Source of the DNA: Hyphomonas neptunium ATCC 15444
GTDB lineage: Bacteria > Pseudomonadota > Alphaproteobacteria > Caulobacterales > Hyphomonadaceae
Reading direction: 5' to 3'
Length of the DNA stretch: 64,000 bases
NCBI RefSeq assembly: GCF_000013025.1
Contig: NC_008358.1
Coordinates: forward strand, 1,054,001 to 1,118,000
Shown here: positions 1 to 64,000 of the stretch, piece by piece
How the letters are laid out: each line of letters opens with the position of its first letter
Numbering within the stretch: the stretch's first letter is position 1
Translations under genes and position numbers: made by a program
Notes under the pieces: model-generated
Databases searched by the model: none
What the model was told of the DNA's origin: nothing
The model's input: only the letters and a program-made list of their open reading frames with translations

Positions 1-2
1 AG

Positions 3-1091
3 CTGCACCACGGGCCAACGCTCGCCTTCAAGGATGTGGCGATGCAGATCATCGGCCAGATCTATGACTATCTCCTCGGCCTTTCCGGCCAGCGGATGAC
101 CGTAACCTGCGCCACGTCCGGCGATACCGGCGGGGCCGCCGCCGGCGCGTTTGCGGGCGCGGAGAATGTGCGCCTCGTGATCCTGCATCCGCATGAGCGG
201 GTCTCGCCGGTCCAGCGCCTGTTCATGACCACCACCGGGGCTGAGAACGTCCTCAATATCTCGGTCGATGGGGATTTTGACGACTGCCAGTCGATGGTCA
301 AATCGATGTTCGCGGACAAGGCATTCTCAGCCAGTGTTGGCCTCTCAGGTGTCAACTCGATCAACTGGGCGCGCATTGCTGCCCAGTCCGTCTACTACGC
401 CACCGCCAGCGCCCAGCTGGGCCACCGCCCGCTGCGCTTTGTGGTGCCCAGCGGCAATATGGGCGACGCGCTGGCAGGCTATGTTGCCGCCCGCTGCGGC
501 CTCCTTCCGGGTGGCCTCGAAATCCACTGCGCGGTGAACGAGAACGACACGCTGGCCCGCGTGTTCAACACCGGCAAGATGACCCGCCAGGCGGCTGTGG
601 CCACGCCCAGCCCGGCGATGGACATCTCCGTGCCGTCTAATTTCGAGCGCCTGCTGTTTGAAGTGACCGGCCGGGACGCCGACGCGGTGCGCCGCACTTA
701 CGAGACCTATGCCCAGCAGGGCGAGGTGGACATTCCCGAGGCGGCCAGGGCGCGCCTCTCCTGCACGGGGCTGTCGGCGGCGTCGGTGGGCAATGCCGAT
801 ACCCTCGCCGAGATGGAGCGTTTCCGGCAGGAGACCGGCTGGCTGATCTGTCCGCACACGGCGGTGGGCACGCAGATTGCGCGCCGCCTGAAGCCGTCTG
901 ACGCTGTCGCCACAATCGTTCTGGCCACGGCAGCTGCCACGAAATTCCCTGAGACGGTCAAGGAAGCGACCGGGGAGGATGCGCCGCTGCCCAGCCGCTG
1001 CGCCGAGCTGGTTGATCGCGGGGAGGTGTTCGAGCGGTTTGCTTCCGATCCGGCAGCCGTCCGCGCCCGAATCGCCGCCTTCGCTGGCTAG
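3..1091 (+). CDS. thrC: Threonine synthase, N-terminus cut off by window edge
   Basis: Converts O-phosphohomoserine to threonine with PLP in the cytoplasm. The reading frame is already open at base 3 and encodes HGPTLAFKD, the family's PLP-lysine motif, with the lysine codon at 30-32. The GTG at 36 and the ATG at 42 are therefore internal, and about 100 N-terminal residues lie outside the window. A glycine/serine-rich phosphate-binding stretch (SGDTGGAAAG) follows, then the long C-terminal domain of the fungal/proteobacterial type. The GNAT gene begins 10 bases after the stop and may be co-transcribed. The identity is secure from the motif and the overall length. Confidence 0.95.
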   Translation: MHHGPTLAFKDVAMQIIGQIYDYLLGLSGQRMTVTCATSGDTGGAAAGAFAGAENVRLVILHPHERVSPVQRLFMTTTGAENVLNISVDGDFDDCQSMVKSMFADKAFSASVGLSGVNSINWARIAAQSVYYATASAQLGHRPLRFVVPSGNMGDALAGYVAARCGLLPGGLEIHCAVNENDTLARVFNTGKMTRQAAVATPSPAMDISVPSNFERLLFEVTGRDADAVRRTYETYAQQGEVDIPEAARARLSCTGLSAASVGNADTLAEMERFRQETGWLICPHTAVGTQIARRLKPSDAVATIVLATAAATKFPETVKEATGEDAPLPSRCAELVDRGEVFERFASDPAAVRARIAAFAG

Positions 1092-1101
1092 GGCGTCTGC
1101 C

Positions 1102-1671
1102 ATGGCGTTTGTTCCGCTCGATACGGTGATTGCGGGCAAGCGGGTGGCGCTGCTGGCGGCGCGGAAATCCGACTATGAAGAATGGGCGGCCCTTCGCACG
1201 GTGAGCCGCGATTACCTTGAGCCATGGGAGCCGAGCTGGCCCAGCGACGCGCTGAGCCGCAAGGACTGGCAGCGGCGTGTCCAGGTCTGGACCAAGGCCT
1301 GGAAAGCGGGCAGCGGCTATGTGTTCCTGATCCGGCGCCTGAGCGACAATGCGCTGATTGGCGGTGCCTCTCTGACACAGGTGCGCCCCTGGCCGGCCAA
1401 CAGTGCCAGCCTTGGTTACTGGATGGGCGCGCCCCATGCCGGGCAGGGCTATATGAAGGAAGCGGTCGAAAGCCTGTGCGCATGGGCGTTTCCGATGCTT
1501 AACCTTGTGCGCATAGAAGCCGGTATCGTTCCGGAGAATGATCGCTCCCGCGGTGTGCTGGAAGGCACGGGATTTGCTGAAGAGGGACGGGCAAGCGCGT
1601 ATCTGGAGATTGCCGGACAGCGCCGCGACCACATCCTTTTCGCTCTCGTCAGGGCGGATATTCGCCGCTAG
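1102..1671 (+). CDS. GNAT acetyltransferase, RimJ/RimL type
   Basis: A 189-residue N-acetyltransferase of the RimJ/RimL subgroup, which transfers acetyl from acetyl-CoA to an amino group such as a protein N-terminus or small amine. It shows the usual order: an aromatic N-terminal part, a central strand with LGYWMG, the pyrophosphate loop region HAGQGYMKEA, and the C-terminal PENDRSRGVLEGTGF block that is typical of RimJ/RimL. The ATG at 1102 is chosen because the product then begins at the family's normal N-terminus; an upstream frame extension would overlap thrC. The substrate is not predictable. Confidence 0.85.
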   Translation: MAFVPLDTVIAGKRVALLAARKSDYEEWAALRTVSRDYLEPWEPSWPSDALSRKDWQRRVQVWTKAWKAGSGYVFLIRRLSDNALIGGASLTQVRPWPANSASLGYWMGAPHAGQGYMKEAVESLCAWAFPMLNLVRIEAGIVPENDRSRGVLEGTGFAEEGRASAYLEIAGQRRDHILFALVRADIRR

Positions 1672-1683
1672 GTAACGAGATAT

Positions 1684-2715
1684 ATGGCAAAACGCACCCC
1701 TAATGAGCCCCAGGGCAGCTGGCACTGGCGCGGCGAGGCAGGCCGCCTCGTCATCGAGGCGCCCACCGGCACGCTGCTATCAGACCTTTCGGGGGACTGG
1801 TCGCTCGACGCGCTGGAGAAGATGGTCGAGGGGCTGAGCCGTGGCCGGCTGGCCAAGGCGCTGTCGACCGGCGAGGGCGGCCCGGTGCGCTGCGGCCTGC
1901 GCCTCTCCAATGGCCGCGACATCCACTTCGTCGGCGCCTTCGTGACGGACAGTGAAGCACGCGGCATGCTGCTGTCGGGCGAGACCTTCCCGGAGATCGA
2001 CCCGAGCGACATGCGGCCCGGCCCGGACCTGATGCCGGTCTATCAACCGATCATCTCTCTGCGCGACGGCAGCGTCGTTGGCTTTGAGGCGCTCGCGCGC
2101 TGGGACGGGATGGAAGTGAACGCTCCGCCGAGCCGGTATGAGGATCAGGCGCTGGCCTCCAACATGCTGATCCGCTCGGCCGAGACCCTGTCGAACCTGC
2201 GCGAAGGGGCCAAGCGCGACGACATCTTCATGCATGTGAACCTCACCGCGCGGGAGCTGACCAAGAGCACGCTGCCGGCGCTGATCGAGGCGTTGATGAA
2301 TGGCTATAATCTGCCCGAGCGGGCGCTGCGGATGGAGCTGACCGAGCAGGCGGCCCTGCGCGACGAAACCCAGTCTCTGGCCGCTGCAATGGCGCTGAAA
2401 GCCGTGGGCGCGGGGCTGGTGCTGGACGATTTCGGCACGGGGCATTCTTCCTTTGCCTGGCTGGCGGACCTGCCATTTGACAGCCTCAAGATCGATCATG
2501 GCCTGACCAGCCGCCTTGGCCAGCAGCGCAATGACACGATCCTCTCCACCATCACGCTGCTGGCGAGCCGGCTGGGCATGTCCTCGACCGCCGAGGGCGT
2601 GGAGAAGCGCGAAGACGCCAGCCGCCTGCGCGCGCTGGGCTTTGATCACGCACAGGGCTATGCCTTTGCCCGGCCGATGGACGGGGCCAAGGCGCTTGCC
2701 TTCCTGAAGGGATAA
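1684..2715 (+). CDS. EAL-domain cyclic-di-GMP phosphodiesterase
   Basis: A 343-residue cytosolic protein with a roughly 110-residue N-terminal region of unknown fold followed by one complete EAL domain. Catalytic landmarks are all present: EALAR, the VNLTARE asparagine, the ELTEQ glutamate, DDFGTG in loop 6, the lysine of LKIDH, and EGVE/QGY near the end. It is therefore likely an active c-di-GMP hydrolase (to pGpG), not a degenerate receptor. There is no GGDEF domain, transmembrane segment or recognisable PAS domain, so the N-terminal part is the likely sensory element. It starts 12 bases after the GNAT stop and is followed 5 bases later by the SUFU gene. Confidence 0.92.
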   Translation: MAKRTPNEPQGSWHWRGEAGRLVIEAPTGTLLSDLSGDWSLDALEKMVEGLSRGRLAKALSTGEGGPVRCGLRLSNGRDIHFVGAFVTDSEARGMLLSGETFPEIDPSDMRPGPDLMPVYQPIISLRDGSVVGFEALARWDGMEVNAPPSRYEDQALASNMLIRSAETLSNLREGAKRDDIFMHVNLTARELTKSTLPALIEALMNGYNLPERALRMELTEQAALRDETQSLAAAMALKAVGAGLVLDDFGTGHSSFAWLADLPFDSLKIDHGLTSRLGQQRNDTILSTITLLASRLGMSSTAEGVEKREDASRLRALGFDHAQGYAFARPMDGAKALAFLKG

Positions 2716-2720
2716 CCAGA

Positions 2721-3299
2721 ATGAGCCAGGCCACAGCTGAACACCGCGCGATTGCCGCCTACCTGACCGATGCGTTTGGCGGCGAGATCAGGGTGATGGG
2801 GCAGGGCTATCATGACGGGTTGTCCGTGAACGTGCTTGTTTCCTCCGGCGCGCCGGAGGGGACATATCTCTCCTGCTCCACGATTGGCCTCAGCGACCGG
2901 GAGCTGGTGCTGGACGAGGAACCGATGGGCTTTGGCATCGAGCTGTGCGGGGCGCTTTATGGCGACGAGACACCGTTTGTGGAGATGCTGGCCGATATTG
3001 CCCATGAAGTGCAGGCGGGCGAGTGGACCATTGGGCTGAACACGATCCTGCCGGATGTGATCCAGCCCTATTTTCCCGGCACCCAGATGCAGCACCTGCT
3101 GCTGGTGCATCCGTTCTACTGGGATGAAGACTTTGGCATGTTCGAGCAGGACGGCCGGAAGACTGTCTGGCTACAGATCATTCCGATCTCGGATTCCGAA
3201 TTCCGCCTTGCCGAAGAGGAAGGCGTTGAAGTTCTGGAAGAAAAGCTGGAATCCTCGGGCGCCGATGTATTTGATCTGCTGCGCGCGCCGGTGGTGTAA
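2721..3299 (+). CDS. SUFU (suppressor of fused)-domain protein
   Basis: A 192-residue soluble acidic protein matching the bacterial SUFU family: an N-terminal segment with AYLTDAFGG, a central ELVL-type core and the C-terminal LVHPFYWDEDFG/TVWLQIIPISDSE blocks that define these proteins. Bacterial SUFU proteins are often linked to contact-dependent toxin immunity or unknown roles; no toxin gene is visible here. It follows the EAL gene by 5 bases, so the two are probably translated from one message. Function is otherwise unknown. Confidence 0.75.
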   Translation: MSQATAEHRAIAAYLTDAFGGEIRVMGQGYHDGLSVNVLVSSGAPEGTYLSCSTIGLSDRELVLDEEPMGFGIELCGALYGDETPFVEMLADIAHEVQAGEWTIGLNTILPDVIQPYFPGTQMQHLLLVHPFYWDEDFGMFEQDGRKTVWLQIIPISDSEFRLAEEEGVEVLEEKLESSGADVFDLLRAPVV

Positions 3300-3305
3300 G
3301 GCGCC

Positions 3306-3872
3306 TCAGGCGTTGCCGGCGTTCGACTGAAGCCGCGAGAGGTCCACGCCCATCCGCGTCATCGCATGGCGCCATTTGTGCTCATACGCATCGCCGAAAA
3401 CGAGATCGGAATCCGGCGCGCCGATGAGCCAGGCATTCTGGGCCAGTTCCTGTTCGAGCTGGCCAGCGCCCCAGCCGGCATAGCCCAGCGCCATGACGAA
3501 TTTGCGCGGCGGCGCGGCCGAAGCGATGCTGGCGAGGATTTCCCGCGTGGCTGTCATGCACAGCTCATCCTCGACTTCCATCGTGGCGCCGTCGCAGATC
3601 ACATCATCGGTATGCAGAACGAAGCCCCGCTCGGTGGCGACCGGGCCGCCTTCGAGGATGGCCACGCCTTCAAGATCGACATCCTGGGGAATGTCCATCT
3701 GGTCGATGATTTCCTGCAGGTCGATCCCGTCCATCGGCTTGTTCAGGATGATGCCCATCGCGAAATCCGGCGTATGCGCGCACACAAGGATGACCGATCG
3801 CTCGAAGCGCGGGTCGCCGATGCCCGGCATGGCAATCAGCAGCTTGCCGGTGAGGTCCGTTTCAATCTGCAT
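3306..3872 (-). CDS. YqgE/AlgH family protein
   Basis: A 188-residue member of the UPF0301 YqgE/AlgH family. The start at 3872 gives the canonical N-terminus (LTGKLLIAMPGIGDPRFERSV), followed by the invariant GIILNKP and GGPV segments and the GYAGWGAGQLE motif near residue 145. An in-frame upstream start would add 21 residues not typical of the family. The role is unsettled; the family is linked to alginate regulation in Pseudomonas. It is convergent with the SUFU gene (6 bases between stops). Confidence 0.92.
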   Translation of the reverse strand: MQIETDLTGKLLIAMPGIGDPRFERSVILVCAHTPDFAMGIILNKPMDGIDLQEIIDQMDIPQDVDLEGVAILEGGPVATERGFVLHTDDVICDGATMEVEDELCMTATREILASIASAAPPRKFVMALGYAGWGAGQLEQELAQNAWLIGAPDSDLVFGDAYEHKWRHAMTRMGVDLSRLQSNAGNA

Positions 3873-3936
3873 CTCGTGCTCCGGGGGCCAAGGCTGGGGC
3901 AGGCGCGCGGCATTTGCAAGTGAAAATCGGAGCATT

Positions 3937-5007
3937 TCAGGCGGCGGTTACAGCGCGCTTCCTCTTTTTGCGCCTTGGCTTGCGCAGGAAGGTCCATGTG
4001 CCCGCCAGCCCCAGAATCGTGAGGGCGAGGCCCGTGAACAGCGACAGCAGATCATAGAGGCGCCCGCCGATACCGGCCGAGTGGAGGGGGTAGAGGGCAT
4101 TGAAAATCCGGTCCGCGCGGGTGGCGGACATGCCGTCAGAGGTGCCGGTGGGCAGGTTCGTGGCGGGGTCCATGAAAACATAGGTACGCCCGTTCTGGTG
4201 CCATTCTGCGGGCTGGCGCAGGCGCAGGGAGGCCGGGGCGCCTTCGCTGCGTGGCGGGCTGGCAAGGCGCGGGATGGCGCCCGGAAAACGCTCTGCGGCG
4301 ACAGTGAGCACCTGCGTCCAGTCTGTGGTTCCCGCGCCGGCCAGGGGCCGCTCGGGTGGCGGCGCAGGCCGCGAAGCGGTCAGCACGTTGAGCGTGGCGC
4401 GCACCGGCCCGGAATAGACCATCGAGAATCCTGTGAACACAATCAGCAGGATCGGCAGGGCGAAGATCACGCCCAGGTCGCGGTGCTGGGCCAGCAGGTC
4501 GCGGCGCATCGCTGTTTTGGGCCAGACGCGCCAGGCGAACATCCGCAGGCTTGGCCACACTATGATGAGCCCTGTGAGGCAGAGCAGAATGGCCGCGCCC
4601 CCGGCGACGCCCGCGATCAGCTTTCCGGTATCTCCCGCCAGCAGATAGTGGTGCAGGTCAAACAGCCAGTCTTCCGGCCGGCCGTTCTTGGCCCAGCGCG
4701 CCAGCGTGTTTCCCTGCGCGTCGAGATAGGCGCCGCCGCCATCCTTGAAGACGGCCTTGTGCAGGCCGAAATCCGGCCCGGCCAGAGAGATGTATTGCAG
4801 GCCCTGGGACGTGTGTTCCGCATCGATGCGGCCGATCACCGGGCCAAGTGTTTCGGGGGCGAGCGAGACACCCTCGCGCGCCTGAGGAAACACCAGCCGT
4901 AGATAATCCTTCCTGAACACCAGAAGCGCCCCGGAAAGGCCCAGCACGGCAATCAGGAAGGAGAGGACAGCGCCCGCCCAGGCATGCGCTGTCCTCAGGA
5001 GCAGCAT
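3937..5007 (-). CDS. PepSY-associated transmembrane protein (iron-uptake type)
   Basis: An inner-membrane protein of about 356 residues with four hydrophobic helices (first near residues 10-32, two central, one just before the basic C-terminal tail RKKRKR) and periplasmic PepSY domains. This is the PiuB-like group that accompanies siderophore receptors and is thought to help release or reduce ferric siderophores. A start at ATG 5007 is preferred: it has GAGG just upstream. A TTG at 5016 would overlap the receptor stop. It lies directly after the TonB receptor and is probably co-transcribed from the Fur-controlled promoter. Confidence 0.85.
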   Translation of the reverse strand: MLLLRTAHAWAGAVLSFLIAVLGLSGALLVFRKDYLRLVFPQAREGVSLAPETLGPVIGRIDAEHTSQGLQYISLAGPDFGLHKAVFKDGGGAYLDAQGNTLARWAKNGRPEDWLFDLHHYLLAGDTGKLIAGVAGGAAILLCLTGLIIVWPSLRMFAWRVWPKTAMRRDLLAQHRDLGVIFALPILLIVFTGFSMVYSGPVRATLNVLTASRPAPPPERPLAGAGTTDWTQVLTVAAERFPGAIPRLASPPRSEGAPASLRLRQPAEWHQNGRTYVFMDPATNLPTGTSDGMSATRADRIFNALYPLHSAGIGGRLYDLLSLFTGLALTILGLAGTWTFLRKPRRKKRKRAVTAA

Positions 5008-5012
5008 CAGCC

Positions 5013-7148
5013 TCAAAAGGATTTCTCGAAGGCGAGGGTGATCATCCGGCCACGGCCTGCAAAATACCGCGTATTGCTGGTCGGCTGAACGGTCTGGCTG
5101 TCATAGGTGACATACTGTTTGTCAAAGAGGTTTGACGCGGAGAGGGTGATGTCTCCAAACCCGGCCGAGTAGCGCAGGAAGGCATCGGCGAGGGTGTGGC
5201 CGTCAAAGTCTGTGTTCAGCGGCAGGCCTTCGAAGGCGCGATCAAGATAAGACCGTGCCTGGACGCGCAGGGTGAACGGGCCGGTTTCATAGTCAGCGGC
5301 AAGGTTGACGCGGTCGGGGCTGATATTGGCGCCGTCGAGGTCAATATCCACCTTGTCGTCGCCATCGCTGTCGGTGCGCCCGTTAAGCACGGCAACCCCG
5401 CCGGAGAGCTTCAGCCCGGTAACGGGCGTATCCCACGCGCCGGTCAGTTCCATGCCGTCAATTTCCGTGCGCTGACGTTCCACTTCAAAGACATCATTGC
5501 GCAATACCAGCAGCGCGCCGAGATCCGATGTGCTCCAGAAATAGGCAGCTGAAGCCGAGAGCGGACCCTGGCGCCATTCCAGGCCGATTTCGGTATTGTC
5601 GGAGACGACAGGCTCGATGTTGAGGAAGGTGTCCACATCCTGGTCAGGGGTGCTGACGGCCCGCAGGATGCGGCCTACATCGGCCATAGTGAAGCCCTGT
5701 GCATAGGAGGTGTAGACGGTGAGGCCGTCAACGATTTCCGCCGTGGCGCCGACATTGAACAGGGTTTTCTCAAACTCCGGTTCACCGCCTTCGACCTGCT
5801 GTGGGCCATAGGCATACAGCGTTTCAAAATCGTCGACCTTCAGCTTCGCCATCTCGTGGCGCAGGCCGCCCGAGATGTACACACGCTCGCCGAAGAGGGC
5901 CTGGTTGAGTTGCAGGAAGGGGGCAAAGGAGGTGAACTCGGTTTCCGGCACCCAGTTGCGGCCCGTCACGATCAGCTCCTGATAGGTCTGGTCGTTGAGG
6001 GCATCGAGCCCGCCGCGCACGTTCAGACCGGGCACAGCGTCCAGTGTGCGTTCATACGAAATGCGCACGCCCATTTTCTCTGAATTGTTCGATGACTGAT
6101 CAAACAGCGTGCCCACAGGTGCAATGGCCGGGTCCTGGAAGGTGGCGAAGCTGCCGCCGCCGAAAACGGATTCGAAGTCCTGATAAAAGGCCTGGCTGGT
6201 CAGCGTGCCGCCCAGCAGGTCTTCATCGGTATAGGTCAGCGAGGTGGTGAGAACCGTGTTGGTGGGGATGACGCCGGGCTGGTCGCCGCGGATGGTGGTG
6301 GTGGGTGTATCCGTGGCGCGGGAGCCGTTGACGAGGACATAGTCGCCGTCGCCCTCAAGCTCAAACCGCTGGGCCATCAGCTCCAGCCGGCGGGTTGGAC
6401 TAAGGTCAAAACCAGCCTTGCCGAAGAAAGACAGGCTGTCGGAATCCTGCACTTCGCCCTGAGCGCCGTCGATGCCGATGCGCCGGCCGTTGCCGCTGTA
6501 GAAGGCGCCGCGCTTCTGGGTAGCCACGCCGAGGGTCAGGTCCAGCGCGCCGAAATCGCGGCCAGCCAGGGCGCCGCCCCGATAGTCGTACCCGTCGCCC
6601 TTGAAGCCGGAGCCTGCGCCGATCTGTGCCAGCAGCTTGCCGGTCCAGCCTTCGCCTTCTTCCGGGGCTGCGGCTGTGACGTAGTTCACGACGCCGCCGG
6701 TGGCGCCGATGCCCTGGATGGCGTTGGAACCGAAGATCACCTCGACCCGCTCAATGAAGAAGGGATCAATAGTGTAGCCGTCGCGGCTGCCATCGCGCAG
6801 CGGGTTTGACTGGGGCACGCCATCAATCAGGTAGAGCGGGCTGCGGCCGCGCAGCGTCTCGCCGGCGCCCGAGAGTTTTTCGCGTGTGGGCGAGAAAGAC
6901 GGCACGAGGGTCGAGACGACTTCGATGGCCGATCCGGTCAGCTGGGCTTGCAGGGACAGGGCGTCGTTCTGGATAAGCTGGATGGTGTTGGGCAGGGCCG
7001 ACGGGGGCAGGCTGGACCGGGTGGCAGTGACGACGACTGTCTCCTCGATCCGGGTATCGTCTGCAGGCTCCGCGCTGTTTTCCTGCGCATGGGCCGGTGC
7101 GGACATCGCCAGCAGGGCGGCGGCACTGATGCCATACAAGTTCTTCAT
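5013..7148 (-). CDS. TonB-dependent ferric siderophore receptor
   Basis: A 711-residue outer-membrane receptor. The start at 7148 gives a clean signal peptide of about 22 residues ending AHAQ; the longer open frame upstream has no signal sequence and overlaps peroxiredoxin. After the signal come a TonB-box-like EETVVVTATR, a plug domain with YLIDGVPQSNP and GSNAIQGIGATGG, and a beta-barrel ending in phenylalanine (FEKSF). It is followed within a few bases by the PepSY gene. A near-consensus Fur box lies 50-70 bases upstream of the start, so iron repression and a ferric-siderophore ligand are the most economical reading. Confidence 0.92.
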   Translation of the reverse strand: MKNLYGISAAALLAMSAPAHAQENSAEPADDTRIEETVVVTATRSSLPPSALPNTIQLIQNDALSLQAQLTGSAIEVVSTLVPSFSPTREKLSGAGETLRGRSPLYLIDGVPQSNPLRDGSRDGYTIDPFFIERVEVIFGSNAIQGIGATGGVVNYVTAAAPEEGEGWTGKLLAQIGAGSGFKGDGYDYRGGALAGRDFGALDLTLGVATQKRGAFYSGNGRRIGIDGAQGEVQDSDSLSFFGKAGFDLSPTRRLELMAQRFELEGDGDYVLVNGSRATDTPTTTIRGDQPGVIPTNTVLTTSLTYTDEDLLGGTLTSQAFYQDFESVFGGGSFATFQDPAIAPVGTLFDQSSNNSEKMGVRISYERTLDAVPGLNVRGGLDALNDQTYQELIVTGRNWVPETEFTSFAPFLQLNQALFGERVYISGGLRHEMAKLKVDDFETLYAYGPQQVEGGEPEFEKTLFNVGATAEIVDGLTVYTSYAQGFTMADVGRILRAVSTPDQDVDTFLNIEPVVSDNTEIGLEWRQGPLSASAAYFWSTSDLGALLVLRNDVFEVERQRTEIDGMELTGAWDTPVTGLKLSGGVAVLNGRTDSDGDDKVDIDLDGANISPDRVNLAADYETGPFTLRVQARSYLDRAFEGLPLNTDFDGHTLADAFLRYSAGFGDITLSASNLFDKQYVTYDSQTVQPTSNTRYFAGRGRMITLAFEKSF

Positions 7149-7198
7149 GGGCGGCTCCTGGATATGGACTGACTGTTCAAAACGGGACTGCCATACGC

Positions 7199-7217
7199 GA
7201 TAATGAAAATCATTTGC
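7199..7217 (-). promoter_or_regulatory. Fur box upstream of the TonB receptor
   Basis: GATAATGAAAATCATTTGC matches the 19-base Fur consensus GATAATGATAATCATTATC at 16 positions and keeps its inverted symmetry. It sits 51 bases upstream of the receptor start, where a promoter is expected. The peroxiredoxin gene diverges from the other side but starts about 190 bases away. Confidence 0.75.
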
Positions 7218-7403
7218 AAATACTTTTGGCGTAGTTGCAGCACATCGCAGGCCGGCGTGACCGCGAGGACACATCGACGGCCAGCCGCAGCCGCGCCCTG
7301 CCAACGCTCGCGCCCGCCAGTCCGGCATCCGTCTTCGGGGAAAGCATTGCGGGCGAGGCAAGAGCGGCCTATCTCCGCAGGAGCAAGCAAGGAGAAAACT
7401 GCC

Positions 7404-7886
7404 ATGGCGATCAAAGTGGGCGACAAGCTGCCGGAAGCGACTTTTATGGAAATGACCGTGGATGGGCCAAAGCCCGTCACCACCGCGCAGGTGTTCGGCG
7501 GCAAGACGGTCGCGCTGTTCGCCGTGCCGGGCGCCTATACGCCGACCTGTTCGGCGCGCCACCTGCCGGGCTATGTCGACAAGGCGGGCGATTTCAAAGC
7601 CAAGGGCGTGGACGAGATCGTCTGCACCTCGGTCAATGACGTGTTCGTCATGGGCGCCTGGGGCAAATCCTCCAAAGCCGAGGAAGCCGTGCGGATGCTG
7701 GCAGATGGCAATGGCGCGTTTGCCCAGTCGCTTGGCCTGGAACTCGACGCATCGGGCTTTGGCATGGGCAAGCGCTCGCAGCGCTATTCCATGCTGGTGA
7801 AGGACGGCGTTGTGGCCGAACTCAACGTTGAGCAGGGCGGCGAATTCAAGGTGTCGGCCGCCGACTACCTTCTCGGCCAACTCTGA
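7404..7886 (+). CDS. Peroxiredoxin, Prx5 type
   Basis: A 160-residue thiol peroxidase reducing hydrogen peroxide and organic hydroperoxides with a glutathione- or glutaredoxin-type reductant. The peroxidatic cysteine is Cys49 in PGAYTPTCS, the Prx5 signature; a second cysteine is at position 74 (IVCTS). The arginine-containing C-terminal half (GKRSQRYSML) is also typical. The start at 7404 has an AAGGAG ribosome site 9 bases upstream. It stands alone, divergent from the Fur-regulated receptor, and ends at a short hairpin. Confidence 0.93.
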   Translation: MAIKVGDKLPEATFMEMTVDGPKPVTTAQVFGGKTVALFAVPGAYTPTCSARHLPGYVDKAGDFKAKGVDEIVCTSVNDVFVMGAWGKSSKAEEAVRMLADGNGAFAQSLGLELDASGFGMGKRSQRYSMLVKDGVVAELNVEQGGEFKVSAADYLLGQL

Positions 7887-7895
7887 GCCGATAGA

Positions 7896-7916
7896 AGGGG
7901 GCGTTAAGCGCCCTTT
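7896..7916 (+). terminator. Short GC hairpin after peroxiredoxin
   Basis: GGGCG-TTAAG-CGCCC followed by TTT lies 15 bases after the peroxiredoxin stop. The stem is only five pairs and the T run short, so this is a weak intrinsic terminator. Confidence 0.45.
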
Positions 7917-8037
7917 ACCGAATACAGCCATGATCGGCCTGCTGCGGGGACGCGGTGGGCCGATTTTCGTTGCAGATTTATTGAAAAACGGCAAACTCGC
8001 CCCAACTCAAAAGTATCGTCACTGTGGAGAGGGACCC

Positions 8038-9003
8038 ATGGACATCTTTCTGGCTGTATTTCTGCTGATCGGGGTGGTCGGCCTGATCGGCATCGTCTCG
8101 GCATTCAAATTCGTGCCGCAGGGCCATAACTGGACGGTCGAGCGGTTTGGCCGGTACACGCGCACGCTGACCCCTGGGGTCTCGGTCATCACGCCCTTCA
8201 TCGACCGGATCGGGCGGAAGATGAACATGATGGAAACCGTCATGGAGGTGCCCCAGCAGGAGGTGATCACCAAGGACAACGCCATGGTGTCGTGCGATGC
8301 CATCGTGTTCATTCAGGTCATCGATGCCGTGCAGGCGGCGTATGAGGTGAACAATCTCACCCATGCCATCTCCAACCTGTCGATGACCAATATCCGCACC
8401 GTGGTCGGTTCGATGGACCTCGACCAGGTGCTGTCGAACCGCGACGAGATCAATGCGCGCCTCCTGGGCACGATTGATGCGGCGACCCATCCGTGGGGGA
8501 TCAAGGTGACGCGGATCGAGATCAAGGATCTCACGCCCCCCGCCGACATCACCGAGGCGATGGCCCGGCAGATGAAGGCCGAGCGCCTGAAACGGGCGGA
8601 AATTCTGACCGCCGAGGGCGAGAAACAGTCGGCCATCCTCAAGGCCGAGGGCCAGAAGCAGGCGCAGATCCTTCAGGCCGAGGGCCGCAAGGAAGCGGCG
8701 TTCCGCGACGCTGAAGCGCGCGAGCGGGAAGCTGAGGCCGAGGCGAAGGCGACCGCGATGGTGTCTGAAGCCATCGCGCGGGGCGACGTCAACGCGATCA
8801 ACTACTTCCTTGGCCAGGCCTATGTGGCCGCGTTCGAGAAGCTGGCGACCTCGCCGCAGCAGCGCACGGTCATCATCCCGGCGGAGTTCTCGTCCATCCT
8901 CGGCACCATCGAGGGTATCCGTGGACTGACGGACGCCGCGAAGAACACGACCGCCCCGCCGCGCCCGCAAGGCGCTGTGCCGCCGACCCGGCGTGAGGAT
9001 TAG
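8038..9003 (+). CDS. SPFH/Band 7 (stomatin-like) membrane protein, QmcA type
   Basis: A 321-residue membrane-anchored scaffold of the stomatin/prohibitin superfamily. One N-terminal transmembrane helix (about residues 3-22) precedes the Band 7 domain (VPQGHNWTVERFGRYTRTLTPG) and a long alanine/glutamate-rich coiled coil with AEG-QKQ repeats at about 185-250. Such proteins form membrane cages and pair with NfeD. The start at 8038 has GGAGAGGG upstream and places the transmembrane helix at the N-terminus. The NfeD gene follows 26 bases later with its own strong ribosome site. Confidence 0.93.
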   Translation: MDIFLAVFLLIGVVGLIGIVSAFKFVPQGHNWTVERFGRYTRTLTPGVSVITPFIDRIGRKMNMMETVMEVPQQEVITKDNAMVSCDAIVFIQVIDAVQAAYEVNNLTHAISNLSMTNIRTVVGSMDLDQVLSNRDEINARLLGTIDAATHPWGIKVTRIEIKDLTPPADITEAMARQMKAERLKRAEILTAEGEKQSAILKAEGQKQAQILQAEGRKEAAFRDAEAREREAEAEAKATAMVSEAIARGDVNAINYFLGQAYVAAFEKLATSPQQRTVIIPAEFSSILGTIEGIRGLTDAAKNTTAPPRPQGAVPPTRRED

Positions 9004-9029
9004 ACCCGAGCGCGCGAAGGAGGCTCCGG

Positions 9030-9494
9030 ATGGAAATTCTGCTGAGTGAACTGACTTGGTGGCACTGGGTTGCCCTGGGACTGGTGCTGTTCGGGATCGA
9101 GATGATGACAGGGACATTTGACCTGTTGATGATCTCGATTGCGGCGATACTGACGGCGCTGTTTGCCGGGCTGGCGCCTGACGGGCTGGCCGGATGGCAG
9201 GGCCAGATGGCGGTGTTCGGCATTGCGGCAGTGGTGCTGGTGGCCGGTGGGCGGATGTTCCTTTCCCGGCGGGGTCCGCCGCCGGAGCATCCGACGCTGA
9301 ACAAGCGGATGGCCGGCCTTGTTGGCCAGCATGGGCAGGCGACGAAGGATTTCGTGGCCGGGTCCGGGCAGGTGCAGATCGGCGATACGGTCTGGGGCGC
9401 TGAAGCTGTGCCCGGCGAGCCGCCGATCCTGGCGGGCGATACGGTCACGGTCAGCGCTACGGATGGCAATACGGCGATTGTGCGCAAGGGCTGA
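9030..9494 (+). CDS. NfeD-like membrane protein
   Basis: A 154-residue NfeD-family protein, the usual partner of SPFH proteins. Two or three hydrophobic helices in the first 80 residues lead to a soluble C-terminal OB-fold (GLVGQHGQATKDFVAGSGQV, then GEPPILAGDTVTV). AAGGAGG lies 6 bases before the start. It closes the SPFH operon, which ends at the strong terminator at 9521. Confidence 0.9.
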   Translation: MEILLSELTWWHWVALGLVLFGIEMMTGTFDLLMISIAAILTALFAGLAPDGLAGWQGQMAVFGIAAVVLVAGGRMFLSRRGPPPEHPTLNKRMAGLVGQHGQATKDFVAGSGQVQIGDTVWGAEAVPGEPPILAGDTVTVSATDGNTAIVRKG

Positions 9495-9520
9495 TCTGAA
9501 GCTATATGTGCAACGAAGAA

Positions 9521-9550
9521 ACCCCTCCGGTGACGGAGGGGTTTTTGTTT
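9521..9550 (+). terminator. Strong intrinsic terminator of the SPFH-NfeD operon
   Basis: A perfect nine-pair stem, ACCCCTCCG / CGGAGGGGT with a four-base loop, is followed by TTTTGTTT. It begins 27 bases after the NfeD stop. Confidence 0.92.
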
Positions 9551-9566
9551 GGGGCAACGCCCTTAT

Positions 9567-9589
9567 CCTCCCCAGCGGTGCGGGGGAGG
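9567..9589. repeat. REP-like hairpin CCTCCCC/GGGGAGG
   Basis: CCTCCCC (9567-9573) pairs with GGGGAGG (9583-9589) in the context TTATCCTCCCC...GGGGAGGTGGGGAGGG. A similar TTATCCTC...GGGGAGGGGG element lies at about 17237-17271. This suggests a dispersed intergenic repeat family, here just after a terminator. Confidence 0.45.
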
Positions 9590-9613
9590 TGGGGAGGGCG
9601 GATCGGGCCGCCG

Positions 9614-10354
9614 TCAGGAGGTGTTGTGGCCGAAGCAGGTGTTGGTGGAGTCTGTCAGGTCACGGAGGAGATTGGTTTCGGTGGGTTTGGCGGATTTTCG
9701 CGGGCGGGGAAGTGCCAGCGGGAGGGGGAGGGCGCGGGTGCCGGCGCCGGCGCGGGCCATGGCGCGGGCGCGGCGGCGGGCCCAGCGGCGGGCTTCTCCC
9801 TGTGCGTCGTGGAAGGCGGCTTGCAGGGCGGCGTAGCGGCGGCAGAAGATGGCGGTGGGGTCGCGGGGGCCGGGGAGCGGTTTTGGCGGCGCCGGCGGGG
9901 CGTAGAGCACGGCGTCTGTCAGCGCGAGGATGCGCGGGAGCTGGTCTTCGGGGAGATAGGCCGTGTCCGGACGGGTGGTGTCGTCGTTCCGGGCGCGCGG
10001 CGGGGGCTCGCTCATGCGGAAGGCGGGTGGGCGGGGCTTAGTGGCTTGGGGAGAGACGGTGCTGGCCCGCGGGGGTGCCGTGTCCGGCGCGGCGCGGGGT
10101 GCGCGCAGGACCGGCATGGGCAGGCCTGCGGCGAGAATGAGGATGGCGCGGCGCAGGGCGGTTTCAGCCGGGAGAAGGGCGTGGCGGGTGAGGCGGCGGG
10201 CGAGCTTGGCGCTCAGCGGCACGCTGCCGAGGCGTTCGAAGATGCCATCGACGAAGATCATCAGATCCAGGATGAAGAGACGCGCGCGCTCGAGCAGGGT
10301 GTCGAGCTCGTCGAGCGCTTCGGTGTCATCCGTGGGCTGAGGGGCGGTATCCAT
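9614..10354 (-). CDS. Hypothetical Arg/Pro/Ala-rich protein
   Basis: A 246-residue protein not recognised. The start at 10354 begins an acidic N-terminus (MDTAPQPTDDTEALDELDT) followed by a hydrophobic/amphipathic stretch (LFILDLMIFVDGIFERLG). A proline-rich linker follows, then an arginine/alanine-rich segment at about 195-220 that resembles a coiled or nucleic-acid-binding helix. There is no signal peptide. Codon use (high GC3) is consistent with real coding sequence. It stands alone between the SPFH-NfeD terminator and an insertion sequence, and the G-run tract lies immediately upstream. An open frame continues upstream of 10354 through the repeat but looks non-coding. Confidence 0.6.
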   Translation of the reverse strand: MDTAPQPTDDTEALDELDTLLERARLFILDLMIFVDGIFERLGSVPLSAKLARRLTRHALLPAETALRRAILILAAGLPMPVLRAPRAAPDTAPPRASTVSPQATKPRPPAFRMSEPPPRARNDDTTRPDTAYLPEDQLPRILALTDAVLYAPPAPPKPLPGPRDPTAIFCRRYAALQAAFHDAQGEARRWARRRARAMARAGAGTRALPLPLALPRPRKSAKPTETNLLRDLTDSTNTCFGHNTS

Positions 10355-10380
10355 GGCGTAGAGAATGCCATGGGCCGCGA

Positions 10381-10462
10381 GGGGGTGGATAAGTTGGGGG
10401 TGTTTTTTTGGGAGGGGGCTGATTGGGTTGGGGTTTTTGGGGGTTGGGATGGGGGATAGGGC
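10381..10462. other. G-run tract with G-quadruplex potential
   Basis: On the plus strand about 80 bases hold ten runs of three to five guanines separated by short, T-rich spacers, with almost no cytosine. It lies 27-108 bases upstream of the minus-strand start at 10354, in the position of that gene's promoter or leader. The minus-strand transcript would be C-rich. Confidence 0.7.
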
Positions 10463-10482
10463 GTGCGTTTCAGCCCTCACCT

Positions 10483-10527
10483 CCCATTGCGCCGCAATGG
10501 GCCCCTCCTCTCCCGCAAGCGGGAGAG
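10483..10527. repeat. Double-hairpin REP-like repeat next to the IS110 element
   Basis: Two perfect inverted repeats lie side by side: CCCATTGC-GCC-GCAATGGG at 10483-10501 and CTCTCCCGC-AA-GCGGGAGAG at 10508-10527. The second ends 15 bases before the IS110 transposase stop codon. IS110/IS1111 elements often insert next to such hairpins, so this is the probable target site. Confidence 0.75.
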
Positions 10528-10542
10528 CGACTGTGTTCGCTT

Positions 10543-12896
<2,354 letters not shown>

Positions 12897-13059
12897 AAAC
12901 CTGACCCTCCCGTCATTTTTTATCGGGCGTCAGCTTTAGTTGCGCGCGGTTTGGCGGCAAGGGGCGGTGCAGCAAATTGCCGGAGGGGCAAGCATGGACA
13001 AGGGGGCAGGGGCGGCTTAACGGAGACGGGTTTGTTACAGTTTCGAGGGCCGAGGACGC

Positions 13060-15066
13060 ATGTTCAAGAAGATCCTGATCGCCAATCGCGGTGAAATCGC
13101 CGTTCGTGTCATCAAGACCTGCCGCAGGCTCGGCGTCAAAACGGTCGTGGTTTATTCGGATGCGGATGCGGGTTCGATGGCGGTCGAGATGGCCGACGAG
13201 ACCGTATATATCGGGCCTTCGCCGGCGGCGCAGTCGTATCTCGTTCAGGACAAGATCATCGACGCAGTGCGCCAGACCGGCGCCGAGGCGATCCATCCGG
13301 GCTTTGGTTTCCTGTCCGAGAATGCGGGATTCGCCAAACGCCTCGAAAAAGAGGGCATCGGCTGGATCGGCCCGAATGCGCACGCCATCGACGCGATGGG
13401 CGACAAGATTTCGTCGAAGAAGCTGGCCGCTGAAGCCGGTGTTTCGACCGTTCCGGGGCATATGGACCTCATCAAGGACACCAAGCACGCCGTCGAGATC
13501 AGCCGCGAGATCGGCTATCCGGTGATGATCAAGGCGTCTGCGGGCGGCGGCGGCAAGGGCATCCGCGTGGCGGCCAATGACAAGGAAGTCGAAGAAGGCT
13601 TCCCGGCCGTGAAAGCCGAAGCGACCGCCTCTTTCGGCGACGACCGGATCTTCATCGAGAAGTTCATTCTTGAGCCGCGCCACATCGAAATCCAGGTGCT
13701 GGGCGACAAGCATGGCAACTGTATTTACCTCAACGAGCGCGAATGCTCGATCCAGCGCCGGAACCAGAAGGTGATCGAGGAAGCGCCCTCGCCGCTGCTT
13801 GACGCCGAGACGCGCAAGAAGATGGGCGAGCAGGCTGTGGCGCTGGCCAAGGCTGTGAATTATGACAGCGCCGGCACTGTGGAATTCGTCGCCTCGGGCA
13901 AGGACAAGGGCTTCTACTTCCTTGAAATGAATACCCGGCTTCAGGTGGAGCACCCGGTGACCGAGATGATCACGGGCGTGGACCTGGTCGAGCAGATGCT
14001 GCTGTCGGCCTATGGCGAAAAGCTGAAGATCAAGCAGTCGGACGTGAAGATCAATGGCTGGGCGGTGGAGAGCCGCGTCTATGCCGAAGACCCGTATCGC
14101 AACTTCCTGCCGTCGATTGGCCGTCTGAAGCGGTTCCATCCGCCTGCGGAAGGCAAAGTGGCCCGCGGGACTGTGCGCCTGGATTCCGGCGTGCGTGAGG
14201 GCGACGAAATCTCGATGTTCTATGACCCGATGATCGCCAAGCTGATCACGCACGGGAAAGACCGGGACGCGGCGCTGGACGCCCATGGCGAGGCGCTGGA
14301 CCGGTTCCACATCGAGGGCATTCAGGACAACATTCCGTTCATTGCCGCAGTGGTAGACGAGAAGCGGTTCCGCTCCGGCAACATCACGACGGCGTATATC
14401 AAGGACGAGTTCCCCGAAGGCTTCCAGGGCACCGAGCCGACGCCGGAGCAGGAAGCGCAGCTGATCTGTTCGGCCGCTTATGTGCATGCGTTCTTCTCGC
14501 GGCGGGCCGCGCAGATTTCCGATCAGATGTCGAACCCCGCTGCCGCCATCCGCAAGGAATGGGTGGTGATCCTGGGTGACAAGCATCACCCCGTCACCAT
14601 CGACATCGGCAAGGATGGGGAAGCTCAGATCACGGTCAATGGCGGCAAGGCGCACAGCTTTGTTACGCGGTGGCAGCCGGGCCAGCATCTGGTTGAGGGC
14701 GTGCTGGATGGCAAGCCGTTTGCCGTGAAGTTTGCCGACCGGACCGAGGGCTATCTGTTCCGCCATCGCGGCGTGGCGCTGCGCGCGCTGGTGTGTACGC
14801 CGTTTGTGGCTGACCTGCATGGCCGCCTGCCGGAGAAGCCGAAGGCGGACACGTCCAAGCTGGTGATTTCGCCGATGCCGGGGCTGGTGGTTTCGATGGA
14901 TGTCGAGCTGGGCCAGGAAGTGCAGGAAGGTGAGGCGGTCTGTATCGTGGAAGCGATGAAGATGCAGAACATCATCCGCGCGGGCGCAACCGGGACGGTG
15001 AAGGCGATCAACGTCAAGGCGGGCGAAAGCGTTGCCGCTGACGAGATCATGGTGGAGTTCGCCTGA
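13060..15066 (+). CDS. pccA: Acyl-CoA carboxylase biotin-carrying alpha subunit, propionyl-CoA type
   Basis: A 668-residue biotin carboxylase plus biotin carrier, matching propionyl-CoA carboxylase alpha in length and domain order: biotin carboxylase N-domain (ILIANRGEIAVRVIK), ATP-grasp with glycine loop KASAGGGGKGIR at about 158-169, carboxylase C-domain, a BT linker, and a C-terminal biotinyl domain with the target Lys634 in EAMKMQN. It carboxylates biotin with ATP and bicarbonate, and needs a beta subunit that is not in this window. Propionyl-CoA would arise from odd-chain or branched catabolism. Methylcrotonyl-CoA or acetyl-CoA specificity cannot be excluded from sequence alone. Confidence 0.9.
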   Translation: MFKKILIANRGEIAVRVIKTCRRLGVKTVVVYSDADAGSMAVEMADETVYIGPSPAAQSYLVQDKIIDAVRQTGAEAIHPGFGFLSENAGFAKRLEKEGIGWIGPNAHAIDAMGDKISSKKLAAEAGVSTVPGHMDLIKDTKHAVEISREIGYPVMIKASAGGGGKGIRVAANDKEVEEGFPAVKAEATASFGDDRIFIEKFILEPRHIEIQVLGDKHGNCIYLNERECSIQRRNQKVIEEAPSPLLDAETRKKMGEQAVALAKAVNYDSAGTVEFVASGKDKGFYFLEMNTRLQVEHPVTEMITGVDLVEQMLLSAYGEKLKIKQSDVKINGWAVESRVYAEDPYRNFLPSIGRLKRFHPPAEGKVARGTVRLDSGVREGDEISMFYDPMIAKLITHGKDRDAALDAHGEALDRFHIEGIQDNIPFIAAVVDEKRFRSGNITTAYIKDEFPEGFQGTEPTPEQEAQLICSAAYVHAFFSRRAAQISDQMSNPAAAIRKEWVVILGDKHHPVTIDIGKDGEAQITVNGGKAHSFVTRWQPGQHLVEGVLDGKPFAVKFADRTEGYLFRHRGVALRALVCTPFVADLHGRLPEKPKADTSKLVISPMPGLVVSMDVELGQEVQEGEAVCIVEAMKMQNIIRAGATGTVKAINVKAGESVAADEIMVEFA

Positions 15067-15219
15067 GGGGCGGGCGGCAACTGAGCCGAACTTAACGTTC
15101 CCTAAACCGGATTGGTCTGGTAATCCTGCCGCGTGGCGGCAAGGGGGATGCACCCATGGATCAGCTGTCACATCTGACGGGGGCAATATCTGCCGCCGGA
15201 GCCAAAAGGGACACTCTCC

Positions 15220-15669
15220 ATGGTAAGCTTTCCTGACGCCGTAAAAATGTTTTTCGCCCGCTATGTCGACTTTCAGGGGCGTTCGCGCCGGTCGGAATAC
15301 TGGTGGGTCGCCCTGTTCAACCTGATCGTCATTGGCGTTCTGGTCATCCTGCTGATGGCGCTGGGCGGCCTCAACCCGGATACGGGCGAGATGGGACCGC
15401 TGGGCTTTGTCTTCATCGGCATCATGATCCTCTACGGGCTGGCCATTGTCATTCCGAGCATCGCTCTGTTTGTGCGCCGGCTGCATGACATCAACCAGAC
15501 CGGCTGGATTTATCTGGGGCTGGTGATTGCGGGCTTCATTCCGCTGATCAACTTTGTCGCCTCGATCGCGCAGATCGTGATTGCGTGCATTCCGGGCACC
15601 GCTGGCCCCAACAAATACGGCCCCGATCCGAAGAATCCGGGTGCGGGCAGCGCCGACATCTTTGCCTGA
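15220..15669 (+). CDS. DUF805 membrane protein
   Basis: A 149-residue inner-membrane protein of the DUF805 family, recognised from the start FFARYVDFQGRSRRSEYWW, three or more hydrophobic helices, and the RRLHDINQTGW motif before the last helices. It ends in a short soluble tail (GPDPKNPG) common in the family. The function is unknown. It is the first of three related genes in tandem but is separated from the second by a strong terminator. Confidence 0.88.
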   Translation: MVSFPDAVKMFFARYVDFQGRSRRSEYWWVALFNLIVIGVLVILLMALGGLNPDTGEMGPLGFVFIGIMILYGLAIVIPSIALFVRRLHDINQTGWIYLGLVIAGFIPLINFVASIAQIVIACIPGTAGPNKYGPDPKNPGAGSADIFA

Positions 15670-15698
15670 TTTCAAGGATCAGTGCATAATCACCTCAG

Positions 15699-15727
15699 AA
15701 AGCCGGGCGTGGGTGCCCGGCTTTTTT
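15699..15727 (+). terminator. Intrinsic terminator after the first DUF805 gene
   Basis: AAAGCCGGGC pairs with GCCCGGCTTT around a six-base loop and is followed by TTTT. It lies 30 bases after the stop codon. Confidence 0.9.
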
Positions 15728-15810
15728 AGTTGCACACCTTTATCGTTTATTGATAAGGCCGACCTACGTTTTCCTTAGACCCGACCCAGAAAGAGCCCCA
15801 GCGCTACCCC

Positions 15811-16347
15811 ATGGATTTCCGTCACGTTTTCTTTGATCCCAAAGGCCGTATCGGGCCGCGCACGTTCGGGCAGGGCTATGTGCTGCTGACGGGGGCGATG
15901 CTGGTGGTGACGGTGTTGTCGCTGATCGCCTCGCCGGGGGCGGGTATCCTGCAATATGCGCTGGTGTTTCCGTATATCTGCCTGTTCGGCAAACGCCTGC
16001 ATGACGCGGGCCTGAGCGCCTGGCTGTGGCTGGTGTTCCTGCTGGGCTATTTCCTGATCAATGTGGTCGCCTCGGCCATTCTGGTGCCGATCCTGGCGCC
16101 GGAGACGCAGGCCATCCAGCTGGAAGTGCAGAAGGTGATGGAGGCCAACGGCCTCAATGCCGGGATGGAGGAGCTGGCCCGGCGCGCGCCCGAGATCGCG
16201 CAATCTTCCGCGCTGGTGAATGTGATCGTGTTGCTGATCGCCAGCGCGATCGTGGGCTTTGTGGCCTACCGCCTGCGCTCTGACCCCCAACCCAATCGCC
16301 ACGGACCGCCGACACTGCGCGGGAACCGTCCTGACGCCCGCCCCTGA
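15811..16347 (+). CDS. DUF805-type membrane protein
   Basis: A 178-residue membrane protein related to DUF805: FFDPKGRIGPRTFGQGYVL replaces the usual FQGR-RSEYW start, then helices and GKRLHDAGLSAWLW, the family's RLHD motif. An insertion of about 50 residues before the last helix (QLEVQKVMEANG) is longer than usual. It follows a terminator, so it should have its own promoter in 15728-15810. The third family member follows 17 bases after it. Function unknown. Confidence 0.8.
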   Translation: MDFRHVFFDPKGRIGPRTFGQGYVLLTGAMLVVTVLSLIASPGAGILQYALVFPYICLFGKRLHDAGLSAWLWLVFLLGYFLINVVASAILVPILAPETQAIQLEVQKVMEANGLNAGMEELARRAPEIAQSSALVNVIVLLIASAIVGFVAYRLRSDPQPNRHGPPTLRGNRPDARP

Positions 16348-16364
16348 CACGACGAGGATACGCC

Positions 16365-17147
16365 ATGGACTATACAGCCGGCGCCATTGACCCCGCCCGC
16401 CCCTGGATTCGCGATGAGCGCGACGCGCCTGCCGAGATGAACTGGCGCAACACGCTGCTCAATCCCTTTGGCAAGACCTACAAGCTGCACTTCACGCGGG
16501 CCTGGACGTTCATGTTCCTGGGCCGGGTGTTGCTCTATATCGTGCCGAGCTTCATCGCGATGATTGCGGGCATTGCGGGGGTGAGCACCGATGGCCTGAA
16601 CGCGCCGGTCAACCTTTTGCTGTTCTCTGTGCCGGCGGTGCTGTTGCCGTTTGCCGTGTTTACGCTGGTGACCGAATACACCTCCTTTGTGGTGCATATG
16701 CGCCGCCTGACAGAGGCGGGACGCTCGGCGTTCATGGCGGTGATCGTGCTGGTGCCGCTGGTGCTGGGGCTGATTGCCTACGCGCTGGGCACACAGGGCG
16801 GGGCGGCGCAGTATCGCCAGATGCATACGCCTGCCAACACCGAAGCGGTGGAAGCCAAGAAAGAGACCGAAGCCGGGGACGAGGGCGAAGACGCCGCCTC
16901 CAAAGATGGGCAGGCGGCAGCCGGGCCGCCGGCGCGTGATCCGCGCCGGGCCGCGATGATGGAAATGAGTGAGCGGGAGCTGGCGATGCAGGCCGGGATG
17001 GGGCTGGCGTTTCCGATCTGGTGGCTGGCCTCGTTCGGGGCGATGCTGTGGTCGCTGATGTATGTCGCGCGCCTGCCCAATGGCGGGCAGGGGCAGTTTC
17101 GCACGGGCAGTCACATGACGCCTGAGGAGATTGCGCGCGGGGTTTGA
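16365..17147 (+). CDS. Divergent DUF805-like membrane protein
   Basis: A 260-residue inner-membrane protein. LNPFGKTYKLHFTRAWTFMFLGR resembles the start of DUF805, and HMRRLTEAGRSAFM occupies the RLHD position, but the aspartate is lost. A charged acidic linker (roughly residues 150-190, rich in E, D, K) is inserted before a final helix (WWLASFGAMLWSLMY). It lies 17 bases downstream of its neighbour and is probably in the same operon. Assignment to the family is by resemblance and position. Confidence 0.65.
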   Translation: MDYTAGAIDPARPWIRDERDAPAEMNWRNTLLNPFGKTYKLHFTRAWTFMFLGRVLLYIVPSFIAMIAGIAGVSTDGLNAPVNLLLFSVPAVLLPFAVFTLVTEYTSFVVHMRRLTEAGRSAFMAVIVLVPLVLGLIAYALGTQGGAAQYRQMHTPANTEAVEAKKETEAGDEGEDAASKDGQAAAGPPARDPRRAAMMEMSERELAMQAGMGLAFPIWWLASFGAMLWSLMYVARLPNGGQGQFRTGSHMTPEEIARGV

Positions 17148-17217
17148 GGGCTTTTGGGCGCTGCTGGGTTTGGCGGCTGTTGTATTTCTATTGAGAGCTG
17201 CCCCACCCGCTGATCGG

Positions 17218-17271
17218 GCAATCGCAGTGCGATTGCTTATCCTCACAGCCCCCATAGTCATGGGGAGGGGG
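17218..17271. repeat. REP-like double hairpin
   Basis: A perfect GCAATCGC-AGT-GCGATTGC hairpin (17218-17236) is followed by CCCCAT-AGTC-ATGGGG (17250-17265) in the context TTATCCTC...GGGGAGGGGG. The layout resembles the elements at 9567 and 10483. It fills the gap between convergent genes. Confidence 0.6.
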
Positions 17272-17295
17272 CCTGTTGCGTTGCGCGGTGAGGTC

Positions 17296-17366
17296 AGATC
17301 CGGACAGTTCAGGACAAGTCCGGACACTTCCGGGACAGATCCGGTCAGGCCGGGACAGATCCTGTC
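17296..17366. repeat. Phased GGACA short repeats
   Basis: GGACA occurs at 17302, 17312, 17322, 17333 and 17353, that is at spacings of 10, 10, 11 and 20 bases, embedded in TCCGG-rich sequence. The last copies lie inside the 3' end of lipB and encode its final residues. Confidence 0.7.
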
Positions 17367-18049
17367 ACGGGTGGGTCAACGCGGACCAGGGGGCTGGCGA
17401 AGACCTGCTGGAAGGCCGCCTTGAGGGCGATGTCGGCTTCTTCCATCGAGATTATACGGCCGAGGTCGGCCAGGCTGGTGACGCCGTAGCGGGGGTCTGC
17501 GATGCCGCAGGGGGTGATGCCGGTGAAATGGTCGAGCTCCGGCTCGACGTTCAGCGAGATGCCGTGGAAGGACACCCAGCGCTTCAGGCGCACGCCGATG
17601 GCGGCGATCTTGTCTTCGCGGGGCGGGCCGCCGGGCTCTGTGCGGTCGACCCAGACCCCGACACGGCCGTCGCGCATGCCGCCTTCGACATTGAACGCGG
17701 CCAGCGCCTGGATGATCCAGGCTTCCAGATGGGCCACGAAGGCGCGCACATCGCGGCCGCGGGCGGCGACATCGAGCATGACATAGGCCACCCGCTGGCC
17801 GGGGCCGTGATAGGTGTACTGGCCGCCGCGCCCGGCTTCAAAGACGGGGAAGCGGGCGGGGTCTTTCAGGTCTTCGATGCGGGCGGAGGTGCCGGCGGTG
17901 TAGAGGGGGGGATGTTCCAGAAACCACACCAGCTCCGGGGCGCCGTCCTCGCGAATCGCGCGGGCGCGGGCCTCCATGACGGCGAGCGCCGCCTCATAGG
18001 GCACGGGGGCATCTGACACGGCCCATTCGACGGGGGGAAAATTCTGCAT
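17345..18049 (-). CDS. lipB: Octanoyl-[acyl-carrier-protein]:protein octanoyltransferase
   Basis: A 234-residue LipB that moves octanoyl from ACP to lipoyl domains, the first step of lipoate synthesis in the cytoplasm. Hallmarks are [20 protein letters not shown], the catalytic lysine in [10 protein letters not shown] and the catalytic cysteine in GITPCGI. The start at 18049 gives the normal N-terminus; an upstream frame would run into the divergent tRNA. The last few residues are encoded by the GGACA repeats and probably vary between strains. LipA is not in the window. Confidence 0.95.
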
Positions 18050-18134
18050 TGCCGGTGCGATATAGGGTGTTTTCAGGGCTTCACAAAGGCGAATGACCGC
18101 CTTATACGGCCCGTCTGTCTCGACATACCAGTGT

Positions 18135-18219
18135 GCGGTCGTGGCGGAATTGGTAGACGCGCAGCGTTGAGGTCGCTGTGGGGCAACCCGTGGAAGTTCG
18201 AGTCTTCTCGACCGCACCA
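18135..18219 (+). tRNA. tRNA-Leu (anticodon GAG)
   Basis: An 85-base class II tRNA with a seven-pair acceptor stem (GCGGTCG/CGACCGC), an encoded CCA end at 18217-18219, D-arm GTGGCGGAATTGGTAGACGC, anticodon stem CAGCG/CGCTG with loop TTGAGGT (anticodon GAG), a long variable arm typical of leucine tRNA, and TTCGAGT in the T-loop. Confidence 0.96.
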
Positions 18220-18316
18220 GTATGGTTTCAGGATTTTCGCTCAGCGCTGAAGAGGCCGGCACCCCCTTTCGGGGCCATTCCGGCGACACCTGGATGCCGT
18301 CTGGTGCCCGGAGGTA

Positions 18317-19087
18317 TCAGGGCGTGAGCTGGCCTGCCAGTGTGAACAGGAGCCTTGCTGCCACATAGAGCAGCAGGACGGCCGTGAGGCGTTTGACGAT
18401 CCGGGGCTGGAGTTTCTGGCTGGCCATCCAGCTGCCGATCTGTCCGCCGATCACGACGAGGGGAAGGAGCGGCCAGTAGGGCATGGCGAGGTGCAGGACA
18501 TCCGTATCCTGAAGTTTCGTTACCTGGCCGGCAAGACCCGAGACTGAGTTGACGAGGATGAACAGGCTGCTGGCTGCCGCGATCTGGCGGGGCGTGCCCC
18601 ATCCGAGAAAATAGAGGACCGGCGCCAGGAAGATGCCCCCGCCAATGCCGACGAGCCCTGAGAGAAGCCCGATGGCGGCGCCGGTGGCGTAGCTGATGAG
18701 GCCGGGCGGCGGGGCGCCGGTGGGGGGCGCGGTTTCGGGGGGCGCGCGCTCGAAGGCGAGGTAGAGGCCCGAGACCAGCAGCGCGGCGCCGAGCAGGCCG
18801 ACGAACACCGTTTCCGGAACGGGCAGGCGCCCGCCCAGCCAGGCGGCGGGGATGGAGGTGATAAGGAAGGGCATCAGCCGCCGGAGGCTGAGCTGTTTCG
18901 TCAGATGGAAGCGGATGACGCCGCCGGTGACGACAAGTATGTTGCAGACCAGCGCGATGGCCGGAAGGATGCGGTAGTCCGTACCGTGAAGAACGAGAAG
19001 GGCATTGTAGGTGGAGCCGCCGCCGAAGCCGACTGAGGCGTAGAGGGCGGCGGTTATGAAGAAGAGAAGGCCGAGCCCGAGGCTCAT
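18317..19087 (-). CDS. TauE/SafE (TSUP) family membrane permease
   Basis: A 256-residue polytopic inner-membrane protein of about eight helices with the duplicated TSUP signature: YASVGFGGGSTYNALLVL in the first half and LVGIGGGIFLAPVLYFLG in the second. TSUP proteins export sulfite or organosulfonates or move related anions. Its start overlaps the moaC stop by four bases, making it the last gene of the molybdenum-cofactor operon. Transport of a sulfur anion or of an oxyanion linked to cofactor synthesis is therefore plausible but unproved. Confidence 0.88.
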   Translation of the reverse strand: MSLGLGLLFFITAALYASVGFGGGSTYNALLVLHGTDYRILPAIALVCNILVVTGGVIRFHLTKQLSLRRLMPFLITSIPAAWLGGRLPVPETVFVGLLGAALLVSGLYLAFERAPPETAPPTGAPPPGLISYATGAAIGLLSGLVGIGGGIFLAPVLYFLGWGTPRQIAAASSLFILVNSVSGLAGQVTKLQDTDVLHLAMPYWPLLPLVVIGGQIGSWMASQKLQPRIVKRLTAVLLLYVAARLLFTLAGQLTP

Positions 19088-19569
19088 GCGCTGGCGGGTT
19101 TCCGGTAGCTGCCCGATGCGCCGCCGGATTTTTCCAGCAGTTCGATGCCTTCGATGACCATGGATTTATCGATGGCTTTCAGCATGTCGTAGAGGGTGAG
19201 GCAGGCGGCGGAGACGGCGGTGAGGGCCTCCATTTCAACGCCGGTCTTGCCGGTGGTGCGGGCGGTGGCGATGACGCGGAGGGCGCCGCCTTCGGGCGCC
19301 TCTGTGATCTCCACCTTCAGGCCCGTCAGCGGGAGGGGGTGGCAGAGCGGGATGAGGTCTGCCGTGCGCTTGGCGCCCATGATGCCGGCAAGCTCGGCAA
19401 TGGCGAGGGGGTCGCCCTTTTTGGTGTCGCGCGAGAGGGCGCGCGCCAGGGTTTCCGGGGCCATCCGTATGCGGCCGGTTGCGATCGCTTCACGTTCGGT
19501 GTCGGCCTTGGCGGAGATGTCCACCATACGGGCGCGGCCATCGGGGCCGATATGGGTGAGGTCTGCCAT
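19084..19569 (-). CDS. moaC: Cyclic pyranopterin monophosphate synthase
   Basis: A 161-residue MoaC that, with MoaA, turns GTP into cyclic pyranopterin monophosphate. Conserved blocks LIPLCHPLPLTG, TGVEMEALTAVS and AIDKSMVIEG (with the active-site Asp-Lys) are all present. It is four bases downstream of moaB and overlaps the permease gene by ATGA. Confidence 0.96.
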   Translation of the reverse strand: MADLTHIGPDGRARMVDISAKADTEREAIATGRIRMAPETLARALSRDTKKGDPLAIAELAGIMGAKRTADLIPLCHPLPLTGLKVEITEAPEGGALRVIATARTTGKTGVEMEALTAVSAACLTLYDMLKAIDKSMVIEGIELLEKSGGASGSYRKPASA

Positions 19570-19573
19570 CAGC

Positions 19574-20104
19574 TCAGATCTCCGCCAGGCGGGGCATCAG
19601 CTCGACCAGGTTGCAGGGCTTGTGGCGGCTGTCGAGCTGGAAGGAGATGACTTTATCCCAGCCATCTTTCACCGCGCCGGTGGAGCCGGGCAGGCAGAAG
19701 ATGAAGGTGGAGTTGGCAAGGCCCGCGACGGCGCGCGATTGAAGCGTTGAGAGGCCGACGCTCTGATAGCTGACCATGTGGAAGATGACGGAGAAGCCTT
19801 CGATGGTTTTCTCGAACAGGGGCATGACGGCTTCGGGCGTCACGTCACGGCCTGTGAGGCCGGTGCCGCCGCTGGTGATGACGACATCGACATCCGGCGC
19901 GGCGATCCAGGCTGACACGGTGTTGCGGATGGCGGCTTTGTCGTCGGGCACGATGAGGTGGTGAGCGACCTCGTGACCGGCGGCGCGGATGCGCTCTGAC
20001 AGGGTGTGGCCGGAGGTGTCGGTTTCTTCCGTGCGCGTATCGCTGACGATCAGGATGGAGATCCGGACCGGCTTGAAGGGAAGGCTTTCATTGATGCCGT
20101 GCAT
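19574..20104 (-). CDS. moaB: Molybdenum cofactor biosynthesis protein B (MPT adenylyltransferase type)
   Basis: A 176-residue MoaB/Mog-family protein that adenylylates molybdopterin before molybdenum insertion. ISILIVSDTRTEETDTSG, the DVVITSGGTGLTGRDVTPEA nucleotide loop and LPGSTGAV identify it. Length and the C-terminal CNLVELMPRL are typical of MoaB rather than of the longer MoeA. It sits between moaE (6-base gap) and moaC. Confidence 0.94.
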   Translation of the reverse strand: MHGINESLPFKPVRISILIVSDTRTEETDTSGHTLSERIRAAGHEVAHHLIVPDDKAAIRNTVSAWIAAPDVDVVITSGGTGLTGRDVTPEAVMPLFEKTIEGFSVIFHMVSYQSVGLSTLQSRAVAGLANSTFIFCLPGSTGAVKDGWDKVISFQLDSRHKPCNLVELMPRLAEI

Positions 20105-20110
20105 GCGTGT

Positions 20111-20572
20111 TCAACTCTCCTGCGGACCTGCCCAGCGGGCAGCGTCGGTGTAATCTTCGGGGCGCGGTTCGATCCATTGGTCGCCCGCCTCGGTCACTTC
20201 TTTTTTCCAGAATACCGCCTGCGTCTTCAGATAGTCCATCAGGAAGTCGGCGGCCTCGAAGGCGCTGCGCCGGTGGGGGGCGGCGGTGGCGACGAAGACG
20301 ATGGCGTCTTCCGGTGCCATTTTTCCGGTTCGATGGAGTATGGAGAGACCTGTGAGCGCCCAGCGCGTGCGGGCTTCCTCTGCGGCCTGCGCGATGCCGC
20401 GCTCGGTGAGGGGGGAATAGGCTTGCAGGAACAGGGACTGGACGGCGCCGCCTTTGGACTGGCCGCGCACCAGGCCGGTGAAGCTGACGATGGCGCCGCT
20501 GCCGGCGGCGGTGGCGGTAAAACGGGTGAGTTCGTCTCCGGGATCGAAGGGGGTGTCTGTCAGGCGTATCAA
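20111..20572 (-). CDS. moaE: Molybdopterin synthase catalytic subunit
   Basis: A 153-residue large subunit of molybdopterin synthase, with FTGLVRGQSKGGAV, HRTGKMAPEDAIVFV, PHRRSAFEA and the catalytic-lysine stretch FWKKE. The most credible start is TTG at 20572, because it gives the family-standard N-terminus (IRLTDTPFDPG) and length. No ATG or GTG lies nearby, and the longer in-frame extension overlaps moaD out of frame. A GGAGGGG inside the end of moaD may serve as ribosome site. Confidence 0.93.
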   Translation of the reverse strand: MIRLTDTPFDPGDELTRFTATAAGSGAIVSFTGLVRGQSKGGAVQSLFLQAYSPLTERGIAQAAEEARTRWALTGLSILHRTGKMAPEDAIVFVATAAPHRRSAFEAADFLMDYLKTQAVFWKKEVTEAGDQWIEPRPEDYTDAARWAGPQES

Positions 20573-20576
20573 GGGA

Positions 20577-20825
20577 TCATCCCCCTCCGACAGGCGGCAT
20601 GAAGGCGATCTCGTCGGCGTTGGTGATCGGGGCGGGATCAACCACAATCTCGCTGTTGATGGCGATGCGGACGGTTTTTTCCTGCAAGGCGCCGCCGGTT
20701 GCGTGGCGCGTATCGAGCCAGGCGCGCAGGGCGAGGGTGTCCTGGATGTCGCCGGGCAGCTGGACGGCCTGGCTGGGCGGATCGACGAGATCGGCCAGGC
20801 GGCCGAAGAACAGAAGCTGAGCCAT
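20577..20825 (-). CDS. moaD: Molybdopterin synthase sulfur-carrier subunit
   Basis: An 82-residue ubiquitin-like sulfur carrier ending in the essential Gly-Gly (MPPVGGG), which is thiocarboxylated before sulfur transfer in the MoaD-MoaE complex. LLFFGRLADLVD at the start and DEIAFMPPVGGG at the end are typical. It has three bases between its start and the moaA stop, and four before the moaE start. Confidence 0.95.
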   Translation of the reverse strand: MAQLLFFGRLADLVDPPSQAVQLPGDIQDTLALRAWLDTRHATGGALQEKTVRIAINSEIVVDPAPITNADEIAFMPPVGGG

Positions 20826-20828
20826 GGG

Positions 20829-21860
20829 TCAGCCGCCCGTGACCGACATGTGACGGGGCAGGGCCGGGGTTTCGGCGCGGGCGCGGATGCCGAAGGCGTG
20901 TTTTTCCGGCTTGCCGCGCAGGGCGCGGTCCAGCGCGGCGTTGAGGGCGGCGGCGGGGTCTGCGGTATCGCGAAGGGCGCTGCGCAGATCGACGTGATCG
21001 TCATGGCCGAGGCACATGTAGATGCGGCCGGTGCAGGTGACGCGGACGCGGTTGCAGCCGGCGCAGAAATTATTGGTCAGCGGGGTGATGAAGCCGACCC
21101 GGCCGCCGGTTTCGGCAACCCTGGCATAGCGGGACGGGCCGGCATCGGCGGCGCGCGCGGTATCGTCCGTGAGCGTCCATTTCTGTTCCAGCCGGTCGCG
21201 GATCTCGAACAGGGGAATGTACTGGTCATACCGGTCTTCGCCGGTCAGCCCGAGGGGCATGACTTCGATGAGGGTGATGTCAAAGCCCTGATCATGTGCC
21301 CAGGCGATCATGCCGGGGATTTCCTCGGCATTCTGGTGTTTGAGGGCGACGGTGTTGATCTTGACCTTGAGGCCGGCGGCTTTTGCAGCGGCGATGCCGG
21401 CGAGGGTCTGGGCAAGATCACCGCGCCGGGTGATGGCTTTGAAGGTGTCGGCGTCGAGCGTGTCCAGCGAGATGTTCACGCGGCGGACGCCGGCGGCGTA
21501 GAGGCGGGCGGCGTGGGTGGTGAGCAGGGTGGCGTTTGTGGTGAGGGTGAGTTCGTCCAGGCCGTGGCCGAGGCGGCTGCCCAGACGGTCAAACAGGGTT
21601 CCGATGTCGCGGCGCACGAGGGGCTCGCCGCCGGTGATGCGGATTTTGGTGACGCCCCGGCGGATGAAGGCATCGGCGACGCTTTCGAGTTCTTCCAGCG
21701 TCAGAAGATCCTTTTTCGGCAGGAAGGTCATCTGTTCGGCCATGCAGTAGGTGCACCGCAGATCGCAGCGGTCTGTCACCGAGAGGCGCAGATAGGTGAC
21801 GTTGCGCCCGAAAGCGTCTGTGAGGGGTGGGGGCGGGGCGCGTCCCAGTCCGTCAGCCAT
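20829..21860 (-). CDS. moaA: GTP 3',8-cyclase
   Basis: A 343-residue radical SAM enzyme that starts molybdenum cofactor synthesis from GTP. The N-terminal cluster ligands are in CDLRCTYC, the GGEP motif is RITGGEPLVRRD, and the second [4Fe-4S] site near the C-terminus is formed by CAGCNRVRVTCTGRIYMC. The chain ends in GG, as active MoaA proteins do. It overlaps the upstream XdhC/MocA fusion by eight bases, indicating translational coupling. Confidence 0.96.
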   Translation of the reverse strand: MADGLGRAPPPPLTDAFGRNVTYLRLSVTDRCDLRCTYCMAEQMTFLPKKDLLTLEELESVADAFIRRGVTKIRITGGEPLVRRDIGTLFDRLGSRLGHGLDELTLTTNATLLTTHAARLYAAGVRRVNISLDTLDADTFKAITRRGDLAQTLAGIAAAKAAGLKVKINTVALKHQNAEEIPGMIAWAHDQGFDITLIEVMPLGLTGEDRYDQYIPLFEIRDRLEQKWTLTDDTARAADAGPSRYARVAETGGRVGFITPLTNNFCAGCNRVRVTCTGRIYMCLGHDDHVDLRSALRDTADPAAALNAALDRALRGKPEKHAFGIRARAETPALPRHMSVTGG

Positions 21861-23394
21861 TGGCTAATTCCTGTGCAAGCCGAAGATCATCCGTCGTGTC
21901 TATGTCAAAGGCGTGGGCCGTATCCAGAGAGACTGTGACGCCGCCCGGCAGAGAATGAAAGATGTCTCGTGCGCCTGAATCGCCGCCAACCGCGAGCAGC
22001 CTTGTAAAGGCGGCCCGGTTGAAGATGGCCGGGGGGCTGAGCCGGCCGCCGGACTCGGTCATGGCGGCAGGGTGGCCGGCATTGATCGCCTGCTGCAGTT
22101 TGAGCAGGTGCTGCGCGGGAATTGCGGGCATGTCGGCGAGCAGGATCATGACATGCTCAACATAGGGCGTGTCGCTTGCCGCCTGAACCCCGCATCTGAC
22201 GGAACTGGCAAGGCCGGTTGCCGCTTCGGGGTTTGGGAGGACCGACCAGCCGGCGGACTGAAGGCGGGTGGCGCGCTCGCCTGGCGGGTCTGGCACGACG
22301 GCGAGCCGGGCCGCGACGGGTTCGCCCCGCAGGAAGGCGGCGGCGTGATCGAGGAGAGGGCGCCCGTCAAAGTCGCTGAGGAGCTTGTCGCCCGCGGCAA
22401 AGCGGCTGGAGCTTCCGGCAGCGAGGAGGACGAGGGCTGTGCGCGCAAAGGGGGAGGCGTGGCGTTTGTGGTATTCGGCGACGATCTGGCTGAGCACGGA
22501 GACGGCCAGCATGGAGGCGTCGCGCATGGACGGGATGAGGCCGACGGGGCCGTGAATTCTGGCGATGTCTGCCTCGGGGACGCCCCGTTTGCGCAAGCGC
22601 TCGCAGCGCAGGGCGTGGGTGTGGCGGCTGCCAACGGCGCCGATGAAGAAGGCGTCTCCGGCGAGGGCATCGGCGAGGAGGGCGTCTTCCCGGTCGCCAT
22701 CATGGAACATGATGACGAAGGCGGACCAGGCGTCGCCCCGGACGGGTGGCAGGTCGCTGGCGGAGCCCAGGACAACGAGGTCGGTGTGCCCCTCTTCTTC
22801 TGCGAGGCGGACATCGGGGCCGCCGGGAAGATAGAGGGTGGTTTCGATCCCGCTTGACCGGGCAAGGCGGGCCAGTGCCAGCGGGTCAGCGCCCCGCCCG
22901 GCGATGCGCAGGCGCAGTTTGGGAACATAGGAGAAGCTTTTTCCGATGGCCGCCAGAAAGAGCGTCGCGGGGGCGCGGGATGCCAGTTGCGCGTGGCAGG
23001 CTTTCACCTCGGATTCGTCCGCATCCGGAAGGATGTTGATGAGGATGGACCCGCCACAGGGGAGCGGCAGGTCGATAAACGGGGAGCCCGCGCCATAGAG
23101 CAGGGTTACCGGCTGCCTGCCTGCGAGGCTGCGCTGGGCCTGAAGGATGGCGTCTGCATCAATACATCCGCCGGAGATGTAGCCGGCTGTCCGCCCGTCT
23201 TGGGCAACGGCCATGAGGGCGCCGGGCCGGCGGACTGCGCCGCCGGTTGTTTCGACGACGACGACCAGGGCAACGGGCCCGCTCGCGCGCCAGTCGAGCC
23301 ATTTGGCCAGAACATCCTCGGGATGTTCCAGATACCGCCCGGCACCTGCTGGGGAAGATAGCGTTTGCACCCGTGATCCTTTCTGGCCGGTCAC
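21853..23394 (-). CDS. XdhC-type cofactor chaperone fused to a MocA-type nucleotidyltransferase
   Basis: A 513-residue two-domain protein. Residues 1 to about 310 are XdhC/CoxI-like: GGAVRRPGALMAV, YISGGCIDADA, and FIGAVGSRHTHALRCERL with RIHGPVGLIPS. Residues from about 318 are a MobA/MocA-like nucleotidyltransferase: LLAAGSSSRF, LADMPAI, FDIDTTDDL. XdhC-type chaperones sulfurate and insert cofactor into xanthine-oxidase-family enzymes, and MocA adds CMP to make molybdopterin cytosine dinucleotide. In E. coli the two functions (PaoD and MocA) are separate proteins serving PaoABC. Here they are fused and lie directly after paoC. It overlaps both neighbours by a few bases. Confidence 0.9.
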   Translation of the reverse strand: MTGQKGSRVQTLSSPAGAGRYLEHPEDVLAKWLDWRASGPVALVVVVETTGGAVRRPGALMAVAQDGRTAGYISGGCIDADAILQAQRSLAGRQPVTLLYGAGSPFIDLPLPCGGSILINILPDADESEVKACHAQLASRAPATLFLAAIGKSFSYVPKLRLRIAGRGADPLALARLARSSGIETTLYLPGGPDVRLAEEEGHTDLVVLGSASDLPPVRGDAWSAFVIMFHDGDREDALLADALAGDAFFIGAVGSRHTHALRCERLRKRGVPEADIARIHGPVGLIPSMRDASMLAVSVLSQIVAEYHKRHASPFARTALVLLAAGSSSRFAAGDKLLSDFDGRPLLDHAAAFLRGEPVAARLAVVPDPPGERATRLQSAGWSVLPNPEAATGLASSVRCGVQAASDTPYVEHVMILLADMPAIPAQHLLKLQQAINAGHPAAMTESGGRLSPPAIFNRAAFTRLLAVGGDSGARDIFHSLPGGVTVSLDTAHAFDIDTTDDLRLAQELANG

Positions 23395-25586
23395 GCCAGC
23401 GCCGGAAGCCCGGAGAGCAGCTTACTGAGAGTTACCGGATAGTCACGCACCCGGACGCCGGTTGCATTATAAACGGCGTTGGCGACCGCGGCGCTGACCC
23501 CGCACAGGCCAAGCTCGCCGACGCCTTTTGCCTGCATCGGGCTGGCATAGGGGTCGAGGTCATCGATGAAGATGACTTCCTGTTCGGGGATGTCGGCGTG
23601 GACGGGCACTTCGTAACCGGCCAGATCATGGTTGGCGAAGAAGCCGTGGCGCGTATCGGGCGCGAGTTCTTCCATCAGGGCAGCGCCGACGCCCATCGTC
23701 ATGGCGCCGATGACCTGGCTGCGGGCGGTCATGGGGTTGAGGATGCGGCCGGCATCGCACACGGCCAGCATCCGGCGGACCCTGGTTTCACCGGTGGCGG
23801 CGTTTACGCCGACTTCGACGAAGTGGGCGGCGAAGGTGGAGACGACGACTTTCTTCCGGAAATCGCCGACTTCAAGGGCGCCATCGGCCTGCAACTCGCC
23901 GGCCTGGGCAATGCGCGTCAGGGGGAGGGAGGAATTGGCAAAGTGGACCTGCCCCTCCCGGAAGCTGATGCTTTCATAGGGCTCCTCGATCCGCTCGGCG
24001 ATGGCACGCTGCAAGGCCAGGCAGGCGGCGAGGGCGCCGGCTGTGGAGCTGGACGCGCCCCACTGGCCGCCAGAGCCTGCGGAGGCGGGATGGCTGGAGT
24101 CGCCCAGATTGACCTCGACCTGGCTCATGGGCACGCCCATCATTTCAGCGGCGGTCTGTGCGATGATTGTGTAGGATCCGGTGCCGATGTCGGTCATGTC
24201 GGTTTCGATCCGGATACGGCCATTCTGAAGCAGTTTGGCGCGGGCGCCGGACGCGGTGATCGGGCCGCCGCGATAGGCGCCCGCCATGCCGTGACCGATC
24301 AGCCATTGCCCCTCGCGCCGGCTGCCGGGCGCGGGGTTGCGGTCTGCCCAGCCGAACTTTTCGGCGCCGGTGCGCAGGCATTGGGTGTAGTTGCGCCGGG
24401 AGAAGGGTTTGTTGGGCGGGTGAGGGGCGGTCTGCGTATCGTTCAGTACCCTGAATTCGACGGGGTCCATGCCGAGTTTTTCGGCCATTTCATCCATCGC
24501 GATTTCAAGCGCCATCAGGCCGGAGGTTTCGCCGGGCGCGCGCATGGCATTGCCTTCGGGCAGGTGGACCGTGGCCAGGCGCCGGACAACCAGATGGGTA
24601 TCCATGGCGTAGAACTTTGGCGTTTGGGCGGTGGCGTCTTCGGGGTCGCCCCCTGGGAGGTTTCCGGAGAGGCCTTCATGGTAGAGCGCCGTGATGCGGC
24701 CCGCGCGCGTGGCACCGATCCGGATGGTCTGGATGGTGGCGGCCCGGTGGGTGGTGTTGTTTGCGATGATCGGGCGGGGCAGCATGACCTTGACGGGCTT
24801 GCCGGTTTTGCGGGCGGCGAGCGCCGCGAGGACGCCATCTGCCCGCAGGAACAGCTTTGAGCCGAATCCGCCGCCGATATAGGGGGAGTCCACGCGGATG
24901 TTTTCAGCCGGCATGTCGAGCGCCAGGGCGAGGGCGTCGACATTCCATTTGATCATCTGGTTGGAGGTCCACAGCGTCAGCCGTTCACCCTCCCATTCGG
25001 CGATGCTGGCATGGGGCTCCATCATGGCGTGGCTTTGGCCGGGCGTGGTGTAGACGGCGTCGAGTTTTACATCTGCGGCGGCGTAGGCGGTTTCGAAATC
25101 ACCGGCGCTGGAGACCACTTCGCGGTCTTCGTCCGAACCCTTTTCCAACGCCTTGCGAAGATCGAAATCCCCGTCAGCTTTTTCGTATGTGACGCTTACG
25201 AGGTTGGCGGCGCTGCGGGCTTCTTCAAAGGATTTTGCTACGACGACGGCGATGGCCTGATGGTAATGCTCGACCTGATCGCCGCCGAACAGGGTGGCCG
25301 TGTGGTAGGATGTCTTGGGCAGCGGCAGGTGTTCGAGGGTTGTCAGAACGGTGACGACGCCGGGCGCGGATGTGGCGCGCGATGTGTCGATGGAAACGAT
25401 CCGTCCACGGGCAATCGATGAAGTGACCGGATAGCCGACGAGTTGCGGGCCGGATACGTCGTGACGTTCATAGGCGTATTTCGCGGTGCCGGTTGTCTTG
25501 GCCGGGCCGTCGATGCGGGGGATGGCCTTGCCGACGATTGTCAGGGCGTCCTTGAAATCGCCTTCTACGGGTTTGTCGAACTTCAT
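23391..25586 (-). CDS. paoC: Periplasmic aldehyde oxidoreductase, molybdenum-binding subunit
   Basis: A 731-residue xanthine-oxidase-family large subunit that oxidises aldehydes, often aromatic ones, to acids. It has the small a/b hammerhead domain (RIDGPAKTTGTAKYAYE), cofactor-binding segments (PYIGGGFGSKL, GNAMRAPGETSG, GSGGQWGASSST) and the catalytic base Glu691 in KGVGELGLCG, equivalent to Glu692 of E. coli PaoC. It has no signal peptide of its own, so it would be exported with the Tat-tagged PaoA. It lies between paoB (3-base gap) and the chaperone fusion. Confidence 0.93.
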   Translation of the reverse strand: MKFDKPVEGDFKDALTIVGKAIPRIDGPAKTTGTAKYAYERHDVSGPQLVGYPVTSSIARGRIVSIDTSRATSAPGVVTVLTTLEHLPLPKTSYHTATLFGGDQVEHYHQAIAVVVAKSFEEARSAANLVSVTYEKADGDFDLRKALEKGSDEDREVVSSAGDFETAYAAADVKLDAVYTTPGQSHAMMEPHASIAEWEGERLTLWTSNQMIKWNVDALALALDMPAENIRVDSPYIGGGFGSKLFLRADGVLAALAARKTGKPVKVMLPRPIIANNTTHRAATIQTIRIGATRAGRITALYHEGLSGNLPGGDPEDATAQTPKFYAMDTHLVVRRLATVHLPEGNAMRAPGETSGLMALEIAMDEMAEKLGMDPVEFRVLNDTQTAPHPPNKPFSRRNYTQCLRTGAEKFGWADRNPAPGSRREGQWLIGHGMAGAYRGGPITASGARAKLLQNGRIRIETDMTDIGTGSYTIIAQTAAEMMGVPMSQVEVNLGDSSHPASAGSGGQWGASSSTAGALAACLALQRAIAERIEEPYESISFREGQVHFANSSLPLTRIAQAGELQADGALEVGDFRKKVVVSTFAAHFVEVGVNAATGETRVRRMLAVCDAGRILNPMTARSQVIGAMTMGVGAALMEELAPDTRHGFFANHDLAGYEVPVHADIPEQEVIFIDDLDPYASPMQAKGVGELGLCGVSAAVANAVYNATGVRVRDYPVTLSKLLSGLPALA

Positions 25587-25589
25587 GGC

Positions 25590-26540
25590 TTACTCCGCAC
25601 TGGCTGAAAGGAGCCCTGCGAGCGTGCGCTCGGCGAGCAGGATCTTGAATTCATTCTCATGGGTGGGCTGGGCGCCTGCGAGCAGGCGGGACATGACCGC
25701 CCCGGCGCCGCTGGGCAGAAGGGCGTCGGCCTCCCGGCTGCGCCAGGGTTTGTGGGCGACGCCGCCGAGCGCCACGCGCCCGCCGCCCTTGCCATCAAGA
25801 ACCAACGCAACAGAGACGAGGGCGAAGGCATAGGACGCCCGGTCTCTGACCTTCTGATAATAATGCCGCCCGCCGAGGGGCGCGGGCAGGTGAACTGCTG
25901 TGATCAGCTCGCCGGGCTGGAGGACGGTTTCGATACCGGGATTGGCGGCCGGGTCGGTGTAGAAGTCTTCGATAGGGATGACCCGCTCGGAGCCATCCTG
26001 CAGGACGGTGTGGATTTCAGCGTCGAGGAGCTGCATCGCAACAGCCATGTCGCTGGGATGGGTGGCGATGCAGGCCGGGCTGGCGCCGACAACGGCGAGC
26101 TGGCGGCTGACGCCGTCCTGCGCGCTGCACCCCGAACCGGCGCTGCGTTTGTTGCAGGCCATGTTGGTGTCGTAGAAATAGGGGCAGCGGGTGCGTTGAA
26201 GCAGATTGCCGGCCGTGGTGGCCATATTGCGGAGCTGCCCGGAGGCGCCCGCCAGCAGCGCGCGGGAGAGGACGGCATAGTCTGAGCGTACGGTCGGGTT
26301 GGCGGCCAGATCCGTGTTCAGGACAAGGGCGCCGATGCGCAGGCCGCCTTCCGGCGTGGAGGTGATGGTGTCGAGGTCCAGCCCGTTGATGTCGATCAGC
26401 ACGGAGGGCGTTTCGATCTCGAGCTTCATCAGGTCCAGCAGGTTGGTGCCACCGGCGATGAATTTGGCGCCGGGGGTGGCGGCGGCCAGGGCGGCGGCTT
26501 CCTGGGGTGTTCTGGCGAGCAGATAGCTGAAAGATTGCAT
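25590..26540 (-). CDS. paoB: Aldehyde oxidoreductase FAD subunit with an extra [4Fe-4S] cluster
   Basis: A 316-residue FAD-binding subunit of the CO-dehydrogenase-medium type: [14 protein letters not shown] binds FAD pyrophosphate, and ATTAGNLLQ is the second flavin motif. Cysteines 119, 129, 138 and 157 (RCPYFYD...C...GSGC...C) match the inserted [4Fe-4S] loop that distinguishes PaoB from other family members. The start at 26540 overlaps the paoA stop by one base (TGATG); a longer upstream frame shadows paoA. Confidence 0.93.
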
Positions 26541-27190
26541 CAGACGGCTCCCGAAACGCTTTGAATGGCTGACAGGATGTTGGAATAGGCGCCGCAGCGG
26601 CAGATATTGCCACTCATCCGTTCCCGGATTTCCTCTGGGCTCGCCTCGACGGGGCCGGTCAGCGAGGGCGTCACATGGCTGGGCACGCCGGCGCGGATTT
26701 CTTCCAGCACGCCGATGGCGGCGCAGATCTGGCCGGGTGTGCAGTAGCCGCACTGGTAGGCATCTTCCCGGATGAAGGCGGCCTGCATCGGGCCGGGCGC
26801 GTCTGGCGTGCCGAACCCTTCAACGGTCTTGATCTCGTCGCCTGCGTGCATGACGGCGAGGCTGAGGCAGGAATTGATCCGCCGGCCGTTGACGATGACG
26901 GTGCAGGCGCCGCACTGGCCGTGGTCGCAGCCCTTCTTGGTGCCGGTCAGGCGAAGGTGTTCGCGCAGGGCATCGAGGAGCGTGACCCGGTTGTCGATCG
27001 TGAGCCGGTGGGGCGTGCCATTGACTTCAAGTGTGACGGTAGAGGTGGTCTCGTTCACGACAGGGGGTCCCTCTTCAGCATAGGTGGTGGGCGTGGCGGA
27101 CTGGCAGGCATTGACGAGCAGGGCGGAACTTGCCGCGCCGACGACCATAACATCGCGCCGCGAGGGCTTGATACTGTCTTCGGAATTCAT
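26540..27190 (-). CDS. paoA: Aldehyde oxidoreductase [2Fe-2S] subunit with Tat signal
   Basis: A 216-residue iron-sulfur subunit. The N-terminus carries a twin-arginine motif ([17 protein letters not shown]), so the PaoABC complex should be folded and then exported by Tat to the periplasm. The plant-type [2Fe-2S] cluster is in CDHGQCGAC...C and the second cluster in CGYC...CRCG. It is the first gene of the ten-gene molybdenum operon that runs to the TauE permease. Confidence 0.94.
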
Positions 27191-27471
27191 GGGGGGCCTC
27201 TCCTCTGCGGGGTGCGTGGCGGAATCCGTGCGGCTGGTGTGCGTGCGCCGCCGTTTGGTACTTTAATGCGCCCATGCGAACCGGAAACCTGCGGGGGGCC
27301 GGGATGGGTAAATGTCTCAAATCAAGTGTAGCAGAAGGCGGCTGGAAGCGGAAATCGGACAGGTGAGCCGGCCCCTGAACCAAGGCGCGGGACTGGCGGG
27401 GGCGCGCGCAAACTATTTTGAGAAATAAGCGCAAAATGGGGGGCCGATCTTGTTGTGAGTGTGGGGCGGGG

Positions 27472-28521
27472 TCAGGCGCCGGGGATGTCTGCCTCCTTGC
27501 CGAGCGTATCCTGCACATAGAGCTGGATGACGAAGACCGAGAGAACGACGAGGATGGGCGTTGCCAGCAGGACGCCGAGCGGGCCGAGCAGCATGCCAAA
27601 GGCCAGAATGGCAAACAGGTTCAGCGCCGGGGAGATGGAGGTCGTTTCCTTCTGGATCAGGGGATAGACGAGGTTTGCCTCCAGCTGGGACACCGTGAAA
27701 TAGGCAATGGCGGTCCACAGGGCGGTCATCGGGCTGACGGTGAAGGCCAGCAGTACGCCGGGGACGGCAGCCAGAAGCGGGCCGACGGTGGGCACGAACT
27801 GCGCCAGGCCCGCAATCAGCGCCAGGCCGAGGAAGGCCGGAACACCGAGCAGCCAGAGCGTCAGCGCCATCACGGCGGTGATGATCACCATGTCGATGGA
27901 AATACCGAGCAGCCATCTTTTCAGGGCGCGCCCGGATGCGTTGAGCGCCTTGCCGACTTTTTCGTCGACGCCCTTGGGCAACACGAGCAGGACGCCGTTA
28001 CGGGTGGAAACCGCAGAGGTGGTCAGGAAGGCTGCAATGAAGATGACCAGAAGCGCAGAGGTGAGCCCCGAAGCAAAGGGCAGGGCGTAGCCGCCGGCAT
28101 CCGTCAGCATACCGCGTAAAGAGCCGCCCGAGTCGCCTGCTGCAACCGCTTCGATTTCCGCGACGAGGGCGGACCCGGCGGGATGGGCCTCCAGGGTTTC
28201 TTTTGCGCGCTGCCAGGCGCCGGGGAGCCGGTCAGTGACGCCTGAAAGCTCGCTGGCAAGCTGGGCGCCGAATATCCAGAGGATGGCGGCGACGCTGCCG
28301 GTCATGAGCAGCGCGGCGGCGGCCAAAGCGCCTTGCCTTGGCAGCGGCGCGGCGCGGGTGAGCGCGTCAGCGATTCCGTGAACGGCGATGGCCAGCAGCG
28401 TGGCGGCAAACATCAACAGGAATGCGTCGCGCACAACCCATGCCGCCAGCGCAATGCCGCCGATAAACAGCACGAGCACAAGGCGGGCGGTAAAGCCTGA
28501 AAGATTAGGGCTTCCGGACAT
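27472..28521 (-). CDS. AI-2E/PerM family transporter
   Basis: A 349-residue polytopic membrane protein of the AI-2E transporter (UPF0118/PerM) family, with around eight helices and the diagnostic C-terminal blocks GLAQFVPTVGPLLAAVPGV, NLVYPLIQ and GPLGVLLATP. Members move varied solutes or sodium; a role in autoinducer-2 export is only established for some. It is a single gene between the molybdenum operon and the PfpI gene. Confidence 0.88.
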   Translation of the reverse strand: MSGSPNLSGFTARLVLVLFIGGIALAAWVVRDAFLLMFAATLLAIAVHGIADALTRAAPLPRQGALAAAALLMTGSVAAILWIFGAQLASELSGVTDRLPGAWQRAKETLEAHPAGSALVAEIEAVAAGDSGGSLRGMLTDAGGYALPFASGLTSALLVIFIAAFLTTSAVSTRNGVLLVLPKGVDEKVGKALNASGRALKRWLLGISIDMVIITAVMALTLWLLGVPAFLGLALIAGLAQFVPTVGPLLAAVPGVLLAFTVSPMTALWTAIAYFTVSQLEANLVYPLIQKETTSISPALNLFAILAFGMLLGPLGVLLATPILVVLSVFVIQLYVQDTLGKEADIPGA

Positions 28522-28605
28522 ACGGGAAGGTCCTCCTGGCAGGGGTGGGATCAGTCAACAAAATGCAATCTCGAGATGGATTAGCATACACCGCGGGCAG
28601 GAAAT

Positions 28606-29145
28606 TCAAGCGGAAAATTCTTCAATGATCCGGGCGGTGAAGGCAGGAAGGTCATCTGGAGAGCGGCTGGTGATCAGGCCATTGTCGACGACGACCTCCT
28701 CGTCCACCCAGTCTCCGCCCGCGTTCTGGATGTCCGTGCGCAGACTGCTGTAGGATGTCAGCTTTCTGCCCTTTGCGGCGCCGGCCTCGACGATCAGCCA
28801 CGGGCCATGGCAGATGGCGGCGACGGGCTTTGACTGGCGGAAGAAGGCGCTGACGAAGGCGACGGCATCGAGGCTGGCGCGGAGTTTGTCTGATCCGACT
28901 GTTCCGCCGGGGATGATGAGGGCGTCAAAGTCGTCGACGTGGACCTGGCTGAATACCGCGTCCACATCATACTGGCCTGCGGGGTCAAGGTCGCCCTTCA
29001 TCGTCTCGGCTTTGCCGAGCTGCGTGCTGATGATGACGGTTTCTGCGCCTTCGGCCTCGACGGCTTTACGGGGCTCAGTGAATTCAGAGTCTTCTGATCC
29101 TCTGGGCGCGATGAGAATGGCGATTTTCCGTCCGCTGAGTTTCAT
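28606..29145 (-). CDS. DJ-1/PfpI family protein, intracellular protease or deglycase type
   Basis: A 179-residue type 1 glutamine-amidotransferase-fold protein. The nucleophile elbow is AICHGPW with Cys112 and His113, and the acidic partner is near Glu17/Glu21 (GSEDSEFTEP), as in PfpI and YhbO. Such proteins act as proteases, glyoxalases or protein deglycases. The start at 29145 gives the standard MKLSGRKIAILIA N-terminus. It is monocistronic; upstream is the long gap before the catabolic island. Confidence 0.9.
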   Translation of the reverse strand: MKLSGRKIAILIAPRGSEDSEFTEPRKAVEAEGAETVIISTQLGKAETMKGDLDPAGQYDVDAVFSQVHVDDFDALIIPGGTVGSDKLRASLDAVAFVSAFFRQSKPVAAICHGPWLIVEAGAAKGRKLTSYSSLRTDIQNAGGDWVDEEVVVDNGLITSRSPDDLPAFTARIIEEFSA

Positions 29146-29549
29146 GGACGTTTCCTTTGATCTGACTGATGGGGCGCACGGCTTACCGATGTTAATTCCC
29201 GAGGAGGCCGGATGGTTCCGGCCTTTTTTCATCTCGCTTGCCCGGCGCCCTTCCCGGATGCCCCCGAAGGGCGAAGAAATGTTCGCCGCAATGGCCCGGA
29301 CCAGGCGTCACCCGCCACCGCCGTCCGGCGAGGCCTTATCCGTGCCGGGGCCTGTGTGATCCATCTGAAACCGGCCAACGCTGACCGTCCTTTCGGGCAT
29401 CTTACATAGCTGAATGGCGGCGGGGTTGCGGCGCAGCTACGCCAGAATGCGCCGCGCAAGGGCCATGCGGCGCGACATCTCAACCGCCGGGTGCGGCGCA
29501 ATGGGGTTTGACAAGGGACCCTTTCAGATTGCATTTGTGCGCCCATATC
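29146..29549. other. Gap before the catabolic island
   Basis: About 400 bases without a convincing gene. It holds the plus-strand terminator at 29203, a GC-rich stretch with no recognisable coding pattern, and, close to the island, a TTGACA (29508-29513) that could be the -35 box for the leuC-like operon. No clear -10 box is seen at the standard spacing. Confidence 0.5.
29203..29229 (+). terminator. Orphan intrinsic terminator
   Basis: AGGCCGGA/TCCGGCCT stem followed by TTTTT on the plus strand. No plus-strand gene lies upstream within 9 kb except the tRNA, so it may end an unannotated or antisense transcript or be a relic. Confidence 0.6.
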
Positions 29550-29565
29550 AAAAGATATATCTATT
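29550..29565 (+). promoter_or_regulatory. Island operator, copy 1 (leuC-like operon)
   Basis: AAAAGATATATCTATT, 16 bases upstream of the GTG start at 29581. It matches the shared AAAWGATATATCWTTT element around a perfect GATATATC core. Confidence 0.75.
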
Positions 29566-29580
29566 GAGTTTGAGGGATTA

Positions 29581-30972
29581 GTGGCGACCTTATTTGACAA
29601 GCTGTGGGATATGCACCGGGTGGGTGATGCGGGCGACGGGGACGACCTGATCGCCATCGACCGGCTGTTGCTGCATGAGCGCACGGGGGGGGTGGCGCTG
29701 AAATCTCTGGCGGCGGCCGGGCACCGCGTGCGCGACCCGGCGCGCGTATTCTCGATCATGGATCATATCGTGTCGTTCCGGCACGGACGGGGGCGCGATG
29801 AGGCGCGCAGCCCTGGCGGGGAAGCGTTCATCGTCGAAACCCGCGAGATGGCGCAGACAGCGGGCATTCACCTGATTGATACGGATAACCCGGCGCAGGG
29901 GATTGTGCATGTCGTGGCGCCGGAGCTGGGCATTGCGTTGCCGGGGCTGACGCTGGTGTGCCCTGACAGCCATACGTGCAGCCTGGGGGCGCTGGGCGCG
30001 CTGGCCTGGGGCATCGGCTCCAGCGACGCCGAACATGCGATGGCGACCGGCACGCTGCGCGCGGCAAAGCCAAGACAGATGCTGATCCGCGTGGCGGGCA
30101 GGCTTAGCCCCGGCGTTTCGGCAAAGGATCTGGCGCTTTATATCATTGCGCGGTTTGGCTCGGATGGCGGCAAGCGCTGCGCGATTGAATATGCGGGCGA
30201 GGCGATTTCCGATCTGAGCATCGAGGGGCGCCTGACGCTGTGCAATATGGCGGTGGAGTTTGCCGCGTTTACGGCGCTGATTGCGCCGGATGCCAAGACG
30301 CTCGACTATGTCAGTGGGCGGCCGTTTTCGCCTTCAGGCGCGCAGGTGGAAACCGCCCTGGCGCATTGGCAGACGCTGCGCACGGATGAAGGCGCGGAGT
30401 TTGACGAGGTGATTGAGGTAGACGCCGGCAAGGTGGCGCCGCAGGTGAGCTGGGGAACGAGCCCGGAGGATAGCCTCGCGCTGACAGACGCGCTGCCCGC
30501 AGACGCGAGCGCGCGGGCGCTGGCCTATATGGGGCTGACGGCCGGGCAATCGGTCAAAGGTCTTGCGATTGGCGGGGCGTTTATCGGCTCGTGCACCAAT
30601 GGGCGGCTGAGCGATCTGAAGGCGGCGGCGGAAATTCTCAAAGGACGCCGGGTTGCGCCGGGAGTGCGCGCGGTGTGCGTGCCGGGCTCTCAAGCGGTGA
30701 GCCGGGAAGCAGAAGCGCTGGGCATCGACCGGATATTCAAGGATGCCGGGTTTGAATGGGGCGCGCCGGGATGTGCGATGTGTTTCTATGCGGGCGGCGA
30801 AACCTTTCCGCCGGAGACGCGCGTGATGTCGTCCACCAACCGCAATTTTGAGGGCCGGCAGGGGCCGGGCGTGCGCACCCATCTGGCAAGCCCGGCTGTG
30901 GTGGCGGCGTCTGCCATTGCGGGGCGTATTTGTGCGCCATCTGACATTCTTGTTGAAGGAGGCGTTGCCTGA
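29581..30972 (+). CDS. LeuC-like large subunit of an isopropylmalate/aconitase-type hydro-lyase
   Basis: A 463-residue aconitase-superfamily large subunit. Early landmarks SIMDHIVSF (family: P-DH--) and VCPDSHTCSLGALGALAWGIGSSD are present. The cluster cysteines are Cys338 in GSCTNG and Cys398/Cys401 in GCAMC. The usual CSMCLAMN tail is altered to CAMCFYAGGE, which marks it as a paralogue and not the leucine-pathway enzyme. It should reversibly dehydrate or isomerise a hydroxy-dicarboxylic or -tricarboxylic acid. GTG start with GAGGG just upstream; the island operator lies in the leader. Its stop overlaps the small-subunit start by one base. Confidence 0.88.
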   Translation: MATLFDKLWDMHRVGDAGDGDDLIAIDRLLLHERTGGVALKSLAAAGHRVRDPARVFSIMDHIVSFRHGRGRDEARSPGGEAFIVETREMAQTAGIHLIDTDNPAQGIVHVVAPELGIALPGLTLVCPDSHTCSLGALGALAWGIGSSDAEHAMATGTLRAAKPRQMLIRVAGRLSPGVSAKDLALYIIARFGSDGGKRCAIEYAGEAISDLSIEGRLTLCNMAVEFAAFTALIAPDAKTLDYVSGRPFSPSGAQVETALAHWQTLRTDEGAEFDEVIEVDAGKVAPQVSWGTSPEDSLALTDALPADASARALAYMGLTAGQSVKGLAIGGAFIGSCTNGRLSDLKAAAEILKGRRVAPGVRAVCVPGSQAVSREAEALGIDRIFKDAGFEWGAPGCAMCFYAGGETFPPETRVMSSTNRNFEGRQGPGVRTHLASPAVVAASAIAGRICAPSDILVEGGVA

Positions 30973-31595
30973 TGCCGAGCCCTTTTCGTCACCATCGCGG
31001 ACTGGCTGCGGCGCTGCCGGTCGACAATATCGATACCGACCAGATCATTCCCTCGCGGGAGATGAAGACGGTCAGCCGCGACGGGCTGGGCGAGGGGCTG
31101 TTTGCGGGCTGGCGCTATACAGAGCCGGGTGGGCGCGAGCCGGTGGCGGATTTTGTGCTGAACCGGCCTGAGCAGGCGGGCACGTCAATCCTGATTTCCG
31201 GATCGAATTTTGGCTGCGGATCATCGCGGGAACACGCCGTCTGGGCGCTGATGGATTATGGTGTGCGGGCGGTGATTGCCAAATCGTTTGGCGAGATTTT
31301 TCATGGCAACTGTCTGCGCAATGGCATCTTGCCGGTTACCCTGCCGGAAGAGGACATTGACCGCCTGATCGCGCAGGCGAGCGGCGGCGAGATCATGATT
31401 GATCTTGCCGCGCAGACAGTGACGGCCGGCGCGCTGCCGGGCTGGACGGGGCATTTCGAGATTGGCGCCTATTCCAAGCGGTTGCTGCTGGAGGGGCTCG
31501 ACCCGATCGGGCTGACGCTGTTGCAGGCGCCTTCCATCAGTGCGTTTCAGGAAGCGGACGCCAGGGCGCGCCCCTGGGTTTATTCCGCTGGCTGA
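30972..31595 (+). CDS. LeuD-like small subunit of the hydro-lyase
   Basis: A 207-residue swivelling domain partner of the preceding gene: VDNIDTDQIIPSREMKTV, the substrate loop ISGSNFGCGSSREHAVWAL, and NCLRNGILPV are standard. It forms the heterodimer with the LeuC-like subunit in the cytoplasm. Its 3' end overlaps the convergent CaiB gene by 16 bases. Substrate choice in this family depends on a loop near residues 30-40 (here REMKTVSRDGLG), which differs from leucine-pathway sequences as far as I can judge by eye. Confidence 0.9.
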   Translation: MPSPFRHHRGLAAALPVDNIDTDQIIPSREMKTVSRDGLGEGLFAGWRYTEPGGREPVADFVLNRPEQAGTSILISGSNFGCGSSREHAVWALMDYGVRAVIAKSFGEIFHGNCLRNGILPVTLPEEDIDRLIAQASGGEIMIDLAAQTVTAGALPGWTGHFEIGAYSKRLLLEGLDPIGLTLLQAPSISAFQEADARARPWVYSAG

Positions 31596-32785
31596 GCTTC
31601 GCTGACTTCGACAAGGCCGCGGCTGATGAGACTGTCGATCTGGTCCTGCGCGTGGCCGAGGGATTTCAGGATTTCCACCGAATGGGCGCCGATGCGCGGG
31701 GGGTCAAGCATCAGGCCAGGGCGGTGATCGTCCAGCGTGATGGGCAACGCGGGCAGCGACACGGCGCCGCCTTCAGGCAGTTCCATATCCAGCAGGCCGC
31801 CGCTGGCGAGGAGGTGGGGATCGTCGAGCAGATCTTCCGGGCGCTGAATGGGCGCGAAGGGCAGGCCGATCTTTTCGAGCTTGTCCATCAGGTCCTGTTT
31901 CGAATAGCCCGCGAACAGGGCGCGCAGGCGCGGGAGAATTTCCTCGCGGCGGGCGACACGGTCGTTGTTGCCGGCGAGGCTGGCGTCTGCGGCCCAGTCT
32001 GCCAGGTCAAACGCCTTGCAGAAGGCCGTCCACTGACTATCTGAGACAACGCCGACGAAGACTTTCTCGTCATCCTTTGCATCAAACACGTCATAGACCG
32101 CCCAGGCAGAGACGCGCGTGGGCATCGGCGCAGCAGGCGAGCCGGTGACGGCGTATTGGGCAATATGCTGGCCAACGAGGAAGACGGTGGTTTCAAACAG
32201 GGACGCGGTGACGTGGCGGCCCTTGCCGGTGGTCTGGCGTTCATTGAGGGCGGCGAGCACGCCGATGGCGCCGAACATGCCGCCGGTGACGTCAATCACC
32301 GAGGCGCCGGCGCGCAGGGGCCGGCCGGGCGGGCCGGTCATGTAGGCAAGGCCGCCCATCATCTGGGCAACTTCGTCCAGCGCGGTACGGTGGGCATAAG
32401 GCCCGTCAAGGAACCCTTTTTCAGAACAGTAGATGAGCCGGGGATTGCGGGCGGCGAGGGCCTCATAGCCAAAGCCGAGCGCATCGAGCGCGCCGGGGCG
32501 GAAGTTTTCGATAAAAATGTCTGCCTGATCGGCGAGGGCGAGGGCGATGGCTTTGCCCTCCTCGGATTTGAGATCAACCGCGAGGCTTTTCTTGTTGCGG
32601 TTATACATCGGGAAATAACCCGCACCCGAGCCTTTGAGACGGCGGGTCTTGTCGCCGCCGATGGGCTCGACCTTGATGACCTCTGCGCCGAGATCGGCGA
32701 GGACCAGGCCTGCCGCAGGGCCCATCACCATATGGGTGAATTCCAGCACGCGCAGGCCTTTCAGCGGTCCGCCGGTCTCACTCAT
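31580..32785 (-). CDS. CaiB/BaiF family (class III) CoA-transferase
   Basis: A 401-residue class III CoA-transferase: LKGLRVLEFTHMVMGPAAG, LADLGAEVIKVEPIGGD, and the catalytic aspartate probably in the TALDEVAQMMGG stretch near residue 140. These enzymes move CoA from one acyl-CoA (often succinyl-CoA) to a free carboxylic acid. It diverges from the HMG-CoA-lyase homologue across a shared island operator. It could activate the acid that the lyase then cleaves. A second family member is encoded at 52351. Confidence 0.92.
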   Translation of the reverse strand: MSETGGPLKGLRVLEFTHMVMGPAAGLVLADLGAEVIKVEPIGGDKTRRLKGSGAGYFPMYNRNKKSLAVDLKSEEGKAIALALADQADIFIENFRPGALDALGFGYEALAARNPRLIYCSEKGFLDGPYAHRTALDEVAQMMGGLAYMTGPPGRPLRAGASVIDVTGGMFGAIGVLAALNERQTTGKGRHVTASLFETTVFLVGQHIAQYAVTGSPAAPMPTRVSAWAVYDVFDAKDDEKVFVGVVSDSQWTAFCKAFDLADWAADASLAGNNDRVARREEILPRLRALFAGYSKQDLMDKLEKIGLPFAPIQRPEDLLDDPHLLASGGLLDMELPEGGAVSLPALPITLDDHRPGLMLDPPRIGAHSVEILKSLGHAQDQIDSLISRGLVEVSEAQPAE

Positions 32786-32835
32786 ACTCGATACTCCCTG
32801 AAGTTCCTGCCCGCGATGATTGCCATTACTTGCTC

Positions 32836-32851
32836 AAATGATATATCTTTT
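32836..32851. promoter_or_regulatory. Island operator, copy 2 (divergent CaiB / HMG-CoA lyase)
   Basis: AAATGATATATCTTTT between divergent genes, 51 bases from the CaiB start and 47 from the lyase start. A weaker copy with GATATAAC lies at 32870-32885, 13 bases before the lyase start. Confidence 0.8.
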
Positions 32852-32897
32852 CAAGTTAGGGCATACATTCTTTGATATAACAATCAGGTGGAATTCG

Positions 32898-33848
32898 ATG
32901 AGCAGCGTATTGATCAGCGAAGTTGGACCGCGAGACGGGCTTCAGAACTGTAAGGCCGTGATGCCGACCGAGGCTAAGAAGCGCTGGATTGCGGCGCTGG
33001 CGGATGCGGGCGTGCAGGAAATCGAGATCGGGTCGTTTGTGTCGCCCAAGCTGCTGCCGCAGATGGCGGATACGGGCGAGATCCTGGATTTTGCCGTGAC
33101 GATTCCGGGGCTGACCGTGGCGGTGCTGGTGCCCAACCTGAAGGGCGCGGAGGCGGCGATTGCCGGCGGGGCGCACAAGATCACCCTGCCGCTTTCGGTT
33201 TCGGAGACCCATTCGCTGCGCAACATCCGGCGCACGCATGCGCAGGTGATCGACGAGGCGCGGGCGATTGCGGCGCTGGTGAAATCCCTCCCGGAGAGGA
33301 AGCGGCCGCATTTTGAAGGGTCGCTGTCGACGGCGTTTGGCTGCACGCTGGAGGGGCCGGTGCCGGAGGCGACGACCCTGCGCTGCGCCGAGCAGCTGAT
33401 GGCAGCGGGCTGCGATGAGGTGGGCCTGTCGGACACGACGGGGTATGGCGATCCGGCGTCTGTGAGGCGGCTGATCCGGGCGGTTCGGGGTGTGATCGGG
33501 GCGGAAAACCTGACCGGCGTGCACCTGCACAACACCCGCGGGCTGGGCCTTGCCAATGCGCTGGCCGCCTATGATGAGGGCATCACGACGTTTGATGGCT
33601 CGCTCGGCGGGCTGGGCGGGTGCCCGACGGCGCCGGGCGCCAGCGGGAATGTTGTGACCGAGGACATGGTGTTCATGTTTGAGGCGATGGGCATTTCGAC
33701 GGGCATTGATCTGCGCAAGCTGATGGCGACGCGCGAGATGGTGGCAGAGGCGTTGCCGGGCGAGGAGCTTTATGGCTTCACCCCGAAGGCGGGTCTGCCG
33801 CTGGGATTTAAAGGTGAGCCGGTGCCGGCTCCGGTGGCAGCTGGCTAA
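32898..33848 (+). CDS. HMG-CoA lyase-like aldol-cleaving enzyme
   Basis: A 316-residue DRE-TIM metallolyase of the HMG-CoA lyase type: EVGPRDGLQNC at the start, metal-ligand region GVHLHNTRGLG, and the catalytic loop GGLGGCPTAPGASGNVVTED with its cysteine. The HMG-CoA-lyase signature usually read as GCPYEG is GCTLEG here. It should split a 3-hydroxy-acyl-CoA with a tertiary alcohol into acetyl-CoA or similar plus a keto acid. The start at 32898 has AGGTGG 6 bases upstream; an earlier in-frame start would run through the operator. Confidence 0.88.
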   Translation: MSSVLISEVGPRDGLQNCKAVMPTEAKKRWIAALADAGVQEIEIGSFVSPKLLPQMADTGEILDFAVTIPGLTVAVLVPNLKGAEAAIAGGAHKITLPLSVSETHSLRNIRRTHAQVIDEARAIAALVKSLPERKRPHFEGSLSTAFGCTLEGPVPEATTLRCAEQLMAAGCDEVGLSDTTGYGDPASVRRLIRAVRGVIGAENLTGVHLHNTRGLGLANALAAYDEGITTFDGSLGGLGGCPTAPGASGNVVTEDMVFMFEAMGISTGIDLRKLMATREMVAEALPGEELYGFTPKAGLPLGFKGEPVPAPVAAG

Positions 33849-33863
33849 AAAAGCGGGGGCGGG

Positions 33864-35312
33864 GTGCGGGCAAATCTTCCAGCGCTGATTACGCTGATAG
33901 TCTATGCGGTGTTGCTTGTAGGTGTCAGCCTGTGGGCGAGCCGCAAGGTGCGCTCGGAGGCGTCGTCTTTTCTTCTGGGCGGGCGCTCTCTGGGGCCGCT
34001 GGTTTCGGGGCTTGCCTATGCCGCTTCGAGTTCCAGCGCGTGGGTGCTGCTGGGCTATTCGGGCTTTGTGTATGCGACGGGGCTTTCGGCGCTGTGGATG
34101 ATCCCCGGCATTCTGCTGGGCTATGGCGCGGTGTGGCTGTTTGCGGGGCCGGTGTTGCAGGCGGCAAGCCGGGACAAGGACCAGCTGACGCTGACAGCGT
34201 TCCTGACCGAGACGGCCGGGCCGCGCGTGGCGCGCCTGATCCGGATTTCGGCGACGGTGATGATCGCCTTCTGTTTTTCCTACTATATCGCGTCTCAGTT
34301 CCAGGGCGCGGGCGTGGCGTTTGACGATCTCTTCGGTATCGGGATGAGCGGCGGCATCATTCTCGGGGCGATTATCATTCTGGCCTACACATTTGCGGGC
34401 GGGTTTCTGGCGGTTTCGGTGATCAATACCGTGCAGGGCGTGATCATGATGCTCGTCGCGATCCTGTTGCCGGTGCTGGCATTCTCTGCGGCGGGCGGGG
34501 TGAGTGGCATCGGCGCGGCGCTGGAGGATGTGCCCCCTGAGTATCTCGCGACATTCGGCGGGCGTGCGGGATGGATCGCGGGCGGCTTTGCGCTCGGCAT
34601 GACGGCGACGGGATTTGGCGCGCTGGGCCAGCCCCACCTCATCAGCTGGATCATGGCAGCGCGGGACACCAAAGCGCGCGTAATGGGCGCGGGCGTGGCG
34701 ATCGGCTGGGGCGCGGTAGTCTATGCCGGGATGGCGGTGCTGGGGCTTTCGGGGCGGGCGCTGTTTGGCGCCGACGCGCCGGCGGAAGGCATCTTCTTCA
34801 AGCTGGCCGGCGATTTGTTGCCGGGCGTTCTGGCGGGGATCGTGGCGGCGGCGATCCTCTCGGCGATCATGTCGACGGTGGATAGCCAGTTGCTGGTGGC
34901 AAGCGGGGCGATCAGCCATGACCTTGGCGCGGCGCGTTTGATGGGCGGACGCACAGTGCTGGCGACGCGGTTGGCGATGCTGGTTGTGAGCGGGGTTGCG
35001 GTCGTGCTGACGCTGGCCTTGCCCGCGACGATCTTTGACCGGACGCTGTTTGCGTGGACGGCGCTGGGGGCGAGTTTCGGGCCGGTGGTGGTCGTGAGGG
35101 CGTTTGGCGGGCGGCCGGGCGGCGCCGCGGTGCTCGCGTCGATCCTGGCGGGCTTTGTGACCTCGCTGGCTTATGAATTTGTCCTGAATTCCGGGCCGGG
35201 CGCCGTGTGGGCACGGACGGTTCCGTGGATCGCTGCCTTTCTGGCGCTCGCCGTGACCAGAATTGTTGCAGGGCAGCACAATCAGGCGCTTGGCGCGCCT
35301 TCCGACTTGTGA
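33864..35312 (+). CDS. Sodium:solute symporter family permease
   Basis: A 482-residue inner-membrane carrier of the SSS (PutP-like) family with about thirteen helices. FLLGGRSLGPLVSGLAYAASSSSAWVLLG matches the sodium-binding first core helix, and GFALGMTATGFGALGQPHLISWIMAA and SAIMSTVDSQLLVASGAISHD the later core. GTG start 15 bases after the lyase stop, with only a G-rich ribosome site. Probably co-transcribed with the lyase gene, so it is a likely importer of the island's carboxylate substrate or an intermediate. Confidence 0.9.
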   Translation: MRANLPALITLIVYAVLLVGVSLWASRKVRSEASSFLLGGRSLGPLVSGLAYAASSSSAWVLLGYSGFVYATGLSALWMIPGILLGYGAVWLFAGPVLQAASRDKDQLTLTAFLTETAGPRVARLIRISATVMIAFCFSYYIASQFQGAGVAFDDLFGIGMSGGIILGAIIILAYTFAGGFLAVSVINTVQGVIMMLVAILLPVLAFSAAGGVSGIGAALEDVPPEYLATFGGRAGWIAGGFALGMTATGFGALGQPHLISWIMAARDTKARVMGAGVAIGWGAVVYAGMAVLGLSGRALFGADAPAEGIFFKLAGDLLPGVLAGIVAAAILSAIMSTVDSQLLVASGAISHDLGAARLMGGRTVLATRLAMLVVSGVAVVLTLALPATIFDRTLFAWTALGASFGPVVVVRAFGGRPGGAAVLASILAGFVTSLAYEFVLNSGPGAVWARTVPWIAAFLALAVTRIVAGQHNQALGAPSDL

Positions 35313-35317
35313 GATGC

Positions 35318-35348
35318 AAAAGATATAACAATAAAAGATATATCTAAC
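35318..35348 (+). promoter_or_regulatory. Island operator, copies 3 and 4 in tandem (DUF1838 gene)
   Basis: AAAAGATATAACAATA (35318-35333) and AAAAGATATATCTAAC (35333-35348) share one base and are 15 bases apart, about one and a half helical turns. They end just before the GGAGGA ribosome site at 35349. Confidence 0.75.
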
Positions 35349-35358
35349 GGAGGAACCC

Positions 35359-36261
35359 ATGCACACCGCTCGTTATCTGGCGCTGGCTGCTGCAGCCTTT
35401 CTGGTGTCTGCCTGCGCGTCACTGGGAGAGGCGCAAGGCGCGAAACTTGATCCGTCAGTGCCCTCCGATGCGACAGCCATTTTACGGAAAATCCAGTGTT
35501 CGACAGTCGATGATGAACCGGTGGTTTTCTGGTGGCATGGCAAGGCGCTTTCCCGCCGCCAGGGCGAGAAAGACATTCACATGTTCGACGTGGAGGGGAT
35601 GAATATCCGGGCCTGCTCGTCAATCACGAATCAGGAAGGGGTGAAGGGCTTTCACCTCGTTTCACGCGAGATACTTCTGTATAAGGACAAAGATACCGGC
35701 GAGGTTCTGAAGACATGGACGAACCCATGGTCGGGTGAGGCTGTCGAGGTTCTGCACGTCGCCAATGATCCTGTGAACTTCAAATCCTATGAGGTCGACC
35801 GCGAGGGAAAACCGGCTGTCTGGCAGGGTGAAATCGGTGGGGCCTCCTGGTGGTATCGTTCGACGTTTCCGCTCTGGTATCCCAATCCGCTTGCCGGCGA
35901 CTTCCAGAAGGAGATTGGTGGAACCTATCACGCAACGGAGCTGTTCAACTTCTTTGGGGGTACGGACGATCTGCTGGACCCCAAGACAACATCTGCGGTC
36001 GTGACGGTAGGCTGGACACGGATTGCCGATTGGCTGCCCTGGATGATGATGAATGGCCGGGAAGGCGTAATGTATATGCATACGGCAGGCCGCAAGCTGT
36101 CGAATTTTGACGAACTGTCTGACACGATGAAAGCGGAGATCGCTGCGCATTATCCGGAATATGCCAGCCCGCCGCCCTCTGGCGATCCGCGCAAGAACAT
36201 GACGAGCTGGACTTACTATAAAGGAATATCGGATGGATCAATTTCCAAGCCTGAACGGTAA
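35359..36261 (+). CDS. DUF1838 lipoprotein
   Basis: A 300-residue exported lipoprotein. The signal peptide ends in the lipobox LVSAC (Cys19). The mature part carries the DUF1838 hallmarks: FDVEGMNIRAC, a long Trp-rich middle (SWWYRSTFPLWYPNP), and GRKLSNFDELSDTMKAEI with WTYYKG at the end. Function is unknown; the family is often found near genes for breakdown of aromatic or terpenoid compounds. It has a strong GGAGGA ribosome site and two operator copies directly upstream. Confidence 0.85.
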   Translation: MHTARYLALAAAAFLVSACASLGEAQGAKLDPSVPSDATAILRKIQCSTVDDEPVVFWWHGKALSRRQGEKDIHMFDVEGMNIRACSSITNQEGVKGFHLVSREILLYKDKDTGEVLKTWTNPWSGEAVEVLHVANDPVNFKSYEVDREGKPAVWQGEIGGASWWYRSTFPLWYPNPLAGDFQKEIGGTYHATELFNFFGGTDDLLDPKTTSAVVTVGWTRIADWLPWMMMNGREGVMYMHTAGRKLSNFDELSDTMKAEIAAHYPEYASPPPSGDPRKNMTSWTYYKGISDGSISKPER

Positions 36262-36280
36262 GTAACTGAATACATATCAG

Positions 36281-36307
36281 AAAAAAGGCCGGAGCATTGC
36301 TCCGGCC
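36281..36307 (-). terminator. Intrinsic terminator for the minus-strand gene at 36334
   Basis: Perfect nine-pair stem GGCCGGAGC/GCTCCGGCC with a three-base loop. Six A residues at 36281-36286 read as a U run on the minus strand. On the plus strand the T run is poor, so it mainly serves the minus strand. Confidence 0.88.
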
Positions 36308-36333
36308 TGGTCTGTTTTCAAGCGGTGGCAGGA

Positions 36334-36840
36334 TCAGAACGTCTTGCCGTCATAGGATTTCCAGTCGGCCGAGATGAATTTCTCGTCGATCAGTGTACGT
36401 TGGAAGAGGCGATCCTTCTTGAACCACTGCCAGGTGCGCGAGCGCGACTGGCCATCATCAGAGAGCTGGATCATTTCATAGAGATAAAGGTCCGGCTCAC
36501 CGGTGCGGGTCCAGTTGAGCATGGTGGTGCGCTTGAAGTCATCGAGCGGCACGTCGCTTGCCCAGCCCACGATAAGTTCATTGTCCCAGGCGATGCGGCC
36601 ATTGACGATATTGGCGGGGAAATCCCGCACTTCGCTGCGGCCATCCGCCCACCGATAATAGTTTGTCTGGTGGTAGGCGGGACCTGTTTCAGGGAAACGG
36701 CAGAGCAGGCGCGAGACGTGCTCGTCGGTCTTGTTCCCTTCCGCGTCATAGTAGCGGTACACGCCTTCCCACACGCCTTCATGGCGCGCGAGAAGCGGCA
36801 TGATCTTTTTCAGTTCTGTTGAAGTGATGTTGTCTGTCAT
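36334..36840 (-). CDS. Lipocalin-like (DUF3598-type) protein, paralogue of the 53499 gene
   Basis: A 168-residue soluble protein without signal peptide. Its blocks HEGVWEGVYR, CRFPETGPAYHQT and SRTWQWFKKDRLFQRTL recur in the same order in the gene at 53499, so the two are paralogues. The pattern suggests a small beta-barrel that binds a hydrophobic ligand; the closest family I can suggest is DUF3598. It diverges from the TonB receptor gene across an island operator and ends at an intrinsic terminator. Confidence 0.65.
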   Translation of the reverse strand: MTDNITSTELKKIMPLLARHEGVWEGVYRYYDAEGNKTDEHVSRLLCRFPETGPAYHQTNYYRWADGRSEVRDFPANIVNGRIAWDNELIVGWASDVPLDDFKRTTMLNWTRTGEPDLYLYEMIQLSDDGQSRSRTWQWFKKDRLFQRTLIDEKFISADWKSYDGKTF

Positions 36841-36949
36841 GGCTGCCTCATTTCTTGTCTGACTGTGCCTCGAATGTCACGCGCCCGTCAAAAAAATCTC
36901 GTCTGCCCACGGAAAAGGGCTTGCCAAGCATGCGAACGCGACTGACTGT

Positions 36950-36965
36950 AAATGGTATATCATTT
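36950..36965. promoter_or_regulatory. Island operator, copy 5 (divergent 36334 gene / TonB receptor)
   Basis: AAATGGTATATCATTT, differing from the perfect palindrome AAATGATATATCATTT at one base. It lies 110 bases from the minus-strand start and 57 from the receptor start. Confidence 0.85.
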
Positions 36966-37022
36966 AATGTCGCTGTCGAGAGATAGCGTAGCGCACAGAA
37001 TGACGCACTGGGGAGATACAAA

Positions 37023-39479
37023 ATGAACAAGGCAATTCTATTGGCTGGCGCAGCGGCTTTGGCGATGACCGTTCAGGCATCACCGGGTTTCGCGCAGGAG
37101 GCATCTGAAGATGCGGAGCTGAAGCAGGACGTTATCGTCGTCAGCGCTCGCAAGAAGGAGGAGGGGCTTCTGGAGGCGCCCGTCGCGGTCAGCGCGTTCA
37201 GCGAAGAAACCCTGGAGAACCTTCAGCTGGAATCGGTCGATGATATTGCCCGTTTCACGCCGGGGCTCTCGTTCGGAAAGGCATTTGGCCGCTCTACCGA
37301 GCGTCCGGTCATCCGCGGGCAATCCAACGTGCTTGCCGGGGTTCAGTTCGGGGTCGAGTCCGGTACGGCCTACTTTATTGACGGCGTCTACTATTCCGGT
37401 TCGATCCAGAACCTTGATCCGAATGACCTTCAGCGCGTCGAAGTGATCAAAGGCCCGCAATCGGCGCTTTATGGGCGCAATACCTATGCCGGCGCGATCA
37501 ACTTCATCACCAAGGGCGGCACGGACACCTTTGAGGCGACCGGCAAGCTGCGCGCGGGCAACAATGATACGGCTGAATATGCGGCGTCGATCGCCGGGCC
37601 GATCTTTCCGGGGCTGACCGGGCGTTTGAGCTTCCGGGATTATGAGTATGGCGGCGAGCACGAGAACTCCGTGACCGGCGAACTCGTCGGGCAGGAGAAA
37701 ACCACCAGCCTTGCCGGTGTTCTGGACTGGGCGCCGGTCTCCAACTTCGATTCGCGCCTGCGGGTGAGCTTCAGCGAGGACCGCGACGGCGTGCTGCCGC
37801 TGTTCCTGCAGTCTGCGGAGGAAAACAACTGTCTGCCGGGGTATCGCTCGCTGGCCTTCTGGCCCCTGTCGGGCAGCACCAATACCAACCAGTATTATTG
37901 CGGGGTCATCAAGCCGGGGCAGGTGGCGGTGAATTCCGGCGTGGATGCGGACGGCGTGCCAAATGTGGTGCCCGGCGCGCCGCTGAACTCGACCTTTCCG
38001 TTCTTTGCGGGGGCGTATGGCCTCGGCGACGGTACGGCATTCGACGGAATTACGCGCGATCTCTGGGTCGCCAGTTCGGTATCAACCTATCGGTTCGGCG
38101 ATGCCGGATGGGAAGCGAGCCTTCTGGCGGGCTATTCGAAGGAGCATAACAAGCAGGGGTATGATTCCGATCACTCCTCGGTGAACTTCTTCCTGGCAGG
38201 GCCAACGCAGGAGCCGTTCTTCGCCAACACCACGCGCAAGGATATTGAGGACTACAGCATCGAGGCGCAGATTGCGTCGCCGCAGGACCTGCGTCTGCGC
38301 GGGATGCTGGGTGTGTATCTCTATGACCAGCTTTTCTATGAAGGCGACATTACGTTTGCAGACCCATCGGGCCGCTCGGCGGATACGGGAAAGCGCACCA
38401 TTCGCAATGAAGCCATCTTTGGCCTGGTTGAGTTTGATTTTACCGACCGCCTGACGGCAACCCTTGAAGGGCGGTATGCGGAAGAAACCAAGACCGACCG
38501 CACATCGACGGTAACGCCGGAGGTTTCCTACAGCAAATTCACTCCGCGCCTGACCGTTGACTATGATCTGGGCAATGGCGGGACGATCTATGCTGTTGTC
38601 GCTCAGGGTGTGAAGCCGGGCGGCATCAACGGCGCGATCGGGGAAGCGGTTGGCATGCCGACATACAAGCAGGAAGAGTCAGACAATTTTGAAGTCGGCC
38701 TGAAAACGCCGCTGCCGGATGTCGGCCTGGGTGATTGGAGTGTCTCGATGGCAGGCTACTTCACCGACGCGACCAATGTGCAGCTTACGTCGGCCGTTGC
38801 GGCGACATCGGGCGCGATCAACTCCATCGCCACCAACCAGGGCGCCGGCGAGATCAAGGGCCTTGAGATCGACCTCAATGGCGCGGTGAACGACATCCTC
38901 AGCGGCGGGTTCACCTATGCCTGGACGGATGCGAAGTTTACCGAAGGCTGTGACGCCGACGAGTGGACCATGACATCGGGCGGCGGGGTTCTGACAGACC
39001 CCGATAATCAGACGGGCACCGATTTCAGCGGTCTGTTTCCGGGCGCCGGTCCGGCATCCTGCTCAATTGCCGGGCGGACTTTTCCTCTGACTTCGGAGCA
39101 TCAGGCGAGCGTGTTCGCGCGGCTTGATTTCCGGGAGGCCGGTCCGTTTGGATCTGACTTCTTCGTGTCGAGTGATCTAACCTATGAGAGCTCGAAATTT
39201 GTACAGATCCACAATCAGGCGGAAACCGGCGACGCGACCCTGCTGGGGGCCCGGTTCGGCTTCGAGACGGATCGGTGGACGATTGCCGCTTACGGTCAGA
39301 ATATTACGGATGAGGATTCCATTGTGGTCGCCACGCGCTGGCTGCAGGGACCTTACTTCTCAGCGGGCTTCAGCCCGAATGTAGCGCCTACGACCGCTTC
39401 TCGTGGCGCGCCGCGTGCTTATTTCGGTTCGCTTCGCCGCGGACCGCAATATGGCGCGGAGCTGCGTGTCCGCTTCTGA
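37023..39479 (+). CDS. TonB-dependent outer-membrane receptor of the catabolic island
   Basis: An 818-residue outer-membrane receptor with a 25-residue signal peptide ending GFAQ. It has a TonB-box-like DVIVVSARKKEE, a plug domain (YFIDGVYYSG, RVEVIKGPQSALYGRNTYAGAINFIT) and a long beta-barrel ending in a C-terminal phenylalanine (LRVRF). The plug is the FecA/BtuB-independent type common in sphingomonads and hyphomonads for organic substrates. There is an island operator but no Fur box upstream, which points to an organic substrate rather than iron. Ribosome site GGGGAG. A terminator follows. Confidence 0.93.
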   Translation: MNKAILLAGAAALAMTVQASPGFAQEASEDAELKQDVIVVSARKKEEGLLEAPVAVSAFSEETLENLQLESVDDIARFTPGLSFGKAFGRSTERPVIRGQSNVLAGVQFGVESGTAYFIDGVYYSGSIQNLDPNDLQRVEVIKGPQSALYGRNTYAGAINFITKGGTDTFEATGKLRAGNNDTAEYAASIAGPIFPGLTGRLSFRDYEYGGEHENSVTGELVGQEKTTSLAGVLDWAPVSNFDSRLRVSFSEDRDGVLPLFLQSAEENNCLPGYRSLAFWPLSGSTNTNQYYCGVIKPGQVAVNSGVDADGVPNVVPGAPLNSTFPFFAGAYGLGDGTAFDGITRDLWVASSVSTYRFGDAGWEASLLAGYSKEHNKQGYDSDHSSVNFFLAGPTQEPFFANTTRKDIEDYSIEAQIASPQDLRLRGMLGVYLYDQLFYEGDITFADPSGRSADTGKRTIRNEAIFGLVEFDFTDRLTATLEGRYAEETKTDRTSTVTPEVSYSKFTPRLTVDYDLGNGGTIYAVVAQGVKPGGINGAIGEAVGMPTYKQEESDNFEVGLKTPLPDVGLGDWSVSMAGYFTDATNVQLTSAVAATSGAINSIATNQGAGEIKGLEIDLNGAVNDILSGGFTYAWTDAKFTEGCDADEWTMTSGGGVLTDPDNQTGTDFSGLFPGAGPASCSIAGRTFPLTSEHQASVFARLDFREAGPFGSDFFVSSDLTYESSKFVQIHNQAETGDATLLGARFGFETDRWTIAAYGQNITDEDSIVVATRWLQGPYFSAGFSPNVAPTTASRGAPRAYFGSLRRGPQYGAELRVRF

Positions 39480-39501
39480 TCGGGCACATGGCGTAAAACT
39501 T

Positions 39502-39543
39502 GGCGGCGTTGGGCATCCCGTCCCGGCGCCGCCTCCTTTTTTT
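39502..39543 (+). terminator. Intrinsic terminator after the TonB receptor
   Basis: GGCGGCG (39502-39508) pairs with CGCCGCC (39527-39533), followed by TCC and a run of seven T. Confidence 0.8.
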
Positions 39544-39643
39544 GGCCGGACCAGTTCACGTTCCCCATGGCGGGGTGCCCGATAGACGGGCAAATTGCTG
39601 GCGGGACATAATCATCTGGAGTTTTCCTCTCGACGGAGCGCTC

Positions 39644-39659
39644 AAATGATATACCAATT
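39644..39659 (+). promoter_or_regulatory. Island operator, copy 6 (MFS gene)
   Basis: AAATGATATACCAATT, matching the palindrome at 14 of 16 bases, 64 bases upstream of the MFS start. Confidence 0.75.
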
Positions 39660-39722
39660 ACATGACGATAAGACTTGAAATCGTGCTTTCACAGGCACCC
39701 GGTAACGCGAGGAGTTCGTAGA

Positions 39723-41294
39723 ATGGCGGAAACAGGAGAGTTCAGCCGCGGCTGGCCAGTTGTCAGCGCCGCAGCCGTCGGGGTCGGACTCGGACTTTCT
39801 CCGCTGCCATTTTATACCATCGGTGTGATGATCCCGCCGATGCTGGCGGAATTTGGCCCGATGGGCTGGGCGCCGGGCGACATTCTCAATGCGCTGGCAA
39901 TCTACACCTTCGGTGTGTTCATTGCCGCGCCGGTCGTCGGCATTCTCGCGCAGAAATTCGGCGCGCGGATTATCGCGCTGATTTCGATCGTGACGTTCAG
40001 CCTGGCGATGATGGCGCTGGCCTTCAACACAGGCTCGAAGCCGCTCTATATTTTCCTCTGGCTGGTGCTGGCTTTTGCCGGGGCGGGTACACTGCCGATT
40101 ACATTTACCCGGCCGGTTGCCGCCTGGTTTGAGAAGAACCGCGGCATTGTGCTGGGCATTGCGCTGATCGCTACGGGCGTCAGCGGCGCGCTGGCGAAAT
40201 TCTTTGCGCAATACATCGTATCGAACCCGGAATGGCACTTCTTCAACGGATCGGGCTGGCGCAGCGCGTATATTCTTCTCGGCCTTCTGCCGCTGACGAT
40301 TTCGCTGCCCTTGAGCCTGCTGAGCCTGCGGGACCTTGACGACAAGCCGGCCAGCCAGTCGCGCCTTGTGAAGCTGAAACTGCCAATCCTCGGCATCTCG
40401 CTGCTCGGCACTTTGGGGCTCGGGGCGCTGGTCTGGATGCAGGTTCTGCCGCTGATCGAGGCAAATGGGTTGCGGCTCGAATACATGATGGCGATTGTGT
40501 TCTCGCTGCTGATGCTATTGCCGGTGCTGGCGATGATCTTCCTGGACATCCGCAAGAACCCGCCCGAGCGCGTTGATGGGATTGCTATCGTGCTGAAGGG
40601 GATGAGCCTGGGCGAGGCCCTGAAGGACTGGCGGTTCTGGCTGCTGGGCATCTGCTTCATGCCGATCTCCTACGCCGTGGGCGCGGTGATCCCCAATATC
40701 GAGCGGATTCTGGTGGCGCAGTCATTCGACATCAATGAAGCGGTAGGGCTGGCAACTCTGACTGGGCTGGCAGTGCTTCTGGGCCGGGCGGTCGGGGGTT
40801 ATCTGATTGACCGTTTCTGGGCGCCGGCCGTGGCGTTTGCCTTCCTTGCCTCGCCGGCCATTGCGTTGTGGCTGCTCGGTCAGCCGGGACTGAACCCGAC
40901 GACGGCGACCATCGCTATCCTGATGATCGGGTTTGGCGCCGGGGTTGAATACGACTTCATGGCGTACATCGTCTCGAAGTATTTCGGGATGAAGTCCTAT
41001 ACCGCGATCTATGGCACGCTTTATGCCTTCTTTGCGGTTGGCGCAGGGCTTGGCCCGTCGATCATGTCGGATATTGCGGACGGGCGGGGTATCCACTTCC
41101 TGGGGGCCAATACAGGCCTTCTCCCCGGATATGATTGGGAATGGACGTTGACCAGTGCGGCGATCATCCTGTTCATCTCTACACTGCCGATCCTGGCGCT
41201 CGGCAAATACCGGTATGACCGGGAGCATCAGGACAAGGCCAAGGCGCCGCCGGCGATTGCACCGGCGGGCGCGGTAAAGCCTTCAGAGGTGTGA
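39723..41294 (+). CDS. MFS transporter, oxalate/formate-antiporter-like
   Basis: A 523-residue twelve-helix major facilitator. Helices start with VSAAAVGVGLGLSPLPFYTIGVMIPPM; loop 2-3 has QKFGARII in the conserved G-x-x-x-(D/E)-R position, and the second half repeats GRAVGGYLIDRFWAPAV. The long central loop and the VEYDFMAYIVSKYFGMKSY stretch resemble monocarboxylate/oxalate-type carriers. The start at 39723 has AGGAG 8 bases upstream. Its end overlaps the convergent hydrolase gene by 12 bases. Likely a second uptake or efflux route for the pathway. Confidence 0.9.
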   Translation: MAETGEFSRGWPVVSAAAVGVGLGLSPLPFYTIGVMIPPMLAEFGPMGWAPGDILNALAIYTFGVFIAAPVVGILAQKFGARIIALISIVTFSLAMMALAFNTGSKPLYIFLWLVLAFAGAGTLPITFTRPVAAWFEKNRGIVLGIALIATGVSGALAKFFAQYIVSNPEWHFFNGSGWRSAYILLGLLPLTISLPLSLLSLRDLDDKPASQSRLVKLKLPILGISLLGTLGLGALVWMQVLPLIEANGLRLEYMMAIVFSLLMLLPVLAMIFLDIRKNPPERVDGIAIVLKGMSLGEALKDWRFWLLGICFMPISYAVGAVIPNIERILVAQSFDINEAVGLATLTGLAVLLGRAVGGYLIDRFWAPAVAFAFLASPAIALWLLGQPGLNPTTATIAILMIGFGAGVEYDFMAYIVSKYFGMKSYTAIYGTLYAFFAVGAGLGPSIMSDIADGRGIHFLGANTGLLPGYDWEWTLTSAAIILFISTLPILALGKYRYDREHQDKAKAPPAIAPAGAVKPSEV

Positions 41295-42086
41295 TTTCAG
41301 AAGGGCTGCAACTTCTTCGGGCCACACGTCCATGAAGTTGTAGCCCCATTCCGGGCATTCGATCACCTGACCGTTGCGCATGAGCGGTATCGCCCGGCGC
41401 GTGCAGTCGGTGAGATCGTCTGCCGGGTTCAGGATGGTGATCCGGTTCGGCAGGGTCTTCAGTGCTTCCTCGAAAGGCTCTGCGAACGAGAAGGCGGCCG
41501 CGTGGCCCCATTCATATTCCTCACCGCCCAGCAGGTTCATCATCATCGACTGGGCCAGCATTTCCAGGGACGTGCCGGGGCCGCGGCGTTCGACGATCCG
41601 CTGCCACATGGTTGAGAAGCGCGTGCCGGCCTCATCCAGCGGAATCGGTGTGAAGTAATCGGCGAAGAAGGCGCGCTCTTCGTCCGAGAGCAGAGCGGCC
41701 GAGACCATCGCGATATTGCCGACATGGCCGGGACGGGTCCCGGCCATCTCGGTCGCGACTTTTGAGCCGGTGTGATTTCCGAAGAGGGCGATGGTGTCAT
41801 GGCCAAGCGCGTCGGCCACCTGCCAGCAGGCTTCGGCATAGGCCGGCACCGTGGCGAGATGTTCTTCCGGCGGCTTGTCGGACTGGCCATAGCCCGGATA
41901 ATCGGGCGCAACGACCACGCGCTCATTGCCGATGACGCCCATAAGCGTTTCAAACTCAAGACCACATTTCGGGCTTTGGTGGAGGCAGTATAGCGGGGGG
42001 AGGGACGAGGGCTTTTCCGGCTGCGCGATGCGGTAATGCAACTGGCCGTATGTTCCGTCGACGTATGATCTCTTCACGCGGGCCAT
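41283..42086 (-). CDS. Alpha/beta-hydrolase-fold protein with non-canonical triad
   Basis: A 267-residue alpha/beta-hydrolase fold protein: PPLYCLHQSPKCG (oxyanion strand), VVVAPDYPGYGQSDKP, and a nucleophile elbow that reads GNHTG (residues 103-107), placing His105 where serine is expected. The acid is probably Asp223 or Asp224 (NPADD). The C-terminal region where the catalytic histidine normally sits reads PEWGYNF, with Tyr249. It may be a non-hydrolytic or mechanistically unusual member, but the fold is clear. It is third in the minus operon after the VOC and MDR genes, overlapping the latter by one base (TAATG). Confidence 0.85.
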   Translation of the reverse strand: MARVKRSYVDGTYGQLHYRIAQPEKPSSLPPLYCLHQSPKCGLEFETLMGVIGNERVVVAPDYPGYGQSDKPPEEHLATVPAYAEACWQVADALGHDTIALFGNHTGSKVATEMAGTRPGHVGNIAMVSAALLSDEERAFFADYFTPIPLDEAGTRFSTMWQRIVERRGPGTSLEMLAQSMMMNLLGGEEYEWGHAAAFSFAEPFEEALKTLPNRITILNPADDLTDCTRRAIPLMRNGQVIECPEWGYNFMDVWPEEVAALLKSHL

Positions 42087-43099
42087 TATGCCTGCTCCTC
42101 TGAAACTGTAATAATGGGTTTGCCGACATTTGCGCCGCGCATGAGTTTGGCGAAGAGGGCGGGTGCCTGGTCGAGGCCATCTGCATGATCTTCGGCGAAG
42201 GCGAGCTTGCCATCGCGAATCCAGGCGGCGGCTTCGGCGGCATATTCGTCCCAGCGGGAATAGAAGTCGTAGACGACCAGGCCACGCAGCTGGGCGCGCT
42301 TGCCAATGATGGCGCCGGCATTGAGGGCGTGAGGGGCAGGGCCGGATGACTGGTAGGCATCTGCCAGCCCGCAGAGCACGCCGCGCACATAAGTCTGCGA
42401 AACGGAGAGAGCCGTCATCGCCATCTCGGCGGAGACATTCTCGAAGAACACGCTGGCGCCTTCGGGGAGCGCTTCTTTCAGCGCGGCCTGCCAACCTTCT
42501 GCCTTATAGTCGATGCAGGCATCAAAGCCGTAAGTCTCTGTCACCAGGCGGCATTTCTCCGGGCCGCCAGCAATGCCGACAGCCTTTGAAGCGCCTTTGA
42601 TGCGGGCGATCTGGCCAGCTGTTCCGCCTACGGCGCCAGCGGCAGCGTCGATGAGAACAACGTCCCCGGCCATGACTTTCGCCAGCTGGGTAATGCCTGC
42701 CCAAGCCGTGAGGCCGGGCATGCCGAGCACGCCGATATGAGCGCGCAGCGGGGCAGATTTGGGGTCAAGTTTGCGGAAATGGCCCGCGGGAATGGCGGCA
42801 AATTCCTGCCAGCCGCCTTCCATGGCGTGAACAAAGTCGCCTTCGGACACGCCTGCGGCGCGGCTCTTTACGACCTGGCCGACGATGGCGCCGGGAATGG
42901 CGCCTTCCATGGGCTTGGGCGGGGCTTCGCCCATATGCCGCCCGCGCAGGCGGGAGCCGACATAGGGGTCAAGCGAGAGATAGATCACCCGCGCGACAAT
43001 GCCGCCGTCCGGGCAGTCCGGGCGCGGCGCCTCAATGGCGATAAAATCATCCGCAACCGGAACAGCGTCGATCTCAGTTTTCAGGGTGTAGAGTTTCAT
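42086..43099 (-). CDS. MDR-family NAD(P)H-dependent oxidoreductase, CurA-like
   Basis: A 337-residue zinc-free medium-chain dehydrogenase/reductase of the prostaglandin-reductase/CurA type. LSLDPYVGSRLRGRHMGEAPP, VLGMPGLTAWAGI and the nucleotide loop AAAGAVGGTAGQIARIKGA identify it. Such enzymes reduce the double bond of alpha,beta-unsaturated ketones or aldehydes with NADPH. It overlaps the VOC gene by four bases and the hydrolase by one. Confidence 0.92.
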   Translation of the reverse strand: MKLYTLKTEIDAVPVADDFIAIEAPRPDCPDGGIVARVIYLSLDPYVGSRLRGRHMGEAPPKPMEGAIPGAIVGQVVKSRAAGVSEGDFVHAMEGGWQEFAAIPAGHFRKLDPKSAPLRAHIGVLGMPGLTAWAGITQLAKVMAGDVVLIDAAAGAVGGTAGQIARIKGASKAVGIAGGPEKCRLVTETYGFDACIDYKAEGWQAALKEALPEGASVFFENVSAEMAMTALSVSQTYVRGVLCGLADAYQSSGPAPHALNAGAIIGKRAQLRGLVVYDFYSRWDEYAAEAAAWIRDGKLAFAEDHADGLDQAPALFAKLMRGANVGKPIITVSEEQA

Positions 43100-43980
43100 G
43101 CTTCGACAATCTCGATCAGGGCGCCGTCAAGATCCTTGATCGTTCCGGCGCGTTTGCCTTTGTATATGGGGCCTTCGCGGCGGGTGGGCGGTGTGATCCA
43201 GGGGCCGGGCAGGCTGTCAAACTCCGGATGCCAGAGGGTGCCGATGGCACAGCCGGGCACGAGCATGCCGTCATTATGCGGACGCTGGATGGCGGCGGCA
43301 GGATACTGGTCAAGCTCGAGGAAGACGTCTCGGCCATGGATCATGGTGGAGATTTTGTGGAGCTCCTCCATCGGCGTACCGTAAGCCTTGGCGATCATTG
43401 TGTAGACGATTTCCATTTCTTCGCGGCCGACGGCGAGGCCGCAATGGCGGACCATCCAGTCCAGCGAGGCTTTCATGTCGCTGCAGCCGAGAACGAGGAT
43501 GAAAAGTTTGTCGATGACGGAGGCCGCGCGCGGCAGATCGAAAGCGGGCAGGTCGTCGCGGATCTGGGTGAGGTAGACGATTTCCTCGTCCGGGCCTTTC
43601 ACTTGCATGGGGAAGATGGCGTCGAGGCCTTCGATCTCGCGCGGCGGGCCGATGATCTCGAAGGGGGAGTTTTCCATGCGGGCGTTGGCTTCCATCACGT
43701 CCTGAACGCAGATTTCGATGGCGTTCCAGCCATAGGAACGAAGCGCCTGGTAGCCGGGGACGGCCGGCTGCTGGACGAAGCGGATGAAGACCTCTGCGCC
43801 GGAGGAAGGCTGCATCACGGCATAGGGAAGACCTGCCGAGGCGGGCGTTGCCCAGCTGGCGGCGAGGTCTGCGGGCACATCGCCCCGCTCAACAACGGCA
43901 TAGTCGAAGTATTTCGTGTAGTTGCCGATGGAGCGCTCGAGATCGGACACGGTCAGCGTCGCGGCGCGTAACAGTTTCAT
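43096..43980 (-). CDS. Two-domain VOC (glyoxalase-like) protein
   Basis: A 294-residue vicinal-oxygen-chelate protein with two repeats: LRAATLTVSDLERSIGNYTKYF starts the first and DKLFILVLGCSDMKASLDWMVRHCGL the second. The C-terminus (IKDLDGALIEIVEA) ends with the usual glutamate ligand. It could be an isomerase, epimerase or dioxygenase-like enzyme. The start at 43980 is chosen because AAAAGG lies 6 to 12 bases upstream; the ATG at 44025 touches the operator. Confidence 0.8.
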   Translation of the reverse strand: MKLLRAATLTVSDLERSIGNYTKYFDYAVVERGDVPADLAASWATPASAGLPYAVMQPSSGAEVFIRFVQQPAVPGYQALRSYGWNAIEICVQDVMEANARMENSPFEIIGPPREIEGLDAIFPMQVKGPDEEIVYLTQIRDDLPAFDLPRAASVIDKLFILVLGCSDMKASLDWMVRHCGLAVGREEMEIVYTMIAKAYGTPMEELHKISTMIHGRDVFLELDQYPAAAIQRPHNDGMLVPGCAIGTLWHPEFDSLPGPWITPPTRREGPIYKGKRAGTIKDLDGALIEIVEA

Positions 43981-44025
43981 GGGGAGGCCTTTTCTTTTGG
44001 GAATGGCCACTGGAGGCCTTCGCAT

Positions 44026-44041
44026 AAAAGATATATCATTT
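44026..44041. promoter_or_regulatory. Island operator, copy 7 (divergent VOC operon / DUF1330 operon)
   Basis: AAAAGATATATCATTT, one base from the perfect palindrome, between divergent operons: 45 bases from the VOC start and 31 from the DUF1330 start. Confidence 0.88.
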
Positions 44042-44072
44042 GAATCTCTGAGGCAAAGCTGAAAGGTTGCAG

Positions 44073-44369
44073 ATGGCAGCGTACATGATTGTTTTTGCGC
44101 GGGTGAAGGATCGCCAGCGCTTTATGACCGAATACGGGGCACCGACCGCCGCACTGATTGCGCATTTCGGCGGTGAGTATGTCGTGCGCGCGCCCGGCGT
44201 TGAGGCGCTGGAAGGCGGCCTGTTTGACGGGGCGAGCACGGTTATCTCCAAATGGCCCGACAAGGCTGCGATCCGCAAGTTCTGGGACAGCCCGGAATAT
44301 GAAGCGCTGAAAGCGGCGCGTCAGCCATTGGCCGAGGCGCATGTGATGATCGTGGAGGAGCCGGGATGA
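44073..44369 (+). CDS. DUF1330 family protein
   Basis: A 98-residue ferredoxin-like-fold protein of the DUF1330 family: AYMIVFARVKDRQRF at the start, then FGGEYVVRAPGVEALEGG, and WPDKAAIRKFWDSPEYEALKAAR at the end. Members are small dimeric barrels of unknown function, often in catabolic operons. The start at ATG 44073 has GAAAGG directly upstream. It overlaps the following lipoprotein gene by four bases. Confidence 0.88.
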   Translation: MAAYMIVFARVKDRQRFMTEYGAPTAALIAHFGGEYVVRAPGVEALEGGLFDGASTVISKWPDKAAIRKFWDSPEYEALKAARQPLAEAHVMIVEEPG

Positions 44370-45202
44370 GGGGCATCCTGTTTCTGGGCGCGGCGTTGCT
44401 GGCGGCCTGCGCAACGCCTGCTGGCGGCGGTCTTCGCCTGGATGGTCCGCCTCCGGATGTTTCCGGGCGCGCGCAGCTGCCAACCGCAATGCAGGCCAAC
44501 CCGGACCTGTCGGGCCGTGATATTCTGGTGGCGGCTCATGAAGCGGCGGGCGGGGACGCATGGCGGGACGTGGAAAGCCTTTACCTGGAGGGCTACAACA
44601 TCATCCGCCGCGCCGATGGCGCGGAGGTATTGTGGGACAAGTATGCCATGTGGCGGGAGTATTCGAGCAGCAAGGCAAATGCGCATGCCGCCGAAGGTAA
44701 GGTGCGGATTGAGGCATGGGCGGGCGATTCGCTTGCCATGCTGATCGCCTTTGATGGTGAGACGACCTATGATCAGAATGGTCCGGTACCTGAGGACGTT
44801 GCCGAGAAAGCCTGGGCTTCGAACTTCGGCTTCGGGGCTATCCGCAATGGTCTGGATGAGGGGTGGACGCAGACCCGTTTGCCTGATGATCTGATTGATG
44901 GCGTGCCGGCCTATATGGTGGAGCTGACAGACCCTGCCGGCGGAAAAACCCGGTTTGGCATCCGCCAGTCTGACTTTGCCACCGTCTATGCGGGGTTCCG
45001 GACACCGCGCGGCTGGCATGAACGGCGGTATTCGAACTTCTATACGGTGCCGGGCTCCAGCTGGGTTCAGCCCGGCCGGGTGAGGCTTTCCTATGATGGC
45101 GTGAAGGCCAATGAAGCGATCTGGACACGGGTCGAGATCGGGCAACCCATTGACCCGTCCGTATTCGTTGTTTCGCAGAAACCGGACGGGCCAACTTTCT
45201 AG
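44366..45202 (+). CDS. Lipoprotein of unknown function
   Basis: A 278-residue exported lipoprotein with signal peptide and lipobox LLAAC (Cys15). The mature domain contains AHEAAGGDAWRDVESLYLEGYNIIRRADGAEV, a pattern seen in outer-membrane lipoprotein-sorting-like beta folds, but I do not recognise a specific family. It is translationally coupled to the DUF1330 gene and under the same operator. It may hold a hydrophobic substrate in the periplasm. Confidence 0.65.
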   Translation: MRGILFLGAALLAACATPAGGGLRLDGPPPDVSGRAQLPTAMQANPDLSGRDILVAAHEAAGGDAWRDVESLYLEGYNIIRRADGAEVLWDKYAMWREYSSSKANAHAAEGKVRIEAWAGDSLAMLIAFDGETTYDQNGPVPEDVAEKAWASNFGFGAIRNGLDEGWTQTRLPDDLIDGVPAYMVELTDPAGGKTRFGIRQSDFATVYAGFRTPRGWHERRYSNFYTVPGSSWVQPGRVRLSYDGVKANEAIWTRVEIGQPIDPSVFVVSQKPDGPTF

Positions 45203-45211
45203 CGGGTTGCC

Positions 45212-45577
45212 TCAACGGGTCTGGGCGAACTCTTCGGCGACGTCTTCAGAGGATGCTTCCTCGCCGCGTTCAATGGTTTCGCGATCCTGCTGGAGGATGC
45301 GCAGGACGCGGGCGATGTATTCCTGGGTCCAGGCGCCGCGCTCCTCAGCCTCTTGCTTGGTGGGCTCGAAGGCTTCGATGGACGCCTTGCTGACAGTGCC
45401 GTCGCGTTCCATCAGGCGTTCAATCGTATCCATCCGCTCCCGGAGGACAGATACTTCCTGCATCAGGGCGAGGGTGATGTTCATCACCCGCTCGACATCA
45501 GGATCCTTCAGGAACCAGGGGCGCTTGCCCTTGGCTTTGGCACCGGACAAGGCGACGGGATCAAGTTTCGTGGACAT
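45212..45577 (-). CDS. Small hypothetical protein
   Basis: A 121-residue charged, probably helical protein without signal peptide. WFLKDPDVERVMNITLALMQEVSVLRERMDTIERLME forms a likely coiled coil in the middle, followed by an acidic tail. The gene starts 3 bases after the methyltransferase stop, so it is its operon partner. I do not recognise the family; similar small helical proteins can act as subunits of oxidoreductases or methyltransferases. Confidence 0.6.
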   Translation of the reverse strand: MSTKLDPVALSGAKAKGKRPWFLKDPDVERVMNITLALMQEVSVLRERMDTIERLMERDGTVSKASIEAFEPTKQEAEERGAWTQEYIARVLRILQQDRETIERGEEASSEDVAEEFAQTR

Positions 45578-45580
45578 GGA

Positions 45581-46846
45581 TCAGGCTACCTTCCGCGCGC
45601 CGATGACGTGCCAGGCGGCCTTGCGGCCATAGTCTTCCTGTTTGGTGTCCTTGGCCGCTTCCGGGAATACTTCGGGATCGACGACGGCGGCGACGCCGCC
45701 ATGGATCAGGGCGTCTTTGGAGAAGCCGGCTTTTTCCATCCAGGCGTCGAGATCAATCTCGTGCATTTTCGTCCAGAAGGGCTCGTTATTGTAGAACGCG
45801 TCCCAATCGCGCATCGCCTGTTCGAACAGCGGCATCTGGTCTGTATACTGCGGCTGTTCCACATGCAGCACGATGCCGCCGGGCTTCAGGAGGCGCTTCG
45901 TCTCAGCGAAGATAAGGGGCATCATCTTGTAGCTGGTTTCGTGCAGGAACATGGTCGACTGAATCCAGTCGAAGCTCTCGTCTTCAAACTGGGAAAGGTC
46001 TGACACATCGCCCTGTAGGAAGGTGATGTTGTCTGCGCCCAGCGTCTTGGCGCGGGCAAGGCCATAGCGCAGCATCGGCGCGCCGGCATCAACCGCGACA
46101 ATCTCCGCATCCGGATAAGCCTGGGCGAGGGGCACGACATTGTGGCCAAGGCCGCAGCCGATATCGAGGATGCGCTTGGGCTGGAACTCCGGGAGGTTCT
46201 GCTTCACCCATTCGGCCACAGCAACGCCGCCGCCATCATTATAGCGCCCCAGCATGCCGCCCGTGGTGGCGAAAATGCCGATGTCGTAATTGGCTGCGCC
46301 GGTCACATCGCCGGGGACGAGTTCGGTGTGATAGCTGCCCGGCATGCAGTGATGGTCGATGGCTTCGGTCGAGCGGGGCTGTTTGAAGCCGGGCTTGAGG
46401 ACGAGGCGTGCGTCGGTTTCAGTCAGCGCACGCACCTTGTCGTTGAGGTCGTCAGCCTGACGGATCGTCACCCAGCGGCCGGCCTGCTGGCGTGATTCCA
46501 TCGTGGCGCGGCGCATTGCCGACCACCATTGCCAGACCGGGTCTTGCGTCAGCGCCTTGCGAACCTCGTGACGGTCCTTGAAGCTGCGTTTTTCTTTCTT
46601 TTCGAAGGCAGGCGTCACACGCGCTTCAAAGGCCTCCCCAACGCCGGGCATGACATTGGCCGCCAGATGGCGGTTCATGTGGGCGAGGAAGTTGAAGCGG
46701 GCGACTTCATCATGATTTGTTTCAGGAAATACGCCGTGGCGCCCGACAACCCGGTAGTCCGGCGGACCGTCATAGGCGCGGGGCGCAGACGTGGCCTGAA
46801 TTGGGGCAGCGGGCGCTGCTGCGGGCGGGTGAACTGTGTCAGCCAT
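45581..46846 (-). CDS. SAM-dependent methyltransferase with long N-terminal domain
   Basis: A 421-residue protein whose C-terminal half is a class I methyltransferase: RILDIGCGLGHNVVPLAQ binds SAM, then DAGAPMLRYGLARAK, QGDVSDL and a conserved GGIVLHVEQPQY strand. The N-terminal 200 residues, including an Ala/Pro-rich leader and SFKDRHEVRKALTQDPVWQWWSAMRRATMESRQQAGRW, have no domain I recognise. It may methylate an acid or hydroxyl of the substrate. It shares the operator at 46893 with the REDY-SDR operon in the other direction. Confidence 0.82.
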   Translation of the reverse strand: MADTVHPPAAAPAAPIQATSAPRAYDGPPDYRVVGRHGVFPETNHDEVARFNFLAHMNRHLAANVMPGVGEAFEARVTPAFEKKEKRSFKDRHEVRKALTQDPVWQWWSAMRRATMESRQQAGRWVTIRQADDLNDKVRALTETDARLVLKPGFKQPRSTEAIDHHCMPGSYHTELVPGDVTGAANYDIGIFATTGGMLGRYNDGGGVAVAEWVKQNLPEFQPKRILDIGCGLGHNVVPLAQAYPDAEIVAVDAGAPMLRYGLARAKTLGADNITFLQGDVSDLSQFEDESFDWIQSTMFLHETSYKMMPLIFAETKRLLKPGGIVLHVEQPQYTDQMPLFEQAMRDWDAFYNNEPFWTKMHEIDLDAWMEKAGFSKDALIHGGVAAVVDPEVFPEAAKDTKQEDYGRKAAWHVIGARKVA

Positions 46847-46892
46847 CCTATTCCTCCTGAACTAATGGCCAATTGGCAATTGACCTGCGAGT

Positions 46893-46908
46893 AAAAGATA
46901 TATCATTT
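46893..46908. promoter_or_regulatory. Island operator, copy 8 (divergent methyltransferase / REDY-SDR operon)
   Basis: AAAAGATATATCATTT, identical to the copy at 44026, 47 bases from the methyltransferase start and 34 from the REDY-like start. Confidence 0.88.
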
Positions 46909-46941
46909 AGGCGAAATGACCAAGTAGGGGAGTTTACCCAT

Positions 46942-47256
46942 ATGAGCACCAAGATTGTCGCACTTTTCAATCTCAAACCCGGCATTTCGGTCCCGGACTA
47001 TGAAAACTGGGCCAAGACCAAGGATATTCCAACGGTCAACGGACTGAAATCGGTTGATGCATTTGAAGTGTTCCGCGCCACCGGCGTGCTCGGTTCGGAT
47101 GCAAAGCCGCCTTATGCCTATATCGAGATCATTGATGTGGCCGATATGGCGGGCTTCGGCGGCGAAGTGGGCAGCGAGGCGATGCAGAAGATCGCCGGCG
47201 AGTTCCAGGCTATGGCCGACGATCTTGTGTTCATCCTGACCGACAAGCTCGGCTGA
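46942..47256 (+). CDS. REDY-like (HapK-type) small protein
   Basis: A 104-residue protein with a dimeric alpha/beta-barrel look: KIVALFNLKPGISVPDYENWAKTKDIPTVNGLKSVDAFEVF. This pattern resembles the REDY-like/HapK family, whose role is not settled; members sit in secondary-metabolite and degradation clusters. The start at 46942 has AGGGGAG 10 bases upstream. The SDR gene follows 10 bases after the stop. Confidence 0.7.
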   Translation: MSTKIVALFNLKPGISVPDYENWAKTKDIPTVNGLKSVDAFEVFRATGVLGSDAKPPYAYIEIIDVADMAGFGGEVGSEAMQKIAGEFQAMADDLVFILTDKLG

Positions 47257-47266
47257 GGGCAGGCGG

Positions 47267-48103
47267 ATGGGAACGCTTTCGGGTAAAACCGCTGTCATCA
47301 CCGGCTCTGGCCGCCGCAAGGGGCTGGGCGAGGCAATTGCCCGCAAGCTGGCCAGCGAAGGGGCGAATATTGTTCTCTCTGATGTTGGCAAGCCGCGCGA
47401 CGCGGCGACCGGCGAGGGCCATATCGGCACCACAGACGAGATGGAATCCATCGCAGAGGAGCTTCGCGGCCTCGGCGTGAACGTCTCCACCTGCGTCTGC
47501 GATGTGCGCAGCCTGGAAGAGGTGCGGGCGCTGGCAAAGCATGCTTCTGAAACGCACGGATCGCTCGACATCTGGGTGAACAATGCGGGCATCGGCTACA
47601 TCATGAAGCCGCTGCTGGAAGTTTCCGAAGCCGACTGGCGGGCCGTGATCGACGTGAACCTCACCGGGGCGTTCTTCGGCCTCAAGGCGGCGGCCGAAGC
47701 GATGATCGGGCAGGGTAAGGGCGGACGGATTGTCAACATCGCCAGCCAGGCGGCCAAATCCGGCTTCCCCCATGCGCAGGCTTACACCTCGTCCAAGCAT
47801 GGCCTTGTCGGCCTGGTACGGTCGGCGGCGATTGAGCTTGGTCCGCACGGTATCACGGTCAACAATGTCTGCCCCAACCATGTCACGACAGGCCTTGGCG
47901 CGTGGCAGAACGAGTATTTCTCGAAGGTTACGGGCGCTGCTTCTGTGGACGAGTACATGACCAACATGAAAAACCGCATCCCGATGCGCCGCCCCGGCCT
48001 GCCGGAAGACACCGCCAATGCGGTTGCCTGGCTGTGTACGGATCAGGCGGCCTATATCACCGCTGAAAGCATGAATGTTTCCGGAGGGGAGGAGCCCCAT
48101 TGA
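47267..48103 (+). CDS. Short-chain dehydrogenase/reductase
   Basis: A 278-residue SDR with the cofactor loop TGSGRRKGLG, NNAG at about residue 107, and the catalytic Tyr-x3-Lys in AYTSSKHG, with serine in NIASQAAKSG. It oxidises or reduces a secondary alcohol or ketone using NAD(P). The chain ends in the usual VSGGEEPH. It is followed by the deacetylase-fold gene with a four-base overlap. Confidence 0.93.
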   Translation: MGTLSGKTAVITGSGRRKGLGEAIARKLASEGANIVLSDVGKPRDAATGEGHIGTTDEMESIAEELRGLGVNVSTCVCDVRSLEEVRALAKHASETHGSLDIWVNNAGIGYIMKPLLEVSEADWRAVIDVNLTGAFFGLKAAAEAMIGQGKGGRIVNIASQAAKSGFPHAQAYTSSKHGLVGLVRSAAIELGPHGITVNNVCPNHVTTGLGAWQNEYFSKVTGAASVDEYMTNMKNRIPMRRPGLPEDTANAVAWLCTDQAAYITAESMNVSGGEEPH

Positions 48104-49008
48104 CCCAGTTGCCTAAAGACCCTGCGCCAGAAGGCTTCACCTGGCCGGGCGGCAAAAAGCTCGCCCTGTCGGTCGTCGTCAATGTCGAGGAAGGCGCCGA
48201 GCGCCGTATCGATGAAGGCGACAAGCGGCCTGAGCCTGTCGATGAGCTGGGCGCGGTGCCGGGCAAACCGATTCGCGTGCATGGCAACGAGACCAATTAT
48301 CAGTATGGCATCAATCGCGGCGCGCCGCGTGTGATCCAGATTCTCGACAAGGCTGGCATCAATGCGACCTGGACAGTCTGCGGCCTGGCGCTGGAAAAAG
48401 CGCCTTGGCTGGCCAAAGCCATCATGGAGCGGGGTGATGAACCCTGTAATCACGGCTATAAATGGGCGTTTACCGCTTTCATGGATGAGGATGCCGAGCG
48501 CGACTTCATTGCCAAGGGCACAGACAGCATTGAGAAGACCTGTGGCCGCAAGCCCGCCGGCTGGCTCTCGCGCTATCTGCATACGGACATCACGCGGCGC
48601 CTGATTCTCGAGCAGGGGTATTCCTACCATATGGACGATTATTCGGACGATTTTCCCTATTGGGCAAAAGTCCCGATGGCGGATGGTTCCGAAAAACCGA
48701 TGGTGGTTCTGCCCTATGCCATCGATTCCAATGACATGAAGTTCTGGCTCTCGCCGAGCTTCACGCCCGATATGTGGCTCGACTATGCCCGCCGCTCGTT
48801 TGACTGGCTGTATGAAGAAAGCCAGCGCGAAGGGGCGCGGATGATGAGCCTCGGCCTGCACCTGCGGATCATTGGCCGCCCTGGCCGGATCAAGGCATTT
48901 GCCGACTTTCTGGAGCATGTGAAGGGGCATCCGGATGTCTGGGTTGCAACGCGGGAGCAGATTGCCGCGCATTTCTCAAAGGAAGTCTCTGCCAGTACAG
49001 CGCGATAG
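48100..49008 (+). CDS. Polysaccharide-deacetylase-fold protein, PuuE-like
   Basis: A 302-residue member of the NodB-like deacetylase superfamily in the PuuE/allantoinase-like branch: VNVEEGAERR replaces the TFDDG motif, CNHGYKWAF carries a histidine of the metal site, and AGWLSRYLH is the next block. Members of this branch hydrolyse amide bonds of small molecules. The start is TTG at 48100, overlapping the SDR stop, supported by GGAGGAG 8 bases upstream. Chemistry in the island may be hydrolysis of an amide or acyl group. Confidence 0.85.
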   Translation: MTQLPKDPAPEGFTWPGGKKLALSVVVNVEEGAERRIDEGDKRPEPVDELGAVPGKPIRVHGNETNYQYGINRGAPRVIQILDKAGINATWTVCGLALEKAPWLAKAIMERGDEPCNHGYKWAFTAFMDEDAERDFIAKGTDSIEKTCGRKPAGWLSRYLHTDITRRLILEQGYSYHMDDYSDDFPYWAKVPMADGSEKPMVVLPYAIDSNDMKFWLSPSFTPDMWLDYARRSFDWLYEESQREGARMMSLGLHLRIIGRPGRIKAFADFLEHVKGHPDVWVATREQIAAHFSKEVSASTAR

Positions 49009-49030
49009 AAGAACAATAGGGAGGGCGGAC

Positions 49031-49642
49031 ATGAAGACGGTATCGTTGGGGGTGAGTCTGGTCGCCCTGATCTGCGCGGGATGCGCGACGCCTGCTGCGC
49101 CATCGGCGCCGCAGGCACCTGCATTGCTGGGGGCGGAAAATCCGTATCCGCTGCATCCGATCAACCTGCGCCGGACCACTCTGATCGTCCGTGATCTGGA
49201 AAAGTCCCTGCTTCTCTATCGCGACGCGCTTGGCTTCGATGTGGTCTATGATCAGGAGCTGACCTCGCCGGGGCTGGATACGCGCTATGGCGCGGACGGC
49301 AAGAACCGCTCCCGGCTTGTGCTGACGCAAACCAATAGCGGGGTCATGGGCATGCTCGGCCTCTGGCAGTTTCTTGATCCAACCGAAAAAGATACCGCCC
49401 CGCCCGATGAGGCAGACTTCACGCCAGGTGAAATCGTTCTCCTGTTCAACACAACGGATCTGGAAAGCCGTTTCGTTGCGGCCGCTTCTGTGCCCGGCGT
49501 GCAGGTGATCGGCGCGCCGGCGGAGCGGCGCTATCCCTCACCGGCTGGCGACATCATTGTGATGGTCTCGATGCTGGTCGACCCTGACGGGCATACGATC
49601 GAGCTCAACCAGATCATCTCCGATCCCCGCGCTTCAGAATAG
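49031..49642 (+). CDS. Lipoprotein with VOC (glyoxalase-like) domain
   Basis: A 203-residue exported lipoprotein: signal peptide with lipobox ICAGC, a Pro/Ala-rich linker, then a VOC domain from about residue 45 (RRTTLIVRDLEKSLLLYRDALGFDVVYDQEL to VDPDGHTIELNQI). VOC proteins are usually cytosolic, so a lipid-anchored one is unusual. The start at 49031 has GGGAGGG upstream. It ends the REDY-SDR-deacetylase operon. Confidence 0.85.
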   Translation: MKTVSLGVSLVALICAGCATPAAPSAPQAPALLGAENPYPLHPINLRRTTLIVRDLEKSLLLYRDALGFDVVYDQELTSPGLDTRYGADGKNRSRLVLTQTNSGVMGMLGLWQFLDPTEKDTAPPDEADFTPGEIVLLFNTTDLESRFVAAASVPGVQVIGAPAERRYPSPAGDIIVMVSMLVDPDGHTIELNQIISDPRASE

Positions 49643-49696
49643 CGCAGCGGCGTAATTTCCCTGGCCGTAGTCATTGACAGCGGCTTGGTCTGGTTT

Positions 49697-49714
49697 ACTT
49701 TGTCCGGACAAAGT
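49697..49714 (+). promoter_or_regulatory. Second-type operator, palindrome ACTTTGTCCGGACAAAGT
   Basis: A perfect 18-base palindrome centred on TTGTCCGGACAA, 17 bases upstream of the CitE-like start. It differs from the GATATATC elements. The TGTCCGGACA core recurs at the start codon of the first PrpD gene (54826). Confidence 0.75.
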
Positions 49715-49730
49715 TAGTGCGGATTGTCTT

Positions 49731-50555
49731 ATGCCTTCAACCTATCGCTCATTCCTGTTTGTTCCCGGCGCCCGGCAGGACCGGTTTGCCAAGGCGCTGG
49801 CTGCTGGGGCCGACGCTGCCATTATCGACCTTGAGGATGCCGTGCTGCCGTCTGAAAAGGACAAGGCCCGCGCCGATGTTCTGGGCTGGATAGATGCCTG
49901 GAGCGGCAAGGGGCTGGCCGTGCGGATCAACTCGCCCCGCAGCGCGCATGGATGCGCCGATATTGCCGCGTTCGCGGCCTCGGGCGCGCTGGCGAAGCTT
50001 GATTTTATCATGGTGCCCAAGGCGGAAACGGCGGTGGATCTTGAAATCGTCGCCGAAGCGCTTGGCGCGGATATTCCGCTGATCGCCGTTATGGAAAGCG
50101 GCCGGTCGCTCGCAAATGTACAGTCCGTGGCCGCCAGGGCGACGGGCGGCATGCTGTTCGGCGGGGCAGACTTCTCCGCAAGCCTGGGCGCAGACCTTGC
50201 CAATTGGGACGCGATGCTGACTGCGCGCGGATTGGTTGTGGCAGCCTGCGGCGCAGCCGGCGTGCCTGCCTATGACGTGCCATTCCTGGATGTGAAAGAT
50301 CCCGCCGGCCTTGCCGAGACGACGCACAAGGCGCGCCTGATGGGCTTCTCCGGGCGTGCGTGCATCCACCCCGACCAGGTTTCGGTCGTCAACGCGGCCT
50401 TCACGCCAAGTGAGGCCGACATCGCTGAAGCGCAGGCAATTATTGATGCGCTGAACAATGCTTCGGGCGGCGCAGTGCTGCACAAGGGCAAACTCGTTGA
50501 CCGCCCCGTCATTCTCGCGGCTGAGCGCGTGCTCGCCAAAGCCAAATCAGTCTAA
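49731..50555 (+). CDS. CitE-like HpcH/HpaI family acyl-CoA lyase
   Basis: A 274-residue TIM-barrel lyase of the citrate lyase beta/malyl-CoA lyase type. Blocks FVPGARQDRFAKALAAGADAAIIDLEDAV, the metal-binding glutamate in AVMESG and aspartate in FGGADFSASLG are conserved. It should cleave a 3-hydroxy-acyl-CoA such as malyl- or citramalyl-CoA into a keto acid and acetyl- or propionyl-CoA. The start at 49731 gives the standard N-terminus. It heads the block CitE-MaoC-acyl-CoA dehydrogenase-CaiB. Confidence 0.9.
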   Translation: MPSTYRSFLFVPGARQDRFAKALAAGADAAIIDLEDAVLPSEKDKARADVLGWIDAWSGKGLAVRINSPRSAHGCADIAAFAASGALAKLDFIMVPKAETAVDLEIVAEALGADIPLIAVMESGRSLANVQSVAARATGGMLFGGADFSASLGADLANWDAMLTARGLVVAACGAAGVPAYDVPFLDVKDPAGLAETTHKARLMGFSGRACIHPDQVSVVNAAFTPSEADIAEAQAIIDALNNASGGAVLHKGKLVDRPVILAAERVLAKAKSV

Positions 50556-50571
50556 GGAAGAAACAGACATC

Positions 50572-51093
50572 ATGGTACAGAACTGGAAACAGGTTGGCCC
50601 GAACCGCTATCGCGAAACCTTCGGCCGCTATTTCGAAGACTTCGAAACCGGCGACATTTACGAGCATCGCCCCGGCAAGACGGTCACCGAGTATGACAAC
50701 CACCTGTTTACGCTGCTGACGCTGAACACCCATCCGATGCACTTCGATGCGGAGTTTGCCAAGGCCTCCGAGTTCAAGCGCAATCTGGTTGTCAGCCCCT
50801 ATACCCTCGCGCTGCTGATCGGCATGAGCGTCACCGATACCAGCCAGAAGGCCATCGCCAATCTCGGCATGGACGAGGTGAAGTTCACCGCGCCGGTCTT
50901 TGCGGGCGACACGATCTATGGCGAGAGCGAAGTGCTGGGCAAACGCGAGAGCCAGAGCCGCCCCGGCCAGGGCATCGTGACCATCGTGACCCGTGGCTAC
51001 AATCAGGACGGCACGATGATCTGTACCTTCAAGCGCAACATGCTCATCCCCTCACGCGGCAACGCGGTTGAGGACAAGGTCGGCAATTACTGA
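50572..51093 (+). CDS. MaoC-family (R)-specific hydratase, mesaconyl/itaconyl-CoA hydratase type
   Basis: A 173-residue hotdog-fold hydratase: GRYFEDFETGDIYEHRPGKTVTEYDNHLF and NTHPMHFDAEFA, with the catalytic Asn/His region, then APVFAGDTIYGESEVL. It is closely reminiscent of MaoC enzymes that hydrate mesaconyl- or itaconyl-type CoA esters and that pair with CitE-like lyases. Its place directly after CitE and before the acyl-CoA dehydrogenase fits. Start at 50572, GGAAG upstream. Confidence 0.88.
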   Translation: MVQNWKQVGPNRYRETFGRYFEDFETGDIYEHRPGKTVTEYDNHLFTLLTLNTHPMHFDAEFAKASEFKRNLVVSPYTLALLIGMSVTDTSQKAIANLGMDEVKFTAPVFAGDTIYGESEVLGKRESQSRPGQGIVTIVTRGYNQDGTMICTFKRNMLIPSRGNAVEDKVGNY

Positions 51094-51128
51094 ATTCAGG
51101 CGACCCCATCAGGTCAGGAGAGCCCAAC

Positions 51129-52319
51129 ATGGCTGACACGACATATCTCAGTGAAGAAGACGAACGCCAGATCCTCGATTCGATCCAGAAATGGCTCGAA
51201 AAGAAGGTCGCCCCGGTGGCGATGCAGCTGGAACATGACAATGAATGGCCCGCTGATCTTGTCGCCGACATGACCGAGCTCGGCCTGTTCGGCGCGCTGA
51301 TCCATCCAGACTATGGCGGGCTTGGCCTGTCTGCGTCGACCTATACGAAGATCGTTACGATGATCTCGGAAGAGTGGATGAGCCTTTCGGGCATTTTCAA
51401 TTCTCACCTGATGATGTCCATCGTTGTGCAGAAGTTTGGCACCGACAAGCAGAAGGAATACTGGCTTCCGAAGTTTGCCGCGGGCGAGCTGCGCGGCGCG
51501 CTGGGCCTGACGGAGCCGGACGCTGGCACCGACCTTCAGAGCATCCGCACGGTGGCCAAACGCAAGGGCGACAAATACGTCGTCAACGGAACAAAGACGT
51601 GGATTTCCAACGCCATTGAAGGCCACTGCGTGGCGCTTCTGGTCAAGACAGACCCCGACGCCCAGCCGCGTTACAAGGGCATGTCGATGCTCATTGTGCC
51701 GAAGATCAACCCGGAAACGCGCGCGCCTTTGCCGGGCGTCAAGAATGGCCGCAAGCTGGAAAAGCTCGGCTATAAGGGCATCGATTCGGGCGAATTCATA
51801 TTTGAAGATTATGAGTGCGACGCCGAGCTGTCTCTGGTGGGCGGCAAGGAGGGCGAGGGCTTCTTCATGGCAACCGGCGGGCTCGAGATTGGCCGGATCA
51901 ATGTGGCGGCTCGCTCTGTCGGGATTGCGCGGCGCGCGCTGCGCGAAAGCGTGCAGTATTCCCAGCTTCGCAAGACCATGGGAAAGCCGATCTGTGAGCA
52001 CCAGGCGATCCAGTTGAAGCTCGGTGAAATGGCGGCCAAGACGCGCGCCTCCGAACTGCTCGTTCAGGACGCCGCCGCAGCGTATGATCGCGGCGACCGC
52101 GTCGATATGGAGGCGGGCATGGCGAAGTATTTTGCTTCGGAAACGGCTGTTGAAGTGGCCACCGAGGCGATGCGTATCCACGGCGGATATGGATATTCGA
52201 AAGAGTACGTCATCGAGCGGCTTTACCGCGACGCGCCGCTGATGTGCATCGGCGAGGGCACGAACGAGATGCAGCGTATCATCATTGCCAAGCAGCTCGT
52301 GAAGCGTAATCCGGCCTGA
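51129..52319 (+). CDS. Acyl-CoA dehydrogenase
   Basis: A 396-residue FAD flavoprotein with the standard ALGLTEPDAGTDLQSIRT flavin-binding stretch, the GGYGYSKEYVIERLYRDA signature and catalytic-base glutamate in IGEGTNE. It introduces the alpha,beta double bond of a CoA ester that the neighbouring MaoC could hydrate. It is 35 bases after the MaoC gene with AGGAG upstream of the start. The most likely substrates are short branched or dicarboxylic acyl-CoAs, judged only by neighbours. Confidence 0.93.
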   Translation: MADTTYLSEEDERQILDSIQKWLEKKVAPVAMQLEHDNEWPADLVADMTELGLFGALIHPDYGGLGLSASTYTKIVTMISEEWMSLSGIFNSHLMMSIVVQKFGTDKQKEYWLPKFAAGELRGALGLTEPDAGTDLQSIRTVAKRKGDKYVVNGTKTWISNAIEGHCVALLVKTDPDAQPRYKGMSMLIVPKINPETRAPLPGVKNGRKLEKLGYKGIDSGEFIFEDYECDAELSLVGGKEGEGFFMATGGLEIGRINVAARSVGIARRALRESVQYSQLRKTMGKPICEHQAIQLKLGEMAAKTRASELLVQDAAAAYDRGDRVDMEAGMAKYFASETAVEVATEAMRIHGGYGYSKEYVIERLYRDAPLMCIGEGTNEMQRIIIAKQLVKRNPA

Positions 52320-52350
52320 TCAGCCCACAAAAATTAAAGGTATTCCGCAT

Positions 52351-53499
52351 ATGAAGCGACTGCTCGAAGGCATCCGTATTCTCTCCGTCGAACAGTACGG
52401 GGCAGGTCCTTATGGCACCCAGCTGCTTGCTGATCTCGGCGCGGAGGTGATCAAGGTCGAAGATGGTCAGCGGGGCGGCGACGTTTCCCGTACAGTCGGT
52501 CCTTATCTTCTGGGAGAGGGCGATTCCGACTTCTTTCAGACCTTCTCCAAGGGCAAGAAGTCCATCGACATCGACCTGAAGAGTCAGGAAGGTCGCGCCC
52601 TTTTCGATGATCTCGTGAAGTCTTCCGATGCGGTGGTAAACAATCTGCGCGGCGATCAACCGGCAAAGCTGGGTCTTGATTATTCCAGACTGCATTCGAT
52701 CAACCCGAAGATCGTTTGCGCGCATCTTTCTGCCTACGGACGGGATAATTCCCGCGCCGGCTGGCCAGGCTATGATTATCTGATGCAGGCCGAGGCCGGC
52801 TTCATGCTGGCCACGGGCGAGCCGGAAGGGCCGCCTGTCCGCTGCGGGCTTTCGATCATCGACTTCCATACCGGCAGCCAGCTGGCCACCGCAATTCTGG
52901 CGGGTATCCTCAGCGCGCAGCGCTCCGGCGAGGGCTGTGATGTGGACGTGACACTGTTTGACACGGCCCTGCATCAGCTGTCCTATCCGGCGACCTGGTA
53001 TCTCAATCGCGGGCATGCCACTGAGCGCCTTCCGCGGGGAGCGCACCCTTCGATTGCGCCGAGCCAGCTGGTGAAAACCAAGGATGGCTGGGGCCTGCTC
53101 ATGTGCCAGACGCCGAAATTCTGGGATCTTTTCTGCGAACTTGCCGAGGGGCAGCATCTCAAAGCCGACCCGCGCTTTGCCACCAATCCGGCGCGCCACA
53201 CCAATCTGGCTGAATTGACGGAGGTGGTCGACGCGCTTCTCAGCAAACGGACGAGCCAGGAGTGGATCGAACACTTTGCCGGGCAGGTGCCGTTTGCGCC
53301 CGTTCTTGATATTCCGCGCGCGCTCGACAATCCGTATCTGGACGAAACCCAGATGATTGAAATTGTCGCGCACCCTTCAAAGCCTGAGGGGCTCCGGACA
53401 CTGGCTTCGCCCTTCCGCGTCAATGGGCAGCGGCCTGTTACTTCGCGTGCGCCCGATCTTGGCGAGCACACGGCCGAATTCACAAAGGAACCTCGCTGA
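52351..53499 (+). CDS. CaiB/BaiF family (class III) CoA-transferase
   Basis: A 382-residue class III CoA-transferase: LLEGIRILSVEQYGAGPYGTQLLADLGAEVIKVED at the start and PGYDYLMQAEAGFMLATGEPEG carrying the likely catalytic aspartate. It should put CoA on the acid that the neighbouring dehydrogenase, hydratase and lyase then process, probably with succinyl-CoA as donor. The stop overlaps the start of the small lipocalin-like gene by one base. Confidence 0.92.
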   Translation: MKRLLEGIRILSVEQYGAGPYGTQLLADLGAEVIKVEDGQRGGDVSRTVGPYLLGEGDSDFFQTFSKGKKSIDIDLKSQEGRALFDDLVKSSDAVVNNLRGDQPAKLGLDYSRLHSINPKIVCAHLSAYGRDNSRAGWPGYDYLMQAEAGFMLATGEPEGPPVRCGLSIIDFHTGSQLATAILAGILSAQRSGEGCDVDVTLFDTALHQLSYPATWYLNRGHATERLPRGAHPSIAPSQLVKTKDGWGLLMCQTPKFWDLFCELAEGQHLKADPRFATNPARHTNLAELTEVVDALLSKRTSQEWIEHFAGQVPFAPVLDIPRALDNPYLDETQMIEIVAHPSKPEGLRTLASPFRVNGQRPVTSRAPDLGEHTAEFTKEPR

Positions 53500-53933
53500 T
53501 GTCACGATTTCCCGCCCACAAGGCGCATGAAGGTGTCTGGGAAGGCAACTACCGCCACCTCGCAGTGGACGGGCAGGAGGAGGGCCGTTTCCGCTCGCGT
53601 GTCACGTGCGAGTTTCCGGAGACGGACGGCGTCGTATACCGGCAGACCACCGAGCTCTGGACGCCGGAAGACGTCTACAGCAAGGCGAGTTTCGAAGGGC
53701 TCGACCGGGGCGACCACCTTTATTATGACGCGCCAAATTTTCATGGCCGCAGCTGGGAAACGCAGGGTGCTCACCTGATGCTGAACCTTATCCGCAAGGA
53801 CGAGCCCGGCGCCTATTTCGTCGAACTCATCATCATGGGCGAAGGCGGCAAGCACCGCGCGCGCACCTGGCACTGGTTCAAGGATGGCCAGATCTATCGC
53901 CGCACGCTGTGCGAAGAAACACGGGTGGCCTGA
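53499..53933 (+). CDS. Lipocalin-like (DUF3598-type) protein, paralogue of the 36334 gene
   Basis: A 144-residue soluble protein sharing HEGVWEGNYR, CEFPETDG...YRQT and RARTWHWFKDGQIYRRTL, in the same order, with the gene at 36334. It lacks a signal peptide. The repeat of a small ligand-binding-like protein in two operons of one island suggests that it handles a pathway intermediate. It ends the CitE operon, four bases from the convergent GntR gene. Confidence 0.65.
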   Translation: MSRFPAHKAHEGVWEGNYRHLAVDGQEEGRFRSRVTCEFPETDGVVYRQTTELWTPEDVYSKASFEGLDRGDHLYYDAPNFHGRSWETQGAHLMLNLIRKDEPGAYFVELIIMGEGGKHRARTWHWFKDGQIYRRTLCEETRVA

Positions 53934-53937
53934 CGGC

Positions 53938-54642
53938 CTACTTCCTCTGGCGGGTCAGCTTCATTTCATAGGCGAAGCGGCCGGCCGGGTGCAGGCTTTC
54001 GGAAACCAGGATCGCGCGTCCTGCGGTATCGATATAGCGCCGCAAGGTTCGCAATGCCGGTGAGCCGGAAGGTACTCCAAGCCGGGCGGCATCGGTTTTG
54101 CCCAGCGCAACCGCTTCCATCCGTTGAACGACATTCGCGACGGCCGCGCCATGTTCGCCTTCAATCCATTCGGAGATGGAGCCGTTCAGCTCGGCAACAT
54201 CCTCCAGCGCCGGGGCCAGATGGTTCAGCACAAGGATGGTTGTCACCGCGAGGGGGGCTTCCCCGCTTGCGCGGCGCAGGCCCAGATAGGCCATGTACGG
54301 ACCATCGACGCCCATGCGTTTGAGTTCAGCCGGGCTCGCGGGGCGCGTGCGCTCGGGAATGAAAACAGCATCGCGGGCGTATTGGAGGATCGATTCGAAA
54401 TCGCCGATGGGCTGGGCAAAGGCGGGCGTGGGCGGCGTGGTTACGACCGTGCCGACCCCGCGTCGGCGGGCAATCAGGCCGTCTTCGGTGAGAATGCGCA
54501 AGGCTTCGCGCGCCGTGTGGCGCGAGATGTCCTTCTCCTCGCACATCTCCATCTCTGTGGGCAGAGCGTCGCCGGGCTTGAGCTTGCCGGAGGCGATCAG
54601 CAGGCGAAGTTCATCGGCTATCTGCCGGTAACGCGGCTGCAT
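53938..54642 (-). CDS. GntR-family regulator with UTRA domain (HutC subfamily)
   Basis: A 234-residue repressor type: winged helix in residues 1-72 (YRQIADELRLLIASGKLKPGDALPTE, then DISRHTAREALRILTEDGLI), and a UTRA effector domain from about residue 90 to the end (RTRPASPAELKRMGV, MEAVALGKTDAARLGV, RRYIDTAGRAILVSESLHP). UTRA domains bind small molecules such as sugars or carboxylates. The start at 54642 gives the normal wHTH N-terminus. It is the only regulator visible in the island and diverges from the PrpD operon across an operator at 54748. Confidence 0.93.
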   Translation of the reverse strand: MQPRYRQIADELRLLIASGKLKPGDALPTEMEMCEEKDISRHTAREALRILTEDGLIARRRGVGTVVTTPPTPAFAQPIGDFESILQYARDAVFIPERTRPASPAELKRMGVDGPYMAYLGLRRASGEAPLAVTTILVLNHLAPALEDVAELNGSISEWIEGEHGAAVANVVQRMEAVALGKTDAARLGVPSGSPALRTLRRYIDTAGRAILVSESLHPAGRFAYEMKLTRQRK

Positions 54643-54747
54643 GGTGTTCAAAGCCCTCTCCCTGGTTCTGAATCGAGTATCTGTAATGACCACTCCCGAG
54701 GGTGGGGGCAATCCCGGCCGGAAACAGGGCAGGGCTGGTAAGAAAGC

Positions 54748-54763
54748 AAAAGATATATCAAAT
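54748..54763. promoter_or_regulatory. Island operator, copy 9 (divergent GntR gene / PrpD operon)
   Basis: AAAAGATATATCAAAT between the regulator (106 bases away) and the PrpD operon (63 bases away). Its place at the regulator gene fits autoregulation, although binding is unproved. Confidence 0.8.
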
Positions 54764-54825
54764 AAATGCCTCGAAGGGTCTGAAAGCGGTTTTCGACTGC
54801 CATTTGGTCATGCTAAGCAGGTTAT

Positions 54826-54835
54826 ATGTCCGGAC
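54826..54835 (+). promoter_or_regulatory. Second-type operator core overlapping the PrpD start codon
   Basis: TGTCCGGACA with flanking ATG...AACTAA matches the core of the palindrome at 49697. The start codon ATG lies within the element, which would let a bound repressor hinder initiation. It could also be chance from codons for Ser-Gly-Gln. Confidence 0.4.
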
Positions 54836-56133
54836 AAACTAACGTGCCTTTCCAGACTTCGCAAACCCTTACGCAGGCGTTGGCCGGGCGGATCGCCGGA
54901 CATGTCTCGAAGGCGGACCGTGCACGGGCGCAGTGGCATCTGCTGGACTGGGCAGGTTGCGCGGTGGCCGGGCGCAGCGAGCCTGCCGGCCGCATCCTGC
55001 TGGCGGGGCTGGAGCCTTCGCCCAGCGCGCGGGCCTTTGCCTGGGGCGGGCTGGGAAACATTCTCGAAATGGATGATGTGGACAAGCGCGCGCTGCTGCA
55101 TCCTGGCCCCAGCATCATTCCGGCGGCGCTCGCCTGCGCAGCAGAAAACACTGTTTCGGGTGAGGCGCTGCTGGATGCAATCGTGCGCGGTTATGAGGCG
55201 ACGATCCGGCTGGGTCGCGCGGTTGGGCCGGGGCATTATGCGCTGTGGCACAATACCGGCACCTGCGGCGCGATCGGCGCGGCGGCGGCCTGTGCAAGCC
55301 TGATGGAACTGGACACCGAAGCAACTGCCCATGCGCTGGCATTGGCGGTCAGTCAGTCGGCGGGGCTCTGGCAAACGCGGCATGAGCCCGCCAGTATGGG
55401 CAAGCAGTTACATACGTCGGTTTCGTCGCGCGCAGGTTTTGATGCCGCGCGGCTGGCAGCGGCGGGATTCAAAGGGCCGCTTTCAATTCTGGAGGGGCCA
55501 CAGGGCTTCTTCGCGGCGATGTGCCCCGGCGCTGATCCTGCCGCGGTTATGGCAGGAGAGGATGGCTGGCGCATCCATGATGTCAGCTTCAAGCCCTGGC
55601 CTGCCTGCCGGCATGCGCATGCTGTGATTGATGCGGCGCTGGCGCTGCGTGCGCGCGTGAATGTGTTGGATACCGGCGGCGACATCCTCGTCGAAACATA
55701 CCGCGACGCGCTCGTTTTCTGTGACAAGCCGGAGCCGGAATCGGTGATCGAGGCGAAGTTTTCGCTGCAGCATTCTGTGGCGGTGGTGATGGTGCGGGGG
55801 CGGCCGGAACTGGCGGATTTCAGCCTGGATTCGGTGGCTGATCCGGCGATCACGGCGATGCGAAACCGGGTCAAAGTTGGACAAAACGGGACATTTGACG
55901 CCAATTACCCGTCACGCTTTGGCGCTTCAGTGACCTTCGCGGGACACACCGAGACAGTTCCGGACGCCCTGGGTGATCCGGAGAACCCGGTCGGATTGGA
56001 TCAGCTTCGCGACAAGGCGCGCGCGCTGCTGGCGGCGGGTGGTTTGAGCGAAACGGAAACGGCGGAGCTTATGGCGGCGGCGGAAACGGCCTCGCCCGAA
56101 CTGGGCGGTCTGATCCTCAAGGTGCTGGCATGA
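54826..56133 (+). CDS. MmgE/PrpD family protein, first copy
   Basis: A 435-residue MmgE/PrpD-fold protein. The family includes 2-methylcitrate dehydratase, cis-aconitate decarboxylase and iminodisuccinate epimerase. ILEMDDVDKRALLHPGPSIIPAAL, GRAVGPGHYALWHNTGTCGAIGAAAACA, and the SFKPWPACRHAHAVIDAAL stretch are the usual active-site blocks. It shares the island promoter region with the GntR gene. The stop overlaps the second copy by four bases. Confidence 0.9.
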   Translation: MSGQTNVPFQTSQTLTQALAGRIAGHVSKADRARAQWHLLDWAGCAVAGRSEPAGRILLAGLEPSPSARAFAWGGLGNILEMDDVDKRALLHPGPSIIPAALACAAENTVSGEALLDAIVRGYEATIRLGRAVGPGHYALWHNTGTCGAIGAAAACASLMELDTEATAHALALAVSQSAGLWQTRHEPASMGKQLHTSVSSRAGFDAARLAAAGFKGPLSILEGPQGFFAAMCPGADPAAVMAGEDGWRIHDVSFKPWPACRHAHAVIDAALALRARVNVLDTGGDILVETYRDALVFCDKPEPESVIEAKFSLQHSVAVVMVRGRPELADFSLDSVADPAITAMRNRVKVGQNGTFDANYPSRFGASVTFAGHTETVPDALGDPENPVGLDQLRDKARALLAAGGLSETETAELMAAAETASPELGGLILKVLA

Positions 56134-57500
56134 GCGGAGCGGCGGAAGCCTTTGTGCGCCATACCCTCACCCTCCGCTGGGAGGCGATGCCCGAGGCGGC
56201 GCAAGGGGCGGTGAAGACGTTCCTGCTCGACAGTCTCGGGGTCGGCATTGCCGGTGCGGGCGCGCCGCTGACGGCGAATGTGCGCCAGGCGGCGCTGGCC
56301 TGGGCCGGGGCGGGCGACGCGAATGTCTGGGGACAGGGCAGCTACCGGACGAGCGCAGCGAATGCGGCGTTCATCAATGGCTTCCAGATCCACTGCCAGG
56401 AATTTGACTGTGTCCATGAGCCGGCCGTGGTTCATCCCATGGCGACGATCCTCGCAGCCCTGATGGCGACTTGCGACCGGGAACGCGGCGTGACCGGCAC
56501 GGAACTGGGCGCGGCGATTGCGGCGGCGGTAGATGTAGCAACCGGCCTTGGCGTTGCGGCGCAGACACCGCTGAAATTTTTCCGGCCGGCGACGGCGGGC
56601 ATATTCGGCGCAACGCTGGGCGTGGCGCGGCTTCGAGGGCTGAGCGAGAGCGAGGCGCGCAATGCGCTGGGCTATGCGCTCTCCTTTGCGGCGGGCACGA
56701 TGCAGGCGCACACCGAGGGCAAGCCGGCGCTGCCGGTGCAGATTGCCAATGCGGCCCGCAGCGCCGTGATGGCGTGTGACCTGGCCGCCGCTGGAATGGA
56801 GGCGGCTCAGGACAGTCTCGAAGGGCCGTTCGGATACCTCGCGCTGTTTGAGGATGGTTTCGATGTAGCGCCGGTGGTGGCCTCACTGGGAACCGTGTTC
56901 CGGATTGCAGAGGTGAGCCACAAGCCGTTCCCAACCGGACGCGCGGCGCAGGGGGGCATTGTGCTGGCCAAACAGGCGAAGGCTGCGGGCATCCGGCCTG
57001 AAGAGATTTCGTCTATCACGCTGACGGCGCCGCCGATCATCAAGCGGCTGGTCGGGCGCCCGGCGCAGGCAGGCATGACGGCGAGTTATGCGCGGCTCTG
57101 CTACCAGTATTCGGGCGCGCTGACGCTGATCGACGGGCATGTGGGCCTCAAGGACTTCACGCCCGAGGCGCTGGCGCGGGCCGATGTGGCGGCGCTGGGC
57201 GCAAAGATTGCGGTGATCGATGACGGGCAGACAAACCCGGCGGCCTTCACGCCGCAGGTTCTGCGCGTGGAGCTGACCTCCGGAGCGGCGCGCGAATTTT
57301 CCATCGAGTCCCTTCTGGGCGCCCCCGCGAACCCGCTGAGCGCGGCGCAGAATGAAGCGAAGTTCCGGGAGTGCTGTGCGTTCGGCTTCGGGCGCGGGCG
57401 CGAAGACATTGAAGCGGCGATGAGCGCCGCTGTAGCCGATCTTGAAAACCTTGAGGATGCCGGGCGGCTTTCCCGCCTTGCGTCTGGTATAATGGAGTGA
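56130..57500 (+). CDS. MmgE/PrpD family protein, second copy
   Basis: A 456-residue paralogue of the preceding gene. FQIHCQEFDCVHEPAVVHPMATILAAL carries the active-site Asp/His region, and VSHKPFPTGRAAQGGIVLA the second half. The two copies are too different to be a recent duplication by eye, so they probably catalyse successive or distinct steps, or form a heteromer. ATGA overlap at the start; the PaaK-like gene follows 4 bases after the stop. Confidence 0.9.
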   Translation: MSGAAEAFVRHTLTLRWEAMPEAAQGAVKTFLLDSLGVGIAGAGAPLTANVRQAALAWAGAGDANVWGQGSYRTSAANAAFINGFQIHCQEFDCVHEPAVVHPMATILAALMATCDRERGVTGTELGAAIAAAVDVATGLGVAAQTPLKFFRPATAGIFGATLGVARLRGLSESEARNALGYALSFAAGTMQAHTEGKPALPVQIANAARSAVMACDLAAAGMEAAQDSLEGPFGYLALFEDGFDVAPVVASLGTVFRIAEVSHKPFPTGRAAQGGIVLAKQAKAAGIRPEEISSITLTAPPIIKRLVGRPAQAGMTASYARLCYQYSGALTLIDGHVGLKDFTPEALARADVAALGAKIAVIDDGQTNPAAFTPQVLRVELTSGAAREFSIESLLGAPANPLSAAQNEAKFRECCAFGFGRGREDIEAAMSAAVADLENLEDAGRLSRLASGIME

Positions 57501-57504
57501 TCCG

Positions 57505-58902
57505 ATGACGGATGGACATAACACATACTTCAATACGGTCGACTGGGCAAAGATGCAGGAAGAACATCCCGTAGGGGACGCGTTCCTGACATTTGCCAAA
57601 AAGAGCCGCGATGAAATCCGCGCGCATCAGGAGAAGCTGTTTGCGCGCCTCGTGGACCGGGCCTGGAAGACGAAATTCTACCAGCACCATTGGGGCAAGG
57701 CAGGCGTAGAGCCGGGCGACATCAAGGGGCTTGAGACGCTGCCCAGCCTGCCGAGCTTTGACAAGAGCGACATCATGGAGTCGATCGCGCGCAATCCGCC
57801 GCTGGGCGACTTCGCAGGCTTTGAAAGCTATGGTCCGGGCGAGCGCCCGCCGGCCATCATGCACACGACTTCTGGCACAACGGGCACGCCGCAGGTTCTG
57901 CTGTTCGGCGCAAAGTCGCGCGAAGTTCAGAACCTGCTACTGGGCCGGCTTTACCGCTTCCAGGGACTGCGCCCGGACGACGTGATCCATTCCGTTTACG
58001 GACATGGCATGATCAATGGCGGGCATTATGTGCGCGAAGCGGTAACACACTGGACGAGCTCGCTGTTCCTCTCTGCCGGTACGGGCGTCGAGACGCCATC
58101 GGTCAAGCAGGTGCAGCTGATGAAGGATTTCGGCGCGACCGTGATTGTCGGCTTTGCCGACTATATCAAGAAACTCGCCCGCGTGGCCGTGGAGCAGGGC
58201 CTGGACCCCGTGAAGGATCTGAACATCCGCATGATTTCCGGCCACCTTGGCCGGGAGGACAAGGAAACGCTGTCGCAGGCCTGGGGCGGGGCGGCGTGTT
58301 TTGACTGGTATGGCGTGGGCGATACCGGCTGTATCGCCGGCGAAGGCCCGGACCGGGACGGCCTCTACATCATGGAAGACGCGCAATTCCTGGAGATTGG
58401 CGACATCGACACGGGCAAGCCCGTGGCGGAAGGCGCTGAAGGCGACATGATCTGCACCTGTCTGTTCAAGGATGATCTCTATCCCATCATCCGGTTCAAC
58501 ACGCATGATGTTACCCGTCTGCGCACCGGCGCCTCCAGCCTCGGGATCAATTTCCAGCGGATTGAGGGTTTCCTTGGCCGGTCTGACAACATGGTGAAAA
58601 TCCGCGGGATCAACATTTTCCCGCAGGCGATGGGGCCGATCCTTGAGGAAGACGCCGCCTTTGCGGGCGAATTCATCTGCAAGGCCAAGCGCGATGAAAG
58701 CGGCCGGGACGAGTTTATCGTGGCGGCCGAAGTGAATGGCGGCGCCAGCGAAGCGGTGGCCGATCGCTTCCGCGCATTGCTGAAGCAGAAGATCGGGATT
58801 GATGTGGGCGTGGAACTCTCCGGGCCGGGATCGCTTGCCGCACTCACGCAAACTGAAGTACGCCAGAAGCCGATCCGCCTGATTGACGACCGTTTCAAAT
58901 GA
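57505..58902 (+). CDS. Phenylacetate-CoA-ligase-like (PaaK family) AMP-forming ligase
   Basis: A 465-residue AMP-forming acyl-CoA ligase of the PaaK family: HTTSGTTGTPQVLLFG is the P-loop, DWYGVGDTG the aromatic-substrate motif, and FLGRSDNMVKIRGINIFPQA the hinge with the C-terminal domain. PaaK-type enzymes make CoA thioesters of aromatic or other carboxylic acids from ATP. It overlaps the amidase start by four bases, so an acid freed by the amidase may be its substrate. Confidence 0.9.
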   Translation: MTDGHNTYFNTVDWAKMQEEHPVGDAFLTFAKKSRDEIRAHQEKLFARLVDRAWKTKFYQHHWGKAGVEPGDIKGLETLPSLPSFDKSDIMESIARNPPLGDFAGFESYGPGERPPAIMHTTSGTTGTPQVLLFGAKSREVQNLLLGRLYRFQGLRPDDVIHSVYGHGMINGGHYVREAVTHWTSSLFLSAGTGVETPSVKQVQLMKDFGATVIVGFADYIKKLARVAVEQGLDPVKDLNIRMISGHLGREDKETLSQAWGGAACFDWYGVGDTGCIAGEGPDRDGLYIMEDAQFLEIGDIDTGKPVAEGAEGDMICTCLFKDDLYPIIRFNTHDVTRLRTGASSLGINFQRIEGFLGRSDNMVKIRGINIFPQAMGPILEEDAAFAGEFICKAKRDESGRDEFIVAAEVNGGASEAVADRFRALLKQKIGIDVGVELSGPGSLAALTQTEVRQKPIRLIDDRFK

Positions 58903-60185
58903 CACCGATCGAACGCTTCCAGCAGTATGCAGACCGTATCGCGCGGCATAATCCGTCGCTGAATGCGTTTCTCCATCTGCGTCTGGATGAGGCAAAAGCC
59001 GAAGCCCAGGCCGCAGAGGCGCGGCATGTGGTGGGAAAACCGCTTTCGCCAATCGACGGCTGGTGCTTTGGCATAAAGGCGAACATTGCCGTGAAAGGCC
59101 TGCCCCATCATGCGGGGATTGGCGCTTACCGGGACGTGATCGCGGCAGAAGATGCCGGGGTCGTGCGCCGGCTGCGCGCGGCGGGCGCGGTGATCCTCGG
59201 CATCGTCAACATGCATGAAGGGGCACTGGGGGCGACGACGGACAATCCCTTCTTCGGGCGAACGCAAAATCCGTGGAAGGAAGGATATACGCCGGGCGGC
59301 TCATCAGGCGGATCGGGCGCGGCGGTTGCCGCCGGGCTCTGCGATGTGGCGCTGGGGTCTGACACGATGGGCTCTGTGCGCATTCCTTCGGCTTATTGCG
59401 GCGTCCAGGGCATCAAGCCGGGCGCCGGGCTGGTTTCCAATGAGGGCGTGCTGGCGCTTTCGCATACGCTCGATACGGTCGGGCCACATGCGCGCGATGT
59501 GTCCAGCCTCCGGGCGGCGCTGTCTGTCATGACCGGGCAGCCGATGGCGGCGGGTCCCTGCACGCTGAATGGCATGAAGCTCGCCATATGGGATGGCATT
59601 GGCCGCGATGGGATGGAAGATGTTGTTGAGGATGGCTTTGCTGTAGCCGTCTCAAAGATTGAAGCGGCAGGCGCGGAGGCCGATTATGAGGAGCCGTTCG
59701 GTTATCAGTATGGCCGCTCCCGCCGTGCAGGTTTGCTGATTTCCGAGGTCGAAGCGAGTGAAATTCACCGCGAGATGCTGTCGACTGATCCCGAAGGTTT
59801 TTCAGCGCTGTTCCGTAAGCTGATGGCGTGGGGCGTGGCGCGGCCGGCGGAGGAGGTTGCGCTGGCTTATGAGCATCTCCGCCAGGTGGAGACCGCTGCG
59901 GCGCGCGTGTTCGAGGCGCATGACTTCGTGATTGCGCCCGTAGCACCGCAGACGGCATTTGCGTTTGATACGCCAGCGCCGGAGAATCAGGCGGACTTTA
60001 CTGCCTGGGCGAACTTCGCCGGATTGCCTGCGGCGGCTGTCTGTTCCGGGCTGAGCCCGCAAGGGCTGCCGCTGTCGGTCCAGGTGATCGGTCCGAAGGG
60101 ATCGGACGCGCGCGTGCTGGATATGGCGCAGGCATTGGAAGCGTTGTTTGGCGCGCCGCGTGTGCCGCTGGCGCTTCAGCGATAG
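58899..60185 (+). CDS. Amidase-signature family amidase
   Basis: A 428-residue Ser-cisSer-Lys amidase: Lys60 in GIKANIAVKG, the GGSSGGSGAA loop with the cis-serine near 135-136, and GSDTMGSVRIP with the nucleophile Ser159. It hydrolyses amide (or ester) bonds of small molecules in the cytoplasm. Its position right after the ligase suggests release of an acid for CoA activation. Its 3' end overlaps the convergent hydratase gene by 10 bases. Confidence 0.92.
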   Translation: MTPIERFQQYADRIARHNPSLNAFLHLRLDEAKAEAQAAEARHVVGKPLSPIDGWCFGIKANIAVKGLPHHAGIGAYRDVIAAEDAGVVRRLRAAGAVILGIVNMHEGALGATTDNPFFGRTQNPWKEGYTPGGSSGGSGAAVAAGLCDVALGSDTMGSVRIPSAYCGVQGIKPGAGLVSNEGVLALSHTLDTVGPHARDVSSLRAALSVMTGQPMAAGPCTLNGMKLAIWDGIGRDGMEDVVEDGFAVAVSKIEAAGAEADYEEPFGYQYGRSRRAGLLISEVEASEIHREMLSTDPEGFSALFRKLMAWGVARPAEEVALAYEHLRQVETAAARVFEAHDFVIAPVAPQTAFAFDTPAPENQADFTAWANFAGLPAAAVCSGLSPQGLPLSVQVIGPKGSDARVLDMAQALEALFGAPRVPLALQR

Positions 60186-60958
60186 GTGAATTTGGCCGGG
60201 CGTTTATCGAGGAAGGCGCGGTAGCCTTCCTTGAAATCCTCATTCGCGAAGCCGTTGAGGAAGAGGCTCTGAGCCTCCGGAGTTTCATCCGTCCAGCCGG
60301 TTTGCAGTCCACGGATCATACGCTTGGTGGCGCGGACCGACCATTGCGAGATGGCGGCAATCTCGCCGGCCCAGACGCGGGCGGCTTCGAGGGCGGTGCC
60401 CTTTTCCACGAGGCGGTCTATGAGGCCAAGGGATTTGGCTTCGCCGGCGGTGAAGATGCGCCCTGTAAAGAGGATGTCCTTGGTGGCGCCGGGGCCGACA
60501 GCGGCGAGGAGGCGGCGTGTGTCGCCGGCCGGATAGACGAGGCCGAGCTTGCCGGGCGTGACGCCGAATTTTGCGCCCTCGCCAGCCACGCGCAGGTCTG
60601 CCGCCATGGCGAGGCTGACACCGCCGCCCACGCAGGCGCCTTCGATCGCAGCGATGACGGGCTTTTCGCTGTTCTCGATGGCGTCCAGGGCCTGGGCGAT
60701 GCGCTGGCCGGAGGCTTTGGCGGCGTCCTCGGTGGCGTAGATCGTCTCAAATTCGGAGATGTCCGCGCCCGCGGCGAAAGCGCCGGCGTCTCCACCATGG
60801 ATCAGGATCAGCTTTACGTCCGGATTCGCATTTGCCTCTGCCACGAGGCCGGGGATCGCGGCCCACATGTCGACCGAGAGCGCGTTGCGGCGCTCGGGCT
60901 TGTTGAGCACGATTTCGGCGAGCGGGGCGGCAATATCGAGGCGGATGGGCAGGGTCAT
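60176..60958 (-). CDS. Enoyl-CoA hydratase/isomerase family protein
   Basis: A 260-residue crotonase-fold enzyme: IVLNKPERRNALSVDMW, FAAGADISEF (oxyanion hole), and IEGACVGGGVSLAMAADLRVAG are canonical. The catalytic acids of classical hydratases (two glutamates) are not both obvious: FGVTPGKLGLVYPAG has G-K-L where E-x-x-L is common. It may therefore be an isomerase or hydrolase. It follows the aldehyde dehydrogenase by a four-base overlap. Confidence 0.88.
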   Translation of the reverse strand: MTLPIRLDIAAPLAEIVLNKPERRNALSVDMWAAIPGLVAEANANPDVKLILIHGGDAGAFAAGADISEFETIYATEDAAKASGQRIAQALDAIENSEKPVIAAIEGACVGGGVSLAMAADLRVAGEGAKFGVTPGKLGLVYPAGDTRRLLAAVGPGATKDILFTGRIFTAGEAKSLGLIDRLVEKGTALEAARVWAGEIAAISQWSVRATKRMIRGLQTGWTDETPEAQSLFLNGFANEDFKEGYRAFLDKRPAKFTYR

Positions 60959-62382
60959 TGGGCGTCCTCGGCAAAGGCGGAAAGCGGGGCTGGCGCGCCG
61001 GTGTTAGCGATCAGCGCCTTGCGGCGCAAGAAGCGCTGGAAACCGGCAGGCCCCATACGGCTGCCGCCGAGGCCGGAGAGCTTGAAGGAATGTTTCTCCG
61101 CTTCGTGGAAGAGGCCCGTGAGGGCGGCGTCGTTGAGGCTGACCGCGCCGGCGTCGATCTGGATGGCGATGGCTTCGGCCTCCTCCAGCGTGCCGGCGAA
61201 GACAGCCGCCGAGAGGCCGTATTCGGTGTTGTTGGCGAAGGCGATGACTTCTTCAGTAGTGGTATACGGCATCACAGGCAGGAGCGGGCCGAAGGTTTCT
61301 TCGGTCATCAATTTCATCTGATGGCTGACATTTGTGAGGACGGTGGGCTTCAGCCAGAGGCCGCCGCCATGGGTTTCGATCTCACCGCCTGTAAGGACGC
61401 GCGCGCCTTTGGCTTTGGCGTCATCGATCTGATCGGCCAGGATTGCGGCCTGCTTGTCGAAGATGATCGGGCCAAGTTCGCCGGTGGTGATGTCGGGCCA
61501 GTTGAGACGGGTCGCGGCTGCTTTTTCGGTGAGGCGTTTGAGGAAGGCGTCGTGGATGTCAGCGGCGACGTAGATGCGTTCGATGGACTGGCAGGCCTGG
61601 CCGGTGGAGAGGACGGAGCCGCGCAGGGCGGCGTCGGTGGCGTGTTCGAGGTTAGCGGTGGCGGTAACGATGAGGGGGTCTTTGCCGCCGAGTTCGAGGA
61701 AGGCGGGGATCATTTTTGCGGCGGCGGCTGCGGCGACCTTGCGGCCTGTGGCGACCGAGCCGGTGAAGCAGATCACATCGACAGCTTCGATCAGGGGCGC
61801 GCCGGTAGCACCGTCGCCGTCGATCAGGGTAAGGATGTCTTCAAGCCCCGCTTCTGCGATCGCGGCCATCAGGGGCGCGGCAAAGCGGGGGGTGACTTCT
61901 GAAGGCTTGATGATGACAGCTGAGCCTGCGAGCAGGGCCGGGATCGTGTCAATCATCGAGAGCGTGAGGGGAAAGTTCCAGGGCGAGATGACGCCGGTGA
62001 GGGCGTAGGGCACGAATTGCGGTGCATGGCGGATGTGGGGCATGGCGCGGCCTTGCGTCCAGCCTGAGGGAAGCAGGCCGGGCGCCTGGGCGACCCAGCC
62101 GCGCAGCGCGGCGACGGCGCCGTCCAGTTCAAGGCCCGCGATGCGGCGGCGGCCCGTATCGATTTCCAGAGCTGCCGTAATGGCGGTGCGATGCTTCACC
62201 AGTGCGTCTGCAAGGCGCAGCAGAAAGGCGCCGCGCTCAGTCAGGGGCAGGGCCGCCCAATCGCGCTGCGCGGCGCGCAGGCGCTGGGCGGTCGCGGCGA
62301 TTTCCTCTGCGCCGGCGGCCTGGATTTTATAGTCCAGTTCGCCGGTGCGAGGATTGCGGACGGGAAGCGTTCGGGACGTCAC
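60955..62382 (-). CDS. NAD(P)-dependent aldehyde dehydrogenase, coniferyl-aldehyde-type
   Basis: A 475-residue class-3-like aldehyde dehydrogenase: ISPWNFPLTLSM, FTGSVATGRKVAAAAA, the general-base glutamate in FLELGGKDP and the nucleophile cysteine in STGQACQSIER. It is similar in layout to coniferyl-aldehyde dehydrogenases. It oxidises an aldehyde to an acid, perhaps the product of the FAD oxidase encoded upstream, with which it overlaps by four bases. Confidence 0.93.
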   Translation of the reverse strand: MTSRTLPVRNPRTGELDYKIQAAGAEEIAATAQRLRAAQRDWAALPLTERGAFLLRLADALVKHRTAITAALEIDTGRRRIAGLELDGAVAALRGWVAQAPGLLPSGWTQGRAMPHIRHAPQFVPYALTGVISPWNFPLTLSMIDTIPALLAGSAVIIKPSEVTPRFAAPLMAAIAEAGLEDILTLIDGDGATGAPLIEAVDVICFTGSVATGRKVAAAAAAKMIPAFLELGGKDPLIVTATANLEHATDAALRGSVLSTGQACQSIERIYVAADIHDAFLKRLTEKAAATRLNWPDITTGELGPIIFDKQAAILADQIDDAKAKGARVLTGGEIETHGGGLWLKPTVLTNVSHQMKLMTEETFGPLLPVMPYTTTEEVIAFANNTEYGLSAAVFAGTLEEAEAIAIQIDAGAVSLNDAALTGLFHEAEKHSFKLSGLGGSRMGPAGFQRFLRRKALIANTGAPAPLSAFAEDAQ

Positions 62383-63959
62383 AGGCCGAGGGCTCCGGGA
62401 TTGACGTTGCCTTTGGGATCAAGGGTAGCCTTCACGGCCTTGAGCAGGGAAAGCGAGGCATCGCTGAGAACTTCCGAATACGGATAGCAGCGCCCGATCT
62501 GGAAATGGGCCGCGCCATAGGAGTCGAAAATATCCACCACGCCGCGCCGCGCCTTGGTGACCGCCGCTGTTGCCTCCGGATTGGAGGGGAAGCGTTTGAG
62601 CTTTTTCAGATGGGCCGGTTCAACGGTCTGCTCATGGATCGCCAGGAGCTCCTCGGGCCACATGAACACAGGCTCGATGAGGTAGGCCGTCGTGCCCAGC
62701 GTGCTGATGAGGAAGCCGGTCTGGATTTCGTATTTGTCGAACACATCTGAAAGAGAGGCGAAATAGTCTTCCAGCGCCTTCCAGACCTTCGGGCCATCTG
62801 AGATCGCCACAATGCCATGCACCGGCACCCAGCGTTCGCCTTCGGCGCCGAGGATCGTGTTGGGCGGCGTGAAGGGATTTGCGCGGACGATTTTTGGAAT
62901 GGAGTTTTCAGACTCCTTGCCGCCAGCGGCCGTGCAGGCAGCTTTCAGGCGCTTCATATCATCGGCCACGCCCGCTTTGGAGCGGCCTTCGACCACGAAA
63001 TGCAGGCTCCAGCTGTCAGCTTCCATGAAGCTGCGCCCGGCCATGGCGATCTTGGCGCCTTCCTGAAGACCCTTCAGCAGATTGCCCTGGGCCTTGACGA
63101 CATTCGCCAAGGTCTTGGTGTCGGCGGCGAGCGAGGCGCGCTTCAGGCGCACGCGGGTGAGCGCAGGATCGAAGCCGAAGACTTCGCAGGCAAGGTTCTG
63201 ACGGGCGACAGCGGCTGTCGCTTCGGCGCAGGCCTCGCGGGTGGCAAATTCGAACGTCGCCCAGTCTTCATGTTCCGGCCACGGAATGAGGCGGAAGGTG
63301 ATTTCTGCCTTGAAACCGAGCGCGCCGGAATCGCCGCAGAAAAGACCGGTCAGGTCCGGCCCGTAATAACGCCAGAAGGGTTTGCCGACCTTGGTGGCGC
63401 CCGTGCCGGTGCGCACGCGCGTGCCATCGGCGAGGATCACGGTGAGGCCCGTCACGCTGTCGGCGGTCGTGCCATAAATGCCCGCGCCGAAGATGGCATT
63501 GCCCTGCGAAAGTCCGCCGCCGACGGTGGAGTTGAGGCCCGAGAGCGGGCCCCAGAACGGCGTGCGCAGACCCAGCGGCTTCAGCGCGTCGTAGAGCTGT
63601 TTCCAGGTCACGCCCGCCTGCGCGGTGACATACATGTCGTCCTTGTTGATCTCCACGATCTTGTCGAGGCGGGAGAGATCAAGGATGCCGACGCCCGGAC
63701 GGTCCGGCGTGGTGCTGCTGGTGTAGGACATGCCGCCGCCGCGCGGGTTGAGCGCAACGCCGTGCTGGTGGCAGGCTTCTACGGTTTGCTGGAGTTGCTC
63801 GATGGTCCCCGGCGAGGCGATGAAATCGGCCGTTACGCCGGCGGCCCAGATGTCCTGGCTCATCAATTCGCGGGCGGCGAGATCTTCATTGAGGCCCGCC
63901 GGGCCGAGAATCTGTTTGAGGGCGGAGGTGATGGTCTTGGGGGTGGTGGCGGCTTCCAT
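62379..63959 (-). CDS. FAD-binding oxidase of the GlcD/vanillyl-alcohol-oxidase superfamily
   Basis: A 526-residue PCMH-type flavoprotein. The FAD domain has NPRGGGMSYTSS and the long GLSGLNSTVGGGLSQGNAIFGAGIYGTTADSVTG loop; the C-terminal substrate cap ends DPKGNVNPGALGL. This is the general layout of D-2-hydroxyacid dehydrogenases and 4-alkylphenol oxidases. It lacks a signal peptide. It is the first gene of a three-gene operon (oxidase, aldehyde dehydrogenase, hydratase) that converges on the catabolic island. The upstream control region is cut by the window edge. Confidence 0.88.
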   Translation of the reverse strand: MEAATTPKTITSALKQILGPAGLNEDLAARELMSQDIWAAGVTADFIASPGTIEQLQQTVEACHQHGVALNPRGGGMSYTSSTTPDRPGVGILDLSRLDKIVEINKDDMYVTAQAGVTWKQLYDALKPLGLRTPFWGPLSGLNSTVGGGLSQGNAIFGAGIYGTTADSVTGLTVILADGTRVRTGTGATKVGKPFWRYYGPDLTGLFCGDSGALGFKAEITFRLIPWPEHEDWATFEFATREACAEATAAVARQNLACEVFGFDPALTRVRLKRASLAADTKTLANVVKAQGNLLKGLQEGAKIAMAGRSFMEADSWSLHFVVEGRSKAGVADDMKRLKAACTAAGGKESENSIPKIVRANPFTPPNTILGAEGERWVPVHGIVAISDGPKVWKALEDYFASLSDVFDKYEIQTGFLISTLGTTAYLIEPVFMWPEELLAIHEQTVEPAHLKKLKRFPSNPEATAAVTKARRGVVDIFDSYGAAHFQIGRCYPYSEVLSDASLSLLKAVKATLDPKGNVNPGALGL

Positions 63960-64000
63960 GGCGGGTCTCCGGGAGGGTCAAACGGGTTTGAAAAGGGCAA

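Follow-up and report, generated by a model that had tools for sequence, protein, structure and literature searches.

HutC-subfamily regulators usually recognise the consensus NyGTMTAKACNy, from which FarR, NagQ and SdhR deviate, and repressors of this group bind short palindromes with a 4-bp gap between conserved pairs (PMC4494728). The operator described here, from Hyphomonas neptunium, keeps the HutC spacing with GA/TC in place of GT/AC, its core reading GA-TATA-TC, unlike GTMTAKAC. The proposed binder, R2, resembles NagR/YvoA, DasR and HutC in having GntR and UTRA domains, and YvoA and DasR are among the closest solved relatives; unlike their local regulons, the one outlined here is, in our judgement, unusually large for a local regulator. 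A second likeness is to the operator of TroR, a DtxR-type metal repressor of Treponema denticola, in which the GATATATC core sits within an AT-rich palindrome (TTTTGATATATCAAAA in the oligonucleotides; PMC2628430). The TroR system differs in protein family, flanks and its metal transport genes. The core string was absent from the GntR-operator literature and the regulon was not found in print, in both cases among the matches listed; no published work was found on H. neptunium together with GntR.

Operator sites in and beyond the window

The window is the whole 64-kb stretch of NC_008358.1 that was analysed, read on the forward strand; window coordinates are genome coordinates minus 1054000. 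With up to three mismatches, AAAWGATATATCWTTT has nine matches in the window, versus 0.11 expected, and 100 shuffles of the window never gave more than one match each. The core GATATATC is exact in six of these nine sites (0.25 expected). An earlier note on this DNA had listed nine clear copies, and all nine were recovered at exactly the same positions. The weak copy it added at 32870 is doubtful because it scores only 11.0 bits on a motif matrix whose 13 training sites score 21.9–31.7 bits. Apart from the nine sites and 32870, the matrix finds no position of at least 10 bits in the window. The sites are all intergenic, as claimed, and their distance from the start codons of the assigned genes is 10–109 bp with the gene starts chosen here, rather than 12–110; five of the eight site-bearing regions are divergent promoters, the same count as before. 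Sites and genes are as follows (window coordinates unless marked genome; sites carry no strand).

29550..29565, operator site before leuC-leuD, 29.8 bits
29581-31595, + strand, leuC-leuD, LeuCD-like dehydratase
31580-32785, − strand, coaT1
32836..32851, operator site between coaT1 and hmgL-sss, 31.4 bits; weak second copy at 32870
32898-35312, + strand, hmgL-sss
35318..35348, two abutting sites (35318, 35333) before d1838A
35359-36261, + strand, d1838A, DUF1838 gene
36334-36840, − strand, p36m, lipocalin-like
36950..36965, operator site between p36m and tbdrA
37023-39479, + strand, tbdrA, TonB receptor
39644..39659, operator site before MFS transporter gene
39723-41294, + strand, MFS transporter gene
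41283-43980, − strand, glx1-mdr-abh
44026..44041, operator site between glx1-mdr-abh and d1330-p44
44073-45202, + strand, d1330-p44
45212-46846, − strand, mtase-p45
46893..46908, operator site between mtase-p45 and hapK operon
46942-53933, + strand, hapK-sdr-puuE1-glx2-ripC-ripB-acd-coaT2-p53
53938..54642, − strand, R1, GntR/UTRA-type regulator, behind site 54748; start 54642 chosen, longest ORF starts 54711
54748..54763, operator site between R1 and prpD1-prpD2-paaK-amid
54826-60185, + strand, prpD1-prpD2-paaK-amid
60176..63959, − strand, fad-aldh-ech, behind mem and genome site 1118652
63978..64000, on to genome 1118634, − strand, mem, crosses window end
genome 1118652-1118667, operator site
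genome 1118697-1119533, − strand, R2, GntR/UTRA, proposed binder
genome 1119627-1119642, operator site
genome 1119653-1120474, + strand, d1838B
genome 1120494-1124158, − strand, cnh-pda2-pda3-isoc
genome 1124195-1124210 and 1124400-1124415, operator sites
genome 1124461-1126641, + strand, tbdrB
genome 1235515-1235530, further operator site before alpha/beta hydrolase gene

In the whole genome, the pattern with up to three mismatches has 29 sites, versus 6 for the reversed pattern, and 13 of the 29 fall within 1083550-1124415. At up to one mismatch there are 10 sites versus 0. Nine of these 10 cluster in one 41-kb stretch (the island) that crosses the window end; the tenth, at 1235515, lies 111 kb beyond the island, before an alpha/beta hydrolase gene. 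Past the window end are four sites (1118652, 1119627, 1124195 and 1124400) and a second GntR/UTRA gene, R2, which the matrix and genome scans place between two perfect palindromes. The sites in the window precede 30 genes, as the earlier figure of about thirty had it for this part, and those of the whole island precede 41, plus the one hydrolase gene at 1235 kb; operon membership in these counts was judged from spacing only.

Conservation of the sites in relatives

Relatives were compared with the matrix trained on the island sites; to be counted, a slot had to reach 40% identity, cover half the length, have its start aligned and offer 200 bp of upstream sequence. Sites occur at 64 of 97 operon-leading slots (orthologous operons outside H. 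polymorpha), where permuted matrices average 0.42, versus 9 of 124 operon-internal slots (orthologous genes in relatives). The largest counts from permuted matrices were 28 for all 116 leading slots, 17 for the 97 without G034 and 4 for internal slots. Across 39 comparisons, site identity is 0.87 and flank identity 0.30, a comparison biased upward because the compared sites were chosen for matching the matrix.

Chance or AT-rich noise was rejected as a source of the motif: the counts are far above expectation, the sites cluster, and they are conserved at orthologous promoters. It was also considered that the motif might serve as a promoter element common to these operons, or as an architectural signal rich in AT, and not as an operator. 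Positions 10–109 bp before start codons are indeed where promoter elements also occur, but the motif is palindromic, stands at varying distances from the start and often lies between divergent genes; at up to one mismatch it is absent from 44 of 46 relatives without R2, and outside the island it is linked to R2-like genes. We regard such an element as highly improbable. One real regulon marked by a shared operator is almost certainly present, and the earlier proposal of one operator and one catabolic regulon is supported: of the two refuting outcomes it named, similar motif density elsewhere in the genome and sites not conserved in orthologous islands, neither was observed.

Candidate regulators

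R2 has an N-terminal GntR winged helix (Pfam GntR, E 2.8e-20) and a C-terminal UTRA effector domain (Pfam UTRA, E 8.9e-36), both above cut-off. The preference of HutC regulators for GT..AC sites, mentioned in the earlier note, matches the consensus in PMC4494728, and R2 is nonetheless GntR/UTRA by its domains. GTMTAKAC has no copy in the 84 kb of island and surroundings (window plus L002), so this stretch offers no canonical HutC sites for R1. R1, the only one of the two scanned with the HutC model NCBIfam TIGR02018, scored 87.8 bits, below the cut-off of 220.

R1 had been named in the earlier note as the only regulator, a reading that arose because the R2 gene falls just beyond the window end. 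It was considered first as the binder and placed second after head-to-head own-promoter and distant-genome tests. Own-promoter sites were counted at 121 of 126 R2-like loci (L032, L053, L106, L184 and L186, with repeated or too short upstream stretches, were dropped) and at 39 of 39 R1-like loci. They were found at 33 of the 121 R2-like genes and at 3 of the 39 R1-like genes; each of these three is an island R1 gene. With permuted matrices, among which near-identical column orders were left in, the R2 count averaged 1.4 and reached at most 26 of 121. Below 56% identity, the site precedes 24/107 R2-like versus 0/33 R1-like genes (P = 0.001). Because 80 R2-like loci come from a collection searched for R2-like genes only, and not R1, we also give like-for-like counts: in a single class sample, 6/27 versus 0/29 (P = 0.009). 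From one search, which gave 588 relatives, the best 80 were retained. No site of at least 18 bits precedes the start of the other 88 of 121 R2-like genes, among them the R2 orthologs in G048, G013, G003 and G011, and R2-like genes are also found in G012 and G056, genomes without a good site. In the recognition helix, Ile73 is present in 33/33 site-bearing R2-like proteins versus 72/88 others, and Lys76 in 29/33 versus 54/88.

Distant genomes were drawn from 16 named loci with a site and below 56% identity, of which 12 were searched (L039, L060, L070 and L098 were left out). Of these 12 genomes with an R2-linked site, eight gave no R1 relative when E values up to 1e-20 were allowed, and the remaining four have R1 relatives of 30–34% identity only. 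Together the 12 genomes hold 31 sites versus 8 for the reversed pattern. By coordinates, the one site in each of G447, G450 and G451 lies before the R2-like gene; the single site in G449 lies away from it. One of the left-out loci, L060, has an R1-like gene.

Among 61 genomes, R2 is present in 11/11 with at least two sites, one of which (G003) lacks R1; R1 is present in 10/11 of these and in none without a site. The association is P = 1.2e-10 for R1 versus 3.3e-9 for R2; these and the other P values given here ignore relatedness. Presence/absence alone thus fits R1 as well as R2 or slightly better, and does not separate the two.

R1 might bind the shared operator alone, or with R2 by competition, shared sites or hierarchy. 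A site stands 105 bp ahead of the R1 start, R1 accompanies R2 in most multi-site genomes, and R1-like stretches share a locus with an R2-like gene in L060 and L074; however, the site precedes only 3 of 10 R1 genes in the genome set and none of the more diverged R1-like genes, and genomes exist with R2-linked sites and no R1 relative. Binding by R1 is unlikely, although R1, lying behind site 54748, is possibly a co-regulator. Binding by a protein from another regulator family, with its gene at some other place in the genome, is less likely still. In its favour is the nearly identical TroR core; the TroR flanks differ (AAAA/TTTT on opposite sides, in the oligonucleotides of PMC2628430), no DtxR-type gene is seen among the annotated island genes (a subset of the ORFs), and beyond the island the sites accompany R2-like genes. 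R2 fits better than R1 by its own-promoter sites and by the R1-less genomes. Judged from sequence comparisons, R2 probably binds the shared operator, and the regulon with R2 as its regulator is a probable combination.

In the model we infer, a GntR-family regulator carrying a UTRA domain (HutC subfamily) would use the motif as its operator. R2 is the likeliest such regulator and would control itself, R1 and about a dozen operons (the 41 island genes and the distant hydrolase gene), with operon limits as predicted. Without inducer, an R2 dimer would occupy GATATATC sites near start codons and keep the genes from being transcribed, until a pathway intermediate, the presumed effector, bound the UTRA domain and released R2. 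Genes for uptake (two TonB receptors, MFS and SSS transporters) would then come on together with those for catabolism. A non-canonical HutC-type operator is paired here with the regulator that probably binds it, and about 42 genes are outlined as the regulon, a proposal that a single deletion or DNA-binding assay could test; both the switch and the probable nutrient are open to direct test.

Gene content and a possible pathway

Nicotinate-type routes via maleamate or dimethylmaleate use the NicF amidase, the DmdAB hydratase and dimethylmalate lyase. The island has an isochorismatase-type amidase, a LeuCD-like hydratase and a lyase in similar order, but none of the annotated island genes was recognised as a nicotinate gene; on pJE1 there is, in addition, an isocitrate-lyase/PEP-mutase family protein, a further likeness to these routes. 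As in the itaconate Rip and C5-branched diacid pathways, RipB-like, RipC-like and CaiB-type CoA transferase genes stand in one row; unlike there, amidases, PuuE-like hydrolases and a LeuCD paralog adjoin. A plain itaconate (Rip) pathway was rejected, the RipC-like protein (215.5 of 375 bits) and the RipB-like protein (230.9 of 340) falling below the model cut-offs. The island LeuC is one of three in the genome, the other two LeuC-like proteins being 52% and 49% identical.

Among solved structures, PuuE allantoinase is one of the closest relatives of puuE1 and the closest of pda3; isoc matches N-carbamoylsarcosine amidase and has a weaker match to 3ot4/3uao. With PuuE-like hydrolases, an isochorismatase-type amidase, a LeuCD-like dehydratase, a CoA transferase and an HMG-CoA-lyase-like enzyme present, the gene content tentatively points to a route in which a cyclic imide is broken down via a substituted maleate. 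The PuuE-like hydrolases would open the imide, the amidase would cleave the half-amide, the LeuCD-like enzyme would hydrate the substituted maleate, and CoA transfer and cleavage by lyases would follow. Genes of unclear role (DUF1838, DUF1330, HapK-like, lipocalin-like) would thereby fall into a single inducible pathway, for which a definite chemistry can be guessed.

A far more speculative and rather doubtful extension is that the regulon might encode all that is needed to take up and mineralise a pyrrole-derived pigment (a linear tetrapyrrole or its maleimide fragments). It would run from TonB import, a lipocalin-like protein and oxidative cleavage through imide opening and half-amide hydrolysis to dialkylmaleate hydration, catalysed by the LeuCD paralog, and a final CoA-dependent cleavage. 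A single R2 operator, found again ahead of R2-like genes in various Alphaproteobacteria, would govern the whole route. Because the lipocalin-like fold is broad, the p36m fold is weak evidence for a pigment.

The p36m model (pLDDT 92) has a predicted fold that matches phycobiliprotein lyases and nitrobindin, with Foldseek TM to query of 0.70 for BFA1, 0.62 for CpeS lyase and ∼0.6 for nitrobindin. For the DUF1838 model (pLDDT 85.6), no convincing solved relative appeared, TM to query being at most 0.29 among the 50 matches listed. The isoc-pda3-pda2 unit is also present on plasmids of three other genera, suggesting that this chemistry is probably not confined to the family.

Operator sites in the window and the genome

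The window spans 1054001–1118000 of a single 3,705,021-bp contig, and the nine copies of the GATAT-A-type near-palindrome described in the earlier note lie exactly where it placed them (9 matches with ≤3 mismatches, compared to 0.11 expected). Their placement was also confirmed: the sites are intergenic, five of the eight regions are divergent, and the distance to the start codon is 10–109 bp, given the gene starts chosen here. The weak copy claimed at 32870 is doubtful, scoring 11.0 bits compared to 21.9–31.7 for the 13 training sites.

A genome-wide count, proposed earlier as a check, shows the sites to be concentrated in one stretch of catabolic genes (the island). With ≤1 mismatch, 10 sites were found versus 0 for the reversed pattern, and 9 of the 10 lie within 1083550–1124415. 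With ≤3 mismatches, the numbers are 29 and 6, and 13 of the 29 are in the island. Sites beyond the window (genome coordinates) are:

1118652: site past the window end
1119627: site past the window end
1124195: site past the window end
1124400: site past the window end
G000:C1:1235515 (= L004:10015): tenth good site, preceding an alpha/beta hydrolase gene 111 kb away from the island

The 1235515 site separates the alpha/beta hydrolase gene from a DUF1330 gene on the same strand, and H. polymorpha (L115) has the same arrangement. Genome-wide, the bare core GATATATC is present 34 times, compared to 6 for its reverse. Outside the island, bare GATATATC cores are paired a few kb apart at G000:C1 475997/484256 and 2910060/2912908.

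Conservation of the sites and a second regulator

R1 (53938–54642, minus strand), a GntR/UTRA gene, had been taken as the only regulator. This does not hold, as a second such gene lies past the window end:

1118697–1119533 (genome): R2, GntR and UTRA domains, 31% identical to R1

Two perfect palindromes flank R2. Among the best 80 of 588 relatives, the nearest named one is from Hyphomonas polymorpha PS728 (L032; 96% identical). An R2-like gene (L029 / G051:C1:1397503–1398219; 33% identical), for which one in-frame TGA is reported, adjoins a good site and island genes.

We surveyed 61 genomes (this one and others of its genus and order), using ≤1 mismatch for the motif and E up to 1e-30 for the regulators. 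The motif was found in 15 genomes, R2-like genes in 15 and R1-like genes in 10; motif and R2 occur together in 13. Two genomes (G017 and G039) have the motif without R2, each with one imperfect site and no clear island gene alongside within the 20 kb fetched, and two (G012 and G056) have R2-like genes without the motif. The suggested co-occurrence of sites with R1 is seen in 10 of the 11 genomes with at least two sites, but R2 is present in 11 of 11, and hence presence alone cannot choose between them.

In the relatives fetched, sites precede orthologous operons even after changes of order or position (e.g. G052, and separate contigs in G038). To count sites without choosing them, we scored each gene slot for a site of ≥18 bits within 300 bp, leaving out H. 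polymorpha. Conservation in orthologous islands was borne out, with sites at 64 of 97 operon-leading slots versus 9 of 124 internal slots (means for column-permuted matrices, 0.42 and 0.26). Of the nine internal slots with a site, some are operon-leading in the relative concerned, such as the FAD oxidase gene in G052 and G019.

Which protein binds

To compare R1 with R2, we scanned the 350 bp before each regulator gene. An own-promoter site was found for 33 of 121 R2-like genes (permuted matrices: mean 1.4, maximum 26) versus 3 of 39 R1-like genes, all three being island genes with identity ≥60%. Below 56% identity, the counts are 24/107 and 0/33, and in a class sample searched alike for both, 6/27 and 0/29. 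We also took 12 of the 16 named loci from distant genomes with an R2-linked site. No R1 relative was found at E up to 1e-20 in eight of these genomes, and the remaining four have R1 relatives at 30–34% identity only; in three of the 12, the sole site with ≤1 mismatch is that before the R2-like gene. Without correction for relatedness, Ile73 is present in 33/33 site-bearing R2-like proteins versus 72/88 others (P = 0.006), and Lys76 in 29/33 versus 54/88 (P = 0.005). Counting against R2 as the binder, no own-promoter site was found for 88 of the 121 R2-like genes; for these genes the operator may have diverged, or their products may have targets at other loci.

R2 belongs to a known family, for which both the operator core and the regulon are unusual. 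A near-identical core has been printed for TroR of Treponema denticola, itself DtxR-type (PMC2628430), and a regulator of another family encoded elsewhere, such as a DtxR-type protein, could bind the motif, though we consider this very improbable. No description of the regulon was found among the matches listed in the literature searched.

Most HutC-type proteins are repressors whose DNA binding is relieved by a small molecule. If R2 is the binder, the site positions suggest that such a repressor could block RNA polymerase, and that R2 would autoregulate and control R1.

Island genes and possible substrate

The island comprises 41 genes, assigned from NCBIfam and Pfam; several of the proteins have no match in either.

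LeuCD-like dehydratase
Two CaiB-type CoA transferases; HMG-CoA-lyase-like protein
SSS transporter; MFS transporter; two TonB receptors
35359–36261 (+) and genome 1119653–1120474: two DUF1838 proteins
DUF1330 protein; HapK-like protein; two glyoxalase-like proteins
MDR reductase; SDR; methyltransferase-like protein; alpha/beta hydrolase
Acyl-CoA dehydrogenase; RipB-like and RipC-like proteins
Two MmgE/PrpD proteins; PaaK-like ligase; amidase
Enoyl-CoA hydratase; aldehyde dehydrogenase; FAD oxidase
Three polysaccharide-deacetylase-fold proteins related to PuuE
CN hydrolase; isochorismatase-type protein
Two GntR/UTRA regulators (R1, R2)

The DUF1838 protein at 35359–36261 has a confident predicted fold, for which no convincing solved relative was found; in the literature searched, the domain is named in one paper. 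Two diverged lipocalin-like paralogs, 36334–36840 (−) and 53499–53933 (+), have no Pfam match; the predicted fold of the former is near BFA1, DUF3598, CpcS/CpeS lyases and nitrobindin. The sole tRNA gene found in the window is tRNA-Leu (gag), at 18135–18219 (+). The genome encodes three LeuC-like proteins, two of them 52% and 49% identical to the island LeuC.

In the fetched flanks of 80 named R2-like loci (the best 80 of 588 relatives), relatives of island genes include leuC (35), leuD (33), the deacetylase-fold genes pda3 (20) and pda2 (20), the isochorismatase-type gene isoc (19), the CoA transferase gene coaT1 (13) and the HMG-CoA-lyase-like gene hmgL (8). Both G003 and G012 retain pda2, pda3, isoc, leuCD, coaT1 and hmgL alongside an R2-like gene, and R1 was not found in either at E up to 1e-30.

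Judged by enzyme class and, in part, background knowledge, the pathway may lead from a cyclic imide through a half-amide, a substituted maleate and a substituted malate to a CoA ester, which is then cleaved. Tetrapyrrole maleimide fragments are a candidate substrate that would fit these classes.

Plasmid pJE1 (L210) groups isoc and two deacetylase-fold proteins with two LeuCD pairs, a CoA transferase, an HMG-CoA lyase and an isocitrate-lyase/PEP-mutase family protein, with no annotated GntR in the 19-kb stretch viewed. An isochorismatase-type gene and two polysaccharide-deacetylase-fold genes form a unit on Sphingomonas, Comamonas and Salipiger plasmids (L210, L211, L212), in stretches that also carry IclR- and LysR-type regulators on the latter two.
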